A DNA stretch of 64,000 nt, from assembly GCA_947642555.1 (NCBI GenBank), contig CANRSX010000026.1, positions 1 to 64,000 on the forward strand, in the 5' to 3' direction. Position numbers and translations under genes: made by a program. The stretch's first letter is position 1; every line of letters begins with the position of its first letter. This DNA comes from an uncultured Roseburia sp. (lineage in GTDB: Bacteria; Bacillota; Clostridia; Lachnospirales; Lachnospiraceae). Below are positions 1 to 64,000 of the stretch, piece by piece. Below the pieces are notes generated by a model, which did not search any database, was not told the origin of the DNA, and saw only the letters and a list, made by a program, of their open reading frames with translations.

Positions 1-122
1 TTATAGTTATTTGGGCAAAGAGTTTTACCAATAGACAGAAAAAATAATTTTCATTGGTAGGTAGTCAAGGGGCGACAGTCTAATGAGCTGCCGCCCCTAT
101 GAATTAAGAAATTCATCAAAGC

Positions 123-308
123 TCAGCGGATCAGCCGCGCCGGCTGTAAATCCCCCTCAAAATACTCCGCCAGCACAGACATCCGCTCAAAATTGATATA
201 AACACAATTTTTATAATACTCTCTTCCAAAATGCCGAAGCAGCCAGGTCTTACCTGTCTGTCGTGCCCCAAAAAGAAGCAGAGGCATCCGCTCCTGCTCC
301 TTCCAGTT
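123..308 (-). pseudogene. Remnant of an AAA ATPase (DUF4143-type) gene
   Basis: A 61-codon minus-strand reading frame carries a Walker A motif (GARQTGKT) followed by YINFERM, the arrangement seen near the N-terminus of AAA ATPases of about 400 residues that end in DUF4143. It is closed by an in-frame stop just upstream of the motif, and by another stop right after LIR. A second frame directly downstream reads DPLSFDEFLNS then stop, which resembles another short piece of the same family. What is seen is only a fragment, so I call it a decayed gene, most likely left by internal deletion and frameshift. A 31-bp hairpin (GGGGCG/CGCCCC arms) follows at about 69-99. No start codon with a ribosome binding site was found. 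Confidence 0.6.
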
Positions 309-383
309 TTATAAATTATAACATTTTGTTTTTTCATCCTGTAGTTACATCTTCGGCTATGCTCCCTCCGCCGGCTGTGTCTC

Positions 384-1763
384 CTACTGTGCTCCCTCCG
401 CCGGCTGTGTCTCCACCAGGGCTCCGTCCGCCGTTCCCGTGTCCGCCGGTGTGGTTCCGTCCGCCGGTGCATTCTGCTGCTGCATCCGAAGCTTCGCCGT
501 CACGATCCGCACCACGGATTCATTGATCCGTTCCTCTGTGATTGTGCCGTTTCTCACCGCCTCAAGCACACCGTTATACGCCATCTCAAAATTGCCCGGC
601 ATCAGTATCATATCCACGCCTGCCTGCACCGCCATCACGGCCGCTGTGTCGGAGTTGTAGGAGCTGGTAACCGCCTGCATATTCATGCCGTCCGTGATCA
701 CGATCCCGTTATAGCCCATCTGACCGCGGAGGATCTCGGTAATCATCCTGCCGGAAAGCGTGGCCGGCGTATTGTCCCCCGTCACATTCGGAACGGAGAT
801 ATGTCCGACCATGACAAACGGCACGCCTGCATTGATCGCATTCTGGAAGGGCACAAATTCCTGTGCCGTCAGCTCCTCTAACGTCTTATCCACCGAGACA
901 GCCCCGTTATGCGAATCCCCCGCCGTGCCGCCGTGGCCCGGAAAATGCTTCACTGCGCCCAGAATCCCGGCGTCGGAGAGCCCCTGCAGCTCCGAGGTTA
1001 CCATCGACGCCACCAGCTGTGGATCCGATCCGAAGGAACGGTCGCCGATCACGGTATTGTCCGGATTGGTCAGTATATCCGCCACCGGTGCAAAATCAAC
1101 GTTAAACCCGAGCTCCGACAGATAACCCCCGATCACGGTACCGGCGTTATAGGCATTCTGCGGATCCCCGGTCGCCCCGATCGTCGCCATATCTCCTACA
1201 TTCGTCACGCCAAACTCCGCATTCCCGGCGATCCTTGCGACTCTTCCGCCTTCCTCGTCCACGCCAAGGAAGACCGGCAGACCGGTCCGCTCCATCGCAA
1301 ACGCCTGCATATTGGTGAGCATGGTTGTCGTCTGCTCCCTGCCCGTAAGGTTATCCCCCATATAGATCAGGCCGCCCACCGGATGACTGTTGTAGGCCTC
1401 ACGCGTCGTATCGCCCGCCGCCGTCACACCCGAAAATCCGGTCAGCGCATTCGGGGTCACCACGAACATCTGCGCCACCTTATCTTCTAAGGTCATGCCC
1501 GCCACGATCTGCGCCGCGCGCTCCGGCGTATCGTCCACCGGCTCCGGCGCGGGTGGCTCTACGTATTCCGTCATAGTCGGATTCTCCGTCACCGCGTTCT
1601 GCACCGGCTCCGTGTCCGGTTTCTCCTTCGGGATCACAAATTTTCCGATCAGGACGACCGTACCCGCAATCGCCAGCACCACCACAATCAGAAATACCAT
1701 AAAGACAATTGTCGCGTTTTTTGTGTCCTGCTGTCTTCTCCGTCTTCTCTCTTCCTGGTTCAT
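384..1763 (-). CDS. Membrane-anchored GH3 beta-N-acetylhexosaminidase-like protein (NagZ type)
   Basis: Predicted GH3 glycosidase of 459 residues acting outside the cell on N-acetylhexosaminides, possibly muropeptides. The N-terminus is highly charged (MNQEERRRRRQQ), followed by one hydrophobic segment (about residues 17-45), so it is a type II anchored ectoenzyme rather than a cytoplasmic NagZ. The NagZ signature KHFPGHG followed by DSH is present, and the likely nucleophile Asp is in ITDGMNM. The chosen ATG follows AGGATAGT; the open frame extends further upstream, but that part only translates DNA repeats. The C-terminal tail is a low-complexity Thr/Ala/Pro/Glu stretch, and at the DNA level a 24-bp unit recurs with 30-bp period at 361-414 across the stop codon. 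Family assignment is firm, natural substrate is not. Confidence 0.85.
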   Translation of the reverse strand: MNQEERRRRRQQDTKNATIVFMVFLIVVVLAIAGTVVLIGKFVIPKEKPDTEPVQNAVTENPTMTEYVEPPAPEPVDDTPERAAQIVAGMTLEDKVAQMFVVTPNALTGFSGVTAAGDTTREAYNSHPVGGLIYMGDNLTGREQTTTMLTNMQAFAMERTGLPVFLGVDEEGGRVARIAGNAEFGVTNVGDMATIGATGDPQNAYNAGTVIGGYLSELGFNVDFAPVADILTNPDNTVIGDRSFGSDPQLVASMVTSELQGLSDAGILGAVKHFPGHGGTAGDSHNGAVSVDKTLEELTAQEFVPFQNAINAGVPFVMVGHISVPNVTGDNTPATLSGRMITEILRGQMGYNGIVITDGMNMQAVTSSYNSDTAAVMAVQAGVDMILMPGNFEMAYNGVLEAVRNGTITEERINESVVRIVTAKLRMQQQNAPADGTTPADTGTADGALVETQPAEGAQ

Positions 1764-1817
1764 ACTATCCTGTACCTTTCCGTCACTTCGCCCTCGCAGT
1801 GCCGCCCGGATTCGCTT

Positions 1818-1984
1818 CGCTTCTTCCCGCTCACGGGCTTCTCCGCTCCGTGCCTGCCAACGCACACTCGCAGTGTGCGCTCGAATTCGCTTCTTCCCGC
1901 TCACGGGCTTCTCCGCTCCGTGCCTGCCAACGCACACTCGCAGTGTGCGCTCGAATTCGCTTCGCTTCTTCTCGCTCACGGGCT
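1818..1984. repeat. 70-bp tandem repeat, two full copies and a partial third
   Basis: Two identical copies of a 70-bp unit lie head to tail (1818-1887, 1888-1957), and the first ~22 bases recur at 1963-1984. Each full unit contains a perfect small palindrome, GCACACT-CGC-AGTGTGC. The repeat lies just upstream of the GH3 start and is GC-rich. Nothing supports coding. It looks like an interspersed palindromic element that has been duplicated. Confidence 0.8.
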
Positions 1985-1994
1985 GTCGCCCTAT

Positions 1995-2051
1995 CAGGAT
2001 GCGATTTTGCAAAATTGTCAGCCAGCTGCCATTTTGCAAAATCACATCCTG
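1995..2051. repeat. Long inverted repeat (21-bp arms)
   Basis: The arm at 1995-2015 (CAGGATGCGATTTTGCAAAAT) is mirrored at 2031-2051 with a single mismatch and a 15-base loop. Each arm itself contains the palindrome ATTTTGCAAAAT. It directly abuts the 70-bp repeat array and could be a mobile palindromic element, a terminator-like structure without a T tract, or a protein-binding site. Confidence 0.75.
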
Positions 2052-2200
2052 GCACTGCTCGTAGCTGTCGTGAACATTATATCAGATTTTTCCCTGAATC
2101 AAAAGAGATTATTCTGGTTCTTTAAATAAAAGTTATCGTTCAGCTCGCGCCATTCGCAAAACCGCGCCGATGGCGCTCTCCGCTGCTGACGCAGCTGATT

Positions 2201-2227
2201 AGCGCAAATGCCACAGGCATATGCGCT
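2201..2227. repeat. Hairpin with 12-bp arms
   Basis: AGCGCAAATGCC at 2201-2212 pairs with GGCATATGCGCT at 2216-2227 with one mismatch and a 3-base loop. It lies in the 2052-2330 gap, where I see no gene, only this and smaller palindromes (for example around 2271-2290). Confidence 0.6.
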
Positions 2228-2330
2228 GCTCATATACGGGCGCTCCGCTCATGCACCGCAGAATGTGCTCATTCATGCGAGCATGATTCACCCATTTTGC
2301 GGCGCATGGCTGAACTTTTTCCAAAAAAAC

Positions 2331-2359
2331 TTGAAACCATCCAGGCATTGTGATATAGT
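2331..2359 (+). promoter_or_regulatory. Promoter of the antisense RNA
   Basis: TTGAAA at 2331-2336 and TATAGT at 2354-2359 are separated by exactly 17 bases. Transcription would start near 2366 and run toward the toxin gene. No ORF follows, which fits an RNA gene. Confidence 0.75.
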
Positions 2360-2365
2360 GGAAAC

Positions 2366-2455
2366 AGAAAAGGAGTAACCGCCCACAAAGTGGTTGACCT
2401 CCGGTAGATAAAAAGTCTGCCTTCACCGGTCAAGTGACAAGGCAGGCTTATTTAT
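2366..2455 (+). ncRNA. Candidate antisense antitoxin RNA of a type I toxin-antitoxin locus
   Basis: A short transcript is implied by the strong promoter at 2331-2359 and a rho-independent terminator ending near 2453. The 5' part can fold (AGGAGTAACC against GGTTGACCT, with a GCCCACAAAGT loop). It is transcribed toward the small holin-like toxin gene at 2489-2602. Read-through of the toxin mRNA past its stop codon would be complementary to this RNA over the shared terminator and beyond, as in TxpA/RatA and Fst-type loci. The exact ends are inferred. Confidence 0.65.
2413..2453. terminator. Bidirectional terminator shared by toxin mRNA and antisense RNA
   Basis: The arms are AAGTCTGCCTT (2413-2423) and AAGGCAGGCTT (2439-2449), one G-U pair, loop 2424-2438. 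T-rich sequence follows on the plus side (TTATTTATT), and an A-rich flank (TAAAAAG read in reverse as a T run) serves the minus strand. Confidence 0.7.
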
Positions 2456-2488
2456 TCCTGACAATAGAAAGTTCGCAAAGCGTACTTT

Positions 2489-2602
2489 CTATTGTATGCG
2501 CTTAAGCCTATCTATGTAGGCAAACCCTGCAAGCAGGGTTCGCAATGCGATCAGAAACGACCCGCCTAAAAACAACAGGCTGAATACCTCGTATGTACTC
2601 AT
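2489..2602 (-). CDS. Putative holin-like toxin (type I TA toxin), 37 aa
   Basis: This 37-residue peptide begins MSTYEVFSLLFLGGSFLIAL and ends IDRLKRIQ: a short polar N-terminus, one membrane segment and a basic tail. That is the pattern of the Hol_Tox family (putative holin-like toxin) found with antisense RNAs in Firmicutes. The start is fixed by GGGAGGTGG eight bases upstream. The promoter is at 2724-2752 and the ~120-nt leader is structured, as is usual for type I toxins. An 8-bp perfect palindrome (AACCCTGC/GCAGGGTT, 2524-2541) inside the coding region encodes the RTLLAGF stretch, which looks like an insertion relative to the usual family pattern. A 12-bp inverted repeat (2461-2472 / 2484-2495) overlaps the stop codon. 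The predicted effect is membrane depolarisation when the antisense RNA is lost. Confidence 0.75.
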   Translation of the reverse strand: MSTYEVFSLLFLGGSFLIALRTLLAGFAYIDRLKRIQ

Positions 2603-2723
2603 CTCGCACCACCTCCCTCTTTCCATATTTCCCATGACGGGATCATGCCGAATGGCAGTACGGCGAACGCCGCTTCAGAAAGGCGGGAGGCTACCACCTT
2701 GTAACACGATTACTCTGTTTTAT

Positions 2724-2752
2724 ATTCTAACATATTATGTTGCATTCTACAA
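2724..2752 (-). promoter_or_regulatory. Promoter of the holin-like toxin
   Basis: On the minus strand TTGTAG and TAGAAT are separated by 17 bases. The toxin start codon lies about 120 bases downstream, leaving a long leader. A stretch of that leader (2685-2702) is an inverted near-copy of antisense RNA sequence 2385-2402. Confidence 0.6.
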
Positions 2753-2769
2753 GTGAAATTTTAAGGAAT

Positions 2770-4062
2770 TTACTCCACCGTCAGCGCATTCGGATAGATC
2801 CGCTCCATACGCTCATCCGGGAACCGCTCATCCATCGTTCGCTGCCAGCCGGACGTCGCGGCAATCCCGCGGGTCCGCTCGTCGTAGCGGGCAAGCGCCA
2901 TCGCGGACACCAGCATATTACAGCACATAAAGACCAGAAGGATCCAGGTCGTCACCTTTCCCGCGCGTATGGGTATCCGCTCGATCAGCGATGAGATCCG
3001 CGGATAGATCTTTTTAAACCAGATCACCGCAGCGATTCCCCAGAAAAAGCAGTACAGCAGGTTGATCCTGCCGCCCAGGTTAAAGGGCATCTGACTGTAA
3101 TCCCAGAATACGGTTCCGAATACCAGCTCCGTAAACACACTGCACAGATACTCATAGGCTCCGCCGAGAAGGGTTCCCATGCCGAACAAAAAACCATCCG
3201 ACTGCTGCCGGTAACGGTATAAAAGCGCGGTCACCGCGGCGATCGCCAGGCCCCACACAATCGAAAACGGGCCCCATACCACGCTGCTGCGGCTCATCCA
3301 CACCCCCGCCGTCAGGCGGCAGAACAGAGTCTCCGTGAGATCGCCCAGAAACGCGCCCACAAAAAACAGCATACAGATCTTATAAAAGCTGCACCCTTCC
3401 GCAAAGACCGCCGGGCGTACCGCTTCCCGGGCCTGCTTCACGCGCTCGGGATATGCCCGCCCGAGCCTTTTGTCCACCAGATCAAAAATCCGCTTCCCAA
3501 GCCTGCCGCTTAACCGGTTAAACCAGGCATCCGTCTGCACCCAGCGGTCCGACCGGCTTAAGCCCGCCATGATCAGGAATGTGGCCAGCCCGTCCACCGC
3601 GAGCACCGCGAGCACGACCCACACGAGAATCCGTCCCACAGGCCCCGGAAGCAGCGAAAAAACTGTCGCAAGCAGCGGGTTCCCCCACCGGAGCGCCACA
3701 ACACTGAGACAGCCCCAGGCAAAGGACGCCGGCAGGCAGATATAACCGTCCAGGTTCCATGGCAGCGCGGAATAATCCCACCACCGCTCATGGTAAACCC
3801 GCTCGATCAGATGTCCGGCCGTCCATTCGATGACCGTGGAAAATATCATACTTCCCAGCAGCAGCCAGAAGCCGTGCAGCTCCGGCAGATAAATTGTGAT
3901 GATAATCGCAGAAATTCCGTAAATAATACAAAACGGGCCGTTGATCAGCCCTCGGTTCACAAATCGCTTCTGCCTGACCGCCGCGACAACCGTCTCAAGA
4001 ACCCATCCCAGAAACGAATATGCCAGAAACAACCATAACAGCTCATATCCTGTGTATCCCAT
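2770..4062 (-). CDS. CmpB-like multispanning membrane protein (putative ABC-transporter type IV family)
   Basis: This 430-residue integral membrane protein has two similar halves. Each half has the family pattern of a hydrophobic start (LAYSFLGWVLET; FFVGAFLGDLTETLF), then a glycine-rich pair of segments (LINGPFCIIYG; SVVWGPFSIVWG) and a YEYL/W-DYS motif (WWDYSALPWNL; FWDYSQMPFNL). This matches the ABC_trans_CmpB family, which is common in Clostridia and has no established transport function. The ATG follows GGAG by seven bases. The gene stands alone, divergent from the response regulator at 4226, so it is not part of an obvious transporter operon. The family assignment rests on pattern recognition. 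Confidence 0.75.
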   Translation of the reverse strand: MGYTGYELLWLFLAYSFLGWVLETVVAAVRQKRFVNRGLINGPFCIIYGISAIIITIYLPELHGFWLLLGSMIFSTVIEWTAGHLIERVYHERWWDYSALPWNLDGYICLPASFAWGCLSVVALRWGNPLLATVFSLLPGPVGRILVWVVLAVLAVDGLATFLIMAGLSRSDRWVQTDAWFNRLSGRLGKRIFDLVDKRLGRAYPERVKQAREAVRPAVFAEGCSFYKICMLFFVGAFLGDLTETLFCRLTAGVWMSRSSVVWGPFSIVWGLAIAAVTALLYRYRQQSDGFLFGMGTLLGGAYEYLCSVFTELVFGTVFWDYSQMPFNLGGRINLLYCFFWGIAAVIWFKKIYPRISSLIERIPIRAGKVTTWILLVFMCCNMLVSAMALARYDERTRGIAATSGWQRTMDERFPDERMERIYPNALTVE

Positions 4063-4150
4063 CCGCGTACTCCATTCTCTGATGTATGATATCTATACTC
4101 TACCGCAACATACACGGTTCGTCAAATAGATTTCCTGACCAGGATGGCAC

Positions 4151-4179
4151 TTGTAACGTTTCCCCTGTCCGGTTATAAT
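4151..4179 (+). promoter_or_regulatory. Promoter of the Bce-type regulator operon
   Basis: TTGTAA (4151-4156) and a perfect TATAAT (4174-4179) are spaced by 17 bases. The -10 box overlaps the first in-frame ATG at 4178, which argues that the true start of the regulator is the later ATG at 4226. Confidence 0.8.
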
Positions 4180-4225
4180 GAATACAGACAGAAACACGCA
4201 GAGCAGGCAGGGTAGGGAAAAAGAA

Positions 4226-4897
4226 ATGAATGCATACCGGATTATGATCATCGAGGATGACGTTACCATACAGACACAGCTGAAAACGCTTTTCACCGGA
4301 AACGGATATGAGGTTTGCGCTGTCACGGATTTTTCAGAAATCATCGGACAGGTAAAGGCGTTTCTGCCCCATCTGGTCCTTCTGGATATCAGACTGCCGG
4401 GAAACAGCGGGTTTGATCTGTGCTCGCAGATCCGCGCCATCTCCGATCTGCCCATTGTATTTGTGACAGGCAGCAATACGGACATGGACGAATTAAACAG
4501 TATCATGCTCGGCGGGGACGCATTTATCATAAAACCATACAACCCCGCGATTCTGCTCGCCAGAATCGCCTCTCTGCTGCGGCGGGCATATCCGTCCGGG
4601 AAAGAGGATGTTCTGGTATGGAAGGAAGCCGCGCTGCATCTTGCCAGCAGCTCGATCGAATATCACGGTCAGAAGGCGGAGCTGACGAAAAACGAGCTGA
4701 AAATCCTCTGTTATCTCTTTCAGCACGCCGGAACAATCTGCGCCCGGAACGACATTGTGGATTTTCTCTGGGACAACCGGCTTTACATCGACGACAATGC
4801 TCTCAGCGTCAATATGACCCGCATCCGCGGCAAGCTCGAGACGATCGGCCTGACCGGTTTTATCCGGACAAAGCACAGACAGGGATACATCGTGTGA
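4226..4897 (+). CDS. OmpR-type response regulator (BceR-like)
   Basis: The protein has 223 residues: an N-terminal receiver domain (acidic pair D11-D12, phospho-acceptor D54 in LLDIRLPG, conserved Lys in FIIKPYNP) and a C-terminal winged helix (LTKNELKILCYL ... IRTKHRQGYIV). It lies directly upstream of an intramembrane-sensing histidine kinase, and then an ABC ATPase and an FtsX-type permease. This is the gene order of Bce-type modules, which sense and resist cell-wall-active peptides such as bacitracin, nisin or host defensins. The likely target is the palindrome at 5949-5968 in front of the ATPase gene. The start is chosen from AGGG spacing and from overlap of the earlier ATG with the -10 box. 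Confidence 0.88.
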   Translation: MNAYRIMIIEDDVTIQTQLKTLFTGNGYEVCAVTDFSEIIGQVKAFLPHLVLLDIRLPGNSGFDLCSQIRAISDLPIVFVTGSNTDMDELNSIMLGGDAFIIKPYNPAILLARIASLLRRAYPSGKEDVLVWKEAALHLASSSIEYHGQKAELTKNELKILCYLFQHAGTICARNDIVDFLWDNRLYIDDNALSVNMTRIRGKLETIGLTGFIRTKHRQGYIV

Positions 4898-4922
4898 AAG
4901 CGCTTCGAAAGGGAGACCAGCC

Positions 4923-5936
4923 ATGAGTGGAAAACGATATCTGAAACATATGCTGCCCGTTCTTCTGATCCATCTTACCGGTATGTCCGCCCTCATCCTG
5001 TTTCTGACCGCGGTCGGCAATCCGGTTTCTGTCGGCCTGTTTGTGTCAGGCGTCTGGATCGCGGTTCTGATCGTGTATAGCGCTGTTTGTTACCTCGCGC
5101 GAAAGAAACGCCTGGATCGGCTGCTTGACATGACGGAACAGTTAGAGGAGCGGTATCTGCTGCCGGAAGTGATGGACGTCCCGAAACGCGCGGAGGAAGA
5201 GGTATACTGGCGCCTTTTGAAAATGGCCGGAAAATCCATGCTGGAAAAAACGGGCGAGGTACGGCGGGAGCAGAACGAATACCGGGAATATATCGAGCAG
5301 TGGATCCACGAGGTAAAAACGCCGGTCACGGCAATGAAGCTGCTCTGTGAAAACAACGCTCTCCCCTGTTCCAGAGAACTTTCCTCGCAGTTAGAACAGA
5401 TCAGCCGGCTGACGGAACAGGTTCTCTACTATGCGCGTAGTAATCATGCGGAAAAGGATTATTTTATCCGTGAAATCAGGCTGAGCGACGTCGTACATGC
5501 CGCGATCGCAGATAACCGATCTCTTCTGCGGCAGAACAATGTCTCGATTGAAGCAGAACTGCCGGATCACACGGTCTATACGGATGACAAGTGGGTGCGT
5601 TTTATCTTAAACCAGCTGATCGGCAATTCCATAAAATACCACGCCAGACAGCCGGCGCTTCGTTTTTTTACCGTGGAAGAGAACGGACAGGTTCTTTTAT
5701 CCGTAGAGGATAACGGAATAGGCATACCCCAAAGCGACCTGCCCCGTATTTTTGAAAAAGGATTTACCGGGCGAAACGGCCGGACGGTTCCGAGCGCAAC
5801 GGGGATCGGCTTATATCTCTGCAGACGTCTCTGCGAAAAGCTGGGAATCGGGCTTTCGGCATATTCCAACGGAACCGGAACCACGATGACGCTGTCCTTT
5901 CATATCAACGATTTTATTACCGGGGTGCAGGGCTGA
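4923..5936 (+). CDS. Intramembrane-sensing histidine kinase (BceS-like)
   Basis: This 337-residue kinase has two N-terminal membrane helices (about 13-31 and 37-58) joined by only a few residues. It therefore has no extracellular sensor domain and should depend on the partner ABC permease for stimulus detection, as known for BceS. The phospho-acceptor His is H129 in WIHEVKTP. The ATP-binding domain shows the N box (LNQLIGNSIKYH), G1 (VEDNGIGIP) and G2 (TGIGLYLC). It starts 25 bases after the regulator stop, preceded by AAAGGGAG, and is co-transcribed with it. Confidence 0.9.
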   Translation: MSGKRYLKHMLPVLLIHLTGMSALILFLTAVGNPVSVGLFVSGVWIAVLIVYSAVCYLARKKRLDRLLDMTEQLEERYLLPEVMDVPKRAEEEVYWRLLKMAGKSMLEKTGEVRREQNEYREYIEQWIHEVKTPVTAMKLLCENNALPCSRELSSQLEQISRLTEQVLYYARSNHAEKDYFIREIRLSDVVHAAIADNRSLLRQNNVSIEAELPDHTVYTDDKWVRFILNQLIGNSIKYHARQPALRFFTVEENGQVLLSVEDNGIGIPQSDLPRIFEKGFTGRNGRTVPSATGIGLYLCRRLCEKLGIGLSAYSNGTGTTMTLSFHINDFITGVQG

Positions 5937-5948
5937 TATGCTCTGCAC

Positions 5949-5968
5949 TTCTTACATTTTTGTAAGAA
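5949..5968 (+). promoter_or_regulatory. Palindromic operator candidate for the BceR-like regulator
   Basis: TTCTTACA and TGTAAGAA form a perfect 8-bp inverted repeat around TTTT in the 104-bp gap between kinase and ATPase genes. It lies just where Bce-type regulators bind to induce their transporter. A weak promoter may follow (around 5961-5990). The site could instead form a small hairpin in the mRNA. Confidence 0.45.
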
Positions 5969-6040
5969 CTTTGCAGGAAAACCTGATACAAAATGCAGCG
6001 CGCATCCTTTATCATAAAGGCAGAAAAGGAGGCTGGCAGT

Positions 6041-6820
6041 ATGAAAACCATATTAGAACTTACTCATATACAGAAATACTATGGCAGCGAGGGAACGATC
6101 ACAAAAGCGATCAACGATATCAGCTTTTGTGTGCAGGAAGGCGAATTTTTAAGCATCATGGGCGCGTCCGGCTCCGGAAAAACGACGCTGCTCAACTGCA
6201 TTTCCACGATTGATACGGTAAGCGCCGGACATATTTACCTGGACGGGACGGATGTCACGGAGATCCGGCCAAAAGCGCTCGCCCGGTTCCGCAGAGAAAA
6301 TTTAGGCTTTATCTTTCAGGATTTTAATCTCCTGGACACGCTGACGATTTCCGAAAATATCGCGCTTACGCTGGCAATCCGTCAGACGCCCGCAAAAGAG
6401 GTGGAGCCGCGTATTGCGGACATTGCGAAACGCTTAAACATCAGCGATATCCTGGACAAATATCCGTATCAGGTATCGGGCGGGCAGAAACAGCGCTGCG
6501 CCTGCGCCAGGGCCATCATTCACAACCCGAAGCTGCTTCTGGCGGACGAACCGACCGGCGCGCTCGACAGCCATTCGTCACAGCTGTTTTTATCCACCAT
6601 CCAGAGCATCCATGAACAGCTTCATGCGACGATTTTGATGGTAACGCACGATCCGTTCACCGCAAGCTATTCAAACCGGATCCTGTTTTTGCGGGATGGT
6701 GAAATTTTCACGGAACTACACAGAGGAAGCGACAGCAGGGACGTCTTTTTTCAAAAGATTCTGAATGTCCTGACCATAATGGGAGGTGGAAAAAGTCATG
6801 TATGCGAAACTGATTTATAA
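6041..6820 (+). CDS. ABC transporter ATPase (BceA-like)
   Basis: This 259-residue ATPase has Walker A (GASGSGKTT, residues 41-49), the signature VSGGQKQR, Walker B LLLADEPTGALD and the switch His in MVTHDP. The start was set at the ATG preceded by AAAAGGAGG; the longer upstream frame has no such signal. It overlaps the permease gene by 23 bases, so translation is probably coupled. Together with the permease it forms a peptide detoxification and flux-sensing pump. Expression should rise when the adjacent two-component system is activated. Confidence 0.9.
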   Translation: MKTILELTHIQKYYGSEGTITKAINDISFCVQEGEFLSIMGASGSGKTTLLNCISTIDTVSAGHIYLDGTDVTEIRPKALARFRRENLGFIFQDFNLLDTLTISENIALTLAIRQTPAKEVEPRIADIAKRLNISDILDKYPYQVSGGQKQRCACARAIIHNPKLLLADEPTGALDSHSSQLFLSTIQSIHEQLHATILMVTHDPFTASYSNRILFLRDGEIFTELHRGSDSRDVFFQKILNVLTIMGGGKSHVCETDL

Positions 6821-9017
6821 AAATGCCAGACGCTCCGCAAACGATTATCTGATTTATATTGTGACGATGACGATCTGCGTCGCTCTGTTTTATTCGTTCC
6901 TCTCCATCACCAGCCGGTATTACCGTCCGGATATCGGAAGCGAATATGATTTCACGATGCTAAACGGCAGTATGAAAACGGCGATCTGTCTGATCACGCT
7001 GTGCCTGCTGTTTCTGATCCGCTTTGTCAGTCACTATATGCTGCGGCGCAGGCAGAAGGAGTTTGCCGTCCAGTCGATTCTTGGGATGGAGCCAGACACC
7101 ATTGCCGGGCTTTTCTTCGCCGAGACCTTTCTCATGGGAATGCTTTCGATCGCGTGCGGAATGCTCCTCGGCACGCTCTGCTCGCAGTTTATCACGGCAA
7201 TGCTTCTGACCTCCTACGGAAAACCATACCGGTTCTCCTGGATGCTGTTTCCGGATACCGCGCTGCTTACGCTCTGCTTCTTTGTGTTTTGCTTTCTCGC
7301 CTCGGGGGTATGGAACATAAGAACCATTCGGAAGACGAAAATCATCGATATGCTCTCAGCGGAGCGGAAAAATGATCCGAAACCGGAAAAAAGCCGCTGG
7401 GTTCGCGTCGTCATGATCCTTTATGAAATCGCCGTCGTATGTTTTCTCGCTTCGGGAATCGACAAAATTATTTTTTACTATGACAGTCGTTTTGCTCTGC
7501 CCGTGAAACTGCTGTTCTGGGGAAATATCTGTGTTCCGGCCGCGACGCTCCTTCGGTCCGCCTGGCAGCTGATCCGAAAGAGAAAGGCCGGCAATCTGTC
7601 GCTGCTTCCCGTGTTATTCCGGTATTCCGTCCCGAATGCGTTCATGGCTGCCTGCGTACCGTTTTTTACGCGAAGCTATTATTTATCCTGGGGCTCCGGA
7701 ACGGTCAGGACGTATATCACCTTTCTCCTGATCGATCTGCTCTTCTTTCTCTGCGCTCTGATCTGTCTTGCGGGAAACGCGATCGCCGCATGGAAGGAAA
7801 GATCGCCGGAGCACCGGTATCATGGCGAAAACCTGTTCTTTTTCGGGCAGATTCTTTCAAAATTAAACACGACCGGCAAAACCATGACGCTGATTTCCAT
7901 CACCTTAACGCTCGCCATTTTCCTGTTTGTCGCCGCGCCGGTTCTGGTAAACTGGGCTTCGGGTTATCTCTCGATTCGCTCTATGTATGACGTGCAGATT
8001 TTCTCCCGGTACAATAACGTATACGAGGAGGAGCATCTGCCGGACGGCGATTACGGCGTCGTCACGAATTTTCTAAATGAACATGAAATTGAAATCGCTT
8101 ATGACTGCGCCTTTCCGCTCTATCTGCCGGAGAAAACGGATTTTGACAATCGGATCAAATATGAGTTTCCTGTCGCCGCGATATCTTTAAGCGATTATAA
8201 TCAGCTTCGGGAAATGCTGGGATATGAGGCGGTTTCTCTGCGCGAACATGAGTTTACAACACAGTGGAAAACCATCGCGACGGAGGAAGAACGGGAGAGC
8301 TTTCTCGCGGCGCATGGGAGCGTCGTCACAGACGCCGGGGAATTAACCCTTGCCGGCTCTTCCTTTTACGAGGAGGCAATCGGGCAGACGGCTTATAATC
8401 TTTATACAAATGTCGTCTATATATTCCCGGACAGCGTCTGTGAGAAGCTGCTGCCTGTGATGCAGAACCGCTATCTGATCACAGCGGAAACGATTTCTTA
8501 TGCGGATGCGCTTGAACTGGACCGGCAATTTACCGCAGAATACCCGGAACGGACCGACACCGGCGTTTCCTTTGGGATCCGTCTTAAGACCCTGCAGGTA
8601 AACAGCTCAAAAGCCGAAACGTTTGTGGTGCAGGCTTCCATGCTGTACGGAGCGATTGTCCTGATGGTAATCTGTCTTACGATCCTTTCCTTACAGCAGC
8701 TTCTGGACGCGGGGCAGTACCGCTACCGCTTCCAGGTACTGCGAAAGCTGGGCGTGGAGGAGCCGCGCATCACCGCGCTGATCGTCAAACAGGCCGGCGT
8801 CTGGTTCGGGCTTCCCGTCACCGCCGCGACCGCGACGGCAGCCGTTGTGACCGTCTGTTTTCTTCAGACGATATCAGCGGAGATTTCCGCCTATATCGGA
8901 CTGCGCACCCTGCTCGTGCAGGCAGGCGGGGCGGTGGGGATCCTTGCGGTTTTGCTGATCTGCTATTTTATCAGCACCTGGATCCTGTTTCAGCGCTCCG
9001 TGGCGGACGCGGACTGA
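6798..9017 (+). CDS. ABC transporter permease with large extracellular domain (BceB-like)
   Basis: This 739-residue FtsX-family permease is organised as BceB. There is one TM segment near residue 20, then a group of TM segments up to about residue 375. A roughly 200-residue extracellular domain follows (from SIRSMYDVQIF to around LKTLQVNSS), and the protein ends in three further segments. The long extracellular insertion is the diagnostic feature of peptide-sensing Bce permeases and interacts with the kinase in characterised systems. ATG at 6798 has GGGAGGTGG upstream; a GTG at 6786 lies too close to that site. The 3' end overlaps the convergent esterase gene by 28 bases. Confidence 0.88.
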   Translation: MYAKLIYKNARRSANDYLIYIVTMTICVALFYSFLSITSRYYRPDIGSEYDFTMLNGSMKTAICLITLCLLFLIRFVSHYMLRRRQKEFAVQSILGMEPDTIAGLFFAETFLMGMLSIACGMLLGTLCSQFITAMLLTSYGKPYRFSWMLFPDTALLTLCFFVFCFLASGVWNIRTIRKTKIIDMLSAERKNDPKPEKSRWVRVVMILYEIAVVCFLASGIDKIIFYYDSRFALPVKLLFWGNICVPAATLLRSAWQLIRKRKAGNLSLLPVLFRYSVPNAFMAACVPFFTRSYYLSWGSGTVRTYITFLLIDLLFFLCALICLAGNAIAAWKERSPEHRYHGENLFFFGQILSKLNTTGKTMTLISITLTLAIFLFVAAPVLVNWASGYLSIRSMYDVQIFSRYNNVYEEEHLPDGDYGVVTNFLNEHEIEIAYDCAFPLYLPEKTDFDNRIKYEFPVAAISLSDYNQLREMLGYEAVSLREHEFTTQWKTIATEEERESFLAAHGSVVTDAGELTLAGSSFYEEAIGQTAYNLYTNVVYIFPDSVCEKLLPVMQNRYLITAETISYADALELDRQFTAEYPERTDTGVSFGIRLKTLQVNSSKAETFVVQASMLYGAIVLMVICLTILSLQQLLDAGQYRYRFQVLRKLGVEEPRITALIVKQAGVWFGLPVTAATATAAVVTVCFLQTISAEISAYIGLRTLLVQAGGAVGILAVLLICYFISTWILFQRSVADAD

Positions 9018-9967
9018 GCCATCATCCGCTCAAACTCCGTCATCTCCGGCAGATCCAGCGCAAAGCGCTTCTTTAACCAGGCATCCGCAAGGCCGCTCCA
9101 CTTCGCGGCGTCCTCGTTCACCTGGGTGAGGGACGCGGCGCTGGTCTGATCCGCCATCGCAAGGCCGTGATCGCCCTCCTCAAAGATGTGCATCTCAAAG
9201 GGGACGCCGTGATCCGCCAGGGCATGAGCCATGCGGATGCTGTGCTGTACCGGCACCAGATTGTCCCCTGCCGTGGCCCACAGGAAGGTGGGCGGCGTCT
9301 GCTTTGTCACATGCAGCGCCGGGCTCACGAGGGCCAGCCGTTCGTCGGACGGTTCCGCCTCGCCGAGGAAGGAGACGTTGCACGCCGAAAACAGCCCGAG
9401 CGCCATCGGATCCTGATCCTTTAAGCATCCCTTCATAAACAGATAATCGCTCAGCGTATAGCCTAAGATCACCGCCGCCGGGCGGATCTGCTCCGGGGTG
9501 GTCTTTAAGTACTCGTAAATCACCGGCTGATTCCAGTTCGTCTCATACATCGCGCAGTTGTGCGCACCGGCCGAAAAGCCGCAGATTGCGATCCGCTCCG
9601 CGTCCAGGCGCCATGCATCGCTGTGCTCACGCATCAGCAGCATCGCCTGGCCGATCTCCCGCATCGGCATCGGGTACTGGGTCTGCTCTTTCACCGGCAT
9701 TCCCTCCGACAGCTTCGAATAGTCGATTTCTTTTCCCTCGCCGTACACGGAATAGCGCAGTACAAAGGCGTGGTAGCCCATGGACGCAAACCGCAGCGCA
9801 ACCGGCTCTCCCTCCCTGTCCGAGCAGTTTAAATAGGCTCCGCCGGGGCAGATTAACACCGCTGGTCGCTTCTTTCCCGCCAGCATCTCCGGGGAATCCT
9901 CCAGAACATAGGTCGTTAAGGTGACGTCTGTCCGGTTCTCATATAAATAAATGGTCTCTGATCTCAT
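8990..9967 (-). CDS. Alpha/beta hydrolase, acetyl esterase-like
   Basis: This 325-residue alpha/beta hydrolase carries the oxyanion region PGGAY, the nucleophile elbow GFSAG, an Asp in ATAGDNLVP and a His in EEGDHGLA, so the triad is complete. The order matches BD-FAE/Aes-type esterases that remove acetyl groups from sugars or xylo-oligosaccharides. There is no signal peptide, so it should be cytoplasmic. The start after GGAAAGGAG was preferred to the longer frame. It is transcribed with, and 67 bases downstream of, a GH3 glycosidase gene, which supports a role in trimming imported glycans. Confidence 0.85.
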   Translation of the reverse strand: MRSETIYLYENRTDVTLTTYVLEDSPEMLAGKKRPAVLICPGGAYLNCSDREGEPVALRFASMGYHAFVLRYSVYGEGKEIDYSKLSEGMPVKEQTQYPMPMREIGQAMLLMREHSDAWRLDAERIAICGFSAGAHNCAMYETNWNQPVIYEYLKTTPEQIRPAAVILGYTLSDYLFMKGCLKDQDPMALGLFSACNVSFLGEAEPSDERLALVSPALHVTKQTPPTFLWATAGDNLVPVQHSIRMAHALADHGVPFEMHIFEEGDHGLAMADQTSAASLTQVNEDAAKWSGLADAWLKKRFALDLPEMTEFERMMAQSASATER

Positions 9968-10034
9968 GGATTTTTCTCCTTTCCCATAGAAGCGGAGCCG
10001 GCATTCCATCTGCTGGCTCCTGTCCGTTGTCCGC

Positions 10035-11732
10035 TTATAGTCTCGTATCCCATCTGCCGCAGAAGGCATCCACAGGGCTCTTTCCCTTAAATTCGCTCTT
10101 TCCGGTCAGTTTTTCCACCACAGCGCGGATGACATATTCGGAATTGCAATATCCGTTTACAAACGTCGGAATCATTGGCACATCCATCAGGTGATAGGGA
10201 TTGCCGACACTGACGAATGCAGTCGGGATCTCCTTCGCAAACCAGGGCATATTGTTGCCAAGGCCGAACAGCGTGTGCCAGCTGATGCGCGCAACCGTCT
10301 TGTTGCTGGCCGTCTCGATATTTCCGACATAGAGCACCAGGTCATATTTTGCGCGGAACTGCTCCACCGTGTCAAATACTGCGCCGCCGAATCCCAGCTG
10401 CTCCTTCTGATAAACCGTCACCTCAAAGCCCGCTTCCGTGAGCAGCTCCACAAAACGGCCGCACACCCGCTCATCCGACGGGAAGCCGCCCATCAGCTGA
10501 AGCAGGATTCTCCTGTGCTTCTCCGGGGTGATGGGAAGAAGCCCCGCGGTATCCTTCACCAGCGTCACGCCCTCGTTTGCGCACTCCTTTGCCCAGGCGT
10601 CATGCTCCGCGCAGTTTAATACAGCAAGCGCGCTCTCGTCCGGCACCAGGGTTCCGTTTTTCTGTTTCTCGTGAAGTCCCATGGCGGCCTTCGTCGCGAG
10701 GATCCGCTTCACCGCCTCCTCCAGCCGCGCCTCGGAGAGAAGGCCGTTCTTTAAGCCCTCTGTCATATAGTAAATATCCTCGTCCAGATCCTTGTTGAAC
10801 AGGAAGACGTCGCAGCCGTTCTCGATGGCAAGGGGAACCGCTTTTCTCCGCTCCTCCGCGCAGCAGAAGCCCACCATCGGCGTCGCATCCGAGCTGATTA
10901 AGCCGTTAAAGCCCAGCTTCTCTCTTAACAGCTTCTGTAACAGGTTCTTCGACTGGGTCGCCGGAATCACGCGCTCACAGGGCTTCCCGTCAAACTGTTC
11001 CTCGTAGGCCGGCATCGCGATATGGCCCGCCATGAGCGTCAGCGCGCCCTCGTCGATCAGCGATTTGTAGATATCGCCGTAGGTCGCGTCCCATTCCTCG
11101 CAGCTTAAGGAGTTCACGCTGGTTAACAGGTGCTGGTCGCGCTCGTCCACGCCGTCCCCCGGGAAATGCTTGATGCAGGCCGCCACGCCCTCTTCCTTCG
11201 CCGCGCGCAGGTACGCCGCGCCCATGGCTTTGACCTTATCCTTGTCCGCGCCAAACGTCCTGACGTTTGTAATCGGATTTCGGAAGTTGTTATCGATATC
11301 CACGATCGGTGCAAACGCCCAGTTCACGCCCACAGCCGCCCCCTCCTTACAGGAGACCTTTCCAAGCTGATACGCGCGCTCCACGTTGTCCGTCGCCGAG
11401 ACGAGCATCTCCACGCCGTAGTAGATTCCTTCCACCGCGGAGCCGCTGCCGCCCATCTCTAAGTTCGACGCGGTAAAGATCGGGATTTTGCTGTATTTCT
11501 GCAGGATGCGGTGGCTCTCTAAGATCTCCTTCGCCTCGCCCACGCGGTAGAGCACGCCGCCGATGTGGCGCTCCTCCACATCGCGCCGCAGCTCCGCCTC
11601 GTCCGTGGACATCTCAATCGGGCAGAAGAGCTGGCCGATCTTCTCCTCCGTGGTCATCCCCTGCCAGGTATCCTCCACCCAGCGGATGTCCTCGTCCGAG
11701 AGATAAAACGGTTTTGCCTTGTAATCAAACAT
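10035..11732 (-). CDS. GH3 family glycosidase (beta-N-acetylhexosaminidase-like)
   Basis: This 565-residue cytoplasmic GH3 protein has the motif KHFPGDGVDERDQH, the GH3 N-acetylglucosaminidase-type histidine site with D instead of the second H. A likely nucleophile Asp is in LISSDATPM. It then continues into an alpha/beta sandwich domain. It is a clear paralogue of the gene at 54055-55770: both begin FYL-[ST]DE, keep MTTEEKIGQLF, and end with an N-P-V/D...G-C tail. No signal peptide is visible. The start is set by GGAGGA seven bases upstream. An extended -10 (TGCTATAAT) lies at 11766-11774, and a pair of GACAAAT direct repeats sits upstream of it. Confidence 0.85.
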   Translation of the reverse strand: MFDYKAKPFYLSDEDIRWVEDTWQGMTTEEKIGQLFCPIEMSTDEAELRRDVEERHIGGVLYRVGEAKEILESHRILQKYSKIPIFTASNLEMGGSGSAVEGIYYGVEMLVSATDNVERAYQLGKVSCKEGAAVGVNWAFAPIVDIDNNFRNPITNVRTFGADKDKVKAMGAAYLRAAKEEGVAACIKHFPGDGVDERDQHLLTSVNSLSCEEWDATYGDIYKSLIDEGALTLMAGHIAMPAYEEQFDGKPCERVIPATQSKNLLQKLLREKLGFNGLISSDATPMVGFCCAEERRKAVPLAIENGCDVFLFNKDLDEDIYYMTEGLKNGLLSEARLEEAVKRILATKAAMGLHEKQKNGTLVPDESALAVLNCAEHDAWAKECANEGVTLVKDTAGLLPITPEKHRRILLQLMGGFPSDERVCGRFVELLTEAGFEVTVYQKEQLGFGGAVFDTVEQFRAKYDLVLYVGNIETASNKTVARISWHTLFGLGNNMPWFAKEIPTAFVSVGNPYHLMDVPMIPTFVNGYCNSEYVIRAVVEKLTGKSEFKGKSPVDAFCGRWDTRL

Positions 11733-11765
11733 GTCATTCTCCTCCATTCTGCGTTGTTTTGTTTC

Positions 11766-11774
11766 ATTATAGCA
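11766..11774 (-). promoter_or_regulatory. Extended -10 promoter for the GH3-esterase operon
   Basis: TGCTATAAT on the minus strand is a perfect extended -10, with no good -35 in front. This is the usual shape of an activator-dependent promoter. Direct repeats GACAAAT at 11805-11811 and 11826-11832 (21 bp apart) lie where an AraC-type activator would bind. Confidence 0.55.
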
Positions 11775-11849
11775 GATCCGGAGCGCAAATGATTGCAGTT
11801 TTGTGACAAATTTATGTCGTATTCCGACAAATGTTCAGGCCTCTCCGGC

Positions 11850-14333
11850 TCATCCCACCTCAATGCTCACGCTCTCTAACCCTTCCGCGGAAACGGTGAT
11901 CTTTGCCTTCCCGCCAGAAGCTTTCGCACGCAGAATCGCAAGCGCACGCCCCCGGTAGGAGGTAAAGCTCCCGGAGGTATAGTTTTCCTCTGTGAGCGGG
12001 TTCGCGGAGCCGAATCCGGCCAGCGCGGCGCCGCCCGTCACCTGAACGGACATCGGAAGCGCAGCGTCCGGGACGACATTTCCGTCCGCGTCTGTTATCT
12101 CAGCACCTACGTATGTAAAATCTCCTGCACGCTCCGTATCAAGCCGGATCGCGGCAGGCTCGCCCGCAGTTTTCAGCACGCCGCGGGACACCTCGCTGCC
12201 ATCGCGATAGCTCACCGCGACCACCTCTCCCGGCTCATAGATCGTCTCAAAGAGAACGCTCTGCGGAAGCTCCCCTTCTTTTTCCACCGGTTTTCTTCCG
12301 ACGCTTTTCCCGTTTACAAACAGCTCCGCCTCGTCCGCGCAGGAGAATACCCGCACCTTCACAGGCTGCCCTTTCTGACCCTTCCAGTTCCAGGATCTCT
12401 GCACCGCGGTAAATCCCCATTTCGTGATCAGCTCCACCTTGTCAAAGTCCGCCGGATCGTAGGAATAGACATAGGTCGCGGGATTTCCCCAGACAACGCT
12501 GCGGTACTCCCCCTGCGGCAGGATCATGCCGTTGATGTCCACATCCGCGTCGTTTGCCAGCCGCCACGGATACTCCGAGCCGTGAGACGCCAGGCCGTAC
12601 GGCCCCATTTTAACGCGCGGATCGTCCGGCTCGACGAAAGCCGCCTTGCCGATTCCGGCTTCCCCGATATAATCCACCGCCGTCCAGGTAAAATCTCCGA
12701 TCACGTACGGCAGGCGCATGACAAGCGGCCAGCGGAAGCCGATCTCGTTCGGGAAATTCTCAGAGCCAAGCATCACGCGGTCCGGATACATCCTGTGATC
12801 CTGCTCGTATTTATCTTCTAAATAATTGTAGCCGACAATATCCAGCCCGTTCGCAAACGCTTCGGTATATGTTTCCCAGGTTCTGTCCTCCCTGCCGTCC
12901 GCGTCCATATTCTGGACATCCGCGTCCCCGCTTAAGGCCGCTGCGAAAAGTTTAAAATTTTCCTCCATCATCTCGTCGTCCAGCCCGTTCCAGAAGGAGC
13001 AGATGCCGTTGCTGACCGGACGGCTCCCATCCAGGCTCCTCACAAACGCGGCGATCCGGTTTGCGAGCACATAGCCGTTATTTAGGCCGCCGCGCTCCGT
13101 GATCTCATTTCCGGTCGACCAGAGAATCACCGCCGGGCAGCTTCTGTCACGCTTCACAAACGCACGCAGATCCTTCTCCCAGTCGGTGTCAAAATACTGG
13201 TTGTAATCGCCCGGCATCTTGCCCATGCCCCACGCGTCAAACGCCTCGTCAAACACGTACATGCCGACGCGGCAGCACGCCTCCATCAGAACCTTTGACG
13301 GCGGATTGTGCGTCGTGCGGATCGCGTTAAATCCGATTTCCTTCAGCTTTCTTAATTTGCGCATCTCAACTTCAAGTGTAGATACGATTCCGAGAATCCC
13401 GTTGTCGTGGTGTAGGCATCCTCCCTTTAATTTGGTCTCCGTTCCGTTGATGCGAAGCCCGTGAACGACGTCCGCGGTCACGGTGCGGATCCCGAACAGC
13501 GTTTCCGTCTCGTCGACCGACCCGTCTGTGACCGGCACCGCGTGCGTCCGGAACGTCCCGGTCTCCGTCACCCGCGCGTGCACCTGATACAGCGCCGGTA
13601 CTTCCGCGCTCCAGAGCTTCGGCTGCTCCACTGTCAGGGCGACGCGCGCCACCTCTGTGGATCCGCCCTGCACCTGGATCAGCGTGCTGCGCAGGACAAC
13701 CGGCTCGTCGCTTCCGTCCTCCGTCAGATACACCTCCACGCGCGCGAGACGGTTTTCCCGGTGCGCATTGCAGATTTCCACCTCCGTCTGCAAAAAGGCA
13801 TACGCCGCGGCGCCTTCCCCGTCGTACTCGACTGACTTTGTGTACGCATAGATTCCGTCGTGTGCGATGTGCAGCTTCGGCGTGTGCACCAGCTCAACTC
13901 CGCGGTAAATGCCAGCGCCCGAATACCAGCGCGAGTTCGGCTGCTGGCTCGGATTGACCGTCACGGTCACGCTGTTTTCCTTTCCGCAGTACACGTACGG
14001 CGTGATATCCACGAAAAACGGCGCGTAGCCGTAATGCTGCAGGGCCGCTTTTCCCCCGTTGACCTCGACCGTGGCGTTCATCATGACGCCGTCAAATGTT
14101 AAGCCGATGCAGTCGTTCTCCCACTCCGCCGGGATGTGAAGCATTTTGCGGTAGTGCGCCACGCCCCCCGTGTAAAACCCCATCGCGCTCTGTCCCGGCG
14201 CATCCGGCGTCACGTCGCTCTCGATCATGTAATCGTGCGGAAGGTCCACGATCCGCGCCTTTTGCTCCGCGGCTGACCGGCCTCTCTGCCCGTGTGCAAA
14301 TTCCCATCCCTGATTCACTGACTGATTTCTCAT
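11850..14333 (-). CDS. GH2 beta-galactosidase/beta-glucuronidase-family enzyme
   Basis: This 827-residue GH2 enzyme has the usual order: sugar-binding jelly-roll domain (about 1-200), immunoglobulin-like domain, TIM barrel and C-terminal Ig-like domains. The general acid/base Glu is in WSTGNEITE and the nucleophile Glu in MLGSENFP. The motif RTTHNPPS follows the pattern of the GH2 active site. There is no signal peptide, so it should act on imported oligosaccharides. The start was set at the ATG behind AAAGGAGG. A divergent AraC regulator begins 140 bases upstream and shares the promoter region. Specificity (galactoside or other) cannot be told from the motifs. Confidence 0.87.
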   Translation of the reverse strand: MRNQSVNQGWEFAHGQRGRSAAEQKARIVDLPHDYMIESDVTPDAPGQSAMGFYTGGVAHYRKMLHIPAEWENDCIGLTFDGVMMNATVEVNGGKAALQHYGYAPFFVDITPYVYCGKENSVTVTVNPSQQPNSRWYSGAGIYRGVELVHTPKLHIAHDGIYAYTKSVEYDGEGAAAYAFLQTEVEICNAHRENRLARVEVYLTEDGSDEPVVLRSTLIQVQGGSTEVARVALTVEQPKLWSAEVPALYQVHARVTETGTFRTHAVPVTDGSVDETETLFGIRTVTADVVHGLRINGTETKLKGGCLHHDNGILGIVSTLEVEMRKLRKLKEIGFNAIRTTHNPPSKVLMEACCRVGMYVFDEAFDAWGMGKMPGDYNQYFDTDWEKDLRAFVKRDRSCPAVILWSTGNEITERGGLNNGYVLANRIAAFVRSLDGSRPVSNGICSFWNGLDDEMMEENFKLFAAALSGDADVQNMDADGREDRTWETYTEAFANGLDIVGYNYLEDKYEQDHRMYPDRVMLGSENFPNEIGFRWPLVMRLPYVIGDFTWTAVDYIGEAGIGKAAFVEPDDPRVKMGPYGLASHGSEYPWRLANDADVDINGMILPQGEYRSVVWGNPATYVYSYDPADFDKVELITKWGFTAVQRSWNWKGQKGQPVKVRVFSCADEAELFVNGKSVGRKPVEKEGELPQSVLFETIYEPGEVVAVSYRDGSEVSRGVLKTAGEPAAIRLDTERAGDFTYVGAEITDADGNVVPDAALPMSVQVTGGAALAGFGSANPLTEENYTSGSFTSYRGRALAILRAKASGGKAKITVSAEGLESVSIEVG

Positions 14334-14370
14334 ATCTGCCTCCTTTTCTGCCAACGTTTTTTCTGTTTTC

Positions 14371-14399
14371 ATCATAGTCCGGGAAAAAATCAATGACAA
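14371..14399 (-). promoter_or_regulatory. Promoter of the GH2 gene
   Basis: On the minus strand TTGTCA and TATGAT are separated by 17 bases. The -35 box overlaps the -35 box of the divergent regulator promoter (14393-14421), so both genes can be controlled by one bound factor. Confidence 0.65.
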
Positions 14400-14421
14400 G
14401 GACGAAAAAAATGCTTATAAT
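14393..14421 (+). promoter_or_regulatory. Promoter of the AraC-family regulator
   Basis: ATGACA and a perfect TATAAT are separated by 17 bases. The start codon of the regulator lies 52 bases downstream of the -10 box. Confidence 0.65.
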
Positions 14422-14472
14422 AAAAAACAGAGACGAAATGCACGATCACCGCAAAAGGGAGGGAGAAGCATC

Positions 14473-15543
14473 ATGCCGTATTTTATGACCATACAGGAGA
14501 GAATCGCTGACGTGAGGGCGCAGATCCTGCCTTCTGCGGCAGATCCCGCGTCATCGCTCAGAAAATCGGAGGATCCGGATCCCGCTGCCGCGCACAAGGA
14601 AACGGCGGATCCCGCTGCCGCCATTTTAAACCGGCTGCCCGACGCGGATTTTCAGACGCTCCTCTACGTCTATGACCACCGCGGCATCGAGTGGAGCGCA
14701 AGCCCGCTCGGCACGCGCTGCGTCAGGCGGACGCTGCCGCGCAGAGGCTGGTTTCACAGGCATGAATTCGTGGAACTGCTCTATGTCGCGGAGGGCAGCT
14801 TCGACCAGGTGCTGCTCGGGGAGCGCCGTCATTTTCTGCCGGGCACGTTTGTCATCACAGACCAGAACTGCGAACACTCCGATTATATTAAGGCCGACGA
14901 CGCGGCGGTGCTCTTTTTACAGATTCAGCCGGACTATCTGGACGAGCTGCTGCGCAGTTATCCGAAAACCGACGAGCTGCACCGTTTTCTCCTCCACGCC
15001 CTTTATCAGCAGAAGCGGGAGCAGAGCTTTCTTGCGCTTTCCTACGCGCCGGACGGCATCGCTTCCGGGGCTTACGACGCACAGGCTCCGTTTCTTCTCG
15101 AACAGCTCGTGCGCGAGGATCTTTTGCGTCAGCCGGGCTATGAGCACATCCGGCGCGGGCTGCTCATCCGCCTTTTACAGCGGCTCTGCACAGACTATAC
15201 AAGCGTCCGCCACAGCAGCACCAGAGAGGGCAGAGAAAAAGCGCTCCTCTATGAGCTGGAGCGCTTTATCCGCCTGCACGACGCGGATGTGACCATCCGT
15301 GATCTGGAGCAGGCATTTCATTATCACCGCAATTATTTTAATCTGCTGCTGCAAAAGTACCGCGGGCAGACCTTTCAGAAGTATGTGCAGCAGGTCCGCA
15401 TGGATCACGCGCGCCAGCTTCTGGAAGAAACCGCCCTCCCCATCCGGCAGGTCGCGCTTGCGGTCGGCTATGAAAACACCAGCCATTTTTACCGCCTGTT
15501 TAAAGAGCGGTTCGGGATCCCGCCGCAGCAGGTGCGGGACTAA
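14473..15543 (+). CDS. AraC-family transcriptional regulator with cupin sensor
   Basis: This 356-residue regulator has an N-terminal region of about 65 residues rich in Ala, Asp and Pro, and then a cupin-like sensor (FHRHEFVELLYV, with the phrase GTFVITDQNCEHSD typical of sugar-sensing cupins). It ends in a C-terminal double helix-turn-helix of about 100 residues (IRQVALAVGYENTSHFYRLF, ending near the last residue). The start follows GGGAGGG. It is divergent from the GH2 gene and most likely activates it, and perhaps the downstream GH3-esterase operon, in response to a sugar. The effector is unknown. Confidence 0.87.
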   Translation: MPYFMTIQERIADVRAQILPSAADPASSLRKSEDPDPAAAHKETADPAAAILNRLPDADFQTLLYVYDHRGIEWSASPLGTRCVRRTLPRRGWFHRHEFVELLYVAEGSFDQVLLGERRHFLPGTFVITDQNCEHSDYIKADDAAVLFLQIQPDYLDELLRSYPKTDELHRFLLHALYQQKREQSFLALSYAPDGIASGAYDAQAPFLLEQLVREDLLRQPGYEHIRRGLLIRLLQRLCTDYTSVRHSSTREGREKALLYELERFIRLHDADVTIRDLEQAFHYHRNYFNLLLQKYRGQTFQKYVQQVRMDHARQLLEETALPIRQVALAVGYENTSHFYRLFKERFGIPPQQVRD

Positions 15544-15583
15544 GCCGTCACGCCGACTTCGCCCGCCGTTCTGTCAGCCGGCT

Positions 15584-16243
15584 CTATGCCATCACGCCGA
15601 TCTCGTCCGCCACGGTAAAGTCCGCTTCCGTGCAGGCGCGGATATCGTCCACCGTGTAGCCCGGCGCCAGCTCGCGGAGCACAAGCCCGTCCTTCGTCAC
15701 CTCGAAGTAGCACCGCTCCGTCACGATATCCGTCACGCAGCGCGCGCCGGTTAAGGGCAGCGTGCATTTCTTTAAAATCTTCGACTGTCCGTTCTTCTCG
15801 CAGTGATCCGTGGCTACCACGATCTTTTTCACACCCGCGCACAGATCCATCGCGCCGCCCATGCCGGGAACCATCTTGCCCGGGATCGTCCAGTTCGCGA
15901 TGCTTCCCTCCTGGTCCACCTGAAGCGTCCCGAGCACGGTCGCGTCGATATGCCCGCCGCGGATGAACGCGAACGAGGTGTCGTGATTGCAGACGCTGCC
16001 GCCCGGAATCACGGACGCCGGCTGTCCGCCCGCGTCGATCAGATCCGGGTCCGCGTCGTCCCACGAAGGCGAAGCGCCGCAGCCCACGATACCGATCTCC
16101 GCCTCAAGCCAGAGATCCACCCCCTCGGGCAGATAATTGACACACATCAGGGGAAGTCCGATTCCCAGATTCACAAAATCGCCATCCTTAAAAAACTTAG
16201 CGCATCGGGATGCTATCAATGCGCGCCCGGTAAGCTCTGCCAT
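15584..16243 (-). CDS. 3-oxoacid/butyrate-type CoA-transferase, subunit B
   Basis: This 219-residue beta subunit of a family I CoA-transferase begins MAELTGRALIASRCAKFF and carries NLGIGLP. The stretch EAEIGIVGCG holds the position of the catalytic Glu that forms the glutamyl-CoA intermediate (SENG in many relatives). The G-rich stretch GKMVPGMGGAMDL is also typical. The start codon overlaps the stop of subunit A by one base (TAATG), so synthesis is coupled. With subunit A and the crotonase it would move CoA between short-chain acyl groups, as in butyrate or acetoacetate metabolism. The exact acyl pair is not predictable. Confidence 0.88.
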   Translation of the reverse strand: MAELTGRALIASRCAKFFKDGDFVNLGIGLPLMCVNYLPEGVDLWLEAEIGIVGCGASPSWDDADPDLIDAGGQPASVIPGGSVCNHDTSFAFIRGGHIDATVLGTLQVDQEGSIANWTIPGKMVPGMGGAMDLCAGVKKIVVATDHCEKNGQSKILKKCTLPLTGARCVTDIVTERCYFEVTKDGLVLRELAPGYTVDDIRACTEADFTVADEIGVMA

Positions 16244-16989
16244 TATTTCGTCCCCCCTTCTGCTTTCTGCGCCTCGGCTTTTGCCTTTGCCCGCTGCCAC
16301 ATCGGACAGAACGGCTTCTTCTCGCCCTTGCGGACATAAACCATATCGATTAACGGAGCCGGAACGTCGATCTCATCCGGGCCGAGCTCACCGATTTTGA
16401 CAAGCTCCTCCACCTCGACGATCACGAGATCCGCCGCAAACGCCATGTAGCTGTTGGTCGCGCGCGAGGTCAGACGGAAGGAGATATTGCCCGCCTCGTC
16501 CGCACGCGTCGCCTTGATCAGCGCGACATCCGCGTGCAGCGGAAGCTCTAAGAGATATTCCTTCCCGTTGATCGTCAGCTTCTGTTTTCCCTTCTCCACA
16601 TCAGTGCCTACGCCCGTCGGCGTCAGGCATCCGCCAAGACCGGCGCCGCCGCACCGGATCCGCTCCGCAAAGGTTCCCTGCGGCACAAACTCGATCGAAA
16701 GCTCCCCGGCAAACATCTGGTCGCGCGCGACGGGATTTAACCCGATATGCGTCGTGATCAGGCTCTTCACGCGGTGCTCGGAAATCAGCCTGCCGAGGCC
16801 CTGGTCCGGCATGCCGCCCGAAACCGCGATCGCGTCAATGTCTTTTACGCCTTTTTCCAAAAGCCCGGTAATCAGCTCCTCCGCGGAAAGCTCTCCGTGC
16901 CAGTCTCCAAACATGATCGTCTGGCCGTCTTTAAAACCGGCCATCGCTTCTTCTATTGTCACTATCTTCGACTTCAATCTCCCTGCCAC
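16243..16989 (-). CDS. 3-oxoacid/butyrate-type CoA-transferase, subunit A
   Basis: This 248-residue alpha subunit has the diagnostic glycine-rich motifs (FKDGQTIMFGDW near the start, GGAGLGGCLTPTGVGTDVE in the middle) and HADVALIKATRADEAGN. It lies 35 bases downstream of the crotonase gene and overlaps subunit B. Together they form one short operon read from the promoter at 17877-17904. It is somewhat longer than the commonest alpha subunits because of a Lys/Ala/Glu-rich C-terminal tail. Confidence 0.88.
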   Translation of the reverse strand: MAGRLKSKIVTIEEAMAGFKDGQTIMFGDWHGELSAEELITGLLEKGVKDIDAIAVSGGMPDQGLGRLISEHRVKSLITTHIGLNPVARDQMFAGELSIEFVPQGTFAERIRCGGAGLGGCLTPTGVGTDVEKGKQKLTINGKEYLLELPLHADVALIKATRADEAGNISFRLTSRATNSYMAFAADLVIVEVEELVKIGELGPDEIDVPAPLIDMVYVRKGEKKPFCPMWQRAKAKAEAQKAEGGTK

Positions 16990-17024
16990 CTTTCCTGATA
17001 AATATGATCTCTGATTTCTCCGGC

Positions 17025-17819
17025 CTATTTTCCCTCAAATACCGCTTTGCGCTTCTCCATAAAGGCCTTGCACCCTTCCTGGAAATCCATGGACGCCGCG
17101 CATTCACGCTGCGTGGGAACCTCGGTCTCATCCAGCCAGCTCTTGTAATCCGCGTAGCACGCGTCGTAGATCTGCTTCTTGATGTTCTTGTAGGAAATGA
17201 GCGGTCCGGCCGCGAGCTTTCTCGCAAACTTCATCGTCACCTCGTCCAGCTCCTCCACCGTCGTCACCTTGTAGGCAAGACCAAGCTCCTTTGCCTCCTC
17301 CGCGGTTACCGGACGTCCCGTCGCCGCAAGCTCCATCGTGCGCGCTGTGCCGATGCTCTTTGCCAGCAGATAGGTCGCGCCCGTATCCGGCACAAGCCCT
17401 AAGTTCACGAACGCCAGGATAAACTTCGCATTGTCCGCGCAGATCATGAAATCGCCGCCGAGCGCAAGGCTCACGCCCGCTCCTGCCGCCGCGCCGCACA
17501 CCGAGGTGATCACCATCTTGCTCATGCGCTTTAACCCGTCCGCCACGGTGCCGACCTTACTGATCAGGCCGTCCATATTGACCTCGCCGCCGGCCTGTAT
17601 CAGCTGATAGAAATAGCCGATATCCCCGCCTGCCGAGAACGCCTTCGGCGCTCCCTTTAACACGACAACCTTCACCGACGGATCCTTCTCCGCCTGATCC
17701 ACCACGTACATCAGCTCATCCGCCATCTGCTCGTCGATCGCGTTCAGATTCTTCAGGTAGTTCATGGTAATGACCGCGATGCCGTCCTCCACCGTATAAA
17801 TCAGTTTCTGCAGTTCCAT
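17025..17819 (-). CDS. Enoyl-CoA hydratase/isomerase (crotonase) family protein
   Basis: This 264-residue crotonase-fold enzyme has two oxyanion-hole segments (AFSAGGDIGYF and CGAAAGAGVSLALGGD). The catalytic region GLVPDTGATYLL carries an Asp as in PaaG/isomerase-type members, rather than the paired Glu of classical hydratases, so isomerisation is as likely as hydration. The start follows AAAGGAGAAGGGGG. Its operon with a CoA-transferase suggests degradation or interconversion of short-chain or aromatic acyl-CoA esters. No ligase, thiolase or dehydrogenase is present next to it. Confidence 0.83.
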   Translation of the reverse strand: MELQKLIYTVEDGIAVITMNYLKNLNAIDEQMADELMYVVDQAEKDPSVKVVVLKGAPKAFSAGGDIGYFYQLIQAGGEVNMDGLISKVGTVADGLKRMSKMVITSVCGAAAGAGVSLALGGDFMICADNAKFILAFVNLGLVPDTGATYLLAKSIGTARTMELAATGRPVTAEEAKELGLAYKVTTVEELDEVTMKFARKLAAGPLISYKNIKKQIYDACYADYKSWLDETEVPTQRECAASMDFQEGCKAFMEKRKAVFEGK

Positions 17820-17876
17820 TGTACCCCCTTCTCCTTTCGCTTTGTAATATGTACCAATTCCGCACTACATGCCTTT

Positions 17877-17904
17877 ATTTTAGCATATTTGTATATTTAG
17901 TCAA
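17877..17904 (-). promoter_or_regulatory. Promoter of the crotonase/CoA-transferase operon
   Basis: On the minus strand TTGACT and TAAAAT are separated by 16 bases, in an AT-rich tract that contrasts with the GC-rich genes around it. The leader to the crotonase start is about 50 bases. Confidence 0.7.
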
Positions 17905-17978
17905 TGTTTTTTCATTCTTTTGTTTAATTTCTCTACATTTTTTCTGAAAACAAAAAGAAGAGATCCATGAATTTCCGC

Positions 17979-18007
17979 TGGAAACCGAACGTATATTCTG
18001 CTATACT
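17979..18007 (+). promoter_or_regulatory. Promoter with LexA/DinR-like SOS box for the Y-family polymerase operon
   Basis: TGGAAA and TATACT (extended by TGC) are 17 bases apart. The spacer holds CGAACGTATATTCT at 17986-17999, which fits the Gram-positive LexA consensus (CGAAC-N4-GTTYG type) except for one or two positions in the right half. LexA bound there would block the promoter, which is what is expected in front of a damage-induced polymerase. Confidence 0.6.
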
Positions 18008-18078
18008 AAGTTCAGCTATCCTCTGCGGGCTGAACAGACAATAACTTTTCACAGAACGCCATACGGAAAGGAGACGCC

Positions 18079-19605
18079 ATGGAACGAACCCCGGTCTATC
18101 TCGCCATCGATTTAAAATCTTTTTATGCCTCGGTCGAATGTATGGAGCGACAGCTGGATCCTCTCACTACGAATCTGGTCGTGGCGGACGCCGCGCGGAC
18201 AGAAAAGACCATCTGCCTGGCCGTCTCCCCCTCGCTGAAGGCATACGGCATTTCGGGGCGCGCGAGGCTGTTCGAGGTGGTCTCGCGGGTAAAGGAGGTG
18301 AATGCCTCCAGACGTCAGAAGGCCCCGGGCAGGCAGTTTACCGGCTCCTCCTGCCACGCGCCGGAGCTTGACGCTCACCCGGAGTACGAGCTGTCCTACA
18401 TCGTCGCGCCGCCCCGCATGGCATTTTACGTGGAGTACAGCACCCGTATTTACAATGTCTATTTAAACTATTTCGCGCCGGAGGACATGCATGTCTATTC
18501 CATCGACGAGGTTTTTATCGAGGTGACGCATTATCTGAATATTTACCGGATGAGCGCAAGGGAGCTCGCCGCAAAGATCGTCCGCGACGTGTATGAGACC
18601 ACCGGTATCACGGCCACCGCCGGAATCGGCCCGAATCTCTACCTGTGCAAGGTCGCGATGGATATCGTGGCCAAGCACGTAAAGCCGGACGCAAACGGCG
18701 TGCGCATCGTGGCGTTAAATGAGATTACCTACCGGAAGCTTCTGTGGGATCATAAGCCGCTCACCGATTTCTGGCGGGTCGGACACGGCTATCAGAAGAA
18801 GTTAAACGCCGCCGGCCTTTACACGATGGGAGACATCGCGCGCTGCTCGCTCGGCGGCGATCAGGATTATTACAACGAGGAGCTCCTCTATCAGATGTTC
18901 GGCGTCAACGCGGAGCTGTTAATCGACCACGCCTGGGGCTGGGAGCCGGCCACCATAGAGCAGATCAGAGCCTACCGGCCCGAGACAAACTCCCTGTGCT
19001 CCGGGCAGGTGCTCCACTGCCCTTACGATTCCGAAAAGGCAAAGCTGATCGTCCGGGAAATGACCGACCTGATCGCCCTCGACCTGGTCGAAAAGGAGCT
19101 GGTCACAGACCAGCTGACGCTGACCATCGGCTATGACATTGAGAACCTGACGAACCCGGAGACCAGGCGGCTCTACCACGGGGAGATCACGACCGACCGC
19201 TACGGCAGGAAGGTTCCGAAGCACGCCCACGGCACGGCAAACCTTAAGCAGCAGACCTCCTCGTCGCGTATCATCACGGACGCCGTGACAGAGCTTTATG
19301 ACCGCATCGTAAATCCTGTGCTCACCATCCGGCGTCTGACCGTCTCCGCAGGCCGCCTGATCCCGGAGACGCAGGCCGCGTCCGCCGAGACCTTCGAGCA
19401 GCTGGATCTGTTTACGGATTATGAGGCGTTAGAAAAGGAACGGCGGGAAAGGGAAGAACAGCTGGCAAAAGAGCGGAAGCTCCAGGAGGCCATGCTGTCC
19501 GTCAAAAAGAAATACGGAAAGAACGCCATTCTAAAGGGCATGAACCTGCTGGAGGGCGCCACCACAAAGGACCGGAATCAGCAGATCGGAGGGCATAAGG
19601 CATGA
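18079..19605 (+). CDS. Y-family DNA polymerase (UmuC/UvrX-like)
   Basis: This 508-residue translesion polymerase has the catalytic metal ligands of the family: D11 in AIDLKSFYASVE and D143-E144 in YSIDEVF. The thumb and little-finger regions follow, then a charged helical tail (EKERREREEQ) and a C-terminal KKKYGKNAILKG motif seen in UvrX-type proteins. It is longer than DinB because of an insertion around residues 73-105 (VNASRRQKAPGRQF). It overlaps a YolD-like gene by four bases (ATGA), the standard partner of this polymerase in Firmicutes and on mobile elements. A LexA-like box in the promoter suggests SOS induction and mutagenic lesion bypass. Confidence 0.9.
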   Translation: MERTPVYLAIDLKSFYASVECMERQLDPLTTNLVVADAARTEKTICLAVSPSLKAYGISGRARLFEVVSRVKEVNASRRQKAPGRQFTGSSCHAPELDAHPEYELSYIVAPPRMAFYVEYSTRIYNVYLNYFAPEDMHVYSIDEVFIEVTHYLNIYRMSARELAAKIVRDVYETTGITATAGIGPNLYLCKVAMDIVAKHVKPDANGVRIVALNEITYRKLLWDHKPLTDFWRVGHGYQKKLNAAGLYTMGDIARCSLGGDQDYYNEELLYQMFGVNAELLIDHAWGWEPATIEQIRAYRPETNSLCSGQVLHCPYDSEKAKLIVREMTDLIALDLVEKELVTDQLTLTIGYDIENLTNPETRRLYHGEITTDRYGRKVPKHAHGTANLKQQTSSSRIITDAVTELYDRIVNPVLTIRRLTVSAGRLIPETQAASAETFEQLDLFTDYEALEKERREREEQLAKERKLQEAMLSVKKKYGKNAILKGMNLLEGATTKDRNQQIGGHKA

Positions 19606-20114
19606 GACCACAACAGACGGGCCAAAAGGCATCAGACATGGCATCACGACGGACGCAGCAGCAGAATATGGGACTTCGGGATACACACAGATATGACGAT
19701 ATCATCGACCTGCCGCACCATGTGTCAAAGCGCCATCCGCAGATGTCCCTTCAGAACCGCGCGGCGCAGTTTTCGCCGTTTGCCGCACTCACCGGACACG
19801 CCGACGCGATCGAGGAGACCGCGCGCCCGGTCGAGACATTTGTCGAACTCGATGAAAACCGCAGGGAACAGATCAATGAACAGCTCCTCCTGCTCGCGGA
19901 AAACCTTGCCGGGCAGCCCGAGATCACCGTCACGTATTTTAAACCGGATCCAAAGAAGGACGGCGGCGCTTATGTGACGCTGCGGGGCCGGGTGAAAAGC
20001 ATCGACCTGTATGAGCGGCAGATCCGGTTTGCGGATGGAAGGACGGTGGAGATTGAGCGGGTGTATGAGATTGCGGCGGATTCTCTTGTCAGTCCCGCGC
20101 AGAGTATGATATGA
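19602..20114 (+). CDS. YolD-like protein
   Basis: This 170-residue protein has the core MSLQNRAAQFSPFAAL, the conserved N-terminal motif of YolD-like proteins. A small beta-rich domain follows, of the type GRVKSIDLYERQIRFADG. YolD-like proteins occur almost always beside Y-family polymerases and may modulate them; the biochemical role is not settled. The start overlaps the polymerase stop and follows GGAGGG, so the two are coupled. The first ~45 residues are polar and probably disordered. Confidence 0.85.
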   Translation: MRPQQTGQKASDMASRRTQQQNMGLRDTHRYDDIIDLPHHVSKRHPQMSLQNRAAQFSPFAALTGHADAIEETARPVETFVELDENRREQINEQLLLLAENLAGQPEITVTYFKPDPKKDGGAYVTLRGRVKSIDLYERQIRFADGRTVEIERVYEIAADSLVSPAQSMI

Positions 20115-20122
20115 TGATGCCA

Positions 20123-20174
20123 GTGTCCCAGGGGTATGTACTTCATGCCCGCGCGAAACGGGGCTCCGGGACAC
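20123..20174 (+). other. Structured leader in front of the AAA-ATPase gene
   Basis: GTGTCCC (20123-20129) pairs perfectly with GGGACAC (20168-20174), and an inner helix (GGGTATG-type against CATGCCC) plus a CCCG/CGGG pair can form inside. The result is a small branched structure. There is no T tract, so it is not a clear terminator; it may be a leader element or a relic. Confidence 0.35.
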
Positions 20175-20213
20175 ACCAGACATTCGTACCGATCCGGGGA
20201 GGTGAAAGACATC

Positions 20214-21797
20214 ATGGGAAATTATCTGAATCCGGGCAACAGCGGATTTACGGGCATCCGAAATGACATTTACATCGATAAAAGCGGTCTGCTCGGCCTG
20301 ATCAATCAGACCTTAGAGACGCCAAGACGTCTGACCTGCATCAGCCGGCCGCGCCGTTTCGGGAAATCCTTTGCGGCCCAGATGCTGTGCGCCTATTATG
20401 ACAAAAGCTGTGACTCGTCCCCGTTGTTCTGCGATCTTGCGATTGCAACGGATCCGGCCTGTTCTGATTCTTACCGGAAGCATTTAAACCGTTATAATGT
20501 CATCTATCTCGATATGACCGCCGTCATCGGCGCAGTCCGCAGCAAAGCCGACATCGTCCCCTTTGTCATCCGAAATGTTACGGCAGAACTGGAAGAAGCC
20601 TTTCCACAGTTAAAGGTTGCGGAGGCATTTCACGATACCCTGGCCAATGCGGCTGTCCTTGCAGGGACAAAGTTTATCATGATCATCGATGAATGGGACG
20701 CTCCGATCCGGGAGGCCAAAAACGAACCCGCGGTACAGCAGGCATACCTCGAGTTCCTTCGCTCCCTGTTTAAGAACAGCGGCCTGACTGCAAAAATCTT
20801 TGCCGCCGCCTATATGACAGGAATTCTCCCCATCAAAAAGGACGGCTCCCAGTCAGCGATCTCGGATTTTCAGGAATATTCCGTCATCCATCCAGGGGAA
20901 TTCGCGCCCTATACCGGCTTCACGGAAGAGGAAGTGAGACAGCTCTGCGCCAGCCGGGACGTCGATTTTTCCCTGATGAAGCAGTGGTATGACGGATATA
21001 CACCGGGAAATACAGGCTCTGTCTACAATCCGAATTCCGTCATGAAAGCGCTGCACAGCCGGGAATTCCGTTCTTACTGGACCGAAACATCCGCCGCCAG
21101 AAACCTGATGGGATATATCAGCTTAGATTACGACGGCCTGTCGAAGACCATCGCCGGACTGCTTGGCGGCATCGACGCCCCCATCGATACCAGCGGATTT
21201 GCCAATGATCTCACGACCTTCCGCGGACGGGACGATGTGCTGACCCTGCTGATCCACCTGGGCTATCTCGCCTTTGACCTGAAATCAAAAACTGCACGTA
21301 TTCCGAACGAAGAGATCCGCCTGGAATTCGCGAGATCCATCCATGAAGTCAGACAGGATGAGACGATGCGGCGCGTCCGTGAGAGCACGCAGCTGATCTG
21401 TGATACGGTTCACCGGAATGCGGATGCCGTCGCCGCGCAGATTGAAAAGATTCACGCGGAGGAAACTGCGCTTCTCTTCTACAACAATGAGCAGGCGCTG
21501 CGAAGCGTCATCAAGCTGGCATATTTCAGCTATAAGGATTTCTATCTGAAATTTGAGGAGCTTCCGTCAGGAAAAGGATACGCGGATCTGATCTATCTGC
21601 CGAAAAAATCCTCTCCTCTGCCTGCTCTGGTCATCGAACTGAAATGGAATCAGGACGTGGAAGGCGCCATCGCGCAGATCCGTAAGAAAAACTATCCGGC
21701 GGCGCTGGATGGATATGGCGGAGAAATCCTGCTGGTGGGGATCAGCTATGAAAAGGATGGCGGCAGAAGGCATCGGTGCGTGATTGAGGAAGGGTGA
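20214..21797 (+). CDS. AAA-ATPase-like protein with C-terminal PD-(D/E)XK nuclease domain
   Basis: This 527-residue protein belongs to a family abundant in gut Firmicutes and Bacteroidetes. The N-terminal ATPase-like domain begins FTGIRNDIYIDKSGLL and has a P-loop SRPRRFGKS, with a Walker B-like stretch FIMIIDEWDAPI. The C-terminal PDDEXK_9 domain shows GYADLIYLP, then VIELKWN, giving the D...ExK nuclease core. Function is not established; defence or mobile-element roles are often proposed. The start is set by GGGGAGGTG. It stands between the SOS operon and the accessory Sec locus and ends at a shared terminator. Confidence 0.82.
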   Translation: MGNYLNPGNSGFTGIRNDIYIDKSGLLGLINQTLETPRRLTCISRPRRFGKSFAAQMLCAYYDKSCDSSPLFCDLAIATDPACSDSYRKHLNRYNVIYLDMTAVIGAVRSKADIVPFVIRNVTAELEEAFPQLKVAEAFHDTLANAAVLAGTKFIMIIDEWDAPIREAKNEPAVQQAYLEFLRSLFKNSGLTAKIFAAAYMTGILPIKKDGSQSAISDFQEYSVIHPGEFAPYTGFTEEEVRQLCASRDVDFSLMKQWYDGYTPGNTGSVYNPNSVMKALHSREFRSYWTETSAARNLMGYISLDYDGLSKTIAGLLGGIDAPIDTSGFANDLTTFRGRDDVLTLLIHLGYLAFDLKSKTARIPNEEIRLEFARSIHEVRQDETMRRVRESTQLICDTVHRNADAVAAQIEKIHAEETALLFYNNEQALRSVIKLAYFSYKDFYLKFEELPSGKGYADLIYLPKKSSPLPALVIELKWNQDVEGAIAQIRKKNYPAALDGYGGEILLVGISYEKDGGRRHRCVIEEG

Positions 21798-21801
21798 AAA
21801 A

Positions 21802-21848
21802 ACGGTGAGAACAACGCTACAAAAACGCTGTTTCTCACCGTCCTTTTG
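21802..21848. terminator. Bidirectional terminator between the AAA-ATPase gene and the accessory Sec operon
   Basis: Arms ACGGTGAGAA (21802-21811) and TTCTCACCGT (21832-21841) are perfectly complementary. The plus side is followed by CCTTTT, and the minus side by a T-rich run from the A tract at 21797-21801. Confidence 0.8.
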
Positions 21849-21880
21849 TGTGCAGAAATTCTCTTTCTGGACCTGGTGTC

Positions 21881-22051
21881 TTACATGAAAATGTTTAAGA
21901 GTGCCAGCACCACCCAGAAAACAGTGAGCACAATATGTACGATTTTTAATGCCTTGTTCTTCGCACCGACCACGAGGGCCACACTGTACACTGCAAGCAC
22001 AAACTCCAGAATACTTACCACCACATTCGCACTTAATCCTGTTCCAAGCAT
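21881..22051 (-). CDS. 56-aa two-TM protein, candidate Asp5/SecG-like subunit of the accessory translocon
   Basis: This short gene closes the accessory Sec operon, 25 bases after gtfB. The peptide begins MLGTGLSANVVVSILE, has a first membrane segment at about residues 9-28, a short basic loop (GAKNKALK) and a second segment at about 38-56. The topology and length match SecG-type subunits: two TM helices with a short cytoplasmic loop. In streptococci the same position is held by asp4 and asp5, small membrane proteins with SecE/SecG similarity. The start codon follows AGGAGGAAAAATG; an ATG three bases earlier is possible. No SecE-like partner was found nearby. The identification rests on position and topology, not on a sequence search. 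Confidence 0.6.
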   Translation of the reverse strand: MLGTGLSANVVVSILEFVLAVYSVALVVGAKNKALKIVHIVLTVFWVVLALLNIFM

Positions 22052-22076
22052 CATTTTTCCTCCTGCTATTAAAAAA

Positions 22077-23429
22077 TTATTTCAAAAGATCCGCATATGC
22101 GTCCACATCTTCCGACATGGCTGCACATCTTTGCAGATCAAGTTCCCCTGTTATGCGTTTCTCCCGGCCCATCACCTCCCTTAAGAAAGCGATCAGTCCG
22201 TCATGGCTGTCAAACACATGCTCCGGCGCAATATACGCCCTGTTATGCAGCGTCTGACGGAATCCGACGATCAGCTGATTGTGTAAAAACGCCTGTTTCA
22301 CCGCCGAGACAATCTCATTCTCATGATTGATATCCAGATAATAATCGCAACTGTCAAACAGCCGGTCAAGCTGTTTTGTTTTCACCCCCGGATACAGCTC
22401 CACATTCTCATATTGCGACAGACTCATCAGCTTTGACGACATCTCAGTCAACGCCGCAATATGAAACTTCATCTGTGGAATCTCCTTCACGAGCTCCTCA
22501 CATTTCTCGATCCGGTCTGAATTCGTGCAGATCAGCGCTTCATTCTGAAACGTATTCTGTCTGCTGTACGCATAGGCAAAGCCGAGCGGTTTCAATATCT
22601 CCTTCGATGCGCCAAGTTCCGTCAGTTTCTCATAACTGCTCTTTTTCTGCACATAGATGGAGCGCGTACGCCTGGCATCCCCACGTAAGATCAGCTGCAT
22701 ATTTCCCGGTATATCGTCTCTGGCATCCTCCTGCCAGAACAGGACGTCCTCCTGTCTGTCAGCAGGCATCCGCTCCGATACAAACAGCGGTGTCGAAAGG
22801 GAATTAAAGAAAATCCTGCTTCCCATGGCCCCAAGCTCTTCCAGAAATTTTAAAATAAAATCCACCCTGCTTTTCCAGACATAAACACGTCCGCTACGGT
22901 TTAGGATAATGTCGTTCGTCACAAAATTCTCCACGATCACCTCCCTGCCCTCCGCGTCGAAATACGACTTGCAGAAGCGTTTCGCCTCTTTATTAAACGT
23001 CGTTCTGGCATATAACGCACCGTAACGGTTGTAGTGGTCGCTCGTTCTGACCGTTCCGTTTTCATCCAGCCAGTCCACGACGCGCACCAGCCGCTTATGC
23101 TTCGGCTCGGCATAAAAGATACGCCCCCGCTCGCGGTTCAGATCATGCACCCTCCCGTCCGAGTTATTTCCGCTGATCTCCCAGTAATCCGGCGCATTGA
23201 TCTGATTAAAATACCGCGCTTTTCCCGGCGCCTTACCGCTCTTTTGAAACGTTCCGCAAAAATACTGATAAACTGATATCACATCCTCCGGAAAAAATCC
23301 GTCGTCCGTAATCACTGCCACCGGCCCCTTAAAACCAGCGCTTCGGAAGGACTGATGGAGCAGCTGACTCTCCTCCGTGTAGTTGTCCAGTAAAAGAACC
23401 GCATCTGTCATCCCACTACTTTTTTCCAT
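22077..23429 (-). CDS. gtfB: GtfB, accessory Sec glycosylation chaperone/co-glycosyltransferase subunit
   Basis: The 450-residue GtfB acts with GtfA to place the first GlcNAc on Ser/Thr of the SRR adhesin. It recognises the acceptor while GtfA is catalytic. The N-terminal add-on domain (VITDDGFFPEDV ... VHDLNRERGRIFYAEP) and a GT-B-like C-terminal half (FHIAALTEMSSKL ... YLDINHENEI) are both complete. It overlaps gtfA by 22 bases, with GAGGAGGTGG placed seven bases before the ATG at 23429. A truncated paralogue lies at 42584-43330. It should be cytoplasmic, working before export. Confidence 0.92.
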   Translation of the reverse strand: MEKSSGMTDAVLLLDNYTEESQLLHQSFRSAGFKGPVAVITDDGFFPEDVISVYQYFCGTFQKSGKAPGKARYFNQINAPDYWEISGNNSDGRVHDLNRERGRIFYAEPKHKRLVRVVDWLDENGTVRTSDHYNRYGALYARTTFNKEAKRFCKSYFDAEGREVIVENFVTNDIILNRSGRVYVWKSRVDFILKFLEELGAMGSRIFFNSLSTPLFVSERMPADRQEDVLFWQEDARDDIPGNMQLILRGDARRTRSIYVQKKSSYEKLTELGASKEILKPLGFAYAYSRQNTFQNEALICTNSDRIEKCEELVKEIPQMKFHIAALTEMSSKLMSLSQYENVELYPGVKTKQLDRLFDSCDYYLDINHENEIVSAVKQAFLHNQLIVGFRQTLHNRAYIAPEHVFDSHDGLIAFLREVMGREKRITGELDLQRCAAMSEDVDAYADLLK

Positions 23430-24898
23430 CGAAGCTCCACCTCCTCTGTCAGAAATTTCTTCGCCTTCTCATAAGAATGCGCGTGAAAGCTGTCAGAATC
23501 CGCCTCCGTAAACAAACGGATCAGGCGGTCCGTCAGCGCTTCTATCTTCTGTGCCTGCGTCATATCCTCACTGACCGGAATCAGATATCCGTTTTTACCG
23601 TCATCAATAAACGTCGGATTTCCGTATCTCACATCAAAACCAATGATCGGAAGTCCCCCGCCGATTGCCTCCATCAGAGTCAGCCCAAAGCCCTCGCTCA
23701 TGGATCCCGATAGATATAGTTCATATTCCTGATAGACCTCTTTTAAATTCTGCTGGCCGCGGAGCACAATATATTGTTCCGCGCCATACTTTTTTATCAG
23801 CTCCTTAAGCTTTGTCTCCTCGCCGCCTTTTCCATAGATATCGAGCGTCAGCTGCGGAACCGTCTCACGCGCCTTTACCACAGCTTCAATGATCCAGTCG
23901 ATATGTTTTTCCAGCGCCAGCCGCGACGCTGTCAGAATCGAATACGGCCTGCGGCTGATCGTCGGATACTTCAGCGCATCCAGACTCCCCACAGGAATCG
24001 TATAAACAACCGGCTCCACACCCATATATGAGAAAAACTGCTCCTTTAACAGCCGGTTCTGCTCCTCGGTCGCCGTGATGTAAAAATCGACGTGCCGGTT
24101 CATGGCAAACGAATATTCATAATAATTATTCCACAGGATGTAATCCTCATCCGTGCTTCCCTCGCTAAAATGATCCGCGTGAATGACGATCCCCACCCGT
24201 GCCCCGCCAGCATTCCGAAGAATCGCCTGACCGATTCCGGTCGTACGGTCGATCAGTACCGTATCCTCCTTTGTAAGCTTCAGACGCGATATCATATATC
24301 CCACCAGCTCTTCCTTCGAGCAGAAAAACCGGTCCGGGAACTGGTACATCACCTTTCCGTCATCACTGATCTCCTCATAAGCCACTGTACCGTCCTCGTT
24401 AAAATAGCGGCGCAGATACAGATGCGCTTTATTATCTAACGGTGCATAATACTCCGCAAAGGTTCTGCCGTAAGTAAAATAATCCTTCCGGATCAGATAT
24501 CCCTCTGAGACAATCTCCACACGGTGAACCAGCTCTGACTTCCCGTCCGTAAAGTAGACGCTGTAGAAATTATTTTTCCCCGGAAAAACAATTCTTCCGG
24601 TCTTTCCCGTTCTGGTGTAAGTATACTTCTCTGTGGGAAGCGTCCGTTTCAGATCGTCAAGCGTATAGGAAACCGGCGCGATCTTATAGTCCGTAAAAAA
24701 AGTGTACAGCCAGATCACTTCCGAGTCCAAAAAACCAATATTTTTTGTCAGATGCTCGATATTTTCTGCTGTAATCAGATCCGTAAAAATAAATTTTGCG
24801 TCCGCTCCGATATTCCGAAACATCACCGCCCGGTAGCTCTGCGCGTATTCCACTCCGCTGGACGCCCAGCCAATCCCAAGATTAATGTTATAAATCAT
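23408..24898 (-). CDS. gtfA: GtfA, accessory Sec O-GlcNAc transferase
   Basis: This 496-residue GT-B glycosyltransferase opens with the family hallmark IYNINLGIGWASSGVEYAQ. It carries the EX7E motif (E402 to E410 in SEGFGLTLME) used for UDP-sugar binding, and an add-on domain at about 60-210 that contacts GtfB. With GtfB it starts O-glycosylation of the serine-rich adhesin. The start follows ACAGGAGA. It sits between secA2 and gtfB, as in Streptococcus gordonii, with a 66-base gap after secA2. A divergent GtfA paralogue is encoded at 36606-38159. Confidence 0.94.
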   Translation of the reverse strand: MIYNINLGIGWASSGVEYAQSYRAVMFRNIGADAKFIFTDLITAENIEHLTKNIGFLDSEVIWLYTFFTDYKIAPVSYTLDDLKRTLPTEKYTYTRTGKTGRIVFPGKNNFYSVYFTDGKSELVHRVEIVSEGYLIRKDYFTYGRTFAEYYAPLDNKAHLYLRRYFNEDGTVAYEEISDDGKVMYQFPDRFFCSKEELVGYMISRLKLTKEDTVLIDRTTGIGQAILRNAGGARVGIVIHADHFSEGSTDEDYILWNNYYEYSFAMNRHVDFYITATEEQNRLLKEQFFSYMGVEPVVYTIPVGSLDALKYPTISRRPYSILTASRLALEKHIDWIIEAVVKARETVPQLTLDIYGKGGEETKLKELIKKYGAEQYIVLRGQQNLKEVYQEYELYLSGSMSEGFGLTLMEAIGGGLPIIGFDVRYGNPTFIDDGKNGYLIPVSEDMTQAQKIEALTDRLIRLFTEADSDSFHAHSYEKAKKFLTEEVELRWKKVVG

Positions 24899-24964
24899 TT
24901 CTGTCTCCTGTGTCTGTTCCGCTCTATGATATCAGTTTTCCAGTTTGTATACATCCGGGTGAAT

Positions 24965-27289
24965 TTAAGGAAACAATACATACATCTCACCCGTTTTGCT
25001 GTATGCGGCTTCCCCAAGAAATATATTTCTCACAATTTCATTCTGAATGGTACGCTCCATGCGAAGAAACGAATCATACGCCTCCATGTGATATTCAAAC
25101 ACCGGATTCCTCTGGGCAGAGGCACGGCCGCTGACCACATACTGCAGCTGCTGTAAGTAATCCACCTGTTCCACCCAGGCATCGTCTATCGCGTGCAGAG
25201 CACACAGACGGATATATTCCTTTAACTCTTTTGCTGATGAAAATGATCTCTTTTTCTTCTTCCATACGCTGTTGATATAAGAGATCAGCGCCCGTTCCAG
25301 CGCCTTTCTTTTCACCTGGCCAATCTTTAAGAATCTGCCGTCCAGGTTATACGAGATATGATTCAGCACATATCCTGTGATATCCCCTGTCGTCAGATGG
25401 CGGTTTTCAAATAAAAACAAATGTATGCCCTCGTATGCCATCTGCAGTACAACTTTAAACTCCAGGCTCCCGCCGTCTAAAAGCCGGTTTCTGGCCTCAT
25501 ACATCATCGTCCGCTGACGCTTCATCACTTTGTCATAGTCAACAGACCTTTTTCTCTGTGATACGGCCATCTCCTCCTGAAGCTTCTGTGTCCCGTTGAT
25601 CAGCCGCTTTAGCTTCCGATTTGAAATCCGGTGATCTCTGTCGACATACTTTTCCAGCGTCTTCTCCCCTACCGCAGAAACCGCGTCATCCTCAAGCGAA
25701 ACAAAAAACTGGCTGCATCCCGGGTCACCCTGACGGCCCGCACGGCCTCTCGCCTGCCGTTCCAAACGGATATTAGCCATACGCCCGATGCCGACCACAG
25801 CAAGCCCTCCCAGCTCCTTTACCCCCGGCCCCAGCCGGATATCCGTGCCCCGCCCCGCCATGCCGGTAGAGACGGTCACCGTGCCCTTCTGCCCGGCCTC
25901 CTTTATGATCTGTGCCTCCCAGTATGCGTTATTCGCATTCAGCACGCTGTGCGCCACCTTCCGTTCGATCAGCACGCGGGACACCAGCTCGGTATCGGCA
26001 ATTGTCGACGTCACAATCAGTACCGGCTGTCCGGTCGCATGGCGCTTTAACACCTCCCGGACTGCAGCTTTATACTGCTCTGTGGCATTTTTAAAAAACA
26101 GGTCTTTCTGATCCACTCTCTGAAGCGGCCTGTTTGGCGGGATAATGACGACGCTTTTTTTATAAATTTTGCGAATCTCACTTTTTGCGTCCGAAATCGT
26201 CCCGCTCATTCCCGATAAACGAGGGAACAGCAGGAACAGATTCTGATACGTTACCGATGCGACCGATCGGTTCTCCTGCGTGATTGTCAGCTTTTCCTTC
26301 GCCTCGATCGCCTGATGCATCCCACCTCTTAGCTTCATCCCCGGAAGGACGCGTCCCGTACCGTTGTCGAGCAGCGATACCTCGCCTTTTTCGGTAACCA
26401 CATAATCTTTGTCCCGCTCCATCGTAATATGGGCTTTTAACGCAAGCGTCACATGCCGGTTCAGTTCAAAATTCTCCGCTTCATAAAATCCGTTTATACG
26501 GAAATACCGTTCCGCCCAGGCGACTCCCTCGTCGGTGAGCCATACGCTCTGATCCTCCTCCACGTAATCGCGTCCGGACTGCAGCGTCGTCACAAAGAAA
26601 TCTGTCATCTCATACAGATTGGACTGCACGCGCGGCGCGCCGGATATCACGAGCGGCATCGTGGCAGCATCCATCAGCACCATATCCGCCTCGTCAATAA
26701 TAACGTAGTAAAATTCCCGCATAAACCGTTTTTCTGCACTGGAAACCAGATTATTTAAGAGGTAGTCAAACCCCAGCACCGAATGTGTCGTATAGACAAT
26801 ATCCGCCTGATATACCTCGCGTTTTGCGTCGTTATTGTGATCTTCCTTCTGGTCCACATTCACACCGGAGCGCACCGTCATCTCCAAAAACACATAGACC
26901 GGCCCCATCTCCTCCGCATCGCGTTCCGCCAGATAATCATTTGCTGTGACCAGCATCGTGCTCTTCCCTGTCAGGGCATTCAGATATAACGGCATGGTCG
27001 CCGTTAACGTCTTACCCTCCCCGGTATTCATCTCGGCCAGGCAGCCGTAATGCAGCGCGATTCCTCCAAGGATCTGACAGTCATACGGCTCCATCCCAAG
27101 GATCCTCCGGTCCGCCTCGCAGATCGCCGCAAACGCCTCCGGCAGAAGCTGGTTCGTCGTTTCCCCGTCTTTTATCCGTCTTCGGAACTCCTCTGTCTTC
27201 CCGCTTAATGCATCATCGCTTAATTCCCGCATCGCCGGCTGTTCCTTTTTTACTTTTTTTAAGATTCGATAAAGCTTTTTATTCGTCAT
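24965..27289 (-). CDS. secA2: SecA2, accessory Sec preprotein translocase ATPase
   Basis: This 774-residue SecA paralogue drives export of the glycosylated adhesin. It has Walker A (MNTGEGKT, 87-94), Walker B with DEAD (199-202), the helicase motif GMAGRGTDI and GRAGRQGDPG. It lacks the C-terminal zinc-binding tail of housekeeping SecA and ends soon after the helical scaffold (final residues YVLFP). Its start overlaps the asp3 stop by 11 bases. Position between asp3 and gtfA and its shortened length distinguish it from SecA1. Confidence 0.95.
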   Translation of the reverse strand: MTNKKLYRILKKVKKEQPAMRELSDDALSGKTEEFRRRIKDGETTNQLLPEAFAAICEADRRILGMEPYDCQILGGIALHYGCLAEMNTGEGKTLTATMPLYLNALTGKSTMLVTANDYLAERDAEEMGPVYVFLEMTVRSGVNVDQKEDHNNDAKREVYQADIVYTTHSVLGFDYLLNNLVSSAEKRFMREFYYVIIDEADMVLMDAATMPLVISGAPRVQSNLYEMTDFFVTTLQSGRDYVEEDQSVWLTDEGVAWAERYFRINGFYEAENFELNRHVTLALKAHITMERDKDYVVTEKGEVSLLDNGTGRVLPGMKLRGGMHQAIEAKEKLTITQENRSVASVTYQNLFLLFPRLSGMSGTISDAKSEIRKIYKKSVVIIPPNRPLQRVDQKDLFFKNATEQYKAAVREVLKRHATGQPVLIVTSTIADTELVSRVLIERKVAHSVLNANNAYWEAQIIKEAGQKGTVTVSTGMAGRGTDIRLGPGVKELGGLAVVGIGRMANIRLERQARGRAGRQGDPGCSQFFVSLEDDAVSAVGEKTLEKYVDRDHRISNRKLKRLINGTQKLQEEMAVSQRKRSVDYDKVMKRQRTMMYEARNRLLDGGSLEFKVVLQMAYEGIHLFLFENRHLTTGDITGYVLNHISYNLDGRFLKIGQVKRKALERALISYINSVWKKKKRSFSSAKELKEYIRLCALHAIDDAWVEQVDYLQQLQYVVSGRASAQRNPVFEYHMEAYDSFLRMERTIQNEIVRNIFLGEAAYSKTGEMYVLFP

Positions 27290-27722
27290 CTATGATTTCC
27301 GTTATCACAATCGAGTGAAAATGAAACTGCGTCGCCCCTGTACCGATCAGCTGCACCTCATAGCTGAATGTTTTTAACGGGCACTGAAAGTCCGCCCCTC
27401 TGTCCCTTACGACCTGGCTTCCCACCTCCACATCATAACGGTCATAAAAGATCAGCTTTAAAATCAGCCCATCAGAAGGCTCTGCGGAGGCATCCAGGCT
27501 AATATGATACCGGCCTTCCCCGTCAATCATCGGGAGCGACGGTTCCACTCGCATCATCTGATAATTCACCCTGGAAAACCAGCTCTTTATCACGGTTCCC
27601 GGCGGCATCAGCTCATTTTTAAATTCCACGTCATCCTTTGCATGAAAAACCAGTTCGGAACCGTACAGGTACGTACCCTTTGTATATTCATTCCAGTGTA
27701 TGTTCCATGATTCGCCTGTCAT
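27279..27722 (-). CDS. asp3: Asp3, accessory Sec system protein
   Basis: This 147-residue Asp3 starts MTGESWNIHWNEYTKGTYLYG, the characteristic opening of the family, and is rich in beta strands, like the carbohydrate-binding-module fold shown for Asp3. In known systems it binds Asp1 and Asp2 and keeps the adhesin export-competent. Its ATG overlaps the asp2 stop (ATGA), and its 3' end overlaps secA2, so the three are translated in a coupled chain. Confidence 0.92.
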   Translation of the reverse strand: MTGESWNIHWNEYTKGTYLYGSELVFHAKDDVEFKNELMPPGTVIKSWFSRVNYQMMRVEPSLPMIDGEGRYHISLDASAEPSDGLILKLIFYDRYDVEVGSQVVRDRGADFQCPLKTFSYEVQLIGTGATQFHFHSIVITEIIDDE

Positions 27723-29266
27723 CGTCTCCGTCTCCGTCTGCCTGTCCCGCTTCGCATGTCATCAAATTCATTCTGAATGATTTCCCGGTACTGGTTCACA
27801 AACCAGCTCACAATGCCGGAAGTCTCATCATTGTGCCGTCCGTGCAGCCCTTTCCCGTAAATTTCCGTATCGGCATCCTTTAAGTGGGACTGAAGCTGCC
27901 CGTATGCCGTCTGATCATAATCATCTTCTATCATGTATGCCACCGCAAATCTGGTACCGCTCCAGTCCGCCCGGTCAAATGCATTCCAAAACCTGTCATT
28001 TAACCGCATAACGGCATCCCCGTCAAGCTTTCCGCATACTTTGTGAAGAACATCCAGCGAGGTAGGGAAACCTCCCGGACGGCTGATCCGCTCATTTTGC
28101 GCCACATCGCCGATACTTGCCAGGGGTTTTCCAAGAAGTATGGTATTCGGACGGATCCGGCAGCCGTAATACAATGCCCCGAAGGTTCCCATGGAAAGCC
28201 CGGATAAAATCACATCGGAGGGACCAAGCTTTAGTTTTTTCATGTGGCTCCGGATAATCTGTTCAATGGAACGCTCAAACTGCTCCGATCCGAGATAAAA
28301 ACCTCCGCCTTCCAGCCTGGTTTCCGTGATCAGAAGGTACGGATGCCCCATTCCCCGCATCATATAATATCCTTCAAACCCTTCCTGCGTTTTATAACCG
28401 GAGAAATAAACGTTTAACGGCGGCTTTAAATTGCCTGGATCAAAATAATAAAAAATTTCCTCCCGATCCGGCGTTACCACACGTTTCCCGCCGGGTATAA
28501 AGTTTCCTTTTCCCCTTCTTGAACGGCGGTCATGCAGCGCCGTGACCGTCAGACGTCCTTTTCCCCGCGCCCGAAGGGACGCAAATGCATGTCCTCTGAC
28601 TCCGTCTGTATTTTCTATGTATACAATGTCCTTAAGATCCTCTTCCGAAAACGTACAGACACGCTGCGACGCGGGTTCCGTGCCGTATGCAAACGTAAGA
28701 AGTATGATTTCCAGCGAGATCTCTATCGTGTCGTCCTTCGCGTATTCCAGCCAGAATTCAATCGGCTCCTCGATGGGGATATTATTCCGCCAGAAAACAA
28801 TCTGCTTCTGGTCGTTCCCATAATCCCCGTCAAGATCAACGCCCTCAAATCCTCTCCAGGCAACCCTTCCCTGAAAACTCTGCGCCACGGAAATGTGATG
28901 CGGGTTAAATTTCTCTCCGTAGGAACCGGAAAAATAATCGGGCAGGTCATCCCGCAAACATTTCTCCAGTTCTTTCTTCGAAAGCTTTTTTCCCATCTTT
29001 CTGACATAAAGGCGCTGTGTCGGGCTTCCTTTTTTCAGCGGAACACGTTCTGTCAGAAACAGACAGTACGCCCGCAAAAACCGTATCAGATAATCCGCTT
29101 CGCCCGCTGTTACTTCCCGGTCCAGAACTGCCACGTCAAAATCCGTTTCCGGCAGCTGTGAAAAGTACGGCTCATAATACCACTCCGCACAATCCGACAC
29201 CTGCATCGTCCTGCTATAATCTTCTGTTCCCAGCTGCAACACCCGTATTGTTTTCAATGTCTGCAA
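27719..29266 (-). CDS. asp2: Asp2, accessory Sec protein with acetyltransferase/hydrolase triad
   Basis: This 515-residue Asp2 has an alpha/beta hydrolase domain in its second half. The nucleophile elbow is GLSMG (Ser358), an acidic residue lies at Glu447 and the likely His is H478 in GLHGRHND. They match in order and spacing the triad known to O-acetylate GlcNAc on the SRR adhesin of S. gordonii. The enzyme is therefore probably active, unlike a purely structural Asp protein. The frame begins with TTG (29266 or 29257), inside the asp1 3' end, with AGAGG upstream, so the start is uncertain. The protein ends in six consecutive arginines, an unusual basic tail. Confidence 0.92.
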   Translation of the reverse strand: MQTLKTIRVLQLGTEDYSRTMQVSDCAEWYYEPYFSQLPETDFDVAVLDREVTAGEADYLIRFLRAYCLFLTERVPLKKGSPTQRLYVRKMGKKLSKKELEKCLRDDLPDYFSGSYGEKFNPHHISVAQSFQGRVAWRGFEGVDLDGDYGNDQKQIVFWRNNIPIEEPIEFWLEYAKDDTIEISLEIILLTFAYGTEPASQRVCTFSEEDLKDIVYIENTDGVRGHAFASLRARGKGRLTVTALHDRRSRRGKGNFIPGGKRVVTPDREEIFYYFDPGNLKPPLNVYFSGYKTQEGFEGYYMMRGMGHPYLLITETRLEGGGFYLGSEQFERSIEQIIRSHMKKLKLGPSDVILSGLSMGTFGALYYGCRIRPNTILLGKPLASIGDVAQNERISRPGGFPTSLDVLHKVCGKLDGDAVMRLNDRFWNAFDRADWSGTRFAVAYMIEDDYDQTAYGQLQSHLKDADTEIYGKGLHGRHNDETSGIVSWFVNQYREIIQNEFDDMRSGTGRRRRRR

Positions 29267-30881
29267 TAACCTCTTTCCACTGTCCGATCAGATATTCTGT
29301 GGTATGTGTCCTTCCAAGCTCATAGGAACAGATCAGCGCCTCATTCCAGTTGTTTAAACTCTCCAGATAAAATGCCAGATCTTCCCCCAGCGCGGACAGA
29401 TCCGTGTTAATCCGGCCGTTTTTTCCGGGACGCATATACTGTGTGGCAGTCCTTACGATCTGCGGGATTCCCATGCTCACACAGGATATCTGCAAAAACA
29501 GATCAGGAGTATCCGCCAGATCCAGCAGAACCCTCTGCTCCCGCACACACTTGTTTACCGATAATTCGTCGACGCACTGTTCCACCACAAACAGAATCGG
29601 GATCTGATCTTCCCGTTCCAGCTGAAACTCAGACTGGTTCGGATTCTCTGCCCTCGCCCACTCCGGCGGATACCCGTTGTGTTTTAAAATACCGCTCACC
29701 TGCCCCAGCAGGACATCGCCTTGTGAAAACGCTGCATTCCTGGTAAACAGATGCACCCTGGCGTCCGGATTCCCCTTCAGGTATACCGCCAGATATTTCA
29801 CAGCCTCCCCCATCGTCTCTGCGGAAAGATGATCCACAGGAAACAGGATTTTCTGCACGTGAAGCTGCTGGCTGATCCCCGGGTCAAGTCTGGTATCATA
29901 GGGCGGAATATTGATCTTCGCGGTTTCTCTCAGCTCGTCCCGCCCGGAGAGAAGCTTCAGATTGTCCTCCGAATCCGTCACGATATAATCCGCATGGGAA
30001 AGCGTCTGCACCGCTGCACCGCCGTCTCCATAGCCTTCGTCTCCGGGGAAATTCCTGCCAAAACATTTCTCAGGCGAAAGTCTGTCTCCGAAGATCGAAT
30101 AGATCGTTTTTCTCTCCGAAAGCAGCCTGTCCAAAAGAGCCAGATGCTGCATATGCGCCGCTGCGCAGAACAGATCCGTCTCCCGTGTGTTCTTTAGGTA
30201 AGAGGCAGACACCTCCCCGATCACCTCTTCCATGGAGGCATAGGATTTTTTTAAAAAGGGGATCATCTGTTCCCCCTCCGGCGTTTCGATCCGATACTGA
30301 TTGCTGCGCGGATTCACCACCACATGTCCGTCCGCAAAGTAGCAGAGCTTCCAGACGCCTTTTTCTGTCAGATACTGCTCGTACGCCTTCACACCGTTCT
30401 CATATACAGCCGTACAGGACACAAACCCCCTGTCGTCATAAATGTTTTTCCGGTTCATCTGACCGTTCTGGTAGAGATCCACCTGTATGGGATTGCCGTA
30501 TTCCCCGAACTCAATATTCGCATATTTTTCGTGATCCAGCATGGCAAGAACCGAAAACGGCGTATAGACAAACTCAATCTCCCGAGGCCAGTTTAAGCTG
30601 TGAAACGACAGAATCGCCTGCTTTTTCCTGCGCACCTCCTGAATCGCGTCAAACACCGACCAGCAGGGAACGCGGAAAATACTCTGCCTGTGCAGAAAAT
30701 GCCTGAGATTCGGCGCGTAGGACAGCAGCAGGATCTGATATTCGCAGACGGAATTCCTCTGAAACAGCTGGATCTGTTTGACGGTGTCATCCGTCTCTGT
30801 CTGCATCCGGCGCCTGTACCAGAGCTGTTCATTTTCTTTCCATTCATCCTGTAAATACCAGGCCGGGATAAAGTACAACAT
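29214..30881 (-). CDS. asp1: Asp1, accessory Sec system protein
   Basis: This 555-residue Asp1 begins MLYFIPAWY, the family signature, and follows the GT-B-like organisation of known Asp1, which is thought to bind glycosylated SRR regions rather than transfer sugar. Its segment AVYLKGNPDARVHLFTRN and the C-terminal SALGEDLAFYLESL are typical of the second Rossmann-like half. It lies between secY2 and asp2; its 3' end overlaps asp2 by about 50 bases in another frame. It forms the Asp1-Asp2-Asp3 complex that meets SecA2 at the membrane. Confidence 0.92.
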   Translation of the reverse strand: MLYFIPAWYLQDEWKENEQLWYRRRMQTETDDTVKQIQLFQRNSVCEYQILLLSYAPNLRHFLHRQSIFRVPCWSVFDAIQEVRRKKQAILSFHSLNWPREIEFVYTPFSVLAMLDHEKYANIEFGEYGNPIQVDLYQNGQMNRKNIYDDRGFVSCTAVYENGVKAYEQYLTEKGVWKLCYFADGHVVVNPRSNQYRIETPEGEQMIPFLKKSYASMEEVIGEVSASYLKNTRETDLFCAAAHMQHLALLDRLLSERKTIYSIFGDRLSPEKCFGRNFPGDEGYGDGGAAVQTLSHADYIVTDSEDNLKLLSGRDELRETAKINIPPYDTRLDPGISQQLHVQKILFPVDHLSAETMGEAVKYLAVYLKGNPDARVHLFTRNAAFSQGDVLLGQVSGILKHNGYPPEWARAENPNQSEFQLEREDQIPILFVVEQCVDELSVNKCVREQRVLLDLADTPDLFLQISCVSMGIPQIVRTATQYMRPGKNGRINTDLSALGEDLAFYLESLNNWNEALICSYELGRTHTTEYLIGQWKEVIADIENNTGVAAGNRRL

Positions 30882-30934
30882 CAGGTATTCTTACCTTTCC
30901 TCAAACGACGGACAGCACGCTTCGCGGACTGCCC

Positions 30935-32137
30935 TTATGTAATAAAAAACGAATAGGAGTCAAATTTCCGGCATGTTTTCACTTCCTGATAAATCGGGCA
31001 CAAAATACCGATGAGAATCATCGCCGTTGACGGAAACAGCGCCAGCTCGGACGGTATTTCCCCCTGAAGCGACAGCTCCAGCGAAGCTCCCATCATCAGA
31101 CACAGAATCACGCCGCTTACGATACTCAGCAAAAGAATCCTGTTTCTTAAATATCTCTTCGTTTTCTTTCCCGCATAAACGCCCGTAATACTGTCCCCGC
31201 CCTTTTGCAGCTGTTCCGCCATCTCCCCCGGCGCAAGTGTGAGAAACGAAAATAAAACGTTTAAAAGAAAGATAATCCCCAGATAAACCGAAGCGCCCAT
31301 ACGATCGGTCAGCTGCATTCTTTCCTCTATCATCTGAAACGTGCGGTTCTCCTCATCTAAAAATAACAGGAATTGTATGACTAACTGCGGGAGCATAAAA
31401 AAGGATACCGCAAACATAACCGGCATCACGCCGATCGGATCGAGCTTAAACGCGATATAACTTTTATCCGCATAGGTATTGTGAATCGATACCCTCTGAA
31501 CCGGGATACGAATGAATACGTTTTCCATAATCAGAATCACCACAGCCATGATCAGACACAGGATCAGAGGTTTTACCAGATCCGCCCACGCAAACCGCCG
31601 TATTGTACCGTACAAATTATCCAGAATATTTACAAGGATCAGCGGCGTCTGCCCGCCGATCCCCTGTTCTTTATTCCGCCTTGCCATCTCATAAATCAGC
31701 ATGGCACCCGCCGTCATTTCCAAAACGGCAATGATCCTCAGGACGTCTGCCGTCGTCTCTGTCTCTTTAAAAATCAGATCCTTTGACCTGGATACCGCAA
31801 ATGAAACCGCCGTGATCAGCATGATCACCAGTGTCAGACGTTCGGTCTTCTGCGGTGAAAAGCGCGCCCGGTATTCCGAACCTTTGATCGCCATAAAAAT
31901 CCAGATAATCAGTGTTGCCGTAATATACGGCATGATGCCAAGCGCAAACAGCGTATACTGATACCGGTCCCCACTGATCATCGACAGCATGATATTCTGG
32001 GCATCCAGTTCATCCAGCTCAAGAGCTGCCGGGTCTACACGATAAAGCAGAAGACTTCTTCCAACCATATAGATCGCGAGAATCAATATGGTAAAGAGAA
32101 GTCTCCTCCCCAATTCATGAGTTTTCTTTTTTTTCAA
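30935..32137 (-). CDS. secY2: SecY2, accessory Sec translocon channel
   Basis: The 400-residue SecY paralogue has ten predicted membrane helices. It keeps the SecY motifs IMPYITATLI and the cytoplasmic loop LDPIGVMPVMFA. It is shorter than housekeeping SecY (about 430 residues), as usual for SecY2. The first residues (MKKKKTHELGRRLLF) give a positive inside start. It lies 57 bases downstream of the SRR gene and 53 upstream of asp1, as in streptococcal loci. It should form the membrane pore used by the adhesin. Confidence 0.93.
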   Translation of the reverse strand: MKKKKTHELGRRLLFTILILAIYMVGRSLLLYRVDPAALELDELDAQNIMLSMISGDRYQYTLFALGIMPYITATLIIWIFMAIKGSEYRARFSPQKTERLTLVIMLITAVSFAVSRSKDLIFKETETTADVLRIIAVLEMTAGAMLIYEMARRNKEQGIGGQTPLILVNILDNLYGTIRRFAWADLVKPLILCLIMAVVILIMENVFIRIPVQRVSIHNTYADKSYIAFKLDPIGVMPVMFAVSFFMLPQLVIQFLLFLDEENRTFQMIEERMQLTDRMGASVYLGIIFLLNVLFSFLTLAPGEMAEQLQKGGDSITGVYAGKKTKRYLRNRILLLSIVSGVILCLMMGASLELSLQGEIPSELALFPSTAMILIGILCPIYQEVKTCRKFDSYSFFIT

Positions 32138-32194
32138 ATGAATTTCCCTTCATACCGCTCCCCGGCGGAATGCCGGAGAGCAGTATTCTTATAC

Positions 32195-35100
32195 TCAGTC
32201 TTCTTTTCTGTCATCAGAAGCCGTTTCTTTTGTCAGCTTGTTCTGACGATATCCTTCTACCGCACTTGCAACTGCTGCGACTACAGGAATCCATGACCAC
32301 CAGAGTTTCTTCTGCACTTCCTCCGGCGTCACATTCGCAAGCGGTACTTCCTCATCCTCGATCTCAATCAGTTCGTCTGTATCCGCCTCTTCGTCATCGA
32401 CTACCGCAAGCGGTACTTCCTCATCGTCAATCTGGATCAGATCACCGAGAATATCATCCTCGATACCAGGTAATACCGGTACTGCCGCTGCCGCTCCTGC
32501 CGGCGCTGCCGCAGGTACTGCCGCTGTCGCAACCGTCGTGATCCCTGCCGGCGCCGCTGCATCGGCTGCCGGTGTAAATACGCCGCCGACTCCACCGCCA
32601 ACTCCTGCTCCGCCGCCGATATTGGCTGCATCGCTTTCGCTGGTCGAGGTGCTCGTGCTTGCCGATTCGCTTTCGCTGCTCGATGCGCTGGTGCTTGCCG
32701 ATTCGCTCGCACTGGTCGATGCGCTGGTACTTGCGGAATCGCTCGCGCTGGTCGATGCACTCTCGCTCATTGATGCACTGGCTGATTCGCTCGCGCTGGT
32801 GCTCGTCGACGCGCTCTCGCTTGCAGAGACGCTCTCACTCATGCTGGCGCTTGCAGAATCGCTCTCGCTCACGCTTGCACTCGTGCTGAGACTTTCGCTC
32901 GTACTGATGCTCTCGCTTGTGCTAAGACTTTCACTCGTTGATAGGCTCTCGCTTGTACTTAAGCTTTCACTCATTGAAAGGCTCTCGCTTGTACTTACAC
33001 TCTCACTCTCACTCGTCGAGATACTCTCGCTCGTACTGATGCTCTCGCTTGTACTTATGCTCTCGCTCGTGCTAAGACTTTCACTCGTACTAAGGCTCTC
33101 GCTCGTGCTAAGGCTTTCACTCGTTGATAGGCTCTCGCTTGTACTTATGCTTTCGCTTGTGCTAAGACTTTCACTCGTACTTATGCTCTCACTCGTACTA
33201 AGGCTCTCGCTTGTACTTACACTCTCACTCGTACTAAGGCTCTCGCTTGTACTTATGCTCTCACTTATACTAAGGCTCTCGCTTGTACTTATGCTCTCAC
33301 TCGTACTAAGGCTCTCGCTTGTACTTATGCTCTCACTTGTACTAAGACTCTCGCTTGTACTTATGCTCTCACTCGTACTAAGGCTCTCGCTTGTACTTAT
33401 GCTCTCACTCGTACTAAGGCTCTCGCTTGTGCTTACACTCTCACTCGTCGAGATACTCTCGCTCGTACTGATGCTCTCGCTTGTACTTATGCTCTCACTC
33501 GTCGAAAGGCTTTCGCTTGTGCTTACACTCTCACTCGTCGAGATACTCTCGCTCGTACTGATGCTCTCGCTTGTACTTATGCTCTCACTCGTGCTAAGAC
33601 TTTCACTCGTACTGATGCTCTCGCTCGTGCTCAGGCTTTCACTCGTACTTATGCTTTCGCTCGTACTTATGCTCTCACTTGTGCTAAGACTTTCACTCGT
33701 ACTTATGCTCTCACTTGTTGAAAGACTTTCGCTTGTACTTATGCTTTCGCTTGTACTTATGCTCTCACTCGTTGATAGGCTCTCGCTTGTTGATAGGCTC
33801 TCACTTGTCGAAAGACTTTCACTCGTACTTATGCTCTCGCTTGTTGATAGGCTCTCACTTGTCGAAAGACTTTCACTCGTACTTATGCTCTCGCTTGTTG
33901 AAAGACTTTCGCTCGTACTTATGCTTTCGCTTGTACTTATGCTCTCACTCGTTGATAGGCTCTCGCTTGTTGATAGGCTCTCACTTGTCGAAAGACTTTC
34001 ACTCGTACTTATGCTCTCGCTTGTTGAAAGACTTTCGCTCGTACTTATGCTTTCGCTTGTACTTATGCTCTCACTCGTTGATAGGCTCTCGCTTGTGCTA
34101 AGACTTTCGCTCGTGCTAAGGCTTTCACTCGTCGAAAGGCTCTCGCTTGTGCTAAGACTTTCACTCGTACTTATGCTTTCGCTCGTGCTAAGGCTTTCAC
34201 TCGTTGATAGGCTCTCACTTGTACTTATGCTCTCACTCGTACTAAGGCTTTCGCTTGTACTTATGCTCTCACTCGTGCTAAGACTTTCACTCGTTGAAAG
34301 GCTCTCGCTCGTGCTAAGGCTTTCACTCGTGCTTCCACTGAGGCTATTGCTCGCGCTCTCATAAGAATCCGACTGTGAAACAGAATCCGCCTCGCTGACA
34401 GAGTCAAAGCTATTGGATTCACTCTTCGCCACTTCACTTTCCTTTTTGCTCGTGGACTCTGCCTCTGAAGCGCTGTCGTATGCACTTGCCGAAATCGATT
34501 CGCTTGCTGATTTTGCCGAATCAGATTCTGAAGCAGCCTCACTATTTGCATCGCTGATCGCTTCTGACTGGCTGTTAAGCACGCTATGATAATCGCTCAG
34601 AGCCGTGCTGTGGTTGATCAGAAGGTCACCAGTCGTCATGTTTCTGTCATAGGTATAGGTTGTCGTGGTTGCTTTCGGGGTATAGCTTATTTCGCCTATC
34701 GTAAGTCTCTGTAACAGCTTACCGTTTCTGTCATATATACCATAATTACCGTTGGCATCTGTCCTCAATGCATAGGCATTCTTAATCTCAGTATAACTCC
34801 CTTCTCCTCCGACCTGAGAGTAAAACTTACCTTTATCGCTTATCACCAGCTGAATATTAGTCCCCTCGTAATTCAGTTTGCACCATTTGCCATTCTCATC
34901 CTGAACAACAGCATATTTATAATCTGTGCCAATCAACTTATCCGTACCGCCCGCAACAGTATATTTATTACCGTTAACAGTATAGGTTTCTGTCGATGTT
35001 GACCCATCTGAGTTATTGAGCAGCTGGTTTGTCTTATTATACGTCGTATAATAACCGTTAGATCCATCCGCCTTTACGACGAACATTTTTCTTTCTCTAC

Positions 35101-36445
35101 TAGTATCCTCCAGTATATAGGAAATCGTTCCATCCGGGTTGATCTGGCGACTCGGGTTCGTATATACCTTGCCATTGATCGTAATGACAACATCCGTTCC
35201 GCCCTTTCCGTCAGGTATAATTTCATAACTTGTAACCGGCGCACCATTCGTCGGAATCTCTGTCGGCCTGGCATCATGATCACCCTTGATCGTCACCTGC
35301 GTACCGCCTGTAACCTCATATTTGATCTCCGCCTTATTTACATTTACATTTCCCTTTTCATCTACAGAGTACTGATATACCTCTGAGAGCTGTCTTCCCA
35401 GACTGTCCTTAAAATAAACCGTATAATAGCCGCCCTGGTCATCACTCCATACGATTCCACCTTTGTCCAGCGTCAGTCCCCGGCTGGCAAGTTCAAACTT
35501 AATGATACTTTCCGCCACAACCTTCTGCTGTGCTCCAAGTTCTTCCACTCCCGCCATGGAGGTGGACGCCAGCACGGACTGCGCCGAATCATATGTAGAA
35601 AGCGCATCTGCCGTACTGCCCGTCACGCTGCCAAACGTATGGCTTTCTGACGTGCTCTCATACTCGCTCTGCGACTGGCTGATAGTTGCGCTGGTCGATG
35701 TGCTCTCGGACACCACAACCGAATCACTGGTTGACGCGCTCGTCGAATTTGATTCGGACGTGCTGACCACAATACTGTCACTCGTTGAAGCGGAACCTGA
35801 TTCAGATTCGCTTGTACTGTTATAGCTGTCGGAATCCGATACCGCATCGCTCAAGTTCGACCCGGATGTCGACTGCACCTGATCCCAGTTCTGCTGAGAG
35901 TCAGAATCAGCGCTGCTGTCCTGGCTGTCCTCTGACAAAGTGCTGTCCTGGCTGTCCGGCGTCTCTGATCCCGGCTGGGTATCCGATTCAGACTGGTTCG
36001 AATCCGTCCCGCTTCCCGCATCGTCCGAAGTACTGCTCTCAACTGTGTCGGTCGGATCCGTTGTATTCTGATCCGCAGCGTCAGCTCCCGGCTGCGTCGT
36101 ATCTGCGGTTCCGCCCTGATCTGTGACATCTGATCCCGGCTGCATCGTATCCGCAGCGTCAGCTTCCGGCTGCGTCGCTTCTACGGTTCCGCCCTGATCT
36201 GCAGGATCAGCCGACTCGCTCCCGACCGGGTTCTCAAAAACAGTCTCGGAAGCCGCTGCCGTCGTCTGCAGCTCTGACTGCGCGAACGCTGCCTCTGACG
36301 TCTGCTGTACATCCAGCTCGCTTTCCAGCTCCGCTGCAAATACCGCATTTTCGTTCATCACGGCTCCGCCAAGCACAAGACCGGCTGCGCCGGCTGCCTT
36401 CAGAACCTTATTTGCTTTGCTCCTTTTACGGTTTTTTTCGTTCAT
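32195..36445 (-). CDS. Serine-rich repeat (SRR) glycoprotein adhesin, substrate of the accessory Sec system
   Basis: This 1416-residue surface protein starts with a basic n-region ([10 protein letters not shown]) and a glycine-rich signal core ([14 protein letters not shown]), likely cleaved after residue 37. The glycines are a known feature of accessory Sec substrates. Residues ~38-290 are a Ser/Thr/Asp-rich SRR1. Residues ~295-600 form a non-repetitive binding region with repeated Tyr/Gly/Asn motifs. Residues ~628-1268 are SRR2, made of S-[LIV]-S-T-S-E hexads. The tail holds an Ala/Pro stretch, two EEVPLA motifs and a Trp-rich segment ([13 protein letters not shown]) with a basic end. No LPxTG is present. 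The start follows GGAGGG. Its ligand is unknown. Confidence 0.93.
32640..34340 (-). repeat. 18-bp hexapeptide repeat array of the SRR2 region
   Basis: About 75-80 copies of an 18-bp unit encode S-[LIV]-S-T-S-E. Longer super-repeats are also seen; for example a block of about 126 bp recurs with offset 180 bp at 33712-33838 and 33892-34018. Copy number is likely to vary by recombination. The array contains no stop on the opposite strand, which explains the long false ORF there. Confidence 0.9.
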
Positions 36446-36537
36446 ATTCCCTCCTGCGATACAATGATGGAAAAATCTGTCTCCCCTTTTTCCATTGATC
36501 CATCCTGAAATTAACATTTCCCTCTTACTTAAGTCTC

Positions 36538-36546
36538 ATTGTAGCA
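36538..36546 (-). promoter_or_regulatory. Extended -10 promoter for the SRR adhesin
   Basis: TGCTACAAT on the minus strand is an extended -10, about 90 bases before the adhesin start. No good -35 is seen at standard spacing. The upstream gene ends at 36606, so this would be an internal promoter between the glycosyltransferase group and the adhesin-Sec genes. Confidence 0.45.
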
Positions 36547-36605
36547 GGGCGACTATCCTGCAAACTGCCGCATATCAGATTCTTTTTTCTTTTTTTGTAA
36601 TGAAA

Positions 36606-38159
36606 TTAAAAAATCGGGTCTGCTGTAAGACGCTTTTCCAGCAGATCCTTCCATTTTTCTTTGATCACATCCATGGAAAACTCTTTTGCAATCTCATAAG
36701 ACTTTTGATGGTACTCCTCCAGCCGTTTTTCGTCTGCAAATAGTTCAAGAATCGTTTCGGCGATGGCGTCCGTCAGCTCCTCGTCATTCCCATCCACATA
36801 GTCCCTGTGAAAATCAACACGATAACCATTTTCTCCGGAACGGATGAACAGCCGGTTGCCGTATTTTACATCCAGCCCGATCATTGCCGTCCCCGAAGCA
36901 ACCGCCTCCATGAGAGAAAGCCCCAGCGTTTCCCACAGGGAAGACGTGATGTATACCTGGTAATTCTTATATACTTCCGTCATGTCCGCCCATCCCATAA
37001 AATGAATATAGGACTCCGCCCGGTTCTGCGACACCAGTTTTTTCAACTCTCCAAGGTGTCCGTCGTCACGCCCGTAGATATCGATAAAAATGTCCGGATT
37101 TACCTGATGCGCTTTTACCACGCTTTTGATCAGCCAGTCGATTCTTTTACGTTTGTCGATGCGCGAAACGGAAATCAGCGAACAGGGCCGTCGCTTTCCC
37201 TCCGGGCGCCGAAGGCATTCAATCCCTCCCGCCGGGATGACCGCAATATTCGGAACGCTGCGGCGATACTCCAGAAGCTTCTCCGCCAGCTCCCTTTTCT
37301 GCTCCTGCGTCGATACCACCATCGTATCGATCTGCTCAGAATAGCGAAAACAGTAATCGTATTCCTTATTTAAATACAGGTCATACGGATCCTCCCCTTT
37401 TTCGTAATAATGACCGGAATGCATGATAACAATCAGCCTGGCTTTTCCTTTGGAGCTGAATATCGGCTGCAGGAAATCAAACCTTGCGGGACGATCCAGC
37501 AGGATGACGTCCTGTTCTTTTAACTCCAGCTTCCGGATGAATGCAGTCAGAAGCTGCTGCTTCGTATACCTCCTGCCATCCGGGAAAAGATACCATTCCT
37601 TTTCCCCTTCAAAGATCTGATCACAGGCAGCTGACCCGTCACGGTTATAAAACGTGCGCCTCACCAGCTTCGCATACATCCCCTGCCCCGACACAGCCGT
37701 CACAAAATAATTTACATAGGCGACCCCGTCCGTATACACCTCCGTGCGGACCAGCTTTGCCTGATTATAATAATGAATCGAATGATAAAAGCCCTTCTGC
37801 TCCCCATCCAGCTGAATTGCAGCGATAATGGCCCCGTCGCGGATCAGCCTGATCTCATGCTCCTTCCGCTCTACTGCCGTGGCGCGCAGATTTGCGCTTA
37901 ATTCCTCCAGCTTTTCCTCCGCCTTTCCGCTTAGCTCCAGCGCAGGATGATCCGTAAAATACTGATGCATGCCAAGCATCTGGCCGGTTCTGATCCCTGC
38001 TCTGCCATAAAAGGCAAGATCGCGTCTCGTTGGAGGTTCCGTGAAGATATATCTGACAGGATATGGCGCATCCGCCAGCATTCTGGCCCGATATCCCTGT
38101 GCTCCGTCGACCCCGCTGAATACATATCCTGACATCAGGGTAAAGATATAAACTGCCAT
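36606..38159 (-). CDS. GtfA-like glycosyltransferase (second copy)
   Basis: This 517-residue GT-B protein is a divergent GtfA paralogue. The start VYIFTLMSGYVFSGVDGAQGYRA parallels the GtfA opening but lacks the IGWASSGVE wording. An add-on domain is kept at about 60-215, and the EX7E motif is intact (E410 to E418 in WETLGLSLME). It probably transfers a sugar onto the adhesin or onto its glycan. Its start follows TAGGAGA. It is the last of four glycosylation genes before the adhesin. Its natural partner may be the short GtfB-like protein encoded at 42584-43330. Confidence 0.82.
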   Translation of the reverse strand: MAVYIFTLMSGYVFSGVDGAQGYRARMLADAPYPVRYIFTEPPTRRDLAFYGRAGIRTGQMLGMHQYFTDHPALELSGKAEEKLEELSANLRATAVERKEHEIRLIRDGAIIAAIQLDGEQKGFYHSIHYYNQAKLVRTEVYTDGVAYVNYFVTAVSGQGMYAKLVRRTFYNRDGSAACDQIFEGEKEWYLFPDGRRYTKQQLLTAFIRKLELKEQDVILLDRPARFDFLQPIFSSKGKARLIVIMHSGHYYEKGEDPYDLYLNKEYDYCFRYSEQIDTMVVSTQEQKRELAEKLLEYRRSVPNIAVIPAGGIECLRRPEGKRRPCSLISVSRIDKRKRIDWLIKSVVKAHQVNPDIFIDIYGRDDGHLGELKKLVSQNRAESYIHFMGWADMTEVYKNYQVYITSSLWETLGLSLMEAVASGTAMIGLDVKYGNRLFIRSGENGYRVDFHRDYVDGNDEELTDAIAETILELFADEKRLEEYHQKSYEIAKEFSMDVIKEKWKDLLEKRLTADPIF

Positions 38160-38210
38160 CGTCTGCTTTCTCCTATTTCTTCTGCTTCATTGATTCCGGA
38201 TTCCTCTGTT

Positions 38211-40331
38211 CTAAGCACAAACCATCCCAGCAATCTCCTCCCGCAGCTTTTCATATCCTTCATATGCCATCGCTTTTGCAAAGGAAGTCAGCTCGCTTTT
38301 CGCCAGCTCCTTTAACAGGCCAGATCGTTCCTGACTGCCATGCTCCAGGTAAAACAGAATGGATCTTTTGTGATCCAGGAACACTTCCTCTTTTGACCTC
38401 CCGGCCCACTGATCCACAAGAGATCCGCTGCAGCTGCTTCTGTCATACTCGTATCCGAACGCATTCACATAGCACACGTTTTCCGCAAATGATAACAGAT
38501 ACGGCGTCCACGCTTCATCCTCATACCGGATCAGCGGAAACGGATGCTCTTTTACAAGAGCGGTGCGGTAGAGCTTGTTCCAAACCGCCGGCATCGCGTA
38601 TCCTCCGGCGGCATAGATCCGAAGAAATTCCTCCGCAGCGACAGGCGTATCCTCATTTACAGCATATTGCATTACGGGACTATAGCCTCTGTGTGAAATC
38701 TCATAGCCGGACGTCATCGCAATATCGCACTGGTTCTTTTTTGCAGAAGCATAGAGCCGTTCTGTCATATCGGGCCTGATCATATCATCGCTGTCAACAA
38801 ATGCGGTGTATTCTCCTCCCGCACGCAGGATCCCCGCATTCCTCGCCGCCTGTACGCCCGCATTCTGCTGATGTATCACCATGACATTCGGATAATGCTC
38901 TGCATACCAGTCCGCAATAACCGGCGTCTGATCCGTACTTCCGTCATCCATGATGATCACCTCCAGCGCCTCAAAGGTCTGTGCCAGCACCGTATCAAGC
39001 GTTCGGATCAGGCTGTCCTGAGCATTGTATGCCGGAATCACCACACTGACGGACGGGCCTGCCACGTTTTTTTCACGCAATAAAGCCTGAGAGGATTTCG
39101 ATTTCGCCACGACCATTTTCCCTTTTGGCGTGTTGATGTAAGCTTTTATAAAAAAATATTCTTCTTCTCCGTATCCTCTTATCAGCATATAATGCTGATC
39201 GCTGTTTTCCGCCGTTCCTGTCAGCTTTCCGGACGAATCATAAATGAGAAATCCGTCCGGTTTTCCAAGCAGATTCCAGGACAGCGCAGTATTCCCCCCA
39301 TAGGATCGCCCCGTCACTATGGATGTAAATTTAAAATCTCCCGGCTCATATATGTCTTCCGACTGCGCATATGGCGTTCCCACATCTTCACGAAACAGCG
39401 ACCACACAGCCTCTGTCAGACATTTTTTCGTATAATATCCGTTTCTTAAGGCAGGCGCAAACCGTCCGACATGCCGCACATATTCCCGGTATTCCGACTC
39501 CTCCATGTCCGCAACTGCCTTCACAGCTTCATCCAGGGAACCCGCGACCAGGCCGAGATGATTTTCTTCGATCAGCTTCTGACAGGATATTCCTGCCGGA
39601 ACGATCACAGGAATACCCGCGGCAAGATACCGGCTCACAGAAAAGGAATTGCTATATCCCATATACTCGCGTGCGGTTTCATCCTGATACCATTCCAAAC
39701 CGAATCCACCCTCTGACAATTCCGCCAGCAGCCCGTCCCGGCCTGCTGCATTGTGCTGCCTGACCGGCACCCCGCAATCCCGGTTTTGAAACAGCGCGGG
39801 AAGCATCCCGGCACAATGAATCTCCCTGCGGAATTCAGGTTCTTTTAAAAACGAGAGATTCGTCGTACAGTCCCACATTTCCTGAATCAGAAACTTCATG
39901 CCGGCACGAATACCGGCATCCAGAAGAAACTGTTTCATCTGAATAGAAGGAACGATCAGCGCTTCCGCCTGATTATACAGTTCCACCGTCTCATTCAGCA
40001 TAAAGCGGCTGCTTTTTACCATTAATGCTTCCACACTTTGAATAAAAATGATGATCCGGCCATGGTATGCTTTTATGTGCTCGACCAGCGCCCGCTCAAA
40101 CCGCAGCCCGTTCCATGTATGAAGCTGACAGATCACGATATCCCCCGCGGAAATACCTGCAATCATTCCGTCAAACCGTACCGCACGGTCTCCCGGCTTT
40201 TCGGCATTTGCATTATAATAATAGACGCCCATTTCCCGAAATCCCAGCTGATGCGCCGTTTCGGCCGTCATATACTGCAGGGACTGCAGGATATTGTTCA
40301 TTCCATTTAAACGGGTAATGTACAGGTTCAT
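38211..40331 (-). CDS. Gtf3-GT2 fusion glycosyltransferase (first copy)
   Basis: This 706-residue two-enzyme fusion has an N-terminal Gtf3-like domain (about 1-330; MNLYITRLNGMNN ... TAHQLGFREMGVYYYN, then EENHLGL), of the type that adds the second sugar to SRR proteins. A beta-rich linker (about 340-420) follows, with a GT2 family GT-A domain from about residue 428 (VSVVIPAYNAQ, MDDGSTDQT, DSDD metal site). The second domain could extend the glycan. The start follows GGAGGAGTAA. It is a paralogue of the neighbour at 40367-42520, and the two together suggest a multi-sugar chain on the adhesin. Sugar donors cannot be read from sequence. Confidence 0.83.
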   Translation of the reverse strand: MNLYITRLNGMNNILQSLQYMTAETAHQLGFREMGVYYYNANAEKPGDRAVRFDGMIAGISAGDIVICQLHTWNGLRFERALVEHIKAYHGRIIIFIQSVEALMVKSSRFMLNETVELYNQAEALIVPSIQMKQFLLDAGIRAGMKFLIQEMWDCTTNLSFLKEPEFRREIHCAGMLPALFQNRDCGVPVRQHNAAGRDGLLAELSEGGFGLEWYQDETAREYMGYSNSFSVSRYLAAGIPVIVPAGISCQKLIEENHLGLVAGSLDEAVKAVADMEESEYREYVRHVGRFAPALRNGYYTKKCLTEAVWSLFREDVGTPYAQSEDIYEPGDFKFTSIVTGRSYGGNTALSWNLLGKPDGFLIYDSSGKLTGTAENSDQHYMLIRGYGEEEYFFIKAYINTPKGKMVVAKSKSSQALLREKNVAGPSVSVVIPAYNAQDSLIRTLDTVLAQTFEALEVIIMDDGSTDQTPVIADWYAEHYPNVMVIHQQNAGVQAARNAGILRAGGEYTAFVDSDDMIRPDMTERLYASAKKNQCDIAMTSGYEISHRGYSPVMQYAVNEDTPVAAEEFLRIYAAGGYAMPAVWNKLYRTALVKEHPFPLIRYEDEAWTPYLLSFAENVCYVNAFGYEYDRSSCSGSLVDQWAGRSKEEVFLDHKRSILFYLEHGSQERSGLLKELAKSELTSFAKAMAYEGYEKLREEIAGMVCA

Positions 40332-40366
40332 TTACTCCTCCATTCTGTACAGACGGTATACTGTAC

Positions 40367-42520
40367 CTACATCTGTTCGATCTCTGACCGCAGCTCTTTA
40401 TACTTTGAATATGAATGCATGCCCATACATGCCTCTACATATGCCAACGCCAAACGTTTAAGCAAATCTATTTTTTCTATATTTCCATTTTTTAAGAAAA
40501 ACGTAATAAATTCCTTATGATCCAAAAATTTTTCCTCAATAGGTTTACTCCATGAAGCGTGAATACCTGTAGTAGTTCGAATTGTCCTGTCATATTCATA
40601 CAAATGTGCATTAATATAACAAACCTGTCTGGCAAAAGATAAAACATATGGTGTCCATGCATCGTCTTCGTATGTCACGTTTACCGCAAACGGGTGCTCT
40701 GTCACCAGCGACACCCGGTAAAGTTTATTCCATATCACAGGAGAAAGACTTTTCATATAATATTCCAAAAACTCATTCACTGAAACAGCTGTATTCTCAA
40801 CAAGCGGGTAAGTAGCCATTTCTGTATATCCTTCCCGCGTCAGCTGGTATACAGACGTAATCACTATATCACAATCATTCTTTAAAACAGCAGCATACAT
40901 CCTCTCCATCATATCCGGACGTATCATATCATCATTATCCATAAAACCAATATAATTCCCGGCTGCATATGTAACCCCCATATTCCTCGCCGATGCCTGT
41001 CCCCCGTTTTCTTTATGGAAGACTTTCACCTGTGGAAATCGTTCCCTGTACCATTCAAGAATCTGCTGCGTCTGATCCGTACTCCCGTCGTTTACAATGA
41101 TAAGCTCCATATCCGCAAAGGACTGTGCCAGCGCGGTATCAATGCTCCTCGCAATATACTCTTGCGCGTTATATGCGGGCATAATCAGGCTGACCTCTGG
41201 CTGTACCGGACGCTTTTGCGCCAGCTCCGCCACACCGGATTCCGCCAGTATCATCTTTCCTCTCACAGCCCTGACATAGGCTTTCACAATAAACCGGGAT
41301 TCTTTCGGCTCGTTTTGTAACAGCAGATAATGTTCCAGCCCGCCGGATACCTCCCCGGCCACCTTTCCGGTATCCGCGTCACAGACCAGAAAGCCTTCCG
41401 CCTCTCCCCGGAATGTCCATGATATTGCCAAATGATGTTCATACGATTCGTTGACGCAGACATACTCGAAGAAACCAGCAGGCATTACAAATGTCTCCTG
41501 TGACTCATAATACAGATACATGTCCTCCCGCATCGCCATCTGCATGGCATCCATGAGACACTTTTTTGTGAAAAAACCTTCCCTCAGCAGAGGGGCAAAC
41601 CGTTCCACTGCCGCCACATATTCCAGATACTCCTGTTCTGAGATCTGCTTTATAAATTCCGCCGCTTCGTCTAACGTATCCACGATAACGCCGAGATGAT
41701 TTTCCTCAATCAGACACTGATTTGAGATTCCACGCGGAACGATCACCGGAATTCCTGCGGTAAGATATAAGCTGAGTTTTAAGCTGCTGTTCACCGTCAG
41801 ATACCGATATCCGTTTTCACCGCCATACCATACCAGCCCGAATCCGCCCTTCGATAATTCCAGGCAAAGACGATCCGAAGGCATCCATCCTTTTTTCTGC
41901 ACATTGCCGCCCGGACACGCCTGATCGGAGTACACATATAATGGCGCCTCGTAATCCCATGTATCCGGAAAACCAGCGCTGCCCGGATCTCCTGCATAAT
42001 GAATGCCCCGCTTCAGGCCGTTCTGCTCCGACCTGTACGGATTCAGCGTGACATCGAGCATTTCCTGAACAATAAACCTCATACTGCCACGGATTCCCTG
42101 GCGGATCAATAGCTGCTTCATCGCATCTGACGGGACAATCAGCGCTTCCGCCTCATTGTATAATCCTGCCATTTCTGACCATACAGGCTGGCGCCCCTCT
42201 ATGATTCCAGGCTCCATCTCACGGACATAAATGATAACACGGCCGTGATACGCCCTGATATGTCTCACCAAAGCGCGATCAAACTCCAGTCCGTTCATCG
42301 TCGGAAACTGACAGATCACAAAGTCTCCGGCAGCAATCCCGGCAATGATCCCATCCAGTCTCCGATTCCGGTGCTCCAGACTTTCATCTGCCGCATTGTA
42401 CCGATAGATTCCCATCTCCCTGATTCCAAGCGAATGCGCGATATCCGCCGTCCTATGCTGCACAAACTGCTCCGTACTCCGGGCAGGCATACCATTTAGT
42501 TTCGTAATATAGATCTTCAC
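40367..42520 (-). CDS. Gtf3-GT2 fusion glycosyltransferase (second copy)
   Basis: This 717-residue paralogue of the previous gene has the same three-part layout: a Gtf3-like domain (KIYITKLNGMPARS ... ADIAHSLGIREMGIYRYN), a beta linker and a GT2 domain (VSLIMPAYNAQEYI, VNDGSTDQT, DNDD). I place the start at GTG 42520, because GGAGGAAACTGTT sits eight bases before it and Gtf3 proteins begin with the KIYIT strand. The upstream ATG at 42535 lies within that ribosome binding site. The last third is more AT-rich than the rest of the window (for example 40480-40620), hinting at recombination or different origin. Confidence 0.82.
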   Translation of the reverse strand: MKIYITKLNGMPARSTEQFVQHRTADIAHSLGIREMGIYRYNAADESLEHRNRRLDGIIAGIAAGDFVICQFPTMNGLEFDRALVRHIRAYHGRVIIYVREMEPGIIEGRQPVWSEMAGLYNEAEALIVPSDAMKQLLIRQGIRGSMRFIVQEMLDVTLNPYRSEQNGLKRGIHYAGDPGSAGFPDTWDYEAPLYVYSDQACPGGNVQKKGWMPSDRLCLELSKGGFGLVWYGGENGYRYLTVNSSLKLSLYLTAGIPVIVPRGISNQCLIEENHLGVIVDTLDEAAEFIKQISEQEYLEYVAAVERFAPLLREGFFTKKCLMDAMQMAMREDMYLYYESQETFVMPAGFFEYVCVNESYEHHLAISWTFRGEAEGFLVCDADTGKVAGEVSGGLEHYLLLQNEPKESRFIVKAYVRAVRGKMILAESGVAELAQKRPVQPEVSLIMPAYNAQEYIARSIDTALAQSFADMELIIVNDGSTDQTQQILEWYRERFPQVKVFHKENGGQASARNMGVTYAAGNYIGFMDNDDMIRPDMMERMYAAVLKNDCDIVITSVYQLTREGYTEMATYPLVENTAVSVNEFLEYYMKSLSPVIWNKLYRVSLVTEHPFAVNVTYEDDAWTPYVLSFARQVCYINAHLYEYDRTIRTTTGIHASWSKPIEEKFLDHKEFITFFLKNGNIEKIDLLKRLALAYVEACMGMHSYSKYKELRSEIEQM

Positions 42521-42583
42521 AACAGTTTCCTCCATCTTCCAGAATCAGTTTCCAATGACGCTGTGTATTCTCAGATCTCATGA

Positions 42584-43330
42584 TCAGAAGACCGCGCAAA
42601 AACGGTATCCGCCTGTTCCGCCCATGTCTGCATACTGATTCAGCAGCTCCTGCTCTGAAAACAGCACAGACTTCCATATACATGCTCCTCCGGATCCCGT
42701 GTTCAAACGCTGCATTCCTTCTCTTTCCTGCAAACAAAGTATGTACGGTTCTTCCAATCCCATTTCTTTCAGGTAATATGCAATAAATCCGTCATAAGAG
42801 GTGAAAAACGCTTTTGTTTCGCCTCCCAGCGACAGCGCAACCGTCCCGCTTAACGACTGTTCCACAATCACCTCATGGTTACCGGTCGTATAAAATACCT
42901 TTGATTCCACTGTCCCGGCCAGATCCAGAAACTCGGACGCATATTTCAGGCCGTATTTATTATAGAGGTCCCTCTTATAGACCCGGCCATCCTCCATGCA
43001 CCATTCCACACGCTGCACGTTTCGCTTTTCCCGTGGCTGTGCAAAAAAAATGTCCGCCTTTTTGCAATTCATATCATAAACCGCTCCTTGCGAACCGGCT
43101 GCACGGATCTCCCAAAACGCAGGCACTTCTATAAAATCATAATACAATTCTCTTTTTTTCGGAACCTCATGCGGCGCTCCGTAAACAAAATATTCATACG
43201 GCGACAATACATGATCCGGCAGAAAACCATCATCTTTTAAAACTACAATATGCGATTCTGTTTCAAAGCCTCTCATCGTCTCCTGTAATGTTTCTATCAT
43301 GTCGGAATAAATATCACATACAATTGTCAT
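42584..43330 (-). CDS. Truncated GtfB-like protein (N-terminal half only)
   Basis: This 248-residue protein matches the first half of GtfB: VVLKDDGFLPDHVLSPYEYF, VYDMNCKKADIFFAQP and the add-on domain up to about residue 215. The second GT-B half (about 200 residues in the full GtfB at 22077-23429) is absent. The frame ends cleanly at 42584, and the next gene starts 64 bases later, so no frameshifted remainder is visible. It has a good ribosome binding site (AAAGGAG). It may be a working acceptor-binding subunit freed from its Rossmann half, or a decaying duplicate. It is the first gene of the glycosylation group. Confidence 0.75.
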   Translation of the reverse strand: MTIVCDIYSDMIETLQETMRGFETESHIVVLKDDGFLPDHVLSPYEYFVYGAPHEVPKKRELYYDFIEVPAFWEIRAAGSQGAVYDMNCKKADIFFAQPREKRNVQRVEWCMEDGRVYKRDLYNKYGLKYASEFLDLAGTVESKVFYTTGNHEVIVEQSLSGTVALSLGGETKAFFTSYDGFIAYYLKEMGLEEPYILCLQEREGMQRLNTGSGGACIWKSVLFSEQELLNQYADMGGTGGYRFCAVF

Positions 43331-43480
43331 TGTGTTTCTCCTTTTGCAGTCAATCCAAACATTTTACAGGAAAAATAAATCCCCTTTTATTTTACATGAC
43401 AGGCTGTCCCGTAAATTACCTCATTTTTGTCAGTCCGAAAGATATTCAGGCACTGACGCACACTATTTCGTAACGTAAAA

Positions 43481-43523
43481 AATCCGTCGTACGAAGTACA
43501 GTTCCTTCTTCGTATGACGGATT
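43481..43523 (-). terminator. Terminator after the Rpn-like gene
   Basis: 16-bp arms (AATCCGTCGTACGAAG at 43481-43496 and its near-complement at 43508-43523) are followed on the minus strand by six T residues. It separates the nuclease gene from the accessory Sec locus. Confidence 0.8.
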
Positions 43524-43552
43524 ATCTTCCTTCTCATGGATGACATGAAATT

Positions 43553-44464
43553 TTACAGCATCGCCCGGTACCTGTCCCTCTCCGCATCCGGGATCTTCAT
43601 CGCCGCCATCGCCTGCTCCGCCGTCCATTTCATGCTGTCCATCAGATTTTTCAGCGTCTCCAGCAGTGTCTCCTGTTTTCCTTCACGAATTCCTTCCTGT
43701 CTCCCCTCACGGATTCCCTCCTGTCTCCCTTCCCACTCCGCTTTCTCAAAATCCTCTTTCATAAGCTCTCTCAACGCTTCACACATGGCTGTATCACACC
43801 TCCTGACTGCTTCATAGATCTTCTGATTTGCGGAAACGCTCACCTGCAGCACCGCATCCGCATTGTTTTTATCTCCCTGTCCGGTCAGCCGCACCACCTT
43901 TTCCAAAAATGCCCGGATATCTTCCTCCTGTGCGCTTCTGGACAGAACGCGAAGTGCACTGTGCGCCTCCCGGTCAAGCTGTCCCGTCACCACGACCTGC
44001 GTGTCAAACGGTATCTGTTTTCCACGGATATAGTATATACCCGGATAACGCTCTTCTATCTCCGCCCCCTGGCTTTTTATTGCTTCAAACAGCTCCCTCG
44101 GATAACCTTCCCGGAAAATCGACACTGTCAGCTCCTCCGCCGGGATCTGATTGACATATTCTCCCAGCCCTTTATACAGGCACGCATAGTCGATCGTCTT
44201 GTACAAATCATCAATCGTCAGTCCGTCCTCCGGGCTTTTGTATTCCACCACATTATGTGTTTTAAAGATTCGCCCCAGCTCGTTTTCAATCCATACCTCT
44301 GCGGGCTTTTTTATGATCAGCAGGTCCATACGGAGCGGTTCTTTGCTCAGATTATATTCCCGCAGGAATTCCAGATCGCCTTTGTTGGACAGGAATTCAA
44401 GCTCCGCCGCGCCATAAAATCCCGGATGCCACCGGATACCGGCCGTCTCCCGTTTCTCTGCCAT
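43553..44464 (-). CDS. Rpn/PD-(D/E)XK nuclease-like protein
   Basis: This 303-residue protein has a PD-(D/E)XK-like core: LRMDLLIIKK, then NVVEYKSPEDGLTIDDLYKTIDYA, where the Asp and E-x-K positions fit the nuclease fold. Proteins like this, often named Rpn-family or nuclease-transposase-like, are numerous in Lachnospiraceae and of unclear function. The C-terminal half ends in a charged helical array with duplicated EGIREG units and then a short LLETLKNLMDSM helix. The start follows GAGGTGGGAG, and the promoter is at 44543-44571. It lies immediately upstream of the accessory Sec locus. Confidence 0.65.
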   Translation of the reverse strand: MAEKRETAGIRWHPGFYGAAELEFLSNKGDLEFLREYNLSKEPLRMDLLIIKKPAEVWIENELGRIFKTHNVVEYKSPEDGLTIDDLYKTIDYACLYKGLGEYVNQIPAEELTVSIFREGYPRELFEAIKSQGAEIEERYPGIYYIRGKQIPFDTQVVVTGQLDREAHSALRVLSRSAQEEDIRAFLEKVVRLTGQGDKNNADAVLQVSVSANQKIYEAVRRCDTAMCEALRELMKEDFEKAEWEGRQEGIREGRQEGIREGKQETLLETLKNLMDSMKWTAEQAMAAMKIPDAERDRYRAML

Positions 44465-44542
44465 ATGCTCCCACCTCTCTGTATTTATACCGGCAGTTCA
44501 CAGGATTCTCACAGTATCGCATGATGTCCTTCCCCTGCTATC

Positions 44543-44571
44543 AGTATACTAAATCCATTCGTCTGTTACAA
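44543..44571 (-). promoter_or_regulatory. Promoter of the Rpn-like gene
   Basis: On the minus strand TTGTAA and TATACT are separated by 17 bases, 80 bases upstream of the start codon. The rest of the 311-base gap (44465-44775) contains only this and the terminator at 44663-44688. Confidence 0.7.
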
Positions 44572-44662
44572 GATCCGAATCCTGTTTATCTCCTGATTCT
44601 TATGGTTTTATCTAATATGCATTGTAGTTTTATATCTCTTAACAGATTGTATCACAGGGCAG

Positions 44663-44688
44663 AAAAAAACTCCAGCTTTCGCTGAAGT
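44663..44688 (-). terminator. Terminator after the small membrane protein pair
   Basis: ACTTCAGC and GCTGGAGT form an 8-bp stem around a GAAA tetraloop on the minus strand, followed by seven T residues. A compact, convincing rho-independent terminator. Confidence 0.8.
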
Positions 44689-44775
44689 CTCAGAAAAATT
44701 CGTGAAAATGTGCCAAAGCATTTCCATGACGGACGATGTAACTACCTATTTATAGCAGGCTTCTGTCCGTTTCCG

Positions 44776-44958
44776 TCACAGATCGAAGTCGATGATTCCC
44801 TCCACATATTTCCCCGCCAGCTCATACTGAAGCTCTCTGATCTTGTCCTTCAGCCAGCGTCTTCGGAGCGATGTCAGGACAACGGTCACGATCAGAACCG
44901 CCAGCGCCAGAACATCCCACCGGCAGAACCCGGCCATCATCTGCTTCATATCACCCAT
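44776..44958 (-). CDS. Small membrane protein with basic helical tail, 60 aa
   Basis: Unrecognised. This 60-residue protein has one hydrophobic segment (about 15-30, LALAVLIVTVVL). A basic helix (LRRRWLKDKIRELQYELAGKY) follows, with heptad-like Leu/Ile spacing, and the end is acidic (IIDFDL). It overlaps the preceding small gene by eight bases, so the two are translated together. The pair looks like two related single-pass proteins with cytoplasmic coiled-coil tails that could pair with each other. Confidence 0.6.
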   Translation of the reverse strand: MGDMKQMMAGFCRWDVLALAVLIVTVVLTSLRRRWLKDKIRELQYELAGKYVEGIIDFDL

Positions 44959-45097
44959 CCTTTTTTTCCTCTCTTTCTTCGGCTTCCAGTTCTTCCTGCA
45001 GCGTTCGTATCCTCTTTTTCAGCTTTGCAGCCGATATCGTGTGAAAAAGAAGTACCGCCGCAATCCAGAATATCAGAATATAACGAATCTTCATCAT
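44951..45097 (-). CDS. Small membrane protein with coiled-coil tail, 48 aa
   Basis: Unrecognised. The peptide begins MMKIRYILIFWIAAVLLF, one membrane segment. It continues as a strongly charged helix (KLKKRIRTLQEELEAEERE) with heptad Leu/Ile spacing, ending KKDG. GGGGAGGG lies five bases before the first of two adjacent ATGs (45097, 45094). The gene overlaps the next one by eight bases. The layout resembles the neighbour at 44776-44958. It lies downstream of the terminator of the BTAD regulator, so it needs its own promoter; a TAAAAT -10 lies about 35 bases upstream of the start. Confidence 0.6.
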   Translation of the reverse strand: MMKIRYILIFWIAAVLLFHTISAAKLKKRIRTLQEELEAEEREEKKDG

Positions 45098-45171
45098 CCG
45101 CGCCCTCCCCGATCCTCTTTTACGGTTTTATTTTAACGGAACAGGTATCCCGCCAGATGCCTCATTTCAGA

Positions 45172-45215
45172 TAAAAAAACCGCCATGCGAAGTTTTTTCC
45201 TTCGCACGGCGGTTT
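45172..45215 (-). terminator. Terminator after the BTAD-type regulator
   Basis: 16-bp arms (45177-45192 and 45200-45215) with one mismatch, followed on the minus strand by a run of seven T residues. Confidence 0.82.
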
Positions 45216-45224
45216 TGATCCCGC

Positions 45225-46496
45225 TTACAGTTCTCCTTTTTTCAGCTCTCCCTCTTTCAGCTCCTGCGTCATATCCGCATAATACCAAAGCTCGCCTTTT
45301 CCTGACCTTTTGGTATAGGCTGTCTCAAGACGCCGGAAGATCGTGCCGCAGTCATCGACGTTTGTCTTCACCAGCATCAGGATAAAATGACGGTTCCCGT
45401 ACCTGGTGTAGGCGTCCCCGATTCTTAGGGAATCGCCGAGCACCTCTTTTAACAGCTGCATCTGCGCCGGCAGATCAATCTGCTTCTGATGCTCTCCCCG
45501 CTCACGCTGGCTTAAGGTGAGAAACATCAGCACCGCATTGAACTGATTGCGCTCCTTTGCCCGCGCGACCATCCGGCAGTAATCCACAAAGCTCGGATAA
45601 GTGCAGTAGTAAGCCCCTTTTACCGTCTCCTCCCCGAAGATCGCGCTTTTGATATCATTTTTTCTTCCCAGAAAAATCTTATCCATGCTCTTCCAGCTGC
45701 TGATGCCGCCGGTAAGTCTCCTGTGATGGTCGTCCATCAGCTGAATATTTTCAAAACACTCCTGCATTTCCGCGGTGGGCGGACTGCCCATCTCCTTCGC
45801 GTAAAGCTCCATCGTATTGTTGTAAATCTCCAAAGCCTCCTCGTAACGGTACACTTCAAGATTGCACCGGATCAGCTTTACCTGCCAGTTGTCAAACGGA
45901 TAGATCGCCGCCGCCCTGGTATACAGCATAATGCGGTTCATGTAGTCGTGATTTTTTATAAATTCTGTCTCAAGCTCCCGGATCGTCCAGGTATACAGCT
46001 CTTTATAATAATTGCTCTTCTGATAAAACCACATATCCGAGAGATTTGACGGGAGAAGTTCGCCCCGGTACATCTCATTCGCCAGGACAAGATGTCGATT
46101 CCTGTTTACCCCCCCCTCGCACATTTTTGCGAGTTCGACGGTTTCCTCAAACTTCTGCGTGTCCAGCTCGAGCGGAATGCTGCTCTGAAACGAGCACATG
46201 CCCTCATTCAGCTCCACATATTCGTCCTCCGGCAGACCGCAGGAGACCAGCTGTCCTTTCAGGCGGTAGATCAGATTGTTCAGATTTTTGTTGCGGTTTG
46301 CCACATCCGCCTTGTCATTCCAGCCGTACAGATTGTCGATCAGCTCGTTTTTTGCAATCCCGCCCGGCAGCGATAACAGCAGCATCTGCAGCAGGCGGAC
46401 CGATTTTGAACTCCCCGCCTTATTTAACATCACCGCTTCATCGCCGTAATACATGGCGAATCCCCCAAACATCTGTATCCGAAGTACCTTCTGCAT
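45225..46496 (-). CDS. BTAD (SARP-like) transcriptional regulator with degenerate GGDEF-like tail
   Basis: This 423-residue protein begins with an OmpR-type winged helix (LRIQMFGGFAMYY ... LNNLIYRLKGQL), followed by a bacterial transcriptional activator domain with TPR-like helices (about 100-245), as in AfsR/SARP proteins. The C-terminal ~130 residues (from about 285) resemble a diguanylate cyclase fold: RIGDAYTRYGNRHFILML stands where RYGGDEF is expected, so the catalytic loop is lost. No ATPase domain is present. The start at 46496 begins the core MQKVLRIQMFGG. Such proteins are usually activators with unknown ligands; the tail may bind a nucleotide or partner. Its promoter is at 46542-46570. 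Confidence 0.78.
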   Translation of the reverse strand: MQKVLRIQMFGGFAMYYGDEAVMLNKAGSSKSVRLLQMLLLSLPGGIAKNELIDNLYGWNDKADVANRNKNLNNLIYRLKGQLVSCGLPEDEYVELNEGMCSFQSSIPLELDTQKFEETVELAKMCEGGVNRNRHLVLANEMYRGELLPSNLSDMWFYQKSNYYKELYTWTIRELETEFIKNHDYMNRIMLYTRAAAIYPFDNWQVKLIRCNLEVYRYEEALEIYNNTMELYAKEMGSPPTAEMQECFENIQLMDDHHRRLTGGISSWKSMDKIFLGRKNDIKSAIFGEETVKGAYYCTYPSFVDYCRMVARAKERNQFNAVLMFLTLSQRERGEHQKQIDLPAQMQLLKEVLGDSLRIGDAYTRYGNRHFILMLVKTNVDDCGTIFRRLETAYTKRSGKGELWYYADMTQELKEGELKKGEL

Positions 46497-46541
46497 ATCT
46501 GTATGTCCCCCTCGAAACGACACGGTATATCATCATAAATT

Positions 46542-46570
46542 AAAATAGCACGACCTGTCCCCTCCGTCAA
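46542..46570 (-). promoter_or_regulatory. Promoter of the BTAD-type regulator
   Basis: On the minus strand TTGACG and TATTTT are separated by 17 bases. It directly follows the stop codon of the GH43 gene, so the regulator has its own promoter. Confidence 0.65.
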
Positions 46571-46573
46571 TGA

Positions 46574-48334
46574 CTATTCGAAAGAATCCTCCTTGCCAGA
46601 ACATGAGCGCATTTCAAACGAGTCAAACGCCGCCTCGTCCTCATACTCCGTCCCGTTTCCGCTGGCGAACATACCGATGTACGCGCCGACAAAGCCGCCC
46701 GCCGTCTCGGATCCCAGATGCGACGCATCTACATCTGTCGCAACCGTGTACTCCTCTTCCCCTGCGGCAACGGCAAAATCATAGCGGATTCCCTTTCCCG
46801 CCGCCTTCAGCAGATACCGGTCCGCCTTCGGCACCGTCACACTGCCGCAGACCGTCTCCTCAAAGTGCTGGATCTGCTGATCGTCCTGCCGGTACTGCAC
46901 CCGCACCGCACGGAAGGTGACCATGCTTCCTGCACCCTCACCTTTCCCTTCCGGCACGGTTTTATCCGCATCCTGCCCAGAAATCAGCTCCAGCCGCAGC
47001 TGGTTCGCATTGTTCTGTAAAATAACAATCCCGGCCGACTGGCTCTCTCTGACCGCGGCCTCCATCGCGATCTTTGCTGTAAATTCCGGCTCCGTGATCC
47101 TTCGTCCGACAAAGGGCACGTTTTCTTTTGTCTGTCCCGCCGCGGCGAACTGTCCGAAGAAATCGAACTTCGTTCCCTCGTACTCCGACGGCACCATGTT
47201 TTTTGCCTTCATGCGGATATAAAACCTGCTGTCCGCAAGGCGCGCGAATTTCTCATAGGGCGTGCCGAGATAGTTCCAGCAGAAATCCAGCTTCGCCCCG
47301 TCGAAATCGTCCCGCTGCACATCGACAGCGGCACGACGGCTCTCCGGCGTTTTCCTTCCGTCCTCCGCTCTGCAGGAATCCGCCGCATTCCCGCTGCTTT
47401 TCTTTTCCCCGGCAAAGCACGCCGGCGCCGGATAGCTCCATTCCACCTTTCCTGTGCCCGGACTCACCACCGGCCAGTCGTTCTCCCATGCCACCGGCAT
47501 CAGGAAGGTCTCTCTGCCGAGCGGCTTATGATAGCCCTCCACCAGCCGGGACGCCAGCGCCACCATATACCAGCTTTTGTCCGGCAGCTCCACCATATCG
47601 GCGTGTCCGACATTACAGATCGGATACAGCTCCCCGAGATGACGGTGCGTTAAAATCGGATTGCCGGCATAATTCTCAAACGGCTCATGCAGCGAGCGGC
47701 TGCGGCTGATGGTCACCGCATGGTAATGCTCCGTGCCGCCCTCCGCGATCAGCAGATAATACCAGCCGTTCCGTTTGTAAATATGAGGTCCCTCCGGCGA
47801 CGCGGCTCCTTTTAAGGCGCCGTCCCCGATGGCCCAGCCCTCCGCGGTAAACTTTCCGGCCTTCGGATCGATGGGCCGGATCTCAATCACCTGATGATCA
47901 TACTTCGTATCGCCAAAGCCTCCCGCCGTTCCGGTAAAATACACGGTTCCGTCGTCATCGAAAAACAGGGAGGGATCGATCCCGTTCGCCCCCTCGATCA
48001 CCACCGGATCCGACCACGGCCCGGCCGGATTTTCCGCAGTGCAGATAAAGTTTTCGCGCGTCGTCATATTTGTCGTGATCAGATAAAAGACGCCGGCATG
48101 ATAGCGGATCGTCGGCGCAAAGATCCCGCCGCTGATCACTTTGTACGTCACATGTAATTGTTTCGGGCGATTCAGCACATGCCCGATCTGCTCCCAGTTT
48201 ACGAGATCCCGGCTGTGGAACACCGGCACCCCCGGGAAATAACTGAAGCTTGACGTCACAAGGTAGTAGTCGTCGCCCGCCCGGCAGATGGACGGATCGG
48301 GGTAAAAGCCCCGCAGAATCGGGTTCTGTATCAA
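46574..48334 (-). CDS. GH43 beta-xylosidase/alpha-arabinofuranosidase
   Basis: This 586-residue GH43 enzyme has a five-bladed propeller (about 1-310) with the three acidic residues in FYPDPS, GIDPSLFFDDDG and SPEGPHIYKR. A C-terminal beta-sandwich follows (about 345-575), which completes the pocket in XynB-type enzymes. A Ser/Arg-rich linker (GNAADSCRAEDGRKTPESRR) joins them. The start is TTG at 48334, eight bases after AAAGGAGG. There is no signal peptide, so xylo-oligosaccharides are probably taken up first. It follows the GH3 gene in one operon, and both fit hemicellulose use. Confidence 0.88.
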   Translation of the reverse strand: MIQNPILRGFYPDPSICRAGDDYYLVTSSFSYFPGVPVFHSRDLVNWEQIGHVLNRPKQLHVTYKVISGGIFAPTIRYHAGVFYLITTNMTTRENFICTAENPAGPWSDPVVIEGANGIDPSLFFDDDGTVYFTGTAGGFGDTKYDHQVIEIRPIDPKAGKFTAEGWAIGDGALKGAASPEGPHIYKRNGWYYLLIAEGGTEHYHAVTISRSRSLHEPFENYAGNPILTHRHLGELYPICNVGHADMVELPDKSWYMVALASRLVEGYHKPLGRETFLMPVAWENDWPVVSPGTGKVEWSYPAPACFAGEKKSSGNAADSCRAEDGRKTPESRRAAVDVQRDDFDGAKLDFCWNYLGTPYEKFARLADSRFYIRMKAKNMVPSEYEGTKFDFFGQFAAAGQTKENVPFVGRRITEPEFTAKIAMEAAVRESQSAGIVILQNNANQLRLELISGQDADKTVPEGKGEGAGSMVTFRAVRVQYRQDDQQIQHFEETVCGSVTVPKADRYLLKAAGKGIRYDFAVAAGEEEYTVATDVDASHLGSETAGGFVGAYIGMFASGNGTEYEDEAAFDSFEMRSCSGKEDSFE

Positions 48335-48399
48335 TTCTTTTTCCTCCTTTTATCAAACACAATTGTCCTGTTTTTCTCTTTGTATCGCTACTTCATATT

Positions 48400-50703
48400 T
48401 TATCCCAGCTCAAACCTCCCTGACAGGCAGTCCGCAGAATCTCTTCCGATGAAGACCGTAAACCAGCCCTCCTCCACGATATAATTCATTTCCCTGTCAT
48501 AGTAGCCCATATCGCGGTACGAAATCGTAAATTCAACTTCCTTTGTCTCGCCCGCCGCCAGCGCAATCTTTTTAAAATCCATCAGCTGCTTCACCGGGCG
48601 GACACGCTGCGCCGTCTCGTCGCAGAGATAACACTGCACAATCTCCTCGCCGTCCCGCGCTCCGGTATTTTTCACTGTAACCCTGGCGGTCACGCCCTCC
48701 TCGCCCTGCTCCAGGGAGAAATCCGCGTATTCGTATGTCGTGTAGCTTAACCCGTAGCCGAAGGGGTACAGCGGGGTCAGAGGGGTATCTAAGTATTTTG
48801 AGGTAAACTTGCCCCTGCCCCCGGGCCTGCCGGTATTGATGTGCGCATAGTACATCGGGCACTGTCCCGTGGTGTGGGGGAAGGTCGTCGTCAGCTTTCC
48901 GGAAGGATTCGCTTCGCCGTACAGGACATCCAGGATCGCGTTTCCGGCCTCCACCCCCGGCTGCCACGCCTCTAAGACGGCGTCGGAGAGCGCATCTACC
49001 TCCGGAACCGCCAGCGGCCTGCCGTTAAAGAGCAGGGTCACCACCGGTTTTCCTGTCTCCTTTAACGCGCGAAGCAGGGCCAGCTGCTCCTCCGGGAGCG
49101 TGATGGAAGCGCGGCTCGCCGCCTCGCCGCTCATGTCCTTCGTCTCGCCGAGGGCAGCGATCAGCACATCGCATTCTTCGGCCATGCGGGAAATCGCTGC
49201 GCGGTCCACCGGATCCGCACCGGCTGCCGTCACGCCGGCCTGCTCTGCCCCAGCCGGCACAGATTCCGTCACGCCGGCCTGCTCTGCCCCAGCCGGCACA
49301 GATTCCGTCCCGACGGACGCGGCTTCACTTTCCTTCAGACCCTTTTCATAGACAAATGTAACGTCCTGTATTTCACAGGCATCCGCCAGGCTGACGCAGT
49401 CCTCATCCTTCCCGCTGATCGCCCAGGCCCCCAGCATCTCGCCGCCCGCCGCGGCAAGGGGTCCGGCGATCCCGATCTTTTTCTCCCGGGAAAGCGGCAG
49501 CAGTCCTTCGTTTTTCAGAAGCACCATGGATTTTACCGCGGCCTCTCTCGCCAGCGTGCGGTATTCCGGCTTTAAAAATGCCTGCCGCTCTTTTTCCACG
49601 CTCGTCTGATACGGGTTATCAAAGAGGCCGAGGGCAAATTTCACGCGCAGCACGTCCGTCACCGCGCGGTCAAGATCACTCTCCTTCACGACACCGGTTT
49701 TTACCAGCTCCGCCAGGTTCTCGTGATAAGCCTCAGAGGTCATGTCCATATCCATCCCCGCGGTAAGGGCCTGGGCGGCCGCATCCGCGGTATCCTCCGC
49801 AATCCCGTGGATCACGCATTCCGCGATCGCATTCGCATCGCTGATGGTCATCCCCTCAAAGCCCCAGGTATCCCGCAGCAGATCGGTCAGCAGCCACTGA
49901 TTCACGGAACAGGGCACGCCGTTGATGTCGTTGAACGCGGGCATCACGGAGAGCGCTCCCGCCTTCACGCAGGCCTCGTAGGAGGGCAGATATTCCTCAT
50001 GCAGCCGCTGCATCGACATGTCGACGCGGTTGTAGTCCCGGCCCGCCTCAGCTGCACCATATCCTGCAAAATGTTTTACGCATGCAGCCATACTGTCATT
50101 TTTTGCCGGATCGTCTGTCTGAAAGCCTTTTACCTTGGCCACACCATAGCGGGCGGCGAGCAGCGCATCCTCGCCGGCTCCCTCGCTGACCCTGCCCCAG
50201 CGGGCGTCCTTCGCCACATCCACCATCGGCGCAAAGGTCATGTGCACCCCCGCCGCCGTGGCCTCCAGTGCGGCGACGCGCGCCGTGCGCTCCCAGAGCC
50301 CCGGATCCCAGGCGCAGCTCTCCGCAAGCGGAATCGGCGTGACGGTCCGGAAACCGTGGATCACATCGCACCCCAGCAGCACCGGGATCCCGAGGCGTGA
50401 CTCCTCCACCGCAATTTTCTGCAGGCGGTTTGCCGTCGCCGCGTCTGAAACCCCGTTGTAGGATCCGATCCGTCCTGCCCGAAGCTCCTCCTCGCGGTAG
50501 TCCTGCTCCGCGGTGCTCATCAGCCGTTCAAATTCCTCCTTACTGATCTTTCCGTCAAACATCATGTTAAGGAGCTCCGAAAAGCTCACCTCAAACGCCC
50601 CCACAAGAGACGGCCCGCACTGGCGCAGCTGTCCGACCTTCTCCTCCAGTGTCATTTCTTTTAACAGCGCGGCGATCCGCGCCTCGTGATCCTGATTTTT
50701 CAT
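48400..50703 (-). CDS. GH3 beta-glucosidase/beta-xylosidase (BglX-like)
   Basis: This 767-residue GH3 enzyme has an N-terminal barrel (KHFAGYGAAEAGRDYN), the nucleophile Asp in MTISDANAIAE, an alpha/beta sandwich and a fibronectin III-like C-terminus (YADFSLEQGEEG). The start was set at the ATG behind AAGGAGA. In the sandwich region a 13-residue unit (TESVPAGAEQAGV) is repeated in tandem from a 39-bp duplication at 49227-49304. This looks recent and in frame. The gene lies between a carboxylesterase and the GH43 gene. It likely cleaves terminal beta-linked glucose or xylose from imported oligosaccharides. Confidence 0.88.
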   Translation of the reverse strand: MKNQDHEARIAALLKEMTLEEKVGQLRQCGPSLVGAFEVSFSELLNMMFDGKISKEEFERLMSTAEQDYREEELRAGRIGSYNGVSDAATANRLQKIAVEESRLGIPVLLGCDVIHGFRTVTPIPLAESCAWDPGLWERTARVAALEATAAGVHMTFAPMVDVAKDARWGRVSEGAGEDALLAARYGVAKVKGFQTDDPAKNDSMAACVKHFAGYGAAEAGRDYNRVDMSMQRLHEEYLPSYEACVKAGALSVMPAFNDINGVPCSVNQWLLTDLLRDTWGFEGMTISDANAIAECVIHGIAEDTADAAAQALTAGMDMDMTSEAYHENLAELVKTGVVKESDLDRAVTDVLRVKFALGLFDNPYQTSVEKERQAFLKPEYRTLAREAAVKSMVLLKNEGLLPLSREKKIGIAGPLAAAGGEMLGAWAISGKDEDCVSLADACEIQDVTFVYEKGLKESEAASVGTESVPAGAEQAGVTESVPAGAEQAGVTAAGADPVDRAAISRMAEECDVLIAALGETKDMSGEAASRASITLPEEQLALLRALKETGKPVVTLLFNGRPLAVPEVDALSDAVLEAWQPGVEAGNAILDVLYGEANPSGKLTTTFPHTTGQCPMYYAHINTGRPGGRGKFTSKYLDTPLTPLYPFGYGLSYTTYEYADFSLEQGEEGVTARVTVKNTGARDGEEIVQCYLCDETAQRVRPVKQLMDFKKIALAAGETKEVEFTISYRDMGYYDREMNYIVEEGWFTVFIGRDSADCLSGRFELG

Positions 50704-50741
50704 ATTGTCCCTGTCTCCTTTTCTGCCCGGCTTTTGCCCGG

Positions 50742-52079
50742 TCACTCCGCAATATCCAGCACCATTACAAACGTCTCATCCTTCGTGCAGGGCTTCCACT
50801 CCGGCAGCCCTTCCCCGTTCGGATCCCCTGTCTTCATAAAATTCGTCCAGTAGTCCATCATCCGACCGCTCAATTTTGCGTCTCCCGGGACGAGAGGCCG
50901 CCAGCAGCGCGGATAAGTGCCGAACATGTACCAGAGCTCCGAGGAATGGAAGGCTCCCGCATCGTCGCCCGGCATCTGCCTGGTAAAATAATAGACATAG
51001 GACGGCCGTCCTTTAAGCTCCTCCATCTTATGGGAATAGGCGATGCTGCCGTTGTAGAGTGCGCCCTTTTCCCCCGCCGCAAGCTCCTCCGGCGTCACCA
51101 TGATATCGTTTTTCGTGCTGCCGATCATATAGGGGATGTCCTTGATCTGATTCTGGTCAATGGTCTCATAATAGCCCCGGGTGAGCAGATGACCGTCCTG
51201 ATTCGGGACAAATACCAGCCCTTTCCCGGAGGTAAACATCTCGCCCATCATCTGCCCCAGGGGGCCGGCAAGCTCCTCCGGCGTCATGGCGCGAAGCTCC
51301 GTAAGATCTTTCGCTCCGGTGAGCTCTACGAATTTTTTCCCGTATTCCTCCGCCTCGGAGAGCGGCATATCGCGGTTCACGCCTGTCCCATAGCTGCCGC
51401 CGCTCTGCAAGATGGCCTTCGCAATCCGGTTTTCGGTCAGCGGGGAGGACAAAAGTGTCTGCACGCTCATCGCTCCCGCCGACTGTCCGAAGATCGTGAT
51501 ATTCTCCGGGTCTCCGCCGAAGCTTTCAATATTCTCATACACCCATTTTAAGGCCGCGATCTGGTCAAGCGAGCCGTAATTTCCGGAAATCCCGCGTTCA
51601 TTCTCCGCGGAAAGCCAGGGATGCGCCAGGAAACCGTACACATTCAGCCGGTAATTGATGGTGACTAAGATCACGCCCCGCTTCGCGTACGCCTCTCCGT
51701 CAAATTCGAGCTCGCTTCCGAAGCCTCCCATAAACGCGCCGCCGTGGATCCAGAACGCGACGGGCAGCTTCTTACCCTCCGCCTGCTCTGGCATCCAGAT
51801 ATTTAAGTACAGACAGTCCTCGCTGCAGGGCACGTCAAACGCCGGATCCTCATAGAACTCCTTCTGATAAAAAGATCCCTCCTGCTGCCCCTCCTGCCAG
51901 GGCTTGCAGGAAAACTGGTCCGCCGCGTAGGTGCCGTCCCAGGCTTCCGCCTCCTCCGGCGCCTTCCACCGCAGCTTTCCGATGGGCGGCTTCGCGTAGG
52001 GGATCCCCTTAAAAAGGACATAGCCGTCCATCTCCACACCGCGGATCTTTCCTTTTTTTGTCGTGACTACTGTGTTCAT
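50742..52079 (-). CDS. Type B carboxylesterase (para-nitrobenzyl esterase-like)
   Basis: This 445-residue esterase has the family signature EDCLYLNIW, the oxyanion loop HGGAFMGG and the nucleophile elbow FGQSAGAMS. It is shorter than the usual ~500 residues, mainly from a shortened C-terminal half. A His suitable for the triad is in AFHSSELWYMFG. No signal peptide is seen. The start behind GGAGG (52079) was preferred to a longer frame. It heads the operon with GH3 and GH43 genes and may remove acetyl or feruloyl-type ester groups from glycans before hydrolysis. Confidence 0.85.
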   Translation of the reverse strand: MNTVVTTKKGKIRGVEMDGYVLFKGIPYAKPPIGKLRWKAPEEAEAWDGTYAADQFSCKPWQEGQQEGSFYQKEFYEDPAFDVPCSEDCLYLNIWMPEQAEGKKLPVAFWIHGGAFMGGFGSELEFDGEAYAKRGVILVTINYRLNVYGFLAHPWLSAENERGISGNYGSLDQIAALKWVYENIESFGGDPENITIFGQSAGAMSVQTLLSSPLTENRIAKAILQSGGSYGTGVNRDMPLSEAEEYGKKFVELTGAKDLTELRAMTPEELAGPLGQMMGEMFTSGKGLVFVPNQDGHLLTRGYYETIDQNQIKDIPYMIGSTKNDIMVTPEELAAGEKGALYNGSIAYSHKMEELKGRPSYVYYFTRQMPGDDAGAFHSSELWYMFGTYPRCWRPLVPGDAKLSGRMMDYWTNFMKTGDPNGEGLPEWKPCTKDETFVMVLDIAE

Positions 52080-52237
52080 GCGTGTAAACCTCCATTCTGT
52101 TTCTGCCCCATGGCGCCTTCGGGACCCCACATGGCCTTTTCATCCTGTACATCAGTGTAACATAATTTTCCTGTGTGGTATAGAAATTTTGGAACCGGTT
52201 TTGTGCAATATTATGACTTCTTTAAAAAAATCCGACA

Positions 52238-52279
52238 AAAAACACCGCAGGGCCATCGGTACGGCTGTGCGGTGTTTTT
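52238..52279. terminator. Terminator between the esterase leader and the MBL-fold gene
   Basis: AAAAACACCGCA (52238-52249) and TGCGGTGTTTTT (52268-52279) form a perfect stem. T or A runs flank both sides, so it can stop transcription from the minus-strand MBL gene. Confidence 0.8.
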
Positions 52280-52290
52280 TGTTATTCTTT

Positions 52291-52971
52291 TTACAAATGC
52301 TCCTCACTGATCACAATCGAAGCAAACCCAGGCTTTGCCATATCCTCCATCCCGCGATATCCGGGCCGCATGCAGATTCTGGCGGAAATCCCCGGAATCG
52401 GCCCTTCATACGGAATCCCGTGCTCATAATCGACATGTGTTGCGCAGTCCAGGAAGTCATCGAGCACCGCTTTTTCCGCGATCACAGGATTATGCGACAT
52501 CACAAGCCAGTCAAAATCGATTCCCTGCGCCTTTTTTATCGTCGCCGTGTATGTGGCCAGATCCAGAGATTCCGGCAGAAACAGCCACAGGAATCCGTTT
52601 AACGCGTCCCCGGCATAGAGCATCCGCTCCTCCTCATACAAAAGGCCGATGCTCCCTTTCGTGTGTCCCGGAAGCTCCGCCACGCGCAGCGTGATTCCGC
52701 CGAGGTCAAATACATGTCCCTCCGTCACCGGCACCAGATTCCCGCAGCCGCCCGCCGCATATGCCGCCTCGTCAAAGCCTTCCGGAAGGATATTGTGCTC
52801 CTCCCCCGTCGCATAGTCCGCCGTATGCTTCGCATGTTCGATACTCCGCAGCCGGTTGTCCCTGGCATTCGAACCGCGGCAAAGCTTTATGTCGTCCGGA
52901 TGGATGTAAATCTCCTCCGAAAACTGGTAATTGCCGCAGGCGTGATCTAAGTGCCCGTGGGAATTTACCAC
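52291..52971 (-). CDS. MBL-fold metallo-hydrolase, N-terminally short
   Basis: This 226-residue metallo-beta-lactamase fold protein has all metal-binding motifs: SHGHLDH (HxHxDH), the His of PGHTKGS, the Asp of YAGDAL and the His of MSHNP. It starts at a GTG (VNSHGH) only about four residues before the first motif, although family members usually have 40-60 residues there. The frame stays open for about 15 codons upstream, to a stop, without an ATG or a ribosome binding site. So the gene has probably lost its 5' end, by fusion with or deletion beside the TIGR04076 gene just upstream. It may be inactive. Confidence 0.65.
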   Translation of the reverse strand: MVNSHGHLDHACGNYQFSEEIYIHPDDIKLCRGSNARDNRLRSIEHAKHTADYATGEEHNILPEGFDEAAYAAGGCGNLVPVTEGHVFDLGGITLRVAELPGHTKGSIGLLYEEERMLYAGDALNGFLWLFLPESLDLATYTATIKKAQGIDFDWLVMSHNPVIAEKAVLDDFLDCATHVDYEHGIPYEGPIPGISARICMRPGYRGMEDMAKPGFASIVISEEHL

Positions 52972-52988
52972 GATAAGGGGCGCAAAAG

Positions 52989-53294
52989 TTATGCCAAAAC
53001 CCGCTCCAGCTTAAAGATCACCGGCCGGTTGCCGTCCGTACAGCAGGCGATGTGCACATCGTCGAACCCGAGGACTTTTCCTCCGCCGATAAGCACATTG
53101 ACCGGCATGACGAGGGCCTGCCACGCCATGTGGCAGAAGCCCTCCGGAATGTCATTCCCAAAAATTCCCGTGGTGAGAAAGGTCTGTCCCTCCTCAAATA
53201 CCGGGCAGGGGCCGTAATCCGGATCCGTTACGTATTCCTTCACCAGATCCTCCTGCAGCGTCTTTTTTAATACGGTTATTTTACATTTGTACAT
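52989..53294 (-). CDS. TIGR04076-family small protein
   Basis: This 101-residue protein begins MYKCKITVLKKTLQEDLVKEY and contains CPVFEEGQTFLTT, GFCHMAWQAL and the C-terminal CCTDGNRPVIFKLER. The pattern fits the TIGR04076 family of small proteins common in anaerobes. The cysteines are conserved in spacing and could bind a metal, but no function is known. The start follows GAGGAGA. It lies 17 bases upstream of the truncated MBL gene and 52 bases downstream of the NAD(P)-binding protein gene. Confidence 0.72.
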   Translation of the reverse strand: MYKCKITVLKKTLQEDLVKEYVTDPDYGPCPVFEEGQTFLTTGIFGNDIPEGFCHMAWQALVMPVNVLIGGGKVLGFDDVHIACCTDGNRPVIFKLERVLA

Positions 53295-53346
53295 GAAATT
53301 TCTCCTCTCTTATCCTATCCGTCACAGCCTCCCGCACCGGCAGTCA

Positions 53347-53982
53347 TCACTTCGTCAGCACCGTGATCTGCTGTCTTACATACGTTCCGGCCTCCGCGAT
53401 ATCCACCATTGCCTGCGCCAGGTCATTGTAGGTGACACGGCTTTCCCCTGCCGCATTAAACAGCAGATGGCCCTTTGTCCCGATCTCATAACTGCCGGTC
53501 AGCGGTCCTTCCGCGTCAAAAAAGGAAGAGGGGCATACCACCGTCCACTCTACGTCTGTCGTCTTCTTTAGTTCATCGATGCCGAGCTTGATATTTTTTG
53601 AGATCTCCCGCAGAAAATCCGGGTGCTCCGGCGTCTCATAGCAATAGGTCGTGTGACTCTCATCGGTAAACAGGCTGCCCGCGCCGCCGATGGAGATCAG
53701 ATGGTGTTTCGTGCCGCGGCACAGCTCGATATATTTTAAAAACGCCTGATGGTTTAACGCCGGATCCGCGTGAAATCCGCTTCCGTAGGCGCTGATCAGG
53801 ACGTCGCAGTCCGCGATATCCTCCGCCGTCACATCAAACAGGCTCTTTTTTACCAGCGTTGCCCGCTCATCCGGCGTCTCGCCGTCATAGATAAATGCCG
53901 TTACCGCAAACCCGCGGTCCAACGCCTGCTTCGTCACTCTCGTCCCAAGATTTCCGTTTGCTCCAATCACTGCTGCTTTCAT
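53347..53982 (-). CDS. NAD(P)-binding oxidoreductase/epimerase-like protein
   Basis: This 211-residue Rossmann-fold protein begins MKAAVIGANGNLGTRV, with the nucleotide-binding GxxGxxG variant. It has YGSGFHADPALNHQAF and VVCPSSFFDAEGPLTG, as in the atypical short-chain dehydrogenase group (NmrA/NAD(P)H-binding). It has no obvious YxxxK pair, so it may act as a redox sensor or a reductase. The start follows GGAGG. Its substrate cannot be inferred; operon partners are unrelated glycosidase and small-protein genes. Confidence 0.78.
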   Translation of the reverse strand: MKAAVIGANGNLGTRVTKQALDRGFAVTAFIYDGETPDERATLVKKSLFDVTAEDIADCDVLISAYGSGFHADPALNHQAFLKYIELCRGTKHHLISIGGAGSLFTDESHTTYCYETPEHPDFLREISKNIKLGIDELKKTTDVEWTVVCPSSFFDAEGPLTGSYEIGTKGHLLFNAAGESRVTYNDLAQAMVDIAEAGTYVRQQITVLTK

Positions 53983-54054
53983 CGTTTCCTCCGTTTCTGC
54001 ACATTTGTGCCAGCTGTTATTTTTTTCCGTACGTTCTTTTATATCCCGCCATGC

Positions 54055-55770
54055 TTACTCCTGCAGCTCATAGCATCCGCAGCTGGTGTCCACTGGATTC
54101 ACCCCGGTAAACGCGCTTCTGCCGAGCAGCTTCTCCACCACGGCCCTCACGGTATAATCGCTTGTGGTGTATGCGTTGATATAGGTTTTGATCTCCGGCA
54201 TATCCCTCAGGTGATAGGGGTTCGCAAAGGACACCGCGATCGTCGGGATGTCGTTGACAAACCAGGGCGCATCGTTCGCCAGCGGCAGGTTCCAGGTAAG
54301 CCGCACCGTCGTCTGGTTGCTCGAGGTCCCTTCGCTTAACACATAGACCGCCGCGTCATAGGATGCGAGAAATTCCTTTGTTGTCGCGGACGGATCCGGA
54401 AACTTCCTGGAGTAATCAAAGACATCCACCGAAAAGCCCTCCTGCCGCATCGCTTCGATAAACATGTCGCCGACCTTCTGATTCCCGTAAAAATCCTCCC
54501 GGTCGCCCATCACATAGACCATGATCCGTTTCTTATGTTCCGGCGAGAGCGGCAGATTCCCCTCCTCATCCTTTACCAGCGTCACGGCGCGGTCCGCGCA
54601 TTCCGCGGCATATTTTTTATATTCCGCGTTTCCGAGCACCGCCAGCGCATCCTCCCCCGGCACAAGCGTCCCGGCCTTCTGCTTTTCAAACAGGCCCATG
54701 GACACCTTCAGCGCCAGAATCCGCGTCACGGCCTCGTCCACGCGCTCCATGGAGAGAATCCCCTTCTGGATCCCCTGCTTCATGAATTCATAGTCCTCCT
54801 CCACGCTGAAATTGAACAGAAACATGTCGCAGCCGTTTGCGATCGCCGTCGGCACGGCGATCTCCCTGCTCATATGCGCGTAAAACCCGTTCATGCTCGT
54901 GGAATCTGTGATAATCACGCCGTGAAAGCCCATTTTTTTCCGCAGCAGCTCCGTCACGATCTCACGGGAAAGGGAGCCGGGCGCAAGAATCTCCTTTTTC
55001 GTCGCGGAGGGATTTATTTCTTTCACATACTCCGGCAGGCCGATATGCCCGACCATGACCGTCGGCGCGCCCTCCGCAATCAGGCGGCGGTAATTTTTCC
55101 CGTAGGTATTCTCCCATTCCTCCGGGGATAAGGTGTTATAGGTCGTGTGCAGATGCTGATCGCGGCAGTCCACGCCGTCCCCCGGGAAATGCTTGATCGA
55201 GTAAATCATATCCCGCGACGCACCGTCCTCCGTCAGCCCGGCGATATAGGCCTTTGCCATCCGGTATACCCGCTCCTGGTCATTGCCGAAGGTCCTGGTA
55301 TTCGTGATGGGATTTAACGTATTGTAGTCAATGTCAATGATCGGTGCAAACGCATAATTGACCCCGACTGCCCGGCCCTCCGCACCCGCGATCTCCCCGA
55401 GCCGCCTGGCATACTGTTCGTCATCTGTCGCAGCCACCTGAAGCGGATTGCCGAAGGCGGTGCCCTCCGTGGCGATGCCGTTTCCGCCCGACTCGATATT
55501 CGCCGGGATGAACATCGGAATCTTCGATTCCTCCTGCATCACCCGGTGCCTGGCCTGATTCTCCTTCGCGGGCGCAGGCCGGTTCATCAGTCCGCCGGGC
55601 TGAAACCGCCGCACAAAACAACGCAGCTCCTGTTCGTCCTCGATGTAATTGATCGGAAGAAAAAGCTGTCCGATCTTCTCCTCTGTCGTCATCTCTGACA
55701 GCAGCTGCGAGACAAAAGCAATCTGTTCATCCGTCAGATAAAACGGACATTCTTTTAATGGAAGCTCCAT
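54055..55770 (-). CDS. GH3 family glycosidase (beta-N-acetylhexosaminidase-like), paralogue
   Basis: This 571-residue GH3 protein is closely related in layout to the gene at 10035-11732. Both keep FYLTDEQ/FYLSDED at the start, MTTEEKIGQLF, KHFPGDGVD-x-RDQH, and an alpha/beta sandwich ending in NPVDTSCG-like residues. The likely nucleophile is the Asp of IITDSTSM. The long open frame reaching 56913 is an artefact of reading across the divergent regulator; the ATG at 55770 has AGAGGAG in front. There is no signal peptide. A divergent AraC-type regulator begins 220 bases away and may control it. Confidence 0.85.
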   Translation of the reverse strand: MELPLKECPFYLTDEQIAFVSQLLSEMTTEEKIGQLFLPINYIEDEQELRCFVRRFQPGGLMNRPAPAKENQARHRVMQEESKIPMFIPANIESGGNGIATEGTAFGNPLQVAATDDEQYARRLGEIAGAEGRAVGVNYAFAPIIDIDYNTLNPITNTRTFGNDQERVYRMAKAYIAGLTEDGASRDMIYSIKHFPGDGVDCRDQHLHTTYNTLSPEEWENTYGKNYRRLIAEGAPTVMVGHIGLPEYVKEINPSATKKEILAPGSLSREIVTELLRKKMGFHGVIITDSTSMNGFYAHMSREIAVPTAIANGCDMFLFNFSVEEDYEFMKQGIQKGILSMERVDEAVTRILALKVSMGLFEKQKAGTLVPGEDALAVLGNAEYKKYAAECADRAVTLVKDEEGNLPLSPEHKKRIMVYVMGDREDFYGNQKVGDMFIEAMRQEGFSVDVFDYSRKFPDPSATTKEFLASYDAAVYVLSEGTSSNQTTVRLTWNLPLANDAPWFVNDIPTIAVSFANPYHLRDMPEIKTYINAYTTSDYTVRAVVEKLLGRSAFTGVNPVDTSCGCYELQE

Positions 55771-55906
55771 CGCAATTCTCCTCTCTCTTTTTGTTAACAG
55801 GATACCTCCTCTGCGGGCTGAAATCCATGTTGTTGTTTTCCCGATATACGACTTATTTTTACCTGTCATTTTCCGTCCACCGCATTTGCCGCGGACATCC
55901 CGGCTC

Positions 55907-55935
55907 TTGCCTTCGGCCGCGGAACCGGCTATACT
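55907..55935 (+). promoter_or_regulatory. Promoter of the AraC-family regulator at 55990
   Basis: TTGCCT and TATACT are separated by 17 bases, with the regulator start 54 bases downstream of the -10 box. Confidence 0.65.
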
Positions 55936-55989
55936 TTCCGTAAAGGGGTGTGCCCGCGAAAGCAGACGCCGCCCGTGAAAGGAGCTTTC

Positions 55990-57195
55990 ATGACCACATT
56001 CGCCTATATCACCTACGCGCAGATGGAGGCGCAGGCCGTCCGCCACTTCCAGCGCTATCACGACCGCACCAGCTTTCAGACGATCGCCCGCGATCTGTTC
56101 GCGCGCCGGGAATACCGGGAGGGCGTCCCGGATCTGCCGCGGGACATCACCTGGAGCGCGCTCTCCGACGAGGCGTTTTACGATGTGATGCTGCGTCTTC
56201 CTGTCCGCGATATCTTCCGGGATGCCGCAGACACCGCTTCCCCGCAGGCCGGAGCAGACGGCATCTTTCCGGCACAGGCCCGCCGGCACAGAGACGCAGA
56301 CAGCATCCTGCCGGGCAGCGCGTACGCCATCGCCGCGGAGGCGATCATGCCAGAGACCCTGGAGGTCTACGCCATCCGCTACATCCGGGACATCGTCGAG
56401 CGGATGCACACGCACAATTTTTTTGAGGTAAATTATGTCTTTTCCGGGAAATGCAATATGATTTTTGAGAACGAGACGAGAGAGCTTACCGCGGGGGAAC
56501 TCTGTATCATCGCGCCCCATTCCAGACACGACGTGACCGTCACGGACGAGAGTATCGTGGTCTCCCTGATGCTGCGGCAGAGCACTTTCGAGACGACTTT
56601 TTTTGCCCTGCTGGCACAGGAGGATCTGCTGGCGTCCTTTTTTCGCGGAATCCTGTATTCCAGGACGGAAACCGCCAACTACATGCTGTTTTCGACAGAC
56701 AATTCCCCTGAGATCAGGGCGTCTATTAAGGATATTTTTATGGAAAGCCACATACGGGACTCCTACTCCGCAGGCTGTATCGTAAGCCGCGTGCAGCTGC
56801 TGTTTTCCCTGATGCTGCGGCGCTACGCAGACAGCATCCGCTTTTATGAAAATCAGAAAAATACGACGGAGCACACCAGCGTCACCCGGCTGCTGCAATA
56901 CATTCAGACCCATGCCGGTACGGTGACACTGGCCTCTCTCGCGGACACCTTCGGCTACAATCCGTCCTATTTAAGTCGTCTGATTCGAAATGTAACAGGC
57001 CGGACGCTCACTCAGATCCTTACCACATATAGGTTAAAGAAAGCGGTCGGCCTGCTCGTACAGACAAACCTGAGCATCGAAGCCATCGCCCGCACAGTCG
57101 GATACGACAGCGTGGATCATTTTTCCAGACAGTTTAAAAGGTGCTGCGGCATGCCGCCGCGGGAGTACCGCAGGCGGCAGCTGCCGGACGGATGA
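55990..57195 (+). CDS. AraC-family transcriptional regulator
   Basis: This 401-residue regulator has an N-terminal region with weak homology (1-130) and a cupin-like sensor (MHTHNFFEVNYVFSG, LCIIAPHSRHDV). Its C-terminal AraC-type double helix-turn-helix (from about 300; SLADTFGYNPSYLSRLI and IARTVGYDSVDHFSRQF) ends with PREYRRR. It is longer at the N-terminus than the regulator at 14473. The start follows AAAGGAG. It lies between the GH3 gene (divergent) and the oligosaccharide importer (convergent, stop codons adjacent at 57195/57196). The most likely target is the GH3 gene. Confidence 0.85.
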   Translation: MTTFAYITYAQMEAQAVRHFQRYHDRTSFQTIARDLFARREYREGVPDLPRDITWSALSDEAFYDVMLRLPVRDIFRDAADTASPQAGADGIFPAQARRHRDADSILPGSAYAIAAEAIMPETLEVYAIRYIRDIVERMHTHNFFEVNYVFSGKCNMIFENETRELTAGELCIIAPHSRHDVTVTDESIVVSLMLRQSTFETTFFALLAQEDLLASFFRGILYSRTETANYMLFSTDNSPEIRASIKDIFMESHIRDSYSAGCIVSRVQLLFSLMLRRYADSIRFYENQKNTTEHTSVTRLLQYIQTHAGTVTLASLADTFGYNPSYLSRLIRNVTGRTLTQILTTYRLKKAVGLLVQTNLSIEAIARTVGYDSVDHFSRQFKRCCGMPPREYRRRQLPDG

Positions 57196-58083
57196 TCATC
57201 CCTTCACCGCGCCCATCGTCAGCCCCTTCGCAAAATATTTCTGGAAAAACGGGTAGATGATCAGCACCGGCAGGATCCCGACCACCGCGATGGCCATACG
57301 CACCGTCGTCGTCGGCAGGTCCGCCAGGTTGACGCCCGTCGTCGCGTTTGACGCCAGGAATGCGATATTCGTATTGATATTATTTAAGATATTCTGGATC
57401 GTGTAGAGATTTTTCCCCTTGTCATCCAGGTAATAAAGGCCGTTCTGCCAGTCGTTCCAGTAGGCGATGCCGGTCATCAGCCCCACGGTCGCGAGGATCG
57501 GCACGGACAGCGGCAGCGCGATGTGGAAAAAGTTATAGTACTCGCTGGCCCCGTCGATGCGGGCCGCCTCGTAGAGCTCCTCCGGGATGCTGTTCTCAAA
57601 GTAATTGCGCACCAGCATGATCATAAACCCGTTGATCAGCAGGTTCGGCAGGATCAGCCCCCAGATCGTATTTTTCACATGGAAGGTGCCCACATACATG
57701 ATATAGGTCGGCACCAGCCCGCCGTTAAACAGCATCGTAAACACGACATAGAGATTGAGCAGCTTTCTGCCTGGCAGCTTCCTCTGCGCGAGCATATAGG
57801 CAAAGAGCGCGGTGATCACAATGCCGGCCGATGTGCCGATCAGCGTCGTGAGAATGGTCATTCCGTATGCCCTTCCGATCATCCCCGCCTGGCCGACGAT
57901 GTAATCGTAAGCCGCAAGCGACCATTTTGCCGGAAAATACGTGTATCCGTCCGTCAGCGCCACCTCCTCGTCGGTAAAGGAGGCGATCACCAGCAGGATA
58001 AACGGCATCAGCGCCAGAAAGGAGGAAATTCCCAGCACGAGATTGGCCGCAAGCGACCAGCGTTTCTGACTTTTCGTTTTCAT
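57196..58083 (-). CDS. Carbohydrate ABC transporter permease (LplC-like)
   Basis: This 295-residue inner membrane permease has six predicted helices and the EAA motif EAARIDGASEYYNFFHIALP for contact with the ATPase. The LplC subfamily of oligosaccharide importers has this length and a long loop (YTIQNILNNINTNIA). The start follows AGGAGGTG. It is the last gene of the substrate-binding protein/permease operon. No ATPase gene is present, so the importer should share a multi-purpose MsmK/MsmX-type ATPase encoded elsewhere. Confidence 0.9.
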   Translation of the reverse strand: MKTKSQKRWSLAANLVLGISSFLALMPFILLVIASFTDEEVALTDGYTYFPAKWSLAAYDYIVGQAGMIGRAYGMTILTTLIGTSAGIVITALFAYMLAQRKLPGRKLLNLYVVFTMLFNGGLVPTYIMYVGTFHVKNTIWGLILPNLLINGFMIMLVRNYFENSIPEELYEAARIDGASEYYNFFHIALPLSVPILATVGLMTGIAYWNDWQNGLYYLDDKGKNLYTIQNILNNINTNIAFLASNATTGVNLADLPTTTVRMAIAVVGILPVLIIYPFFQKYFAKGLTMGAVKG

Positions 58084-58094
58084 GCGGACACCTC

Positions 58095-59027
58095 CTAAAA
58101 TAATGCGCTGTTTTCATCCAGCTTCGAGACGATCTTGTTTGCGGTTACGATAAAAATGAAGCCGACCACGGACTGGATAAAGCTGGCCGCGGAGGACATG
58201 CCCACGTCATTTAACTGCAGCAGCGCGCGGTACACATAGGTATCGATGGTCTGTGTCACGGAAAAGAGCGCTCCCTGATTCATCGGCACCTGGTAAAACA
58301 GCCCGAAGTCCGAGCGGAAAATCTGCCCTAAGTTCAGGATAAACAGCATAATAATCGTCGACTTTAACAGCGGGATCGTAATCAGCTTATGCTGCTGCCA
58401 TTTCGACGCCCCATCGAGCCTTGCCGCCTCATAGTATGCCGGGTCGATCCCCAGAATGCTCGAGAGGTAAAGGATCATGCCAAACCCGATTCCCCGCCAC
58501 TGATTTACAAAGGTCAGTATAAACGGCCACCACTTCGCCTCCTGGTAAAAGGCCGGCGCTGTTCCCGTCATGTTCTCAATAATTTTGGTAAACAGTCCCG
58601 ACGACGGCGAGAGGTACGCATACGCGAGGTAGGCGATGACCACCATGGACATCAGATACGGCAGCAGGATCACGGTCTGATAAAATTTCTTTGCGGTTTT
58701 GCTTAAGACCTCATTGATCAGGATCGCCGCAGTCACGCCCACCACCATGCCGAGCAGGATCCACACGATATTGTAGCAGAGCGTGTTGCGGATCATGAGA
58801 AACGCGTCCGAGGTCTTGAATAAAAATTTAAAATTCTTAAATCCCGCCCAGGAGCTCTTCCACATGCCCTTGCCGTAATTAAAATTTTTAAATGCGATCT
58901 GAAGTCCCGCGAGCGGCAGATAATTGTTGATAAAAAGATAGAGGATTCCCGGCAGTCCCATCAGGTAAAACGGGAGCCAGTGGAGGAAGCGGCCGCTTCC
59001 CCCCTTTTTCTTTTTTTTCTGCTCCAT
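58095..59027 (-). CDS. Carbohydrate ABC transporter permease (LplB-like)
   Basis: This 310-residue permease has a lysine-rich start (MEQKKKKKGGSG), six helices and the EAA motif EAARLDGASKWQQHKLITIP. It pairs with the LplC-like subunit 11 bases downstream. The segment LLPYLMSMVVIAYLAYAYLS is typical of LplB. The start follows GGGGAGA. It lies 16 bases after the solute-binding lipoprotein gene. The system likely imports plant- or host-derived oligosaccharides. Confidence 0.9.
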   Translation of the reverse strand: MEQKKKKKGGSGRFLHWLPFYLMGLPGILYLFINNYLPLAGLQIAFKNFNYGKGMWKSSWAGFKNFKFLFKTSDAFLMIRNTLCYNIVWILLGMVVGVTAAILINEVLSKTAKKFYQTVILLPYLMSMVVIAYLAYAYLSPSSGLFTKIIENMTGTAPAFYQEAKWWPFILTFVNQWRGIGFGMILYLSSILGIDPAYYEAARLDGASKWQQHKLITIPLLKSTIIMLFILNLGQIFRSDFGLFYQVPMNQGALFSVTQTIDTYVYRALLQLNDVGMSSAASFIQSVVGFIFIVTANKIVSKLDENSALF

Positions 59028-59043
59028 ACGATTTCTCCCCGTC

Positions 59044-60687
59044 CTACTTTCCGAGATAAGCGTCCAGCTGTGCCTGGTTTGCCTCGATCACATCGTTGAT
59101 CCCCGCATCCTCGAGGGCCGCCACCAGCTCGTCGACCGCGGCGTCCACATCGGCCACCATTCCGGCATTTAACGCCGGCAGCATCTCCTGCAGCTTCGAG
59201 GAGATCGCTCCCGCCTCCGCGCTGTAATCCGAGGCATCAAAGGAATAGCCGAAGCATAAGGATCTCTTTGCGCTATTTTCATATTCCACCAGATCATCGT
59301 AATAATTGTCGTCTAACGGAGCAACCACCTTCTGCTTTAACGGATCGCCATAGCGCACAAATCCTGCATAATAGCTGTTGTGATCCGCATTATCCGTGCC
59401 TTCATATGTAATTACATTTTCTGTTCCGTCCACCGCGGCATAATCCGTACCCTCCACGCCGTACTGAAGCAGGTTGCAGACCTCGGGATCCTCGTAGATT
59501 AAGTTGATCAGATCCATCGCCTTGTCCGGGCGCTCGCAGTTCGACGCAATGCCGAGCATAAATTCCCGCGCGGTCCCGGTACAGATCAGACCGTCGTCCA
59601 CCTGGATGATCCCTGTCTCAAAATCCGGGCTTAACCATACCGCGATCTGATTCACCGTATAAGCTGTGTAGGTTCCGAAGATCTTCTGCTGGGAGAAGTA
59701 CTCCTGTGTTCCAACCGTGTCGGTCAGCTGGTCGGAGGGAAGATAACCGGCGTCCGCCCATGCCTTTACGCCTTTATAATAATTCCGCATCTCCTCCGAG
59801 TCATAAATATTTACAATCGTCGTGCTGTTGGCCGGGTCCGTAAGGGCGCCGTATACCGCATTGTCGCCAAAGATGTCAACCGTATTCGCAAATTTGTAAT
59901 TCATCTGCGTGGAATTGCCGAAGGTCGTTAAATAGATCCCATTCTCCTTTAAGGTCTCTCCCACTTCCCCGAGCTCTTCCATGGTCATACCGTCGTGCAT
60001 CTCGATGCCATACTGATCCGCGAAGGTCTTGTTATAGACAAAGCCGCTGCCCATCGCTGCGTACGGGTAACCGGATACCGCATAGGTCACGCCGTTGATC
60101 TTCTGTGCTTCCGCCACATCGGCCGTCACCGCCGTCACCGCGGGCCCTCTCTCCGCCAGCAGGTCGTCAAGCTCCATCAGAAGTCCGTCCGGAACCATGG
60201 AATCCATCGCCTGGGTCAGCCCCACCGCCACGATGTCCATCTTCTCGCCACCCGCGATGGCCATGGAGGTCGTCGTCGGCAGATCGCCGATAAAGACCGG
60301 AACGATATCCACCGTACAGTTGATCTTCTCTAACGTGATCTCATTTAACGCAGCCTCCACGTTCTCCACGTTGCTGTTCTCCTCGAACAGTCCGACAAAC
60401 TGAATGCTGACCTCATAGGGCTCCTCGTCAAAGTCGATCTCCACGCCAGCGGAGCTGGCGTTGCCTGTTCCACTGGCGTTGCCTGCGGAGCTGGCGTTGC
60501 CTGCAGAGCTGTCGCTGCCTGCATCTCCTGCCTCCGTACCATCGGCGGAGCCTGCGCTGCTGCCCGCATCTCCCGCGGCCTGGCCTCCCGCGTTCCCGCT
60601 CCCCGCGCTGCCCTCATCGCCGCAGCCGGAAAGCATCGTTCCAAGCATTGCTGCCGTAAGTAATACACTCACCAGTTTTCTTTTCAT
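59044..60687 (-). CDS. Extracellular solute-binding lipoprotein (LplA-like)
   Basis: This 547-residue substrate-binding lipoprotein has a lysine-containing start (MKRKLVSVLLTAAML) and a lipobox MLSGC, with the Cys as the modified residue. A Gly/Ala/Ser/Asp linker of about 60 residues then contains repeated SAGNAS units. The rest is a family 1 binding protein of the type paired with LplBC. The start was set 11 bases after GGAGGA rather than at the upstream ATG, whose codons overlap that site. It presumably binds oligosaccharides at the cell surface. The gene is downstream of the YesN-like regulator, which should activate it. Confidence 0.9.
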   Translation of the reverse strand: MKRKLVSVLLTAAMLGTMLSGCGDEGSAGSGNAGGQAAGDAGSSAGSADGTEAGDAGSDSSAGNASSAGNASGTGNASSAGVEIDFDEEPYEVSIQFVGLFEENSNVENVEAALNEITLEKINCTVDIVPVFIGDLPTTTSMAIAGGEKMDIVAVGLTQAMDSMVPDGLLMELDDLLAERGPAVTAVTADVAEAQKINGVTYAVSGYPYAAMGSGFVYNKTFADQYGIEMHDGMTMEELGEVGETLKENGIYLTTFGNSTQMNYKFANTVDIFGDNAVYGALTDPANSTTIVNIYDSEEMRNYYKGVKAWADAGYLPSDQLTDTVGTQEYFSQQKIFGTYTAYTVNQIAVWLSPDFETGIIQVDDGLICTGTAREFMLGIASNCERPDKAMDLINLIYEDPEVCNLLQYGVEGTDYAAVDGTENVITYEGTDNADHNSYYAGFVRYGDPLKQKVVAPLDDNYYDDLVEYENSAKRSLCFGYSFDASDYSAEAGAISSKLQEMLPALNAGMVADVDAAVDELVAALEDAGINDVIEANQAQLDAYLGK

Positions 60688-60815
60688 AATTAAGTGTTCC
60701 TCCTTGTTTTTCATCCGGTCTGTTATGCCCGTTGTCTGTTATGATCCGATCTTAACAGATTCCTTTTGTGAAAAATAGAAGGATCCTAACCTCATTTATG
60801 ACTTTTTATGACTTC

Positions 60816-61583
60816 TTATGCCCCGCCGTTTTTCTGCCGGTACTGCTTTGGGGAGAGCTGTGTATAGCGCTTAAAAATGCGCGTAAAATACGAATAATTT
60901 CCATATCCCACGCAGTCCGCCACCTTATTGATCGCAAAATCCGTCCGCACAAGCAGCTCCTTCGCGAGCTTAATCCGCTCATTTGTGATAAATTCCAGGA
61001 TGGACATGCCCGTCTCTTTTTTAAACAGGCGCATCAGATACTGCGCGTTTAAGTGCACCTGCTCCGCAATCTCTTCTACATATATCGTTTCCTGGATATG
61101 CTCTAAAATAAAGCGTCTCGCCACATGCACCGCGTCATCCTGCTTTTGCAGTGTCTCCTCCGCCGCCAGCTTCTCCACGATCTCCTCCGGAATCCGGTCG
61201 ATATCCCTGGTCTCCTGAAGCCTTGCCACCAGCCTGCTTAAAATCTCGTCGAGCTCCGCGTAATCGATGGGCTTTAAGATATAATCCGCGCTCCCGAGCC
61301 GCAGCGCCTGCCGGATATATTCATATTCCGGGTGACAGGTGACATAGACGCACTCCGTCTTCGGATGATAAATCTTCACCCACTCAAAAAGCTCAAGCCC
61401 GTTTCCCTGGGGCATCTCGATATCGCAGAGCATAAAATCGATCTTTTCTTTTTCAAACACCTCCTTCGCCTGCTGCATGGAACCGGCTGTAAATACCTCG
61501 TCCACACCGTATTTCTCCCAGTTTACCCTGCGCTTTAGCGCGCCAACCGCCACCACTTCATCATCCACCAGTAATGCCTGCAT
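60816..61583 (-). CDS. YesN-like response regulator with AraC-type DNA-binding domain
   Basis: This 255-residue protein has a receiver domain with phospho-acceptor D54 (MLCDIEMP) and acidic pair D7-D8. It continues into an AraC double helix-turn-helix (EIAEQVHLNAQYLMRLF; VADCVGYGNYSYFTRIF, ending PKQYRQK). The receiver and DNA-binding domains are joined by a short linker, shorter than in many YesN proteins. The start follows GAGGAGA. It lies 28 bases after its histidine kinase gene and 128 bases before the importer genes that it most likely controls. Confidence 0.9.
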   Translation of the reverse strand: MQALLVDDEVVAVGALKRRVNWEKYGVDEVFTAGSMQQAKEVFEKEKIDFMLCDIEMPQGNGLELFEWVKIYHPKTECVYVTCHPEYEYIRQALRLGSADYILKPIDYAELDEILSRLVARLQETRDIDRIPEEIVEKLAAEETLQKQDDAVHVARRFILEHIQETIYVEEIAEQVHLNAQYLMRLFKKETGMSILEFITNERIKLAKELLVRTDFAINKVADCVGYGNYSYFTRIFKRYTQLSPKQYRQKNGGA

Positions 61584-61610
61584 CTTTTCTCCTCTCTGTC
61601 TGATCCCGGA

Positions 61611-63350
61611 TCACACTCCGGTATCCCGCAGTGCGAATTCTCCGCCGTCCGGTTCCTCCGCCGCGTGATGCAGCGGCAGCACAATCTCGATCCGCGTCCC
61701 GTGGGGCTCATCCCGCGTGATCTCAAAGCTCGTCTCCACGCCGTAGAGCACCTTTAACCGCTCCACCGCGTTTAAAATCCCCATGCCGAGCCCCTCCTGC
61801 GTCTCCCCGGTATCCCGGAACCGCCTGATCTTTTCGATCAGCTCCTCGTTGATGCCCTCTCCGGTATCGAGCATCCGGATCCGCACCGCATCCCCGCCAT
61901 ACTTCTGCCCGATCACAAAAATATCGATATTATTTCCGATCTTTAATGAATGCTTGATCGCATTTTCCGCAAAATTCTGAATCAGAAGCGGCGGCACAAG
62001 GCAGTCCGCAATCTCCTCGTCGTACTCGACAAAAGCAAAAAATGTCTCCGGGTAACGCGCCTGCTGGATCTCAAAATAGTTGCGGATGTGTTCCATCTCC
62101 GCGGAAAGACACACAAATTCCGAGCTCGCGTTGACGATATACCGGAAATATTTCGCCAGATTTAAGATCATCTTCTGAATCAGAGGGTACTCCTCCTGCT
62201 CGTAGCTGTAGAGGATATTTAACGTATTTAAAATAAAATGCGGCTGGATCTGCTGGCTTAAAAACTGCATTTTGATCTGCTGCTTTTCGAGCTGCTCCTC
62301 ATAGACGCTGATCTTTAATCCCGCCACCTCATCCATCATGCGGTTAAAATTCTGATTGATCTGTTCAAACTCGCTTCCCGTCTTCTCCTCCCGGATGCGG
62401 ATCTCCATATTTCCGGCCTCGATCTGCTCCATTGCCCGCGTCAGCCTGGAAATCGGCGCAATCATCCACTTTTTCATGCCCAGGATAATGACCGGCAGGA
62501 TGAAAAGCGCGACAAATGACGCAACCTGAAGCATCCGGATCATCGCGGGAAGCGAACTGTTGATCTCGCTCTTTGAAAAAAACTGCACCAGCACCAGCGG
62601 CGCCTGTCCCGAGGATACATACACGGGCACAGAAACGCCTTTTTCCCGTCGCTCCTGCGATTCCGCCGGCTGCCCGTCGTTTCTGTAATATACGGTTCCC
62701 GCCGTGTCCGTAAACAGCGTGACCTCCTCCCGTCCCCTTTCCGAAAGTCCCAGGATATCCGCAAGCCGTTCGAGGTCAAACCATGCCCCGTAATAAGCAT
62801 TCTTGTACCGCGCAGCAAAGATCAGAAGAGAAGTTCCGCCCGCTGTCGTCAGGCTCCACGCACCGGGCTGGTTCTCCTCAATCTGCTCCATGCTATTTGT
62901 CAGATACCCCTCCACCGCCTCACGGTACACCGAATAGTCGTATCTGCATTTTACAACCGTCATTTCTTTGTCCGGATAAAAAGCATAGATCCCGGTGACC
63001 CAGCTGTGGTCATCCAAAGTATCGCCGAAATCATTATTGAGCTGCACCACTGCGCGCATCTGCCGGTAGTACGCGTCTTCCCCTTCCGTCCTCCCGGTGT
63101 TGATGCGCATAAAATCCACATTATTCCGCGCCGTGGAATACATTTTTTTCACGATGCGCTCCATCGCGCCGTCGATCTGGTTCATATAGAGTTCCAATGC
63201 GTTCTCTGTCTCCGCGGAAATCTGATGCTGTACCTCATTCACCGCCGTTGCGCTTAAGACAAGCGTCAGGATATTTAAGGGCACCACCACAGCCACCACC
63301 AGAAGCAGCAGACGAAAGGTTGACATCGACCATATTTTTCGGATTTTCAT
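61611..63350 (-). CDS. YesM-like sensor histidine kinase
   Basis: This 579-residue kinase has an N-terminal membrane segment, an extracellular sensor of about 240 residues, a second membrane segment (FVALFILPVIILG), a HAMP domain (MIAPISRLTRAMEQIEAGNM) and a His_kinase domain (QIQPHFILNTLNILYSY). Its ATPase domain carries DTGEGINEEL and GLGMGILNAV. YesM-type kinases sense extracellular sugars or glycans and phosphorylate a YesN-type regulator. The start follows GCAGGAGGTG. The extracellular domain is not one I can link to a ligand. Confidence 0.9.
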   Translation of the reverse strand: MKIRKIWSMSTFRLLLLVVAVVVPLNILTLVLSATAVNEVQHQISAETENALELYMNQIDGAMERIVKKMYSTARNNVDFMRINTGRTEGEDAYYRQMRAVVQLNNDFGDTLDDHSWVTGIYAFYPDKEMTVVKCRYDYSVYREAVEGYLTNSMEQIEENQPGAWSLTTAGGTSLLIFAARYKNAYYGAWFDLERLADILGLSERGREEVTLFTDTAGTVYYRNDGQPAESQERREKGVSVPVYVSSGQAPLVLVQFFSKSEINSSLPAMIRMLQVASFVALFILPVIILGMKKWMIAPISRLTRAMEQIEAGNMEIRIREEKTGSEFEQINQNFNRMMDEVAGLKISVYEEQLEKQQIKMQFLSQQIQPHFILNTLNILYSYEQEEYPLIQKMILNLAKYFRYIVNASSEFVCLSAEMEHIRNYFEIQQARYPETFFAFVEYDEEIADCLVPPLLIQNFAENAIKHSLKIGNNIDIFVIGQKYGGDAVRIRMLDTGEGINEELIEKIRRFRDTGETQEGLGMGILNAVERLKVLYGVETSFEITRDEPHGTRIEIVLPLHHAAEEPDGGEFALRDTGV

Positions 63351-63448
63351 GGCACCTCCTGCAGATCTATGGATTTTTACCGGACGGTATGCTATGATGA
63401 GTATAACACAGAAACACTTCTTTTTGAAAGGAGGAGGTGAGCCCTTCC

Positions 63449-63631
63449 ATGACAGAAAAAGAAATGCTGAAACTATCAGTGGAAGAATTCTCCAGGGTGC
63501 AGGACTGGATGCAGCTGGCGGAGAAGGATTCCGAAGTATATCAGTCCCTGAAAAAACGATATACCGATCTGAAAGTCATTCTCACTGCATCCGGTATTAA
63601 TCTCACAGAGATTGATCGGATCAAGGGATAG
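63449..63631 (+). CDS. Small unknown protein, 60 aa, probably helical
   Basis: Not recognised. The predicted 60-residue protein (beginning MTEKEMLKLSVEE, ending EIDRIKG) is acidic and helix-forming with Leu/Val heptads, and has no membrane segment or signal peptide. A GTG start four codons earlier is possible; AAAGGAGGAGG lies upstream of both. A promoter (TGGATT/TATGAT with 17-base spacing, about 63370-63398) is divergent from the histidine kinase gene. A clear terminator follows. It may be an adaptor or regulator, but there is no evidence for either. Confidence 0.6.
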   Translation: MTEKEMLKLSVEEFSRVQDWMQLAEKDSEVYQSLKKRYTDLKVILTASGINLTEIDRIKG

Positions 63632-63637
63632 CAGAGC

Positions 63638-63680
63638 GCCTGGAACCGTCCGTTCTTCTGCCGGTTCCAGGCTTTTTCTG
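63638..63680 (+). terminator. Terminator after the 60-aa protein
   Basis: GCCTGGAACCG and CGGTTCCAGGC (63638-63648, 63662-63672) form a perfect 11-bp stem followed by TTTTT. Confidence 0.85.
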
Positions 63681-63686
63681 TCTCTG

Positions 63687-64000
63687 CTATACCAAGATTT
63701 CCCCCGTCATCTCCCCCGCTCTGATCCGCACGGTAACCGGTGCGTCAGCGCGGTTCTTCTTTAGAATCAGCTGTGCTCTTCCATGGAAGGTCTGCGCCTT
63801 CGTCCCCTGATACGGAAGGGAGGGCTTCGGATCGCCGCTGCCAAAGCCGAGCAGCACGGCGTCCCCGGTGATCTCCGCCGTCAGCGTAAGCTCCCCGTCA
63901 TCCGCCACGGTTCCGGCGGCGTCCCGGCACTCGATCATGACATACGCCAGCGTACCGGCCTTTGTCTCTCGCTCTCCCGGCACATCCGCCGTCAGCACCA
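63687..64000 (-). CDS. C-terminal part of a GH2-type glycosidase (cut by the window edge)
   Basis: About 104 residues are visible; the rest lies beyond the right end. They form an Ig-like C-terminal domain with AYVMIECRDAAGT, LTLTAEITGDAVLLGFGS and ILKKNRADAPV, the pattern of GH2 C-terminal domains (also found in the GH2 enzyme at 11850-14333, AEITDADGNVV...LAGFGSANP). The stop codon is at 63687. The gene is convergent with the small protein at 63449. The family call is from the C-terminal domain only. Confidence 0.7.
   Translation of the reverse strand, partial: VLTADVPGERETKAGTLAYVMIECRDAAGTVADDGELTLTAEITGDAVLLGFGSGDPKPSLPYQGTKAQTFHGRAQLILKKNRADAPVTVRIRAGEMTGEILV

Follow-up and report, generated by a model that had tools for sequence, protein, structure and literature searches.

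The minus strand from 21881 to 43330 of the window (the whole stretch of DNA analysed here, 64,000 nucleotides) carries a complete accessory Sec locus of 13 genes, identified with profile searches and open reading frames. Taken with the activities and the tail retention proposed below, it is very likely a glycoadhesin locus of the accessory Sec (SecA2/SecY2-Asp1-3) type from a clostridial lineage. Its adhesin has a short signal peptide and no LPXTG anchor, and the C-terminal tail of the adhesin co-occurs with a small membrane gene; these three points were absent from the preliminary description. The genes which that description named (SRR adhesin, secY2, asp1-3, secA2, gtfA, gtfB and a small membrane gene) are all found on the minus strand, close to where it placed them (Table 1). 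Its overlapping junctions are also seen, at asp1/asp2, asp2/asp3, asp3/secA2 and gtfA/gtfB, and the remaining gaps are 22-160 nt. The gene order like that of Streptococcus gordonii holds for the core, but the extra enzymes here precede the adhesin gene. In S. gordonii, the adhesin gene is separated from secY2 by gly and nss, judged by locus tags in the available part of PMC5076819.

Table 1. Genes of the accessory Sec locus and parts of the adhesin, in the direction of reading on the minus strand.
Feature	Position	Strand	Evidence
gtfB2, N-terminal part of second GtfB-like protein, 248 aa	42584-43330	-	TIGR02919 151 bits
dgtB, Gtf3-like domain fused to GT2/GalT1-like domain	40367-42535	-	PDB sequence matches and Pfam GT2
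dgtA, dgtB paralogue (45% identical), same two-domain plan	38211-40331	-	
gtfA2, second GtfA-like glycosyltransferase	36606-38159	-	TIGR02918 389 bits, under 574.6 cut-off
Serine-rich repeat (SRR) adhesin, 1416 aa (signal, SRR1, binding region, SRR2, tail)	32195-36445	-	
Signal peptide, ~37 aa, GLVLGG (GxxxGG) core, VFAAE end	36335-36445	-	
Binding region (BR), 320 aa, beta-rich	34610-35569	-	AlphaFold2 best-model mean pLDDT 86.8
SRR2 stalk, SLSTSES-type repeats	32618-34570 (limits approximate)	-	
C-terminal tail WWSWIPVxGA... and charged end, no LPXTG	32198-32302	-	Profile A4
secY2	30935-32137	-	SecY2 is best NCBIfam match, under curated cut-offs
asp1	29214-30881	-	TIGR03713 405.6 bits, cut-off 136.1
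asp2	27719-29266	-	TIGR03712 488.5 bits, cut-off 210.75; Ser354-Asp444-His474
asp3	27279-27722	-	TIGR03711 133 bits, cut-off 67.25
secA2	24965-27289	-	TIGR03714 949.6 bits, cut-off 930
gtfA	23408-24898	-	TIGR02918 729.4 bits, cut-off 574.6
gtfB (glycosylation chaperone)	22077-23429	-	TIGR02919 503.5 bits, cut-off 338.3
Two-helix membrane protein, 57 aa, proposed adhesin-tail partner	21881-22054	-	

Asp1, Asp2 and Asp3, whose assignment had been left to profile searches, all score over the curated cut-offs. The secY2 product matches SecY2 best, although under both cut-offs: 199.7 bits with TIGR02920 (cut-off 249.6) and 228.7 bits with PRK12417 (cut-off 353). On the earlier question of whether SecA2 and SecY2 are the housekeeping copies, the genome points to distinct proteins. 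The same genome has a second SecA, separate from SecA2, on contig C3, and another SecY on contig C4, which scores 371 bits with PF00344 versus 146 bits for SecY2 of the locus. The Asp2 residues Ser354, Asp444 and His474 are invariant in an alignment of 8 sequences (A1). Their spacing (+90 and +120) is equal to that of the S. gordonii triad, Ser362-Asp452-His482 in the available part of PMC5578698.

The adhesin gene most likely starts with the ATG at 36445, behind the ribosome-binding site GCAGGAGGGAAT, rather than at 36517. Its serine profile shows the SRR1-BR-SRR2 architecture of described SRR glycoproteins, and the binding region is related to those of 7 other loci. The signal peptide of described SRR glycoproteins is about 90 aa, with 55-101 reported (PMC6973325, in part), and that of the window adhesin is shorter than this range. 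Short signals are general among the related loci: 25 of the 27 signals scored are 31-42 aa long. Among 30 long serine-rich ORFs whose start is visible, 27 have a GxxxG[GAS] core and a cleavage-like site. The exceptions are L061, which is in the wrong frame, L042, in which no signal is recognisable, and L160, from a Bacilli-type genome. The GxxxGG core of the window has the same spacing as the glycines G75/G79/G80 in the S. gordonii signal (PMC5578698, in part). The KxGKxW motif is absent from all 30 ORFs; KSGKNW is present in the streptococcus-like L034 protein.

The 57 aa protein is modelled by AlphaFold2 as two helices, 9-30 and 34-56 (best-model mean pLDDT 80.9), and Glu17, Lys34, Trp47 and Asn54 are invariant in 16 sequences. 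A gene for such a two-helix protein of 53-59 aa lies directly 3' of gtfB in 15/15 assessable loci with the WWSW tail and in 0/28 loci with other tails (27 further loci are not assessable, and L039/L051 and L048/L050 are near-copies). A search of 59 whole genomes (E < 1e-10) finds the small gene in 19 and the tail in 18, all of them among the 19. Most of the loci matched had themselves gone into profiles A3 and A4, so most positive cells are by construction, and the link reflects only about 3 independent changes. Two cases outside the profile building fit the co-occurrence: the tail of L052, which is NWSW and not WWSW, and the tail and small gene of genome G1251. The latter is hardly independent because its small proteins are only 2 or 3 residues off those of Holdemanella (L114), which is in the profile. 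There are also departures. In G1049 the small gene is present and no tail was found, and L106 has a similar tail, WWWWIPIVGA, without the small gene. A few weaker matches occur in other genomes, at E 0.0004-1 for the tail and E 0.04-1 for the small gene.

It is possible, although on balance doubtful, that accessory Sec glycoproteins are anchored without a sortase by a dedicated pair, the WWSWIP tail and the two-helix protein. The two-helix protein would encounter the tail when the adhesin emerges from SecY2 and hold it in the membrane, replacing sortase attachment. A candidate contact is that of the invariant Glu17 in helix 1 with a nearly invariant Arg of the tail. The membrane retention of the tail is a guess because its hydrophobic stretch is short. 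Other clostridial lineages would rely on different tails (WWYWIL... or HxQHxCE...) or lack one, so under the same tentative proposal surface retention would have been re-invented several times outside Bacilli.

A realistic alternative, though probably not the correct one, is that the SecY2 channel has the 57 aa protein as a SecG/Asp5-like subunit, that the tail is a mere membrane anchor, and that the two co-occur by common descent. Asp4 and Asp5 are SecE/SecG-like proteins reported for some streptococci; their genes follow gtfB, and two TM segments are predicted for Asp5 (PMC5076819, in part). The small gene occupies the same place just past gtfB, its product is likewise a predicted hairpin of two helices, and the trait of tail and small gene requires only ~3 independent changes on the SecA2 tree. 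However, the hhalign probability is 0.5% against two Asp5-like and 0.4% against four Asp4-like sequences, and there is no SecG or Asp match in Pfam/NCBIfam, although profile tests on proteins this short are weak. L055 has a SecY2 58% identical to that of the window without the small protein, and the gene is likewise missing from the 28 loci with other tails that could be assessed, which retain secY2 as far as visible.

Attachment of the adhesin by sortase through an unrecognised motif is unlikely. The host has 7 sortase-domain matches, and L025, L026, L028 and L055 have NPKTGD/NPETGD/VPKTGD following the same DEEVPLA-type repeats. The window adhesin also matches the doubled-LPXTG-anchor model NF033073 weakly (25.4 bits, cut-off 48). 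Nevertheless, its last 80 residues contain no xPxTG. TIGR03063, a model of the sortase B sorting domain, has a match in L028 (27.7 bits, cut-off 18.15) and none listed for the window, L042 or L053. Among distinct visible tails, LPXTG-like motifs are observed in 6/66 clostridial-type loci versus 9/9 Bacilli-type loci.

Four extra glycosylation genes had been described. Three of them are full length, and the fourth, gtfB2, is truncated to a GtfB-like N-terminal part, whose match covers model positions 1-193 of 438 and is under the cut-off of TIGR02919. Among seven ORFs of relatives that best match gtfB2, five are 408-439 aa (L039, L051, L084, L088 and L165), L060 has 176 aa, and L073 is cut by a contig end. 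The EX7E motif of gtfA2 is intact (ETLGLSLME). In a PDB sequence search, residues 4-334 of dgtB match 3rhz/3qkw, and residues 448-650 match GalT1 (5hea). These three structures presumably belong to Fap1 glycosylation of S. parasanguinis. The richer glycan suggested earlier is partly supported as a prediction by the three full-length enzymes, among them the dgtA/dgtB fusions, but the truncation of gtfB2 counts against it, as does a pattern search in which the GT2 part of dgtA has a DxD-type motif (DSD at residue 513) and that of dgtB has none. The missing C-terminal half of gtfB2 could also be read as a sign that the locus is decaying and non-functional. This is very unlikely, as the reading frames of the adhesin and every core gene are open and the catalytic motifs of gtfA, gtfA2 and asp2 are intact.

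In clostridia the system has a patchy distribution without being rare, and the window locus is not unique. There are 289 relatives in named genomes, 80 of which were listed, and 9/60 genomes of the genus have the system, its own included. It is also found in records titled Olsenella, Eggerthellaceae and Holdemanella. As for the gut-adapted version suggested earlier as a possibility, record titles of some relatives name gut samples (e.g., water deer rectum, colon); those of the nearest ones give no source. The titles of the nearest loci are in keeping with Lachnospiraceae as the probable host family. The SecA2 phylogeny proposed earlier as a check places the window in a distinct clostridial group, separate from the Bacilli-type genomes that were sampled. 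All 29 clostridial-group rows are on one side of a 100/100 branch, with 9 Bacilli-type rows across it, and a quick tree placed 43/43 clostridial-group rows together. The nearest SecA2 among those compared is from Dorea sp. 5-2 (84% identical), versus 62-63% for the Bacilli-type L162 and L170 and 51% for L034 (part). Asp2 is 34-43% identical in 16 named Staphylococcus, Enterococcus and Lactococcus plasmid records versus up to 72-73% in clostridia, among the matches listed. Recent acquisition from Lactobacillales is hardly credible: the lower G+C of the locus (0.493, against flanks of 0.555 and 0.551) and its patchiness within the genus also fit transfer between clostridia, whereas the Dorea neighbour, the 100/100 branch and the lower identity of Bacilli-type SecA2 and Asp2 argue against it.

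The enzyme, export, glycosylation and anchoring activities of this clostridial locus are proposed from sequence and analogy. By analogy with S. gordonii, the serine repeats would receive GlcNAc from GtfA/GtfB while still in the cytoplasm. Extension of the glycan would next fall to GtfA2 and the two Gtf3-GalT1 fusions, and Asp2 may O-acetylate GlcNAc. Asp1-3 would then pass the preprotein to SecA2, which would drive export through SecY2, and the glycosylated stalk would keep the beta-rich binding region off the cell. The accessory Sec literature on Bacilli, in its available part, treats a long signal peptide and LPXTG as the standard. The clostridial lineage keeps the core (Asp1-3, SecA2, SecY2, GtfA/B and GxxxGG), and its signal has less than half that length; therefore, the role of the long N-terminal extension is directly testable by comparison. 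The pair of tail and small protein suggests an unrecognised means by which Gram-positive cells may retain an exported glycoprotein on their surface.

The nearest named relative among the matches listed is the Dorea sp. 5-2 locus (L056), whose SecA2 is 83-84% and BR 49% identical and which has the tail type and the small gene in common with the window. Its dgtA-type enzyme is downstream rather than upstream; gtfA2/gtfB2 were not found in the stretch seen, and its SRR gene contains a stretch of N. The S. gordonii GspB/Hsa locus (secY2-asp1-asp2-asp3-secA2-gtfA-gtfB-asp4-asp5; PMC5076819, in part) shares with the window the core order, Asp1-3, SecA2, SecY2, GtfA/GtfB, the Asp2 triad, SRR1-BR-SRR2 and the GxxxGG spacing. 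In contrast to it, the window has a ~37 aa signal where S. gordonii has one of about 90 aa, no LPXTG, a different small two-helix protein in the place of Asp4/Asp5, neither of which is recognisable, Gtf3-GT2 fusions, a second GtfA and a SecA2 of the clostridial group. Streptococcus suis SssP1 and lactobacillar/streptococcal SRRPs likewise lack LPXTG, and in the available part of PMC6973325 they are exceptions or called possible pseudogenes. In the subclade of the window, unlike these, the absence of LPXTG is the rule (L055 excepted) and is accompanied by a small membrane gene as well as a conserved W-rich tail. Gtf3-type enzymes (PDB 3rhz, 3qkw, 4w6q and 9hu9) and GalT1 are matched by the two halves of dgtB, of which dgtA is a paralogue; here, in contrast to those enzymes, the two are one fused polypeptide, which is present twice.

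The locus is a real and complete accessory Sec (aSec) export system, and its core looks ordinary. In transcription order it comprises gtfB2 (a short GtfB-like gene), dgtB, dgtA, gtfA2, the gene for the serine-rich repeat (SRR) protein, secY2, asp1, asp2, asp3, secA2, gtfA, gtfB and a gene for a small membrane protein. Asp1, Asp2, Asp3, SecA2, GtfA and GtfB surpassed the curated NCBIfam cut-offs. The secY2 product had SecY2 as its top match, with a score under both curated SecY2 cut-offs. The complete aSec locus claimed in the preliminary description, including the identity of Asp1-3, is thus upheld. Another SecA and another SecY, distinct from the SecA2 and SecY2 of the locus, are present on two other contigs of the host genome (C3 and C4, respectively). 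One Asp2 match was found in the host genome. The G+C content is 0.493 in the locus versus 0.555 and 0.551 in the flanks. The new features are the signal of the substrate, its tail, and the small gene accompanying the tail.

Positions of features in the window and in locus L243
Feature	Position	Strand	Remark
AAA-ATPase_like/PDDEXK_9 gene	20136-21797		On one side of the locus
aSec locus	21881-43330	minus	
Small membrane protein gene	21881-22054	minus	57 aa
SRR protein gene	32195-36445	minus	ATG at 36445, preceded by GCAGGAGGGAAT
ORF with weak Rpn-type match	43553-44464		On the other side of the locus
BTAD-domain (regulator-like) gene	45225-46523		
Small gene copies of L243	5444-5614 and 7458-7628 (L243)		Near-identical, 3' of gtfB

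No tRNA genes were found in the window. Eight loci (L031, L048, L050, L051, L053, L056, L084 and L088) have a relative of the BTAD-domain gene, 19-33% identical, upstream of their SRR gene or operon; the gene is a candidate regulator.

The 40-row SecA2 tree sets apart 29 clostridial-group rows by a 100/100 branch and nine Bacilli-type rows by a 100/99 branch. Between these two sets stand L175 and L177, from the same family as the window, on long branches; they represent aSec loci outside the main clostridial group. A 56-row quick tree with the other SecA of the host as outgroup, whose root is uncertain, agrees for all 43 clostridial-group rows; in it the Bacilli-type rows do not form one group. 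Some rows of the clostridial group are titled Olsenella or Holdemanella, and the row closest to the window SecA2 is from Dorea sp. 5-2 (84%).

Asp2 was detected in 9 of 60 sampled genomes of the genus, 12 of 299 of the family (10 over the cut-off) and 4 of 398 of the phylum (2 over the cut-off), the host included each time, and in 30 of 299 genomes of the class of genome G351 (25 over the cut-off, G351 included). The scan of named genomes yielded 289 relatives, and the best 80 of the 289 are mostly titled Lachnospiraceae or other clostridia. The locus belongs to a patchy but widespread clostridial lineage. Among the eight other genomes of the genus with Asp2, the six with a whole secA2 (L025-L030) all fall into other subclades. 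Clostridia have therefore exchanged aSec loci with one another or lost them differentially. Two aSec loci share a record prefix, and so a genome bin, in three cases: L040 and L106, L046 and L058 (both in G1041), and L082 and L091. Five loci titled Pseudobutyrivibrio or Butyrivibrio fibrisolvens 16/4 (L080, L097, L100, L108 and L111) have asp2 without secY2 or secA2 in the visible stretch (~3300-11500). There asp2 follows the SRR gene and, in four of the five, also a 340-371 aa membrane-looking gene. In L107 and L116, the remaining system genes are a few kb further on.

Four extra glycosylation genes had been proposed; dgtB, dgtA and gtfA2 stand, while gtfB2 is a truncated GtfB. In both paralogues, dgtA and dgtB, a Gtf3-like and a GT2 domain are combined, and dgtB matches PDB 3rhz/3qkw and 5hea. 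A pattern search found a DxD-type motif in the GT2 part of dgtA and none in that of dgtB. The EX7E motif of gtfA2 is intact. The gene set and its position vary between close relatives, as expected for a variable cassette. From these genes, a glycan longer than GlcNAc alone is likely.

The SRR protein opens with a signal of 37 aa and an initial serine-rich segment; the binding region of 320 aa comes next, and a long SLSTSES-type stalk then leads to a charged tail. Seven other loci have related binding regions (28-57% identical), and that of the window is predicted with confidence to be beta-rich (best-model mean pLDDT 86.8; five models 56.3-86.8).

No xPxTG is present within the final 80 residues. 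Counting one tail per locus after removal of four duplicates, and among loci with an uncut SRR ORF picked by script (leaving out 23 clostridial-type and 2 Bacilli-type loci without one, and 1 and 1 cut ones), an LPXTG-like motif was seen in 6 of 66 distinct clostridial-type tails versus all 9 Bacilli-type tails. L034 has two SRR proteins, with LPNTG- and LPETG-type ends. The sortase B sorting-domain model matched the NPKTGD tail of L028, used as a control, and no match was listed for the window, L042 or L053. The tail in the subclade of the window is WWSWIPVxGAxASxVxxYRxNK, except in L055 (VPKTGD) and L052 (NWSWIPVIGA). Pseudobutyrivibrio tails are mostly of the WWYWIL type, and the Schaedlerella group has an HxQHxCE-type end. 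SRR ends in Olsenella, Pseudoramibacter, Mobilibacterium and their kin show no clear transmembrane stretch or LPXTG; therefore, these proteins may be released, or retained some other way. Ten such loci (L059, L061, L062, L063, L064, L066, L069, L074, L083 and L105) mostly have ...VVPLQVKH-type ends, and one SRR protein in this group is at least 2357 aa long.

The small protein (53-59 aa) is encoded immediately 3' of gtfB and has nine invariant residues in 16 sequences (Leu16, Glu17, Tyr23, Ser24, Leu27, Lys34, Ile38, Trp47 and Asn54). Helices are predicted at residues 9-30 and 34-56 (best-model mean pLDDT 80.9). It shows no detectable similarity to Asp4- or Asp5-like proteins, no match to Sec families of Pfam or NCBIfam, and no PDB chain at E <= 1. 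By position, the gene is present in all 15 WWSW-tailed loci whose post-gtfB place is visible and in 0 of the 28 loci whose tails are different, 27 further loci being not assessable. Whole-genome searches covered 59 genomes: those that carry 50 of the 80 named loci, and 10 others. At E < 1e-10, 19 genomes had the small gene, 18 had the tail and 40 had neither. Each of the 18 genomes with the tail also has the small gene; in G1049 the small gene comes with no tail match at this threshold. Weaker matches had E of 0.04-1 (small gene) and 0.0004-1 (tail). Because most matched loci also built the profiles, the information lies in the absences and in the cases left out of the profiles. The L052 tail, absent from the profile, fits apart from an N in place of one W. 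Of 272 genomes searched in the family to which the Holdemanella genome belongs, three gave a match at E <= 0.001, namely the source genome, G1251 and G1140 (2e-4, within a 598 aa frame). In G1251, aSec genes are accompanied by two copies of the small gene and a WWSWVPIVGA tail; this genome gives little independence because its small proteins hardly differ from those of Holdemanella. L055, inside the subclade next to L052 (support 91/85), has neither tail nor small gene. The shared state of the two requires three changes on the SecA2 tree, which is suggestive of an association, not proof. The limit of the rule is seen in L106, whose tail reads WWWWIPIVGA and which lacks the small gene. The two small-gene copies of L243 are separated by a 517 aa gene that reads as glycosyltransferase-like.

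Among the matches listed from the open-licence PMC literature, no paper describes a clostridial SRR-aSec locus, the short signal or the tail. PMC7446861 mentions both accessory Sec and Lachnospiraceae, and ties its Sec genes to lactobacilli.

Reported SRR signals are ~90 aa long (range 55-101, PMC6973325). A start was visible in 30 long serine-rich ORFs after removal of one duplicate, and in 27 of them a GxxxG[GAS] core precedes a cleavage-like site. The remaining three are L042, in which no signal is recognisable, L061, which is in the wrong frame, and L160, which comes from a Bacilli-type genome. Measured from the farthest nearby ATG, 25 of the 27 signals are 31-42 aa long, with 52 in L069 and 57 in L078 (47 and 26 from the nearest ATG). 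The SRR protein of L175 also has a short GxxxGG signal. In Pseudobutyrivibrio, additional proteins of 712-787 aa that have a comparably short signal are encoded near the SRR gene (L081, L085, L095, L110 and L116) and are possible extra aSec substrates. KxGKxW is found in none of the 30 ORFs, unlike in the streptococcus-like L034 protein, which has KSGKNW and a ~90 aa signal. Beyond gene content, the likely mechanism is inferred by analogy with streptococcal work (PMC5578698, PMC5076819 and PMC6973325). In Streptococcus gordonii, changes of G75/G79/G80 in the hydrophobic core divert GspB to general Sec (PMC5578698). The glycine spacing of GLVLGG in the window signal is the same as that of G75/G79/G80, and this match supports aSec-dependent export of the window adhesin.
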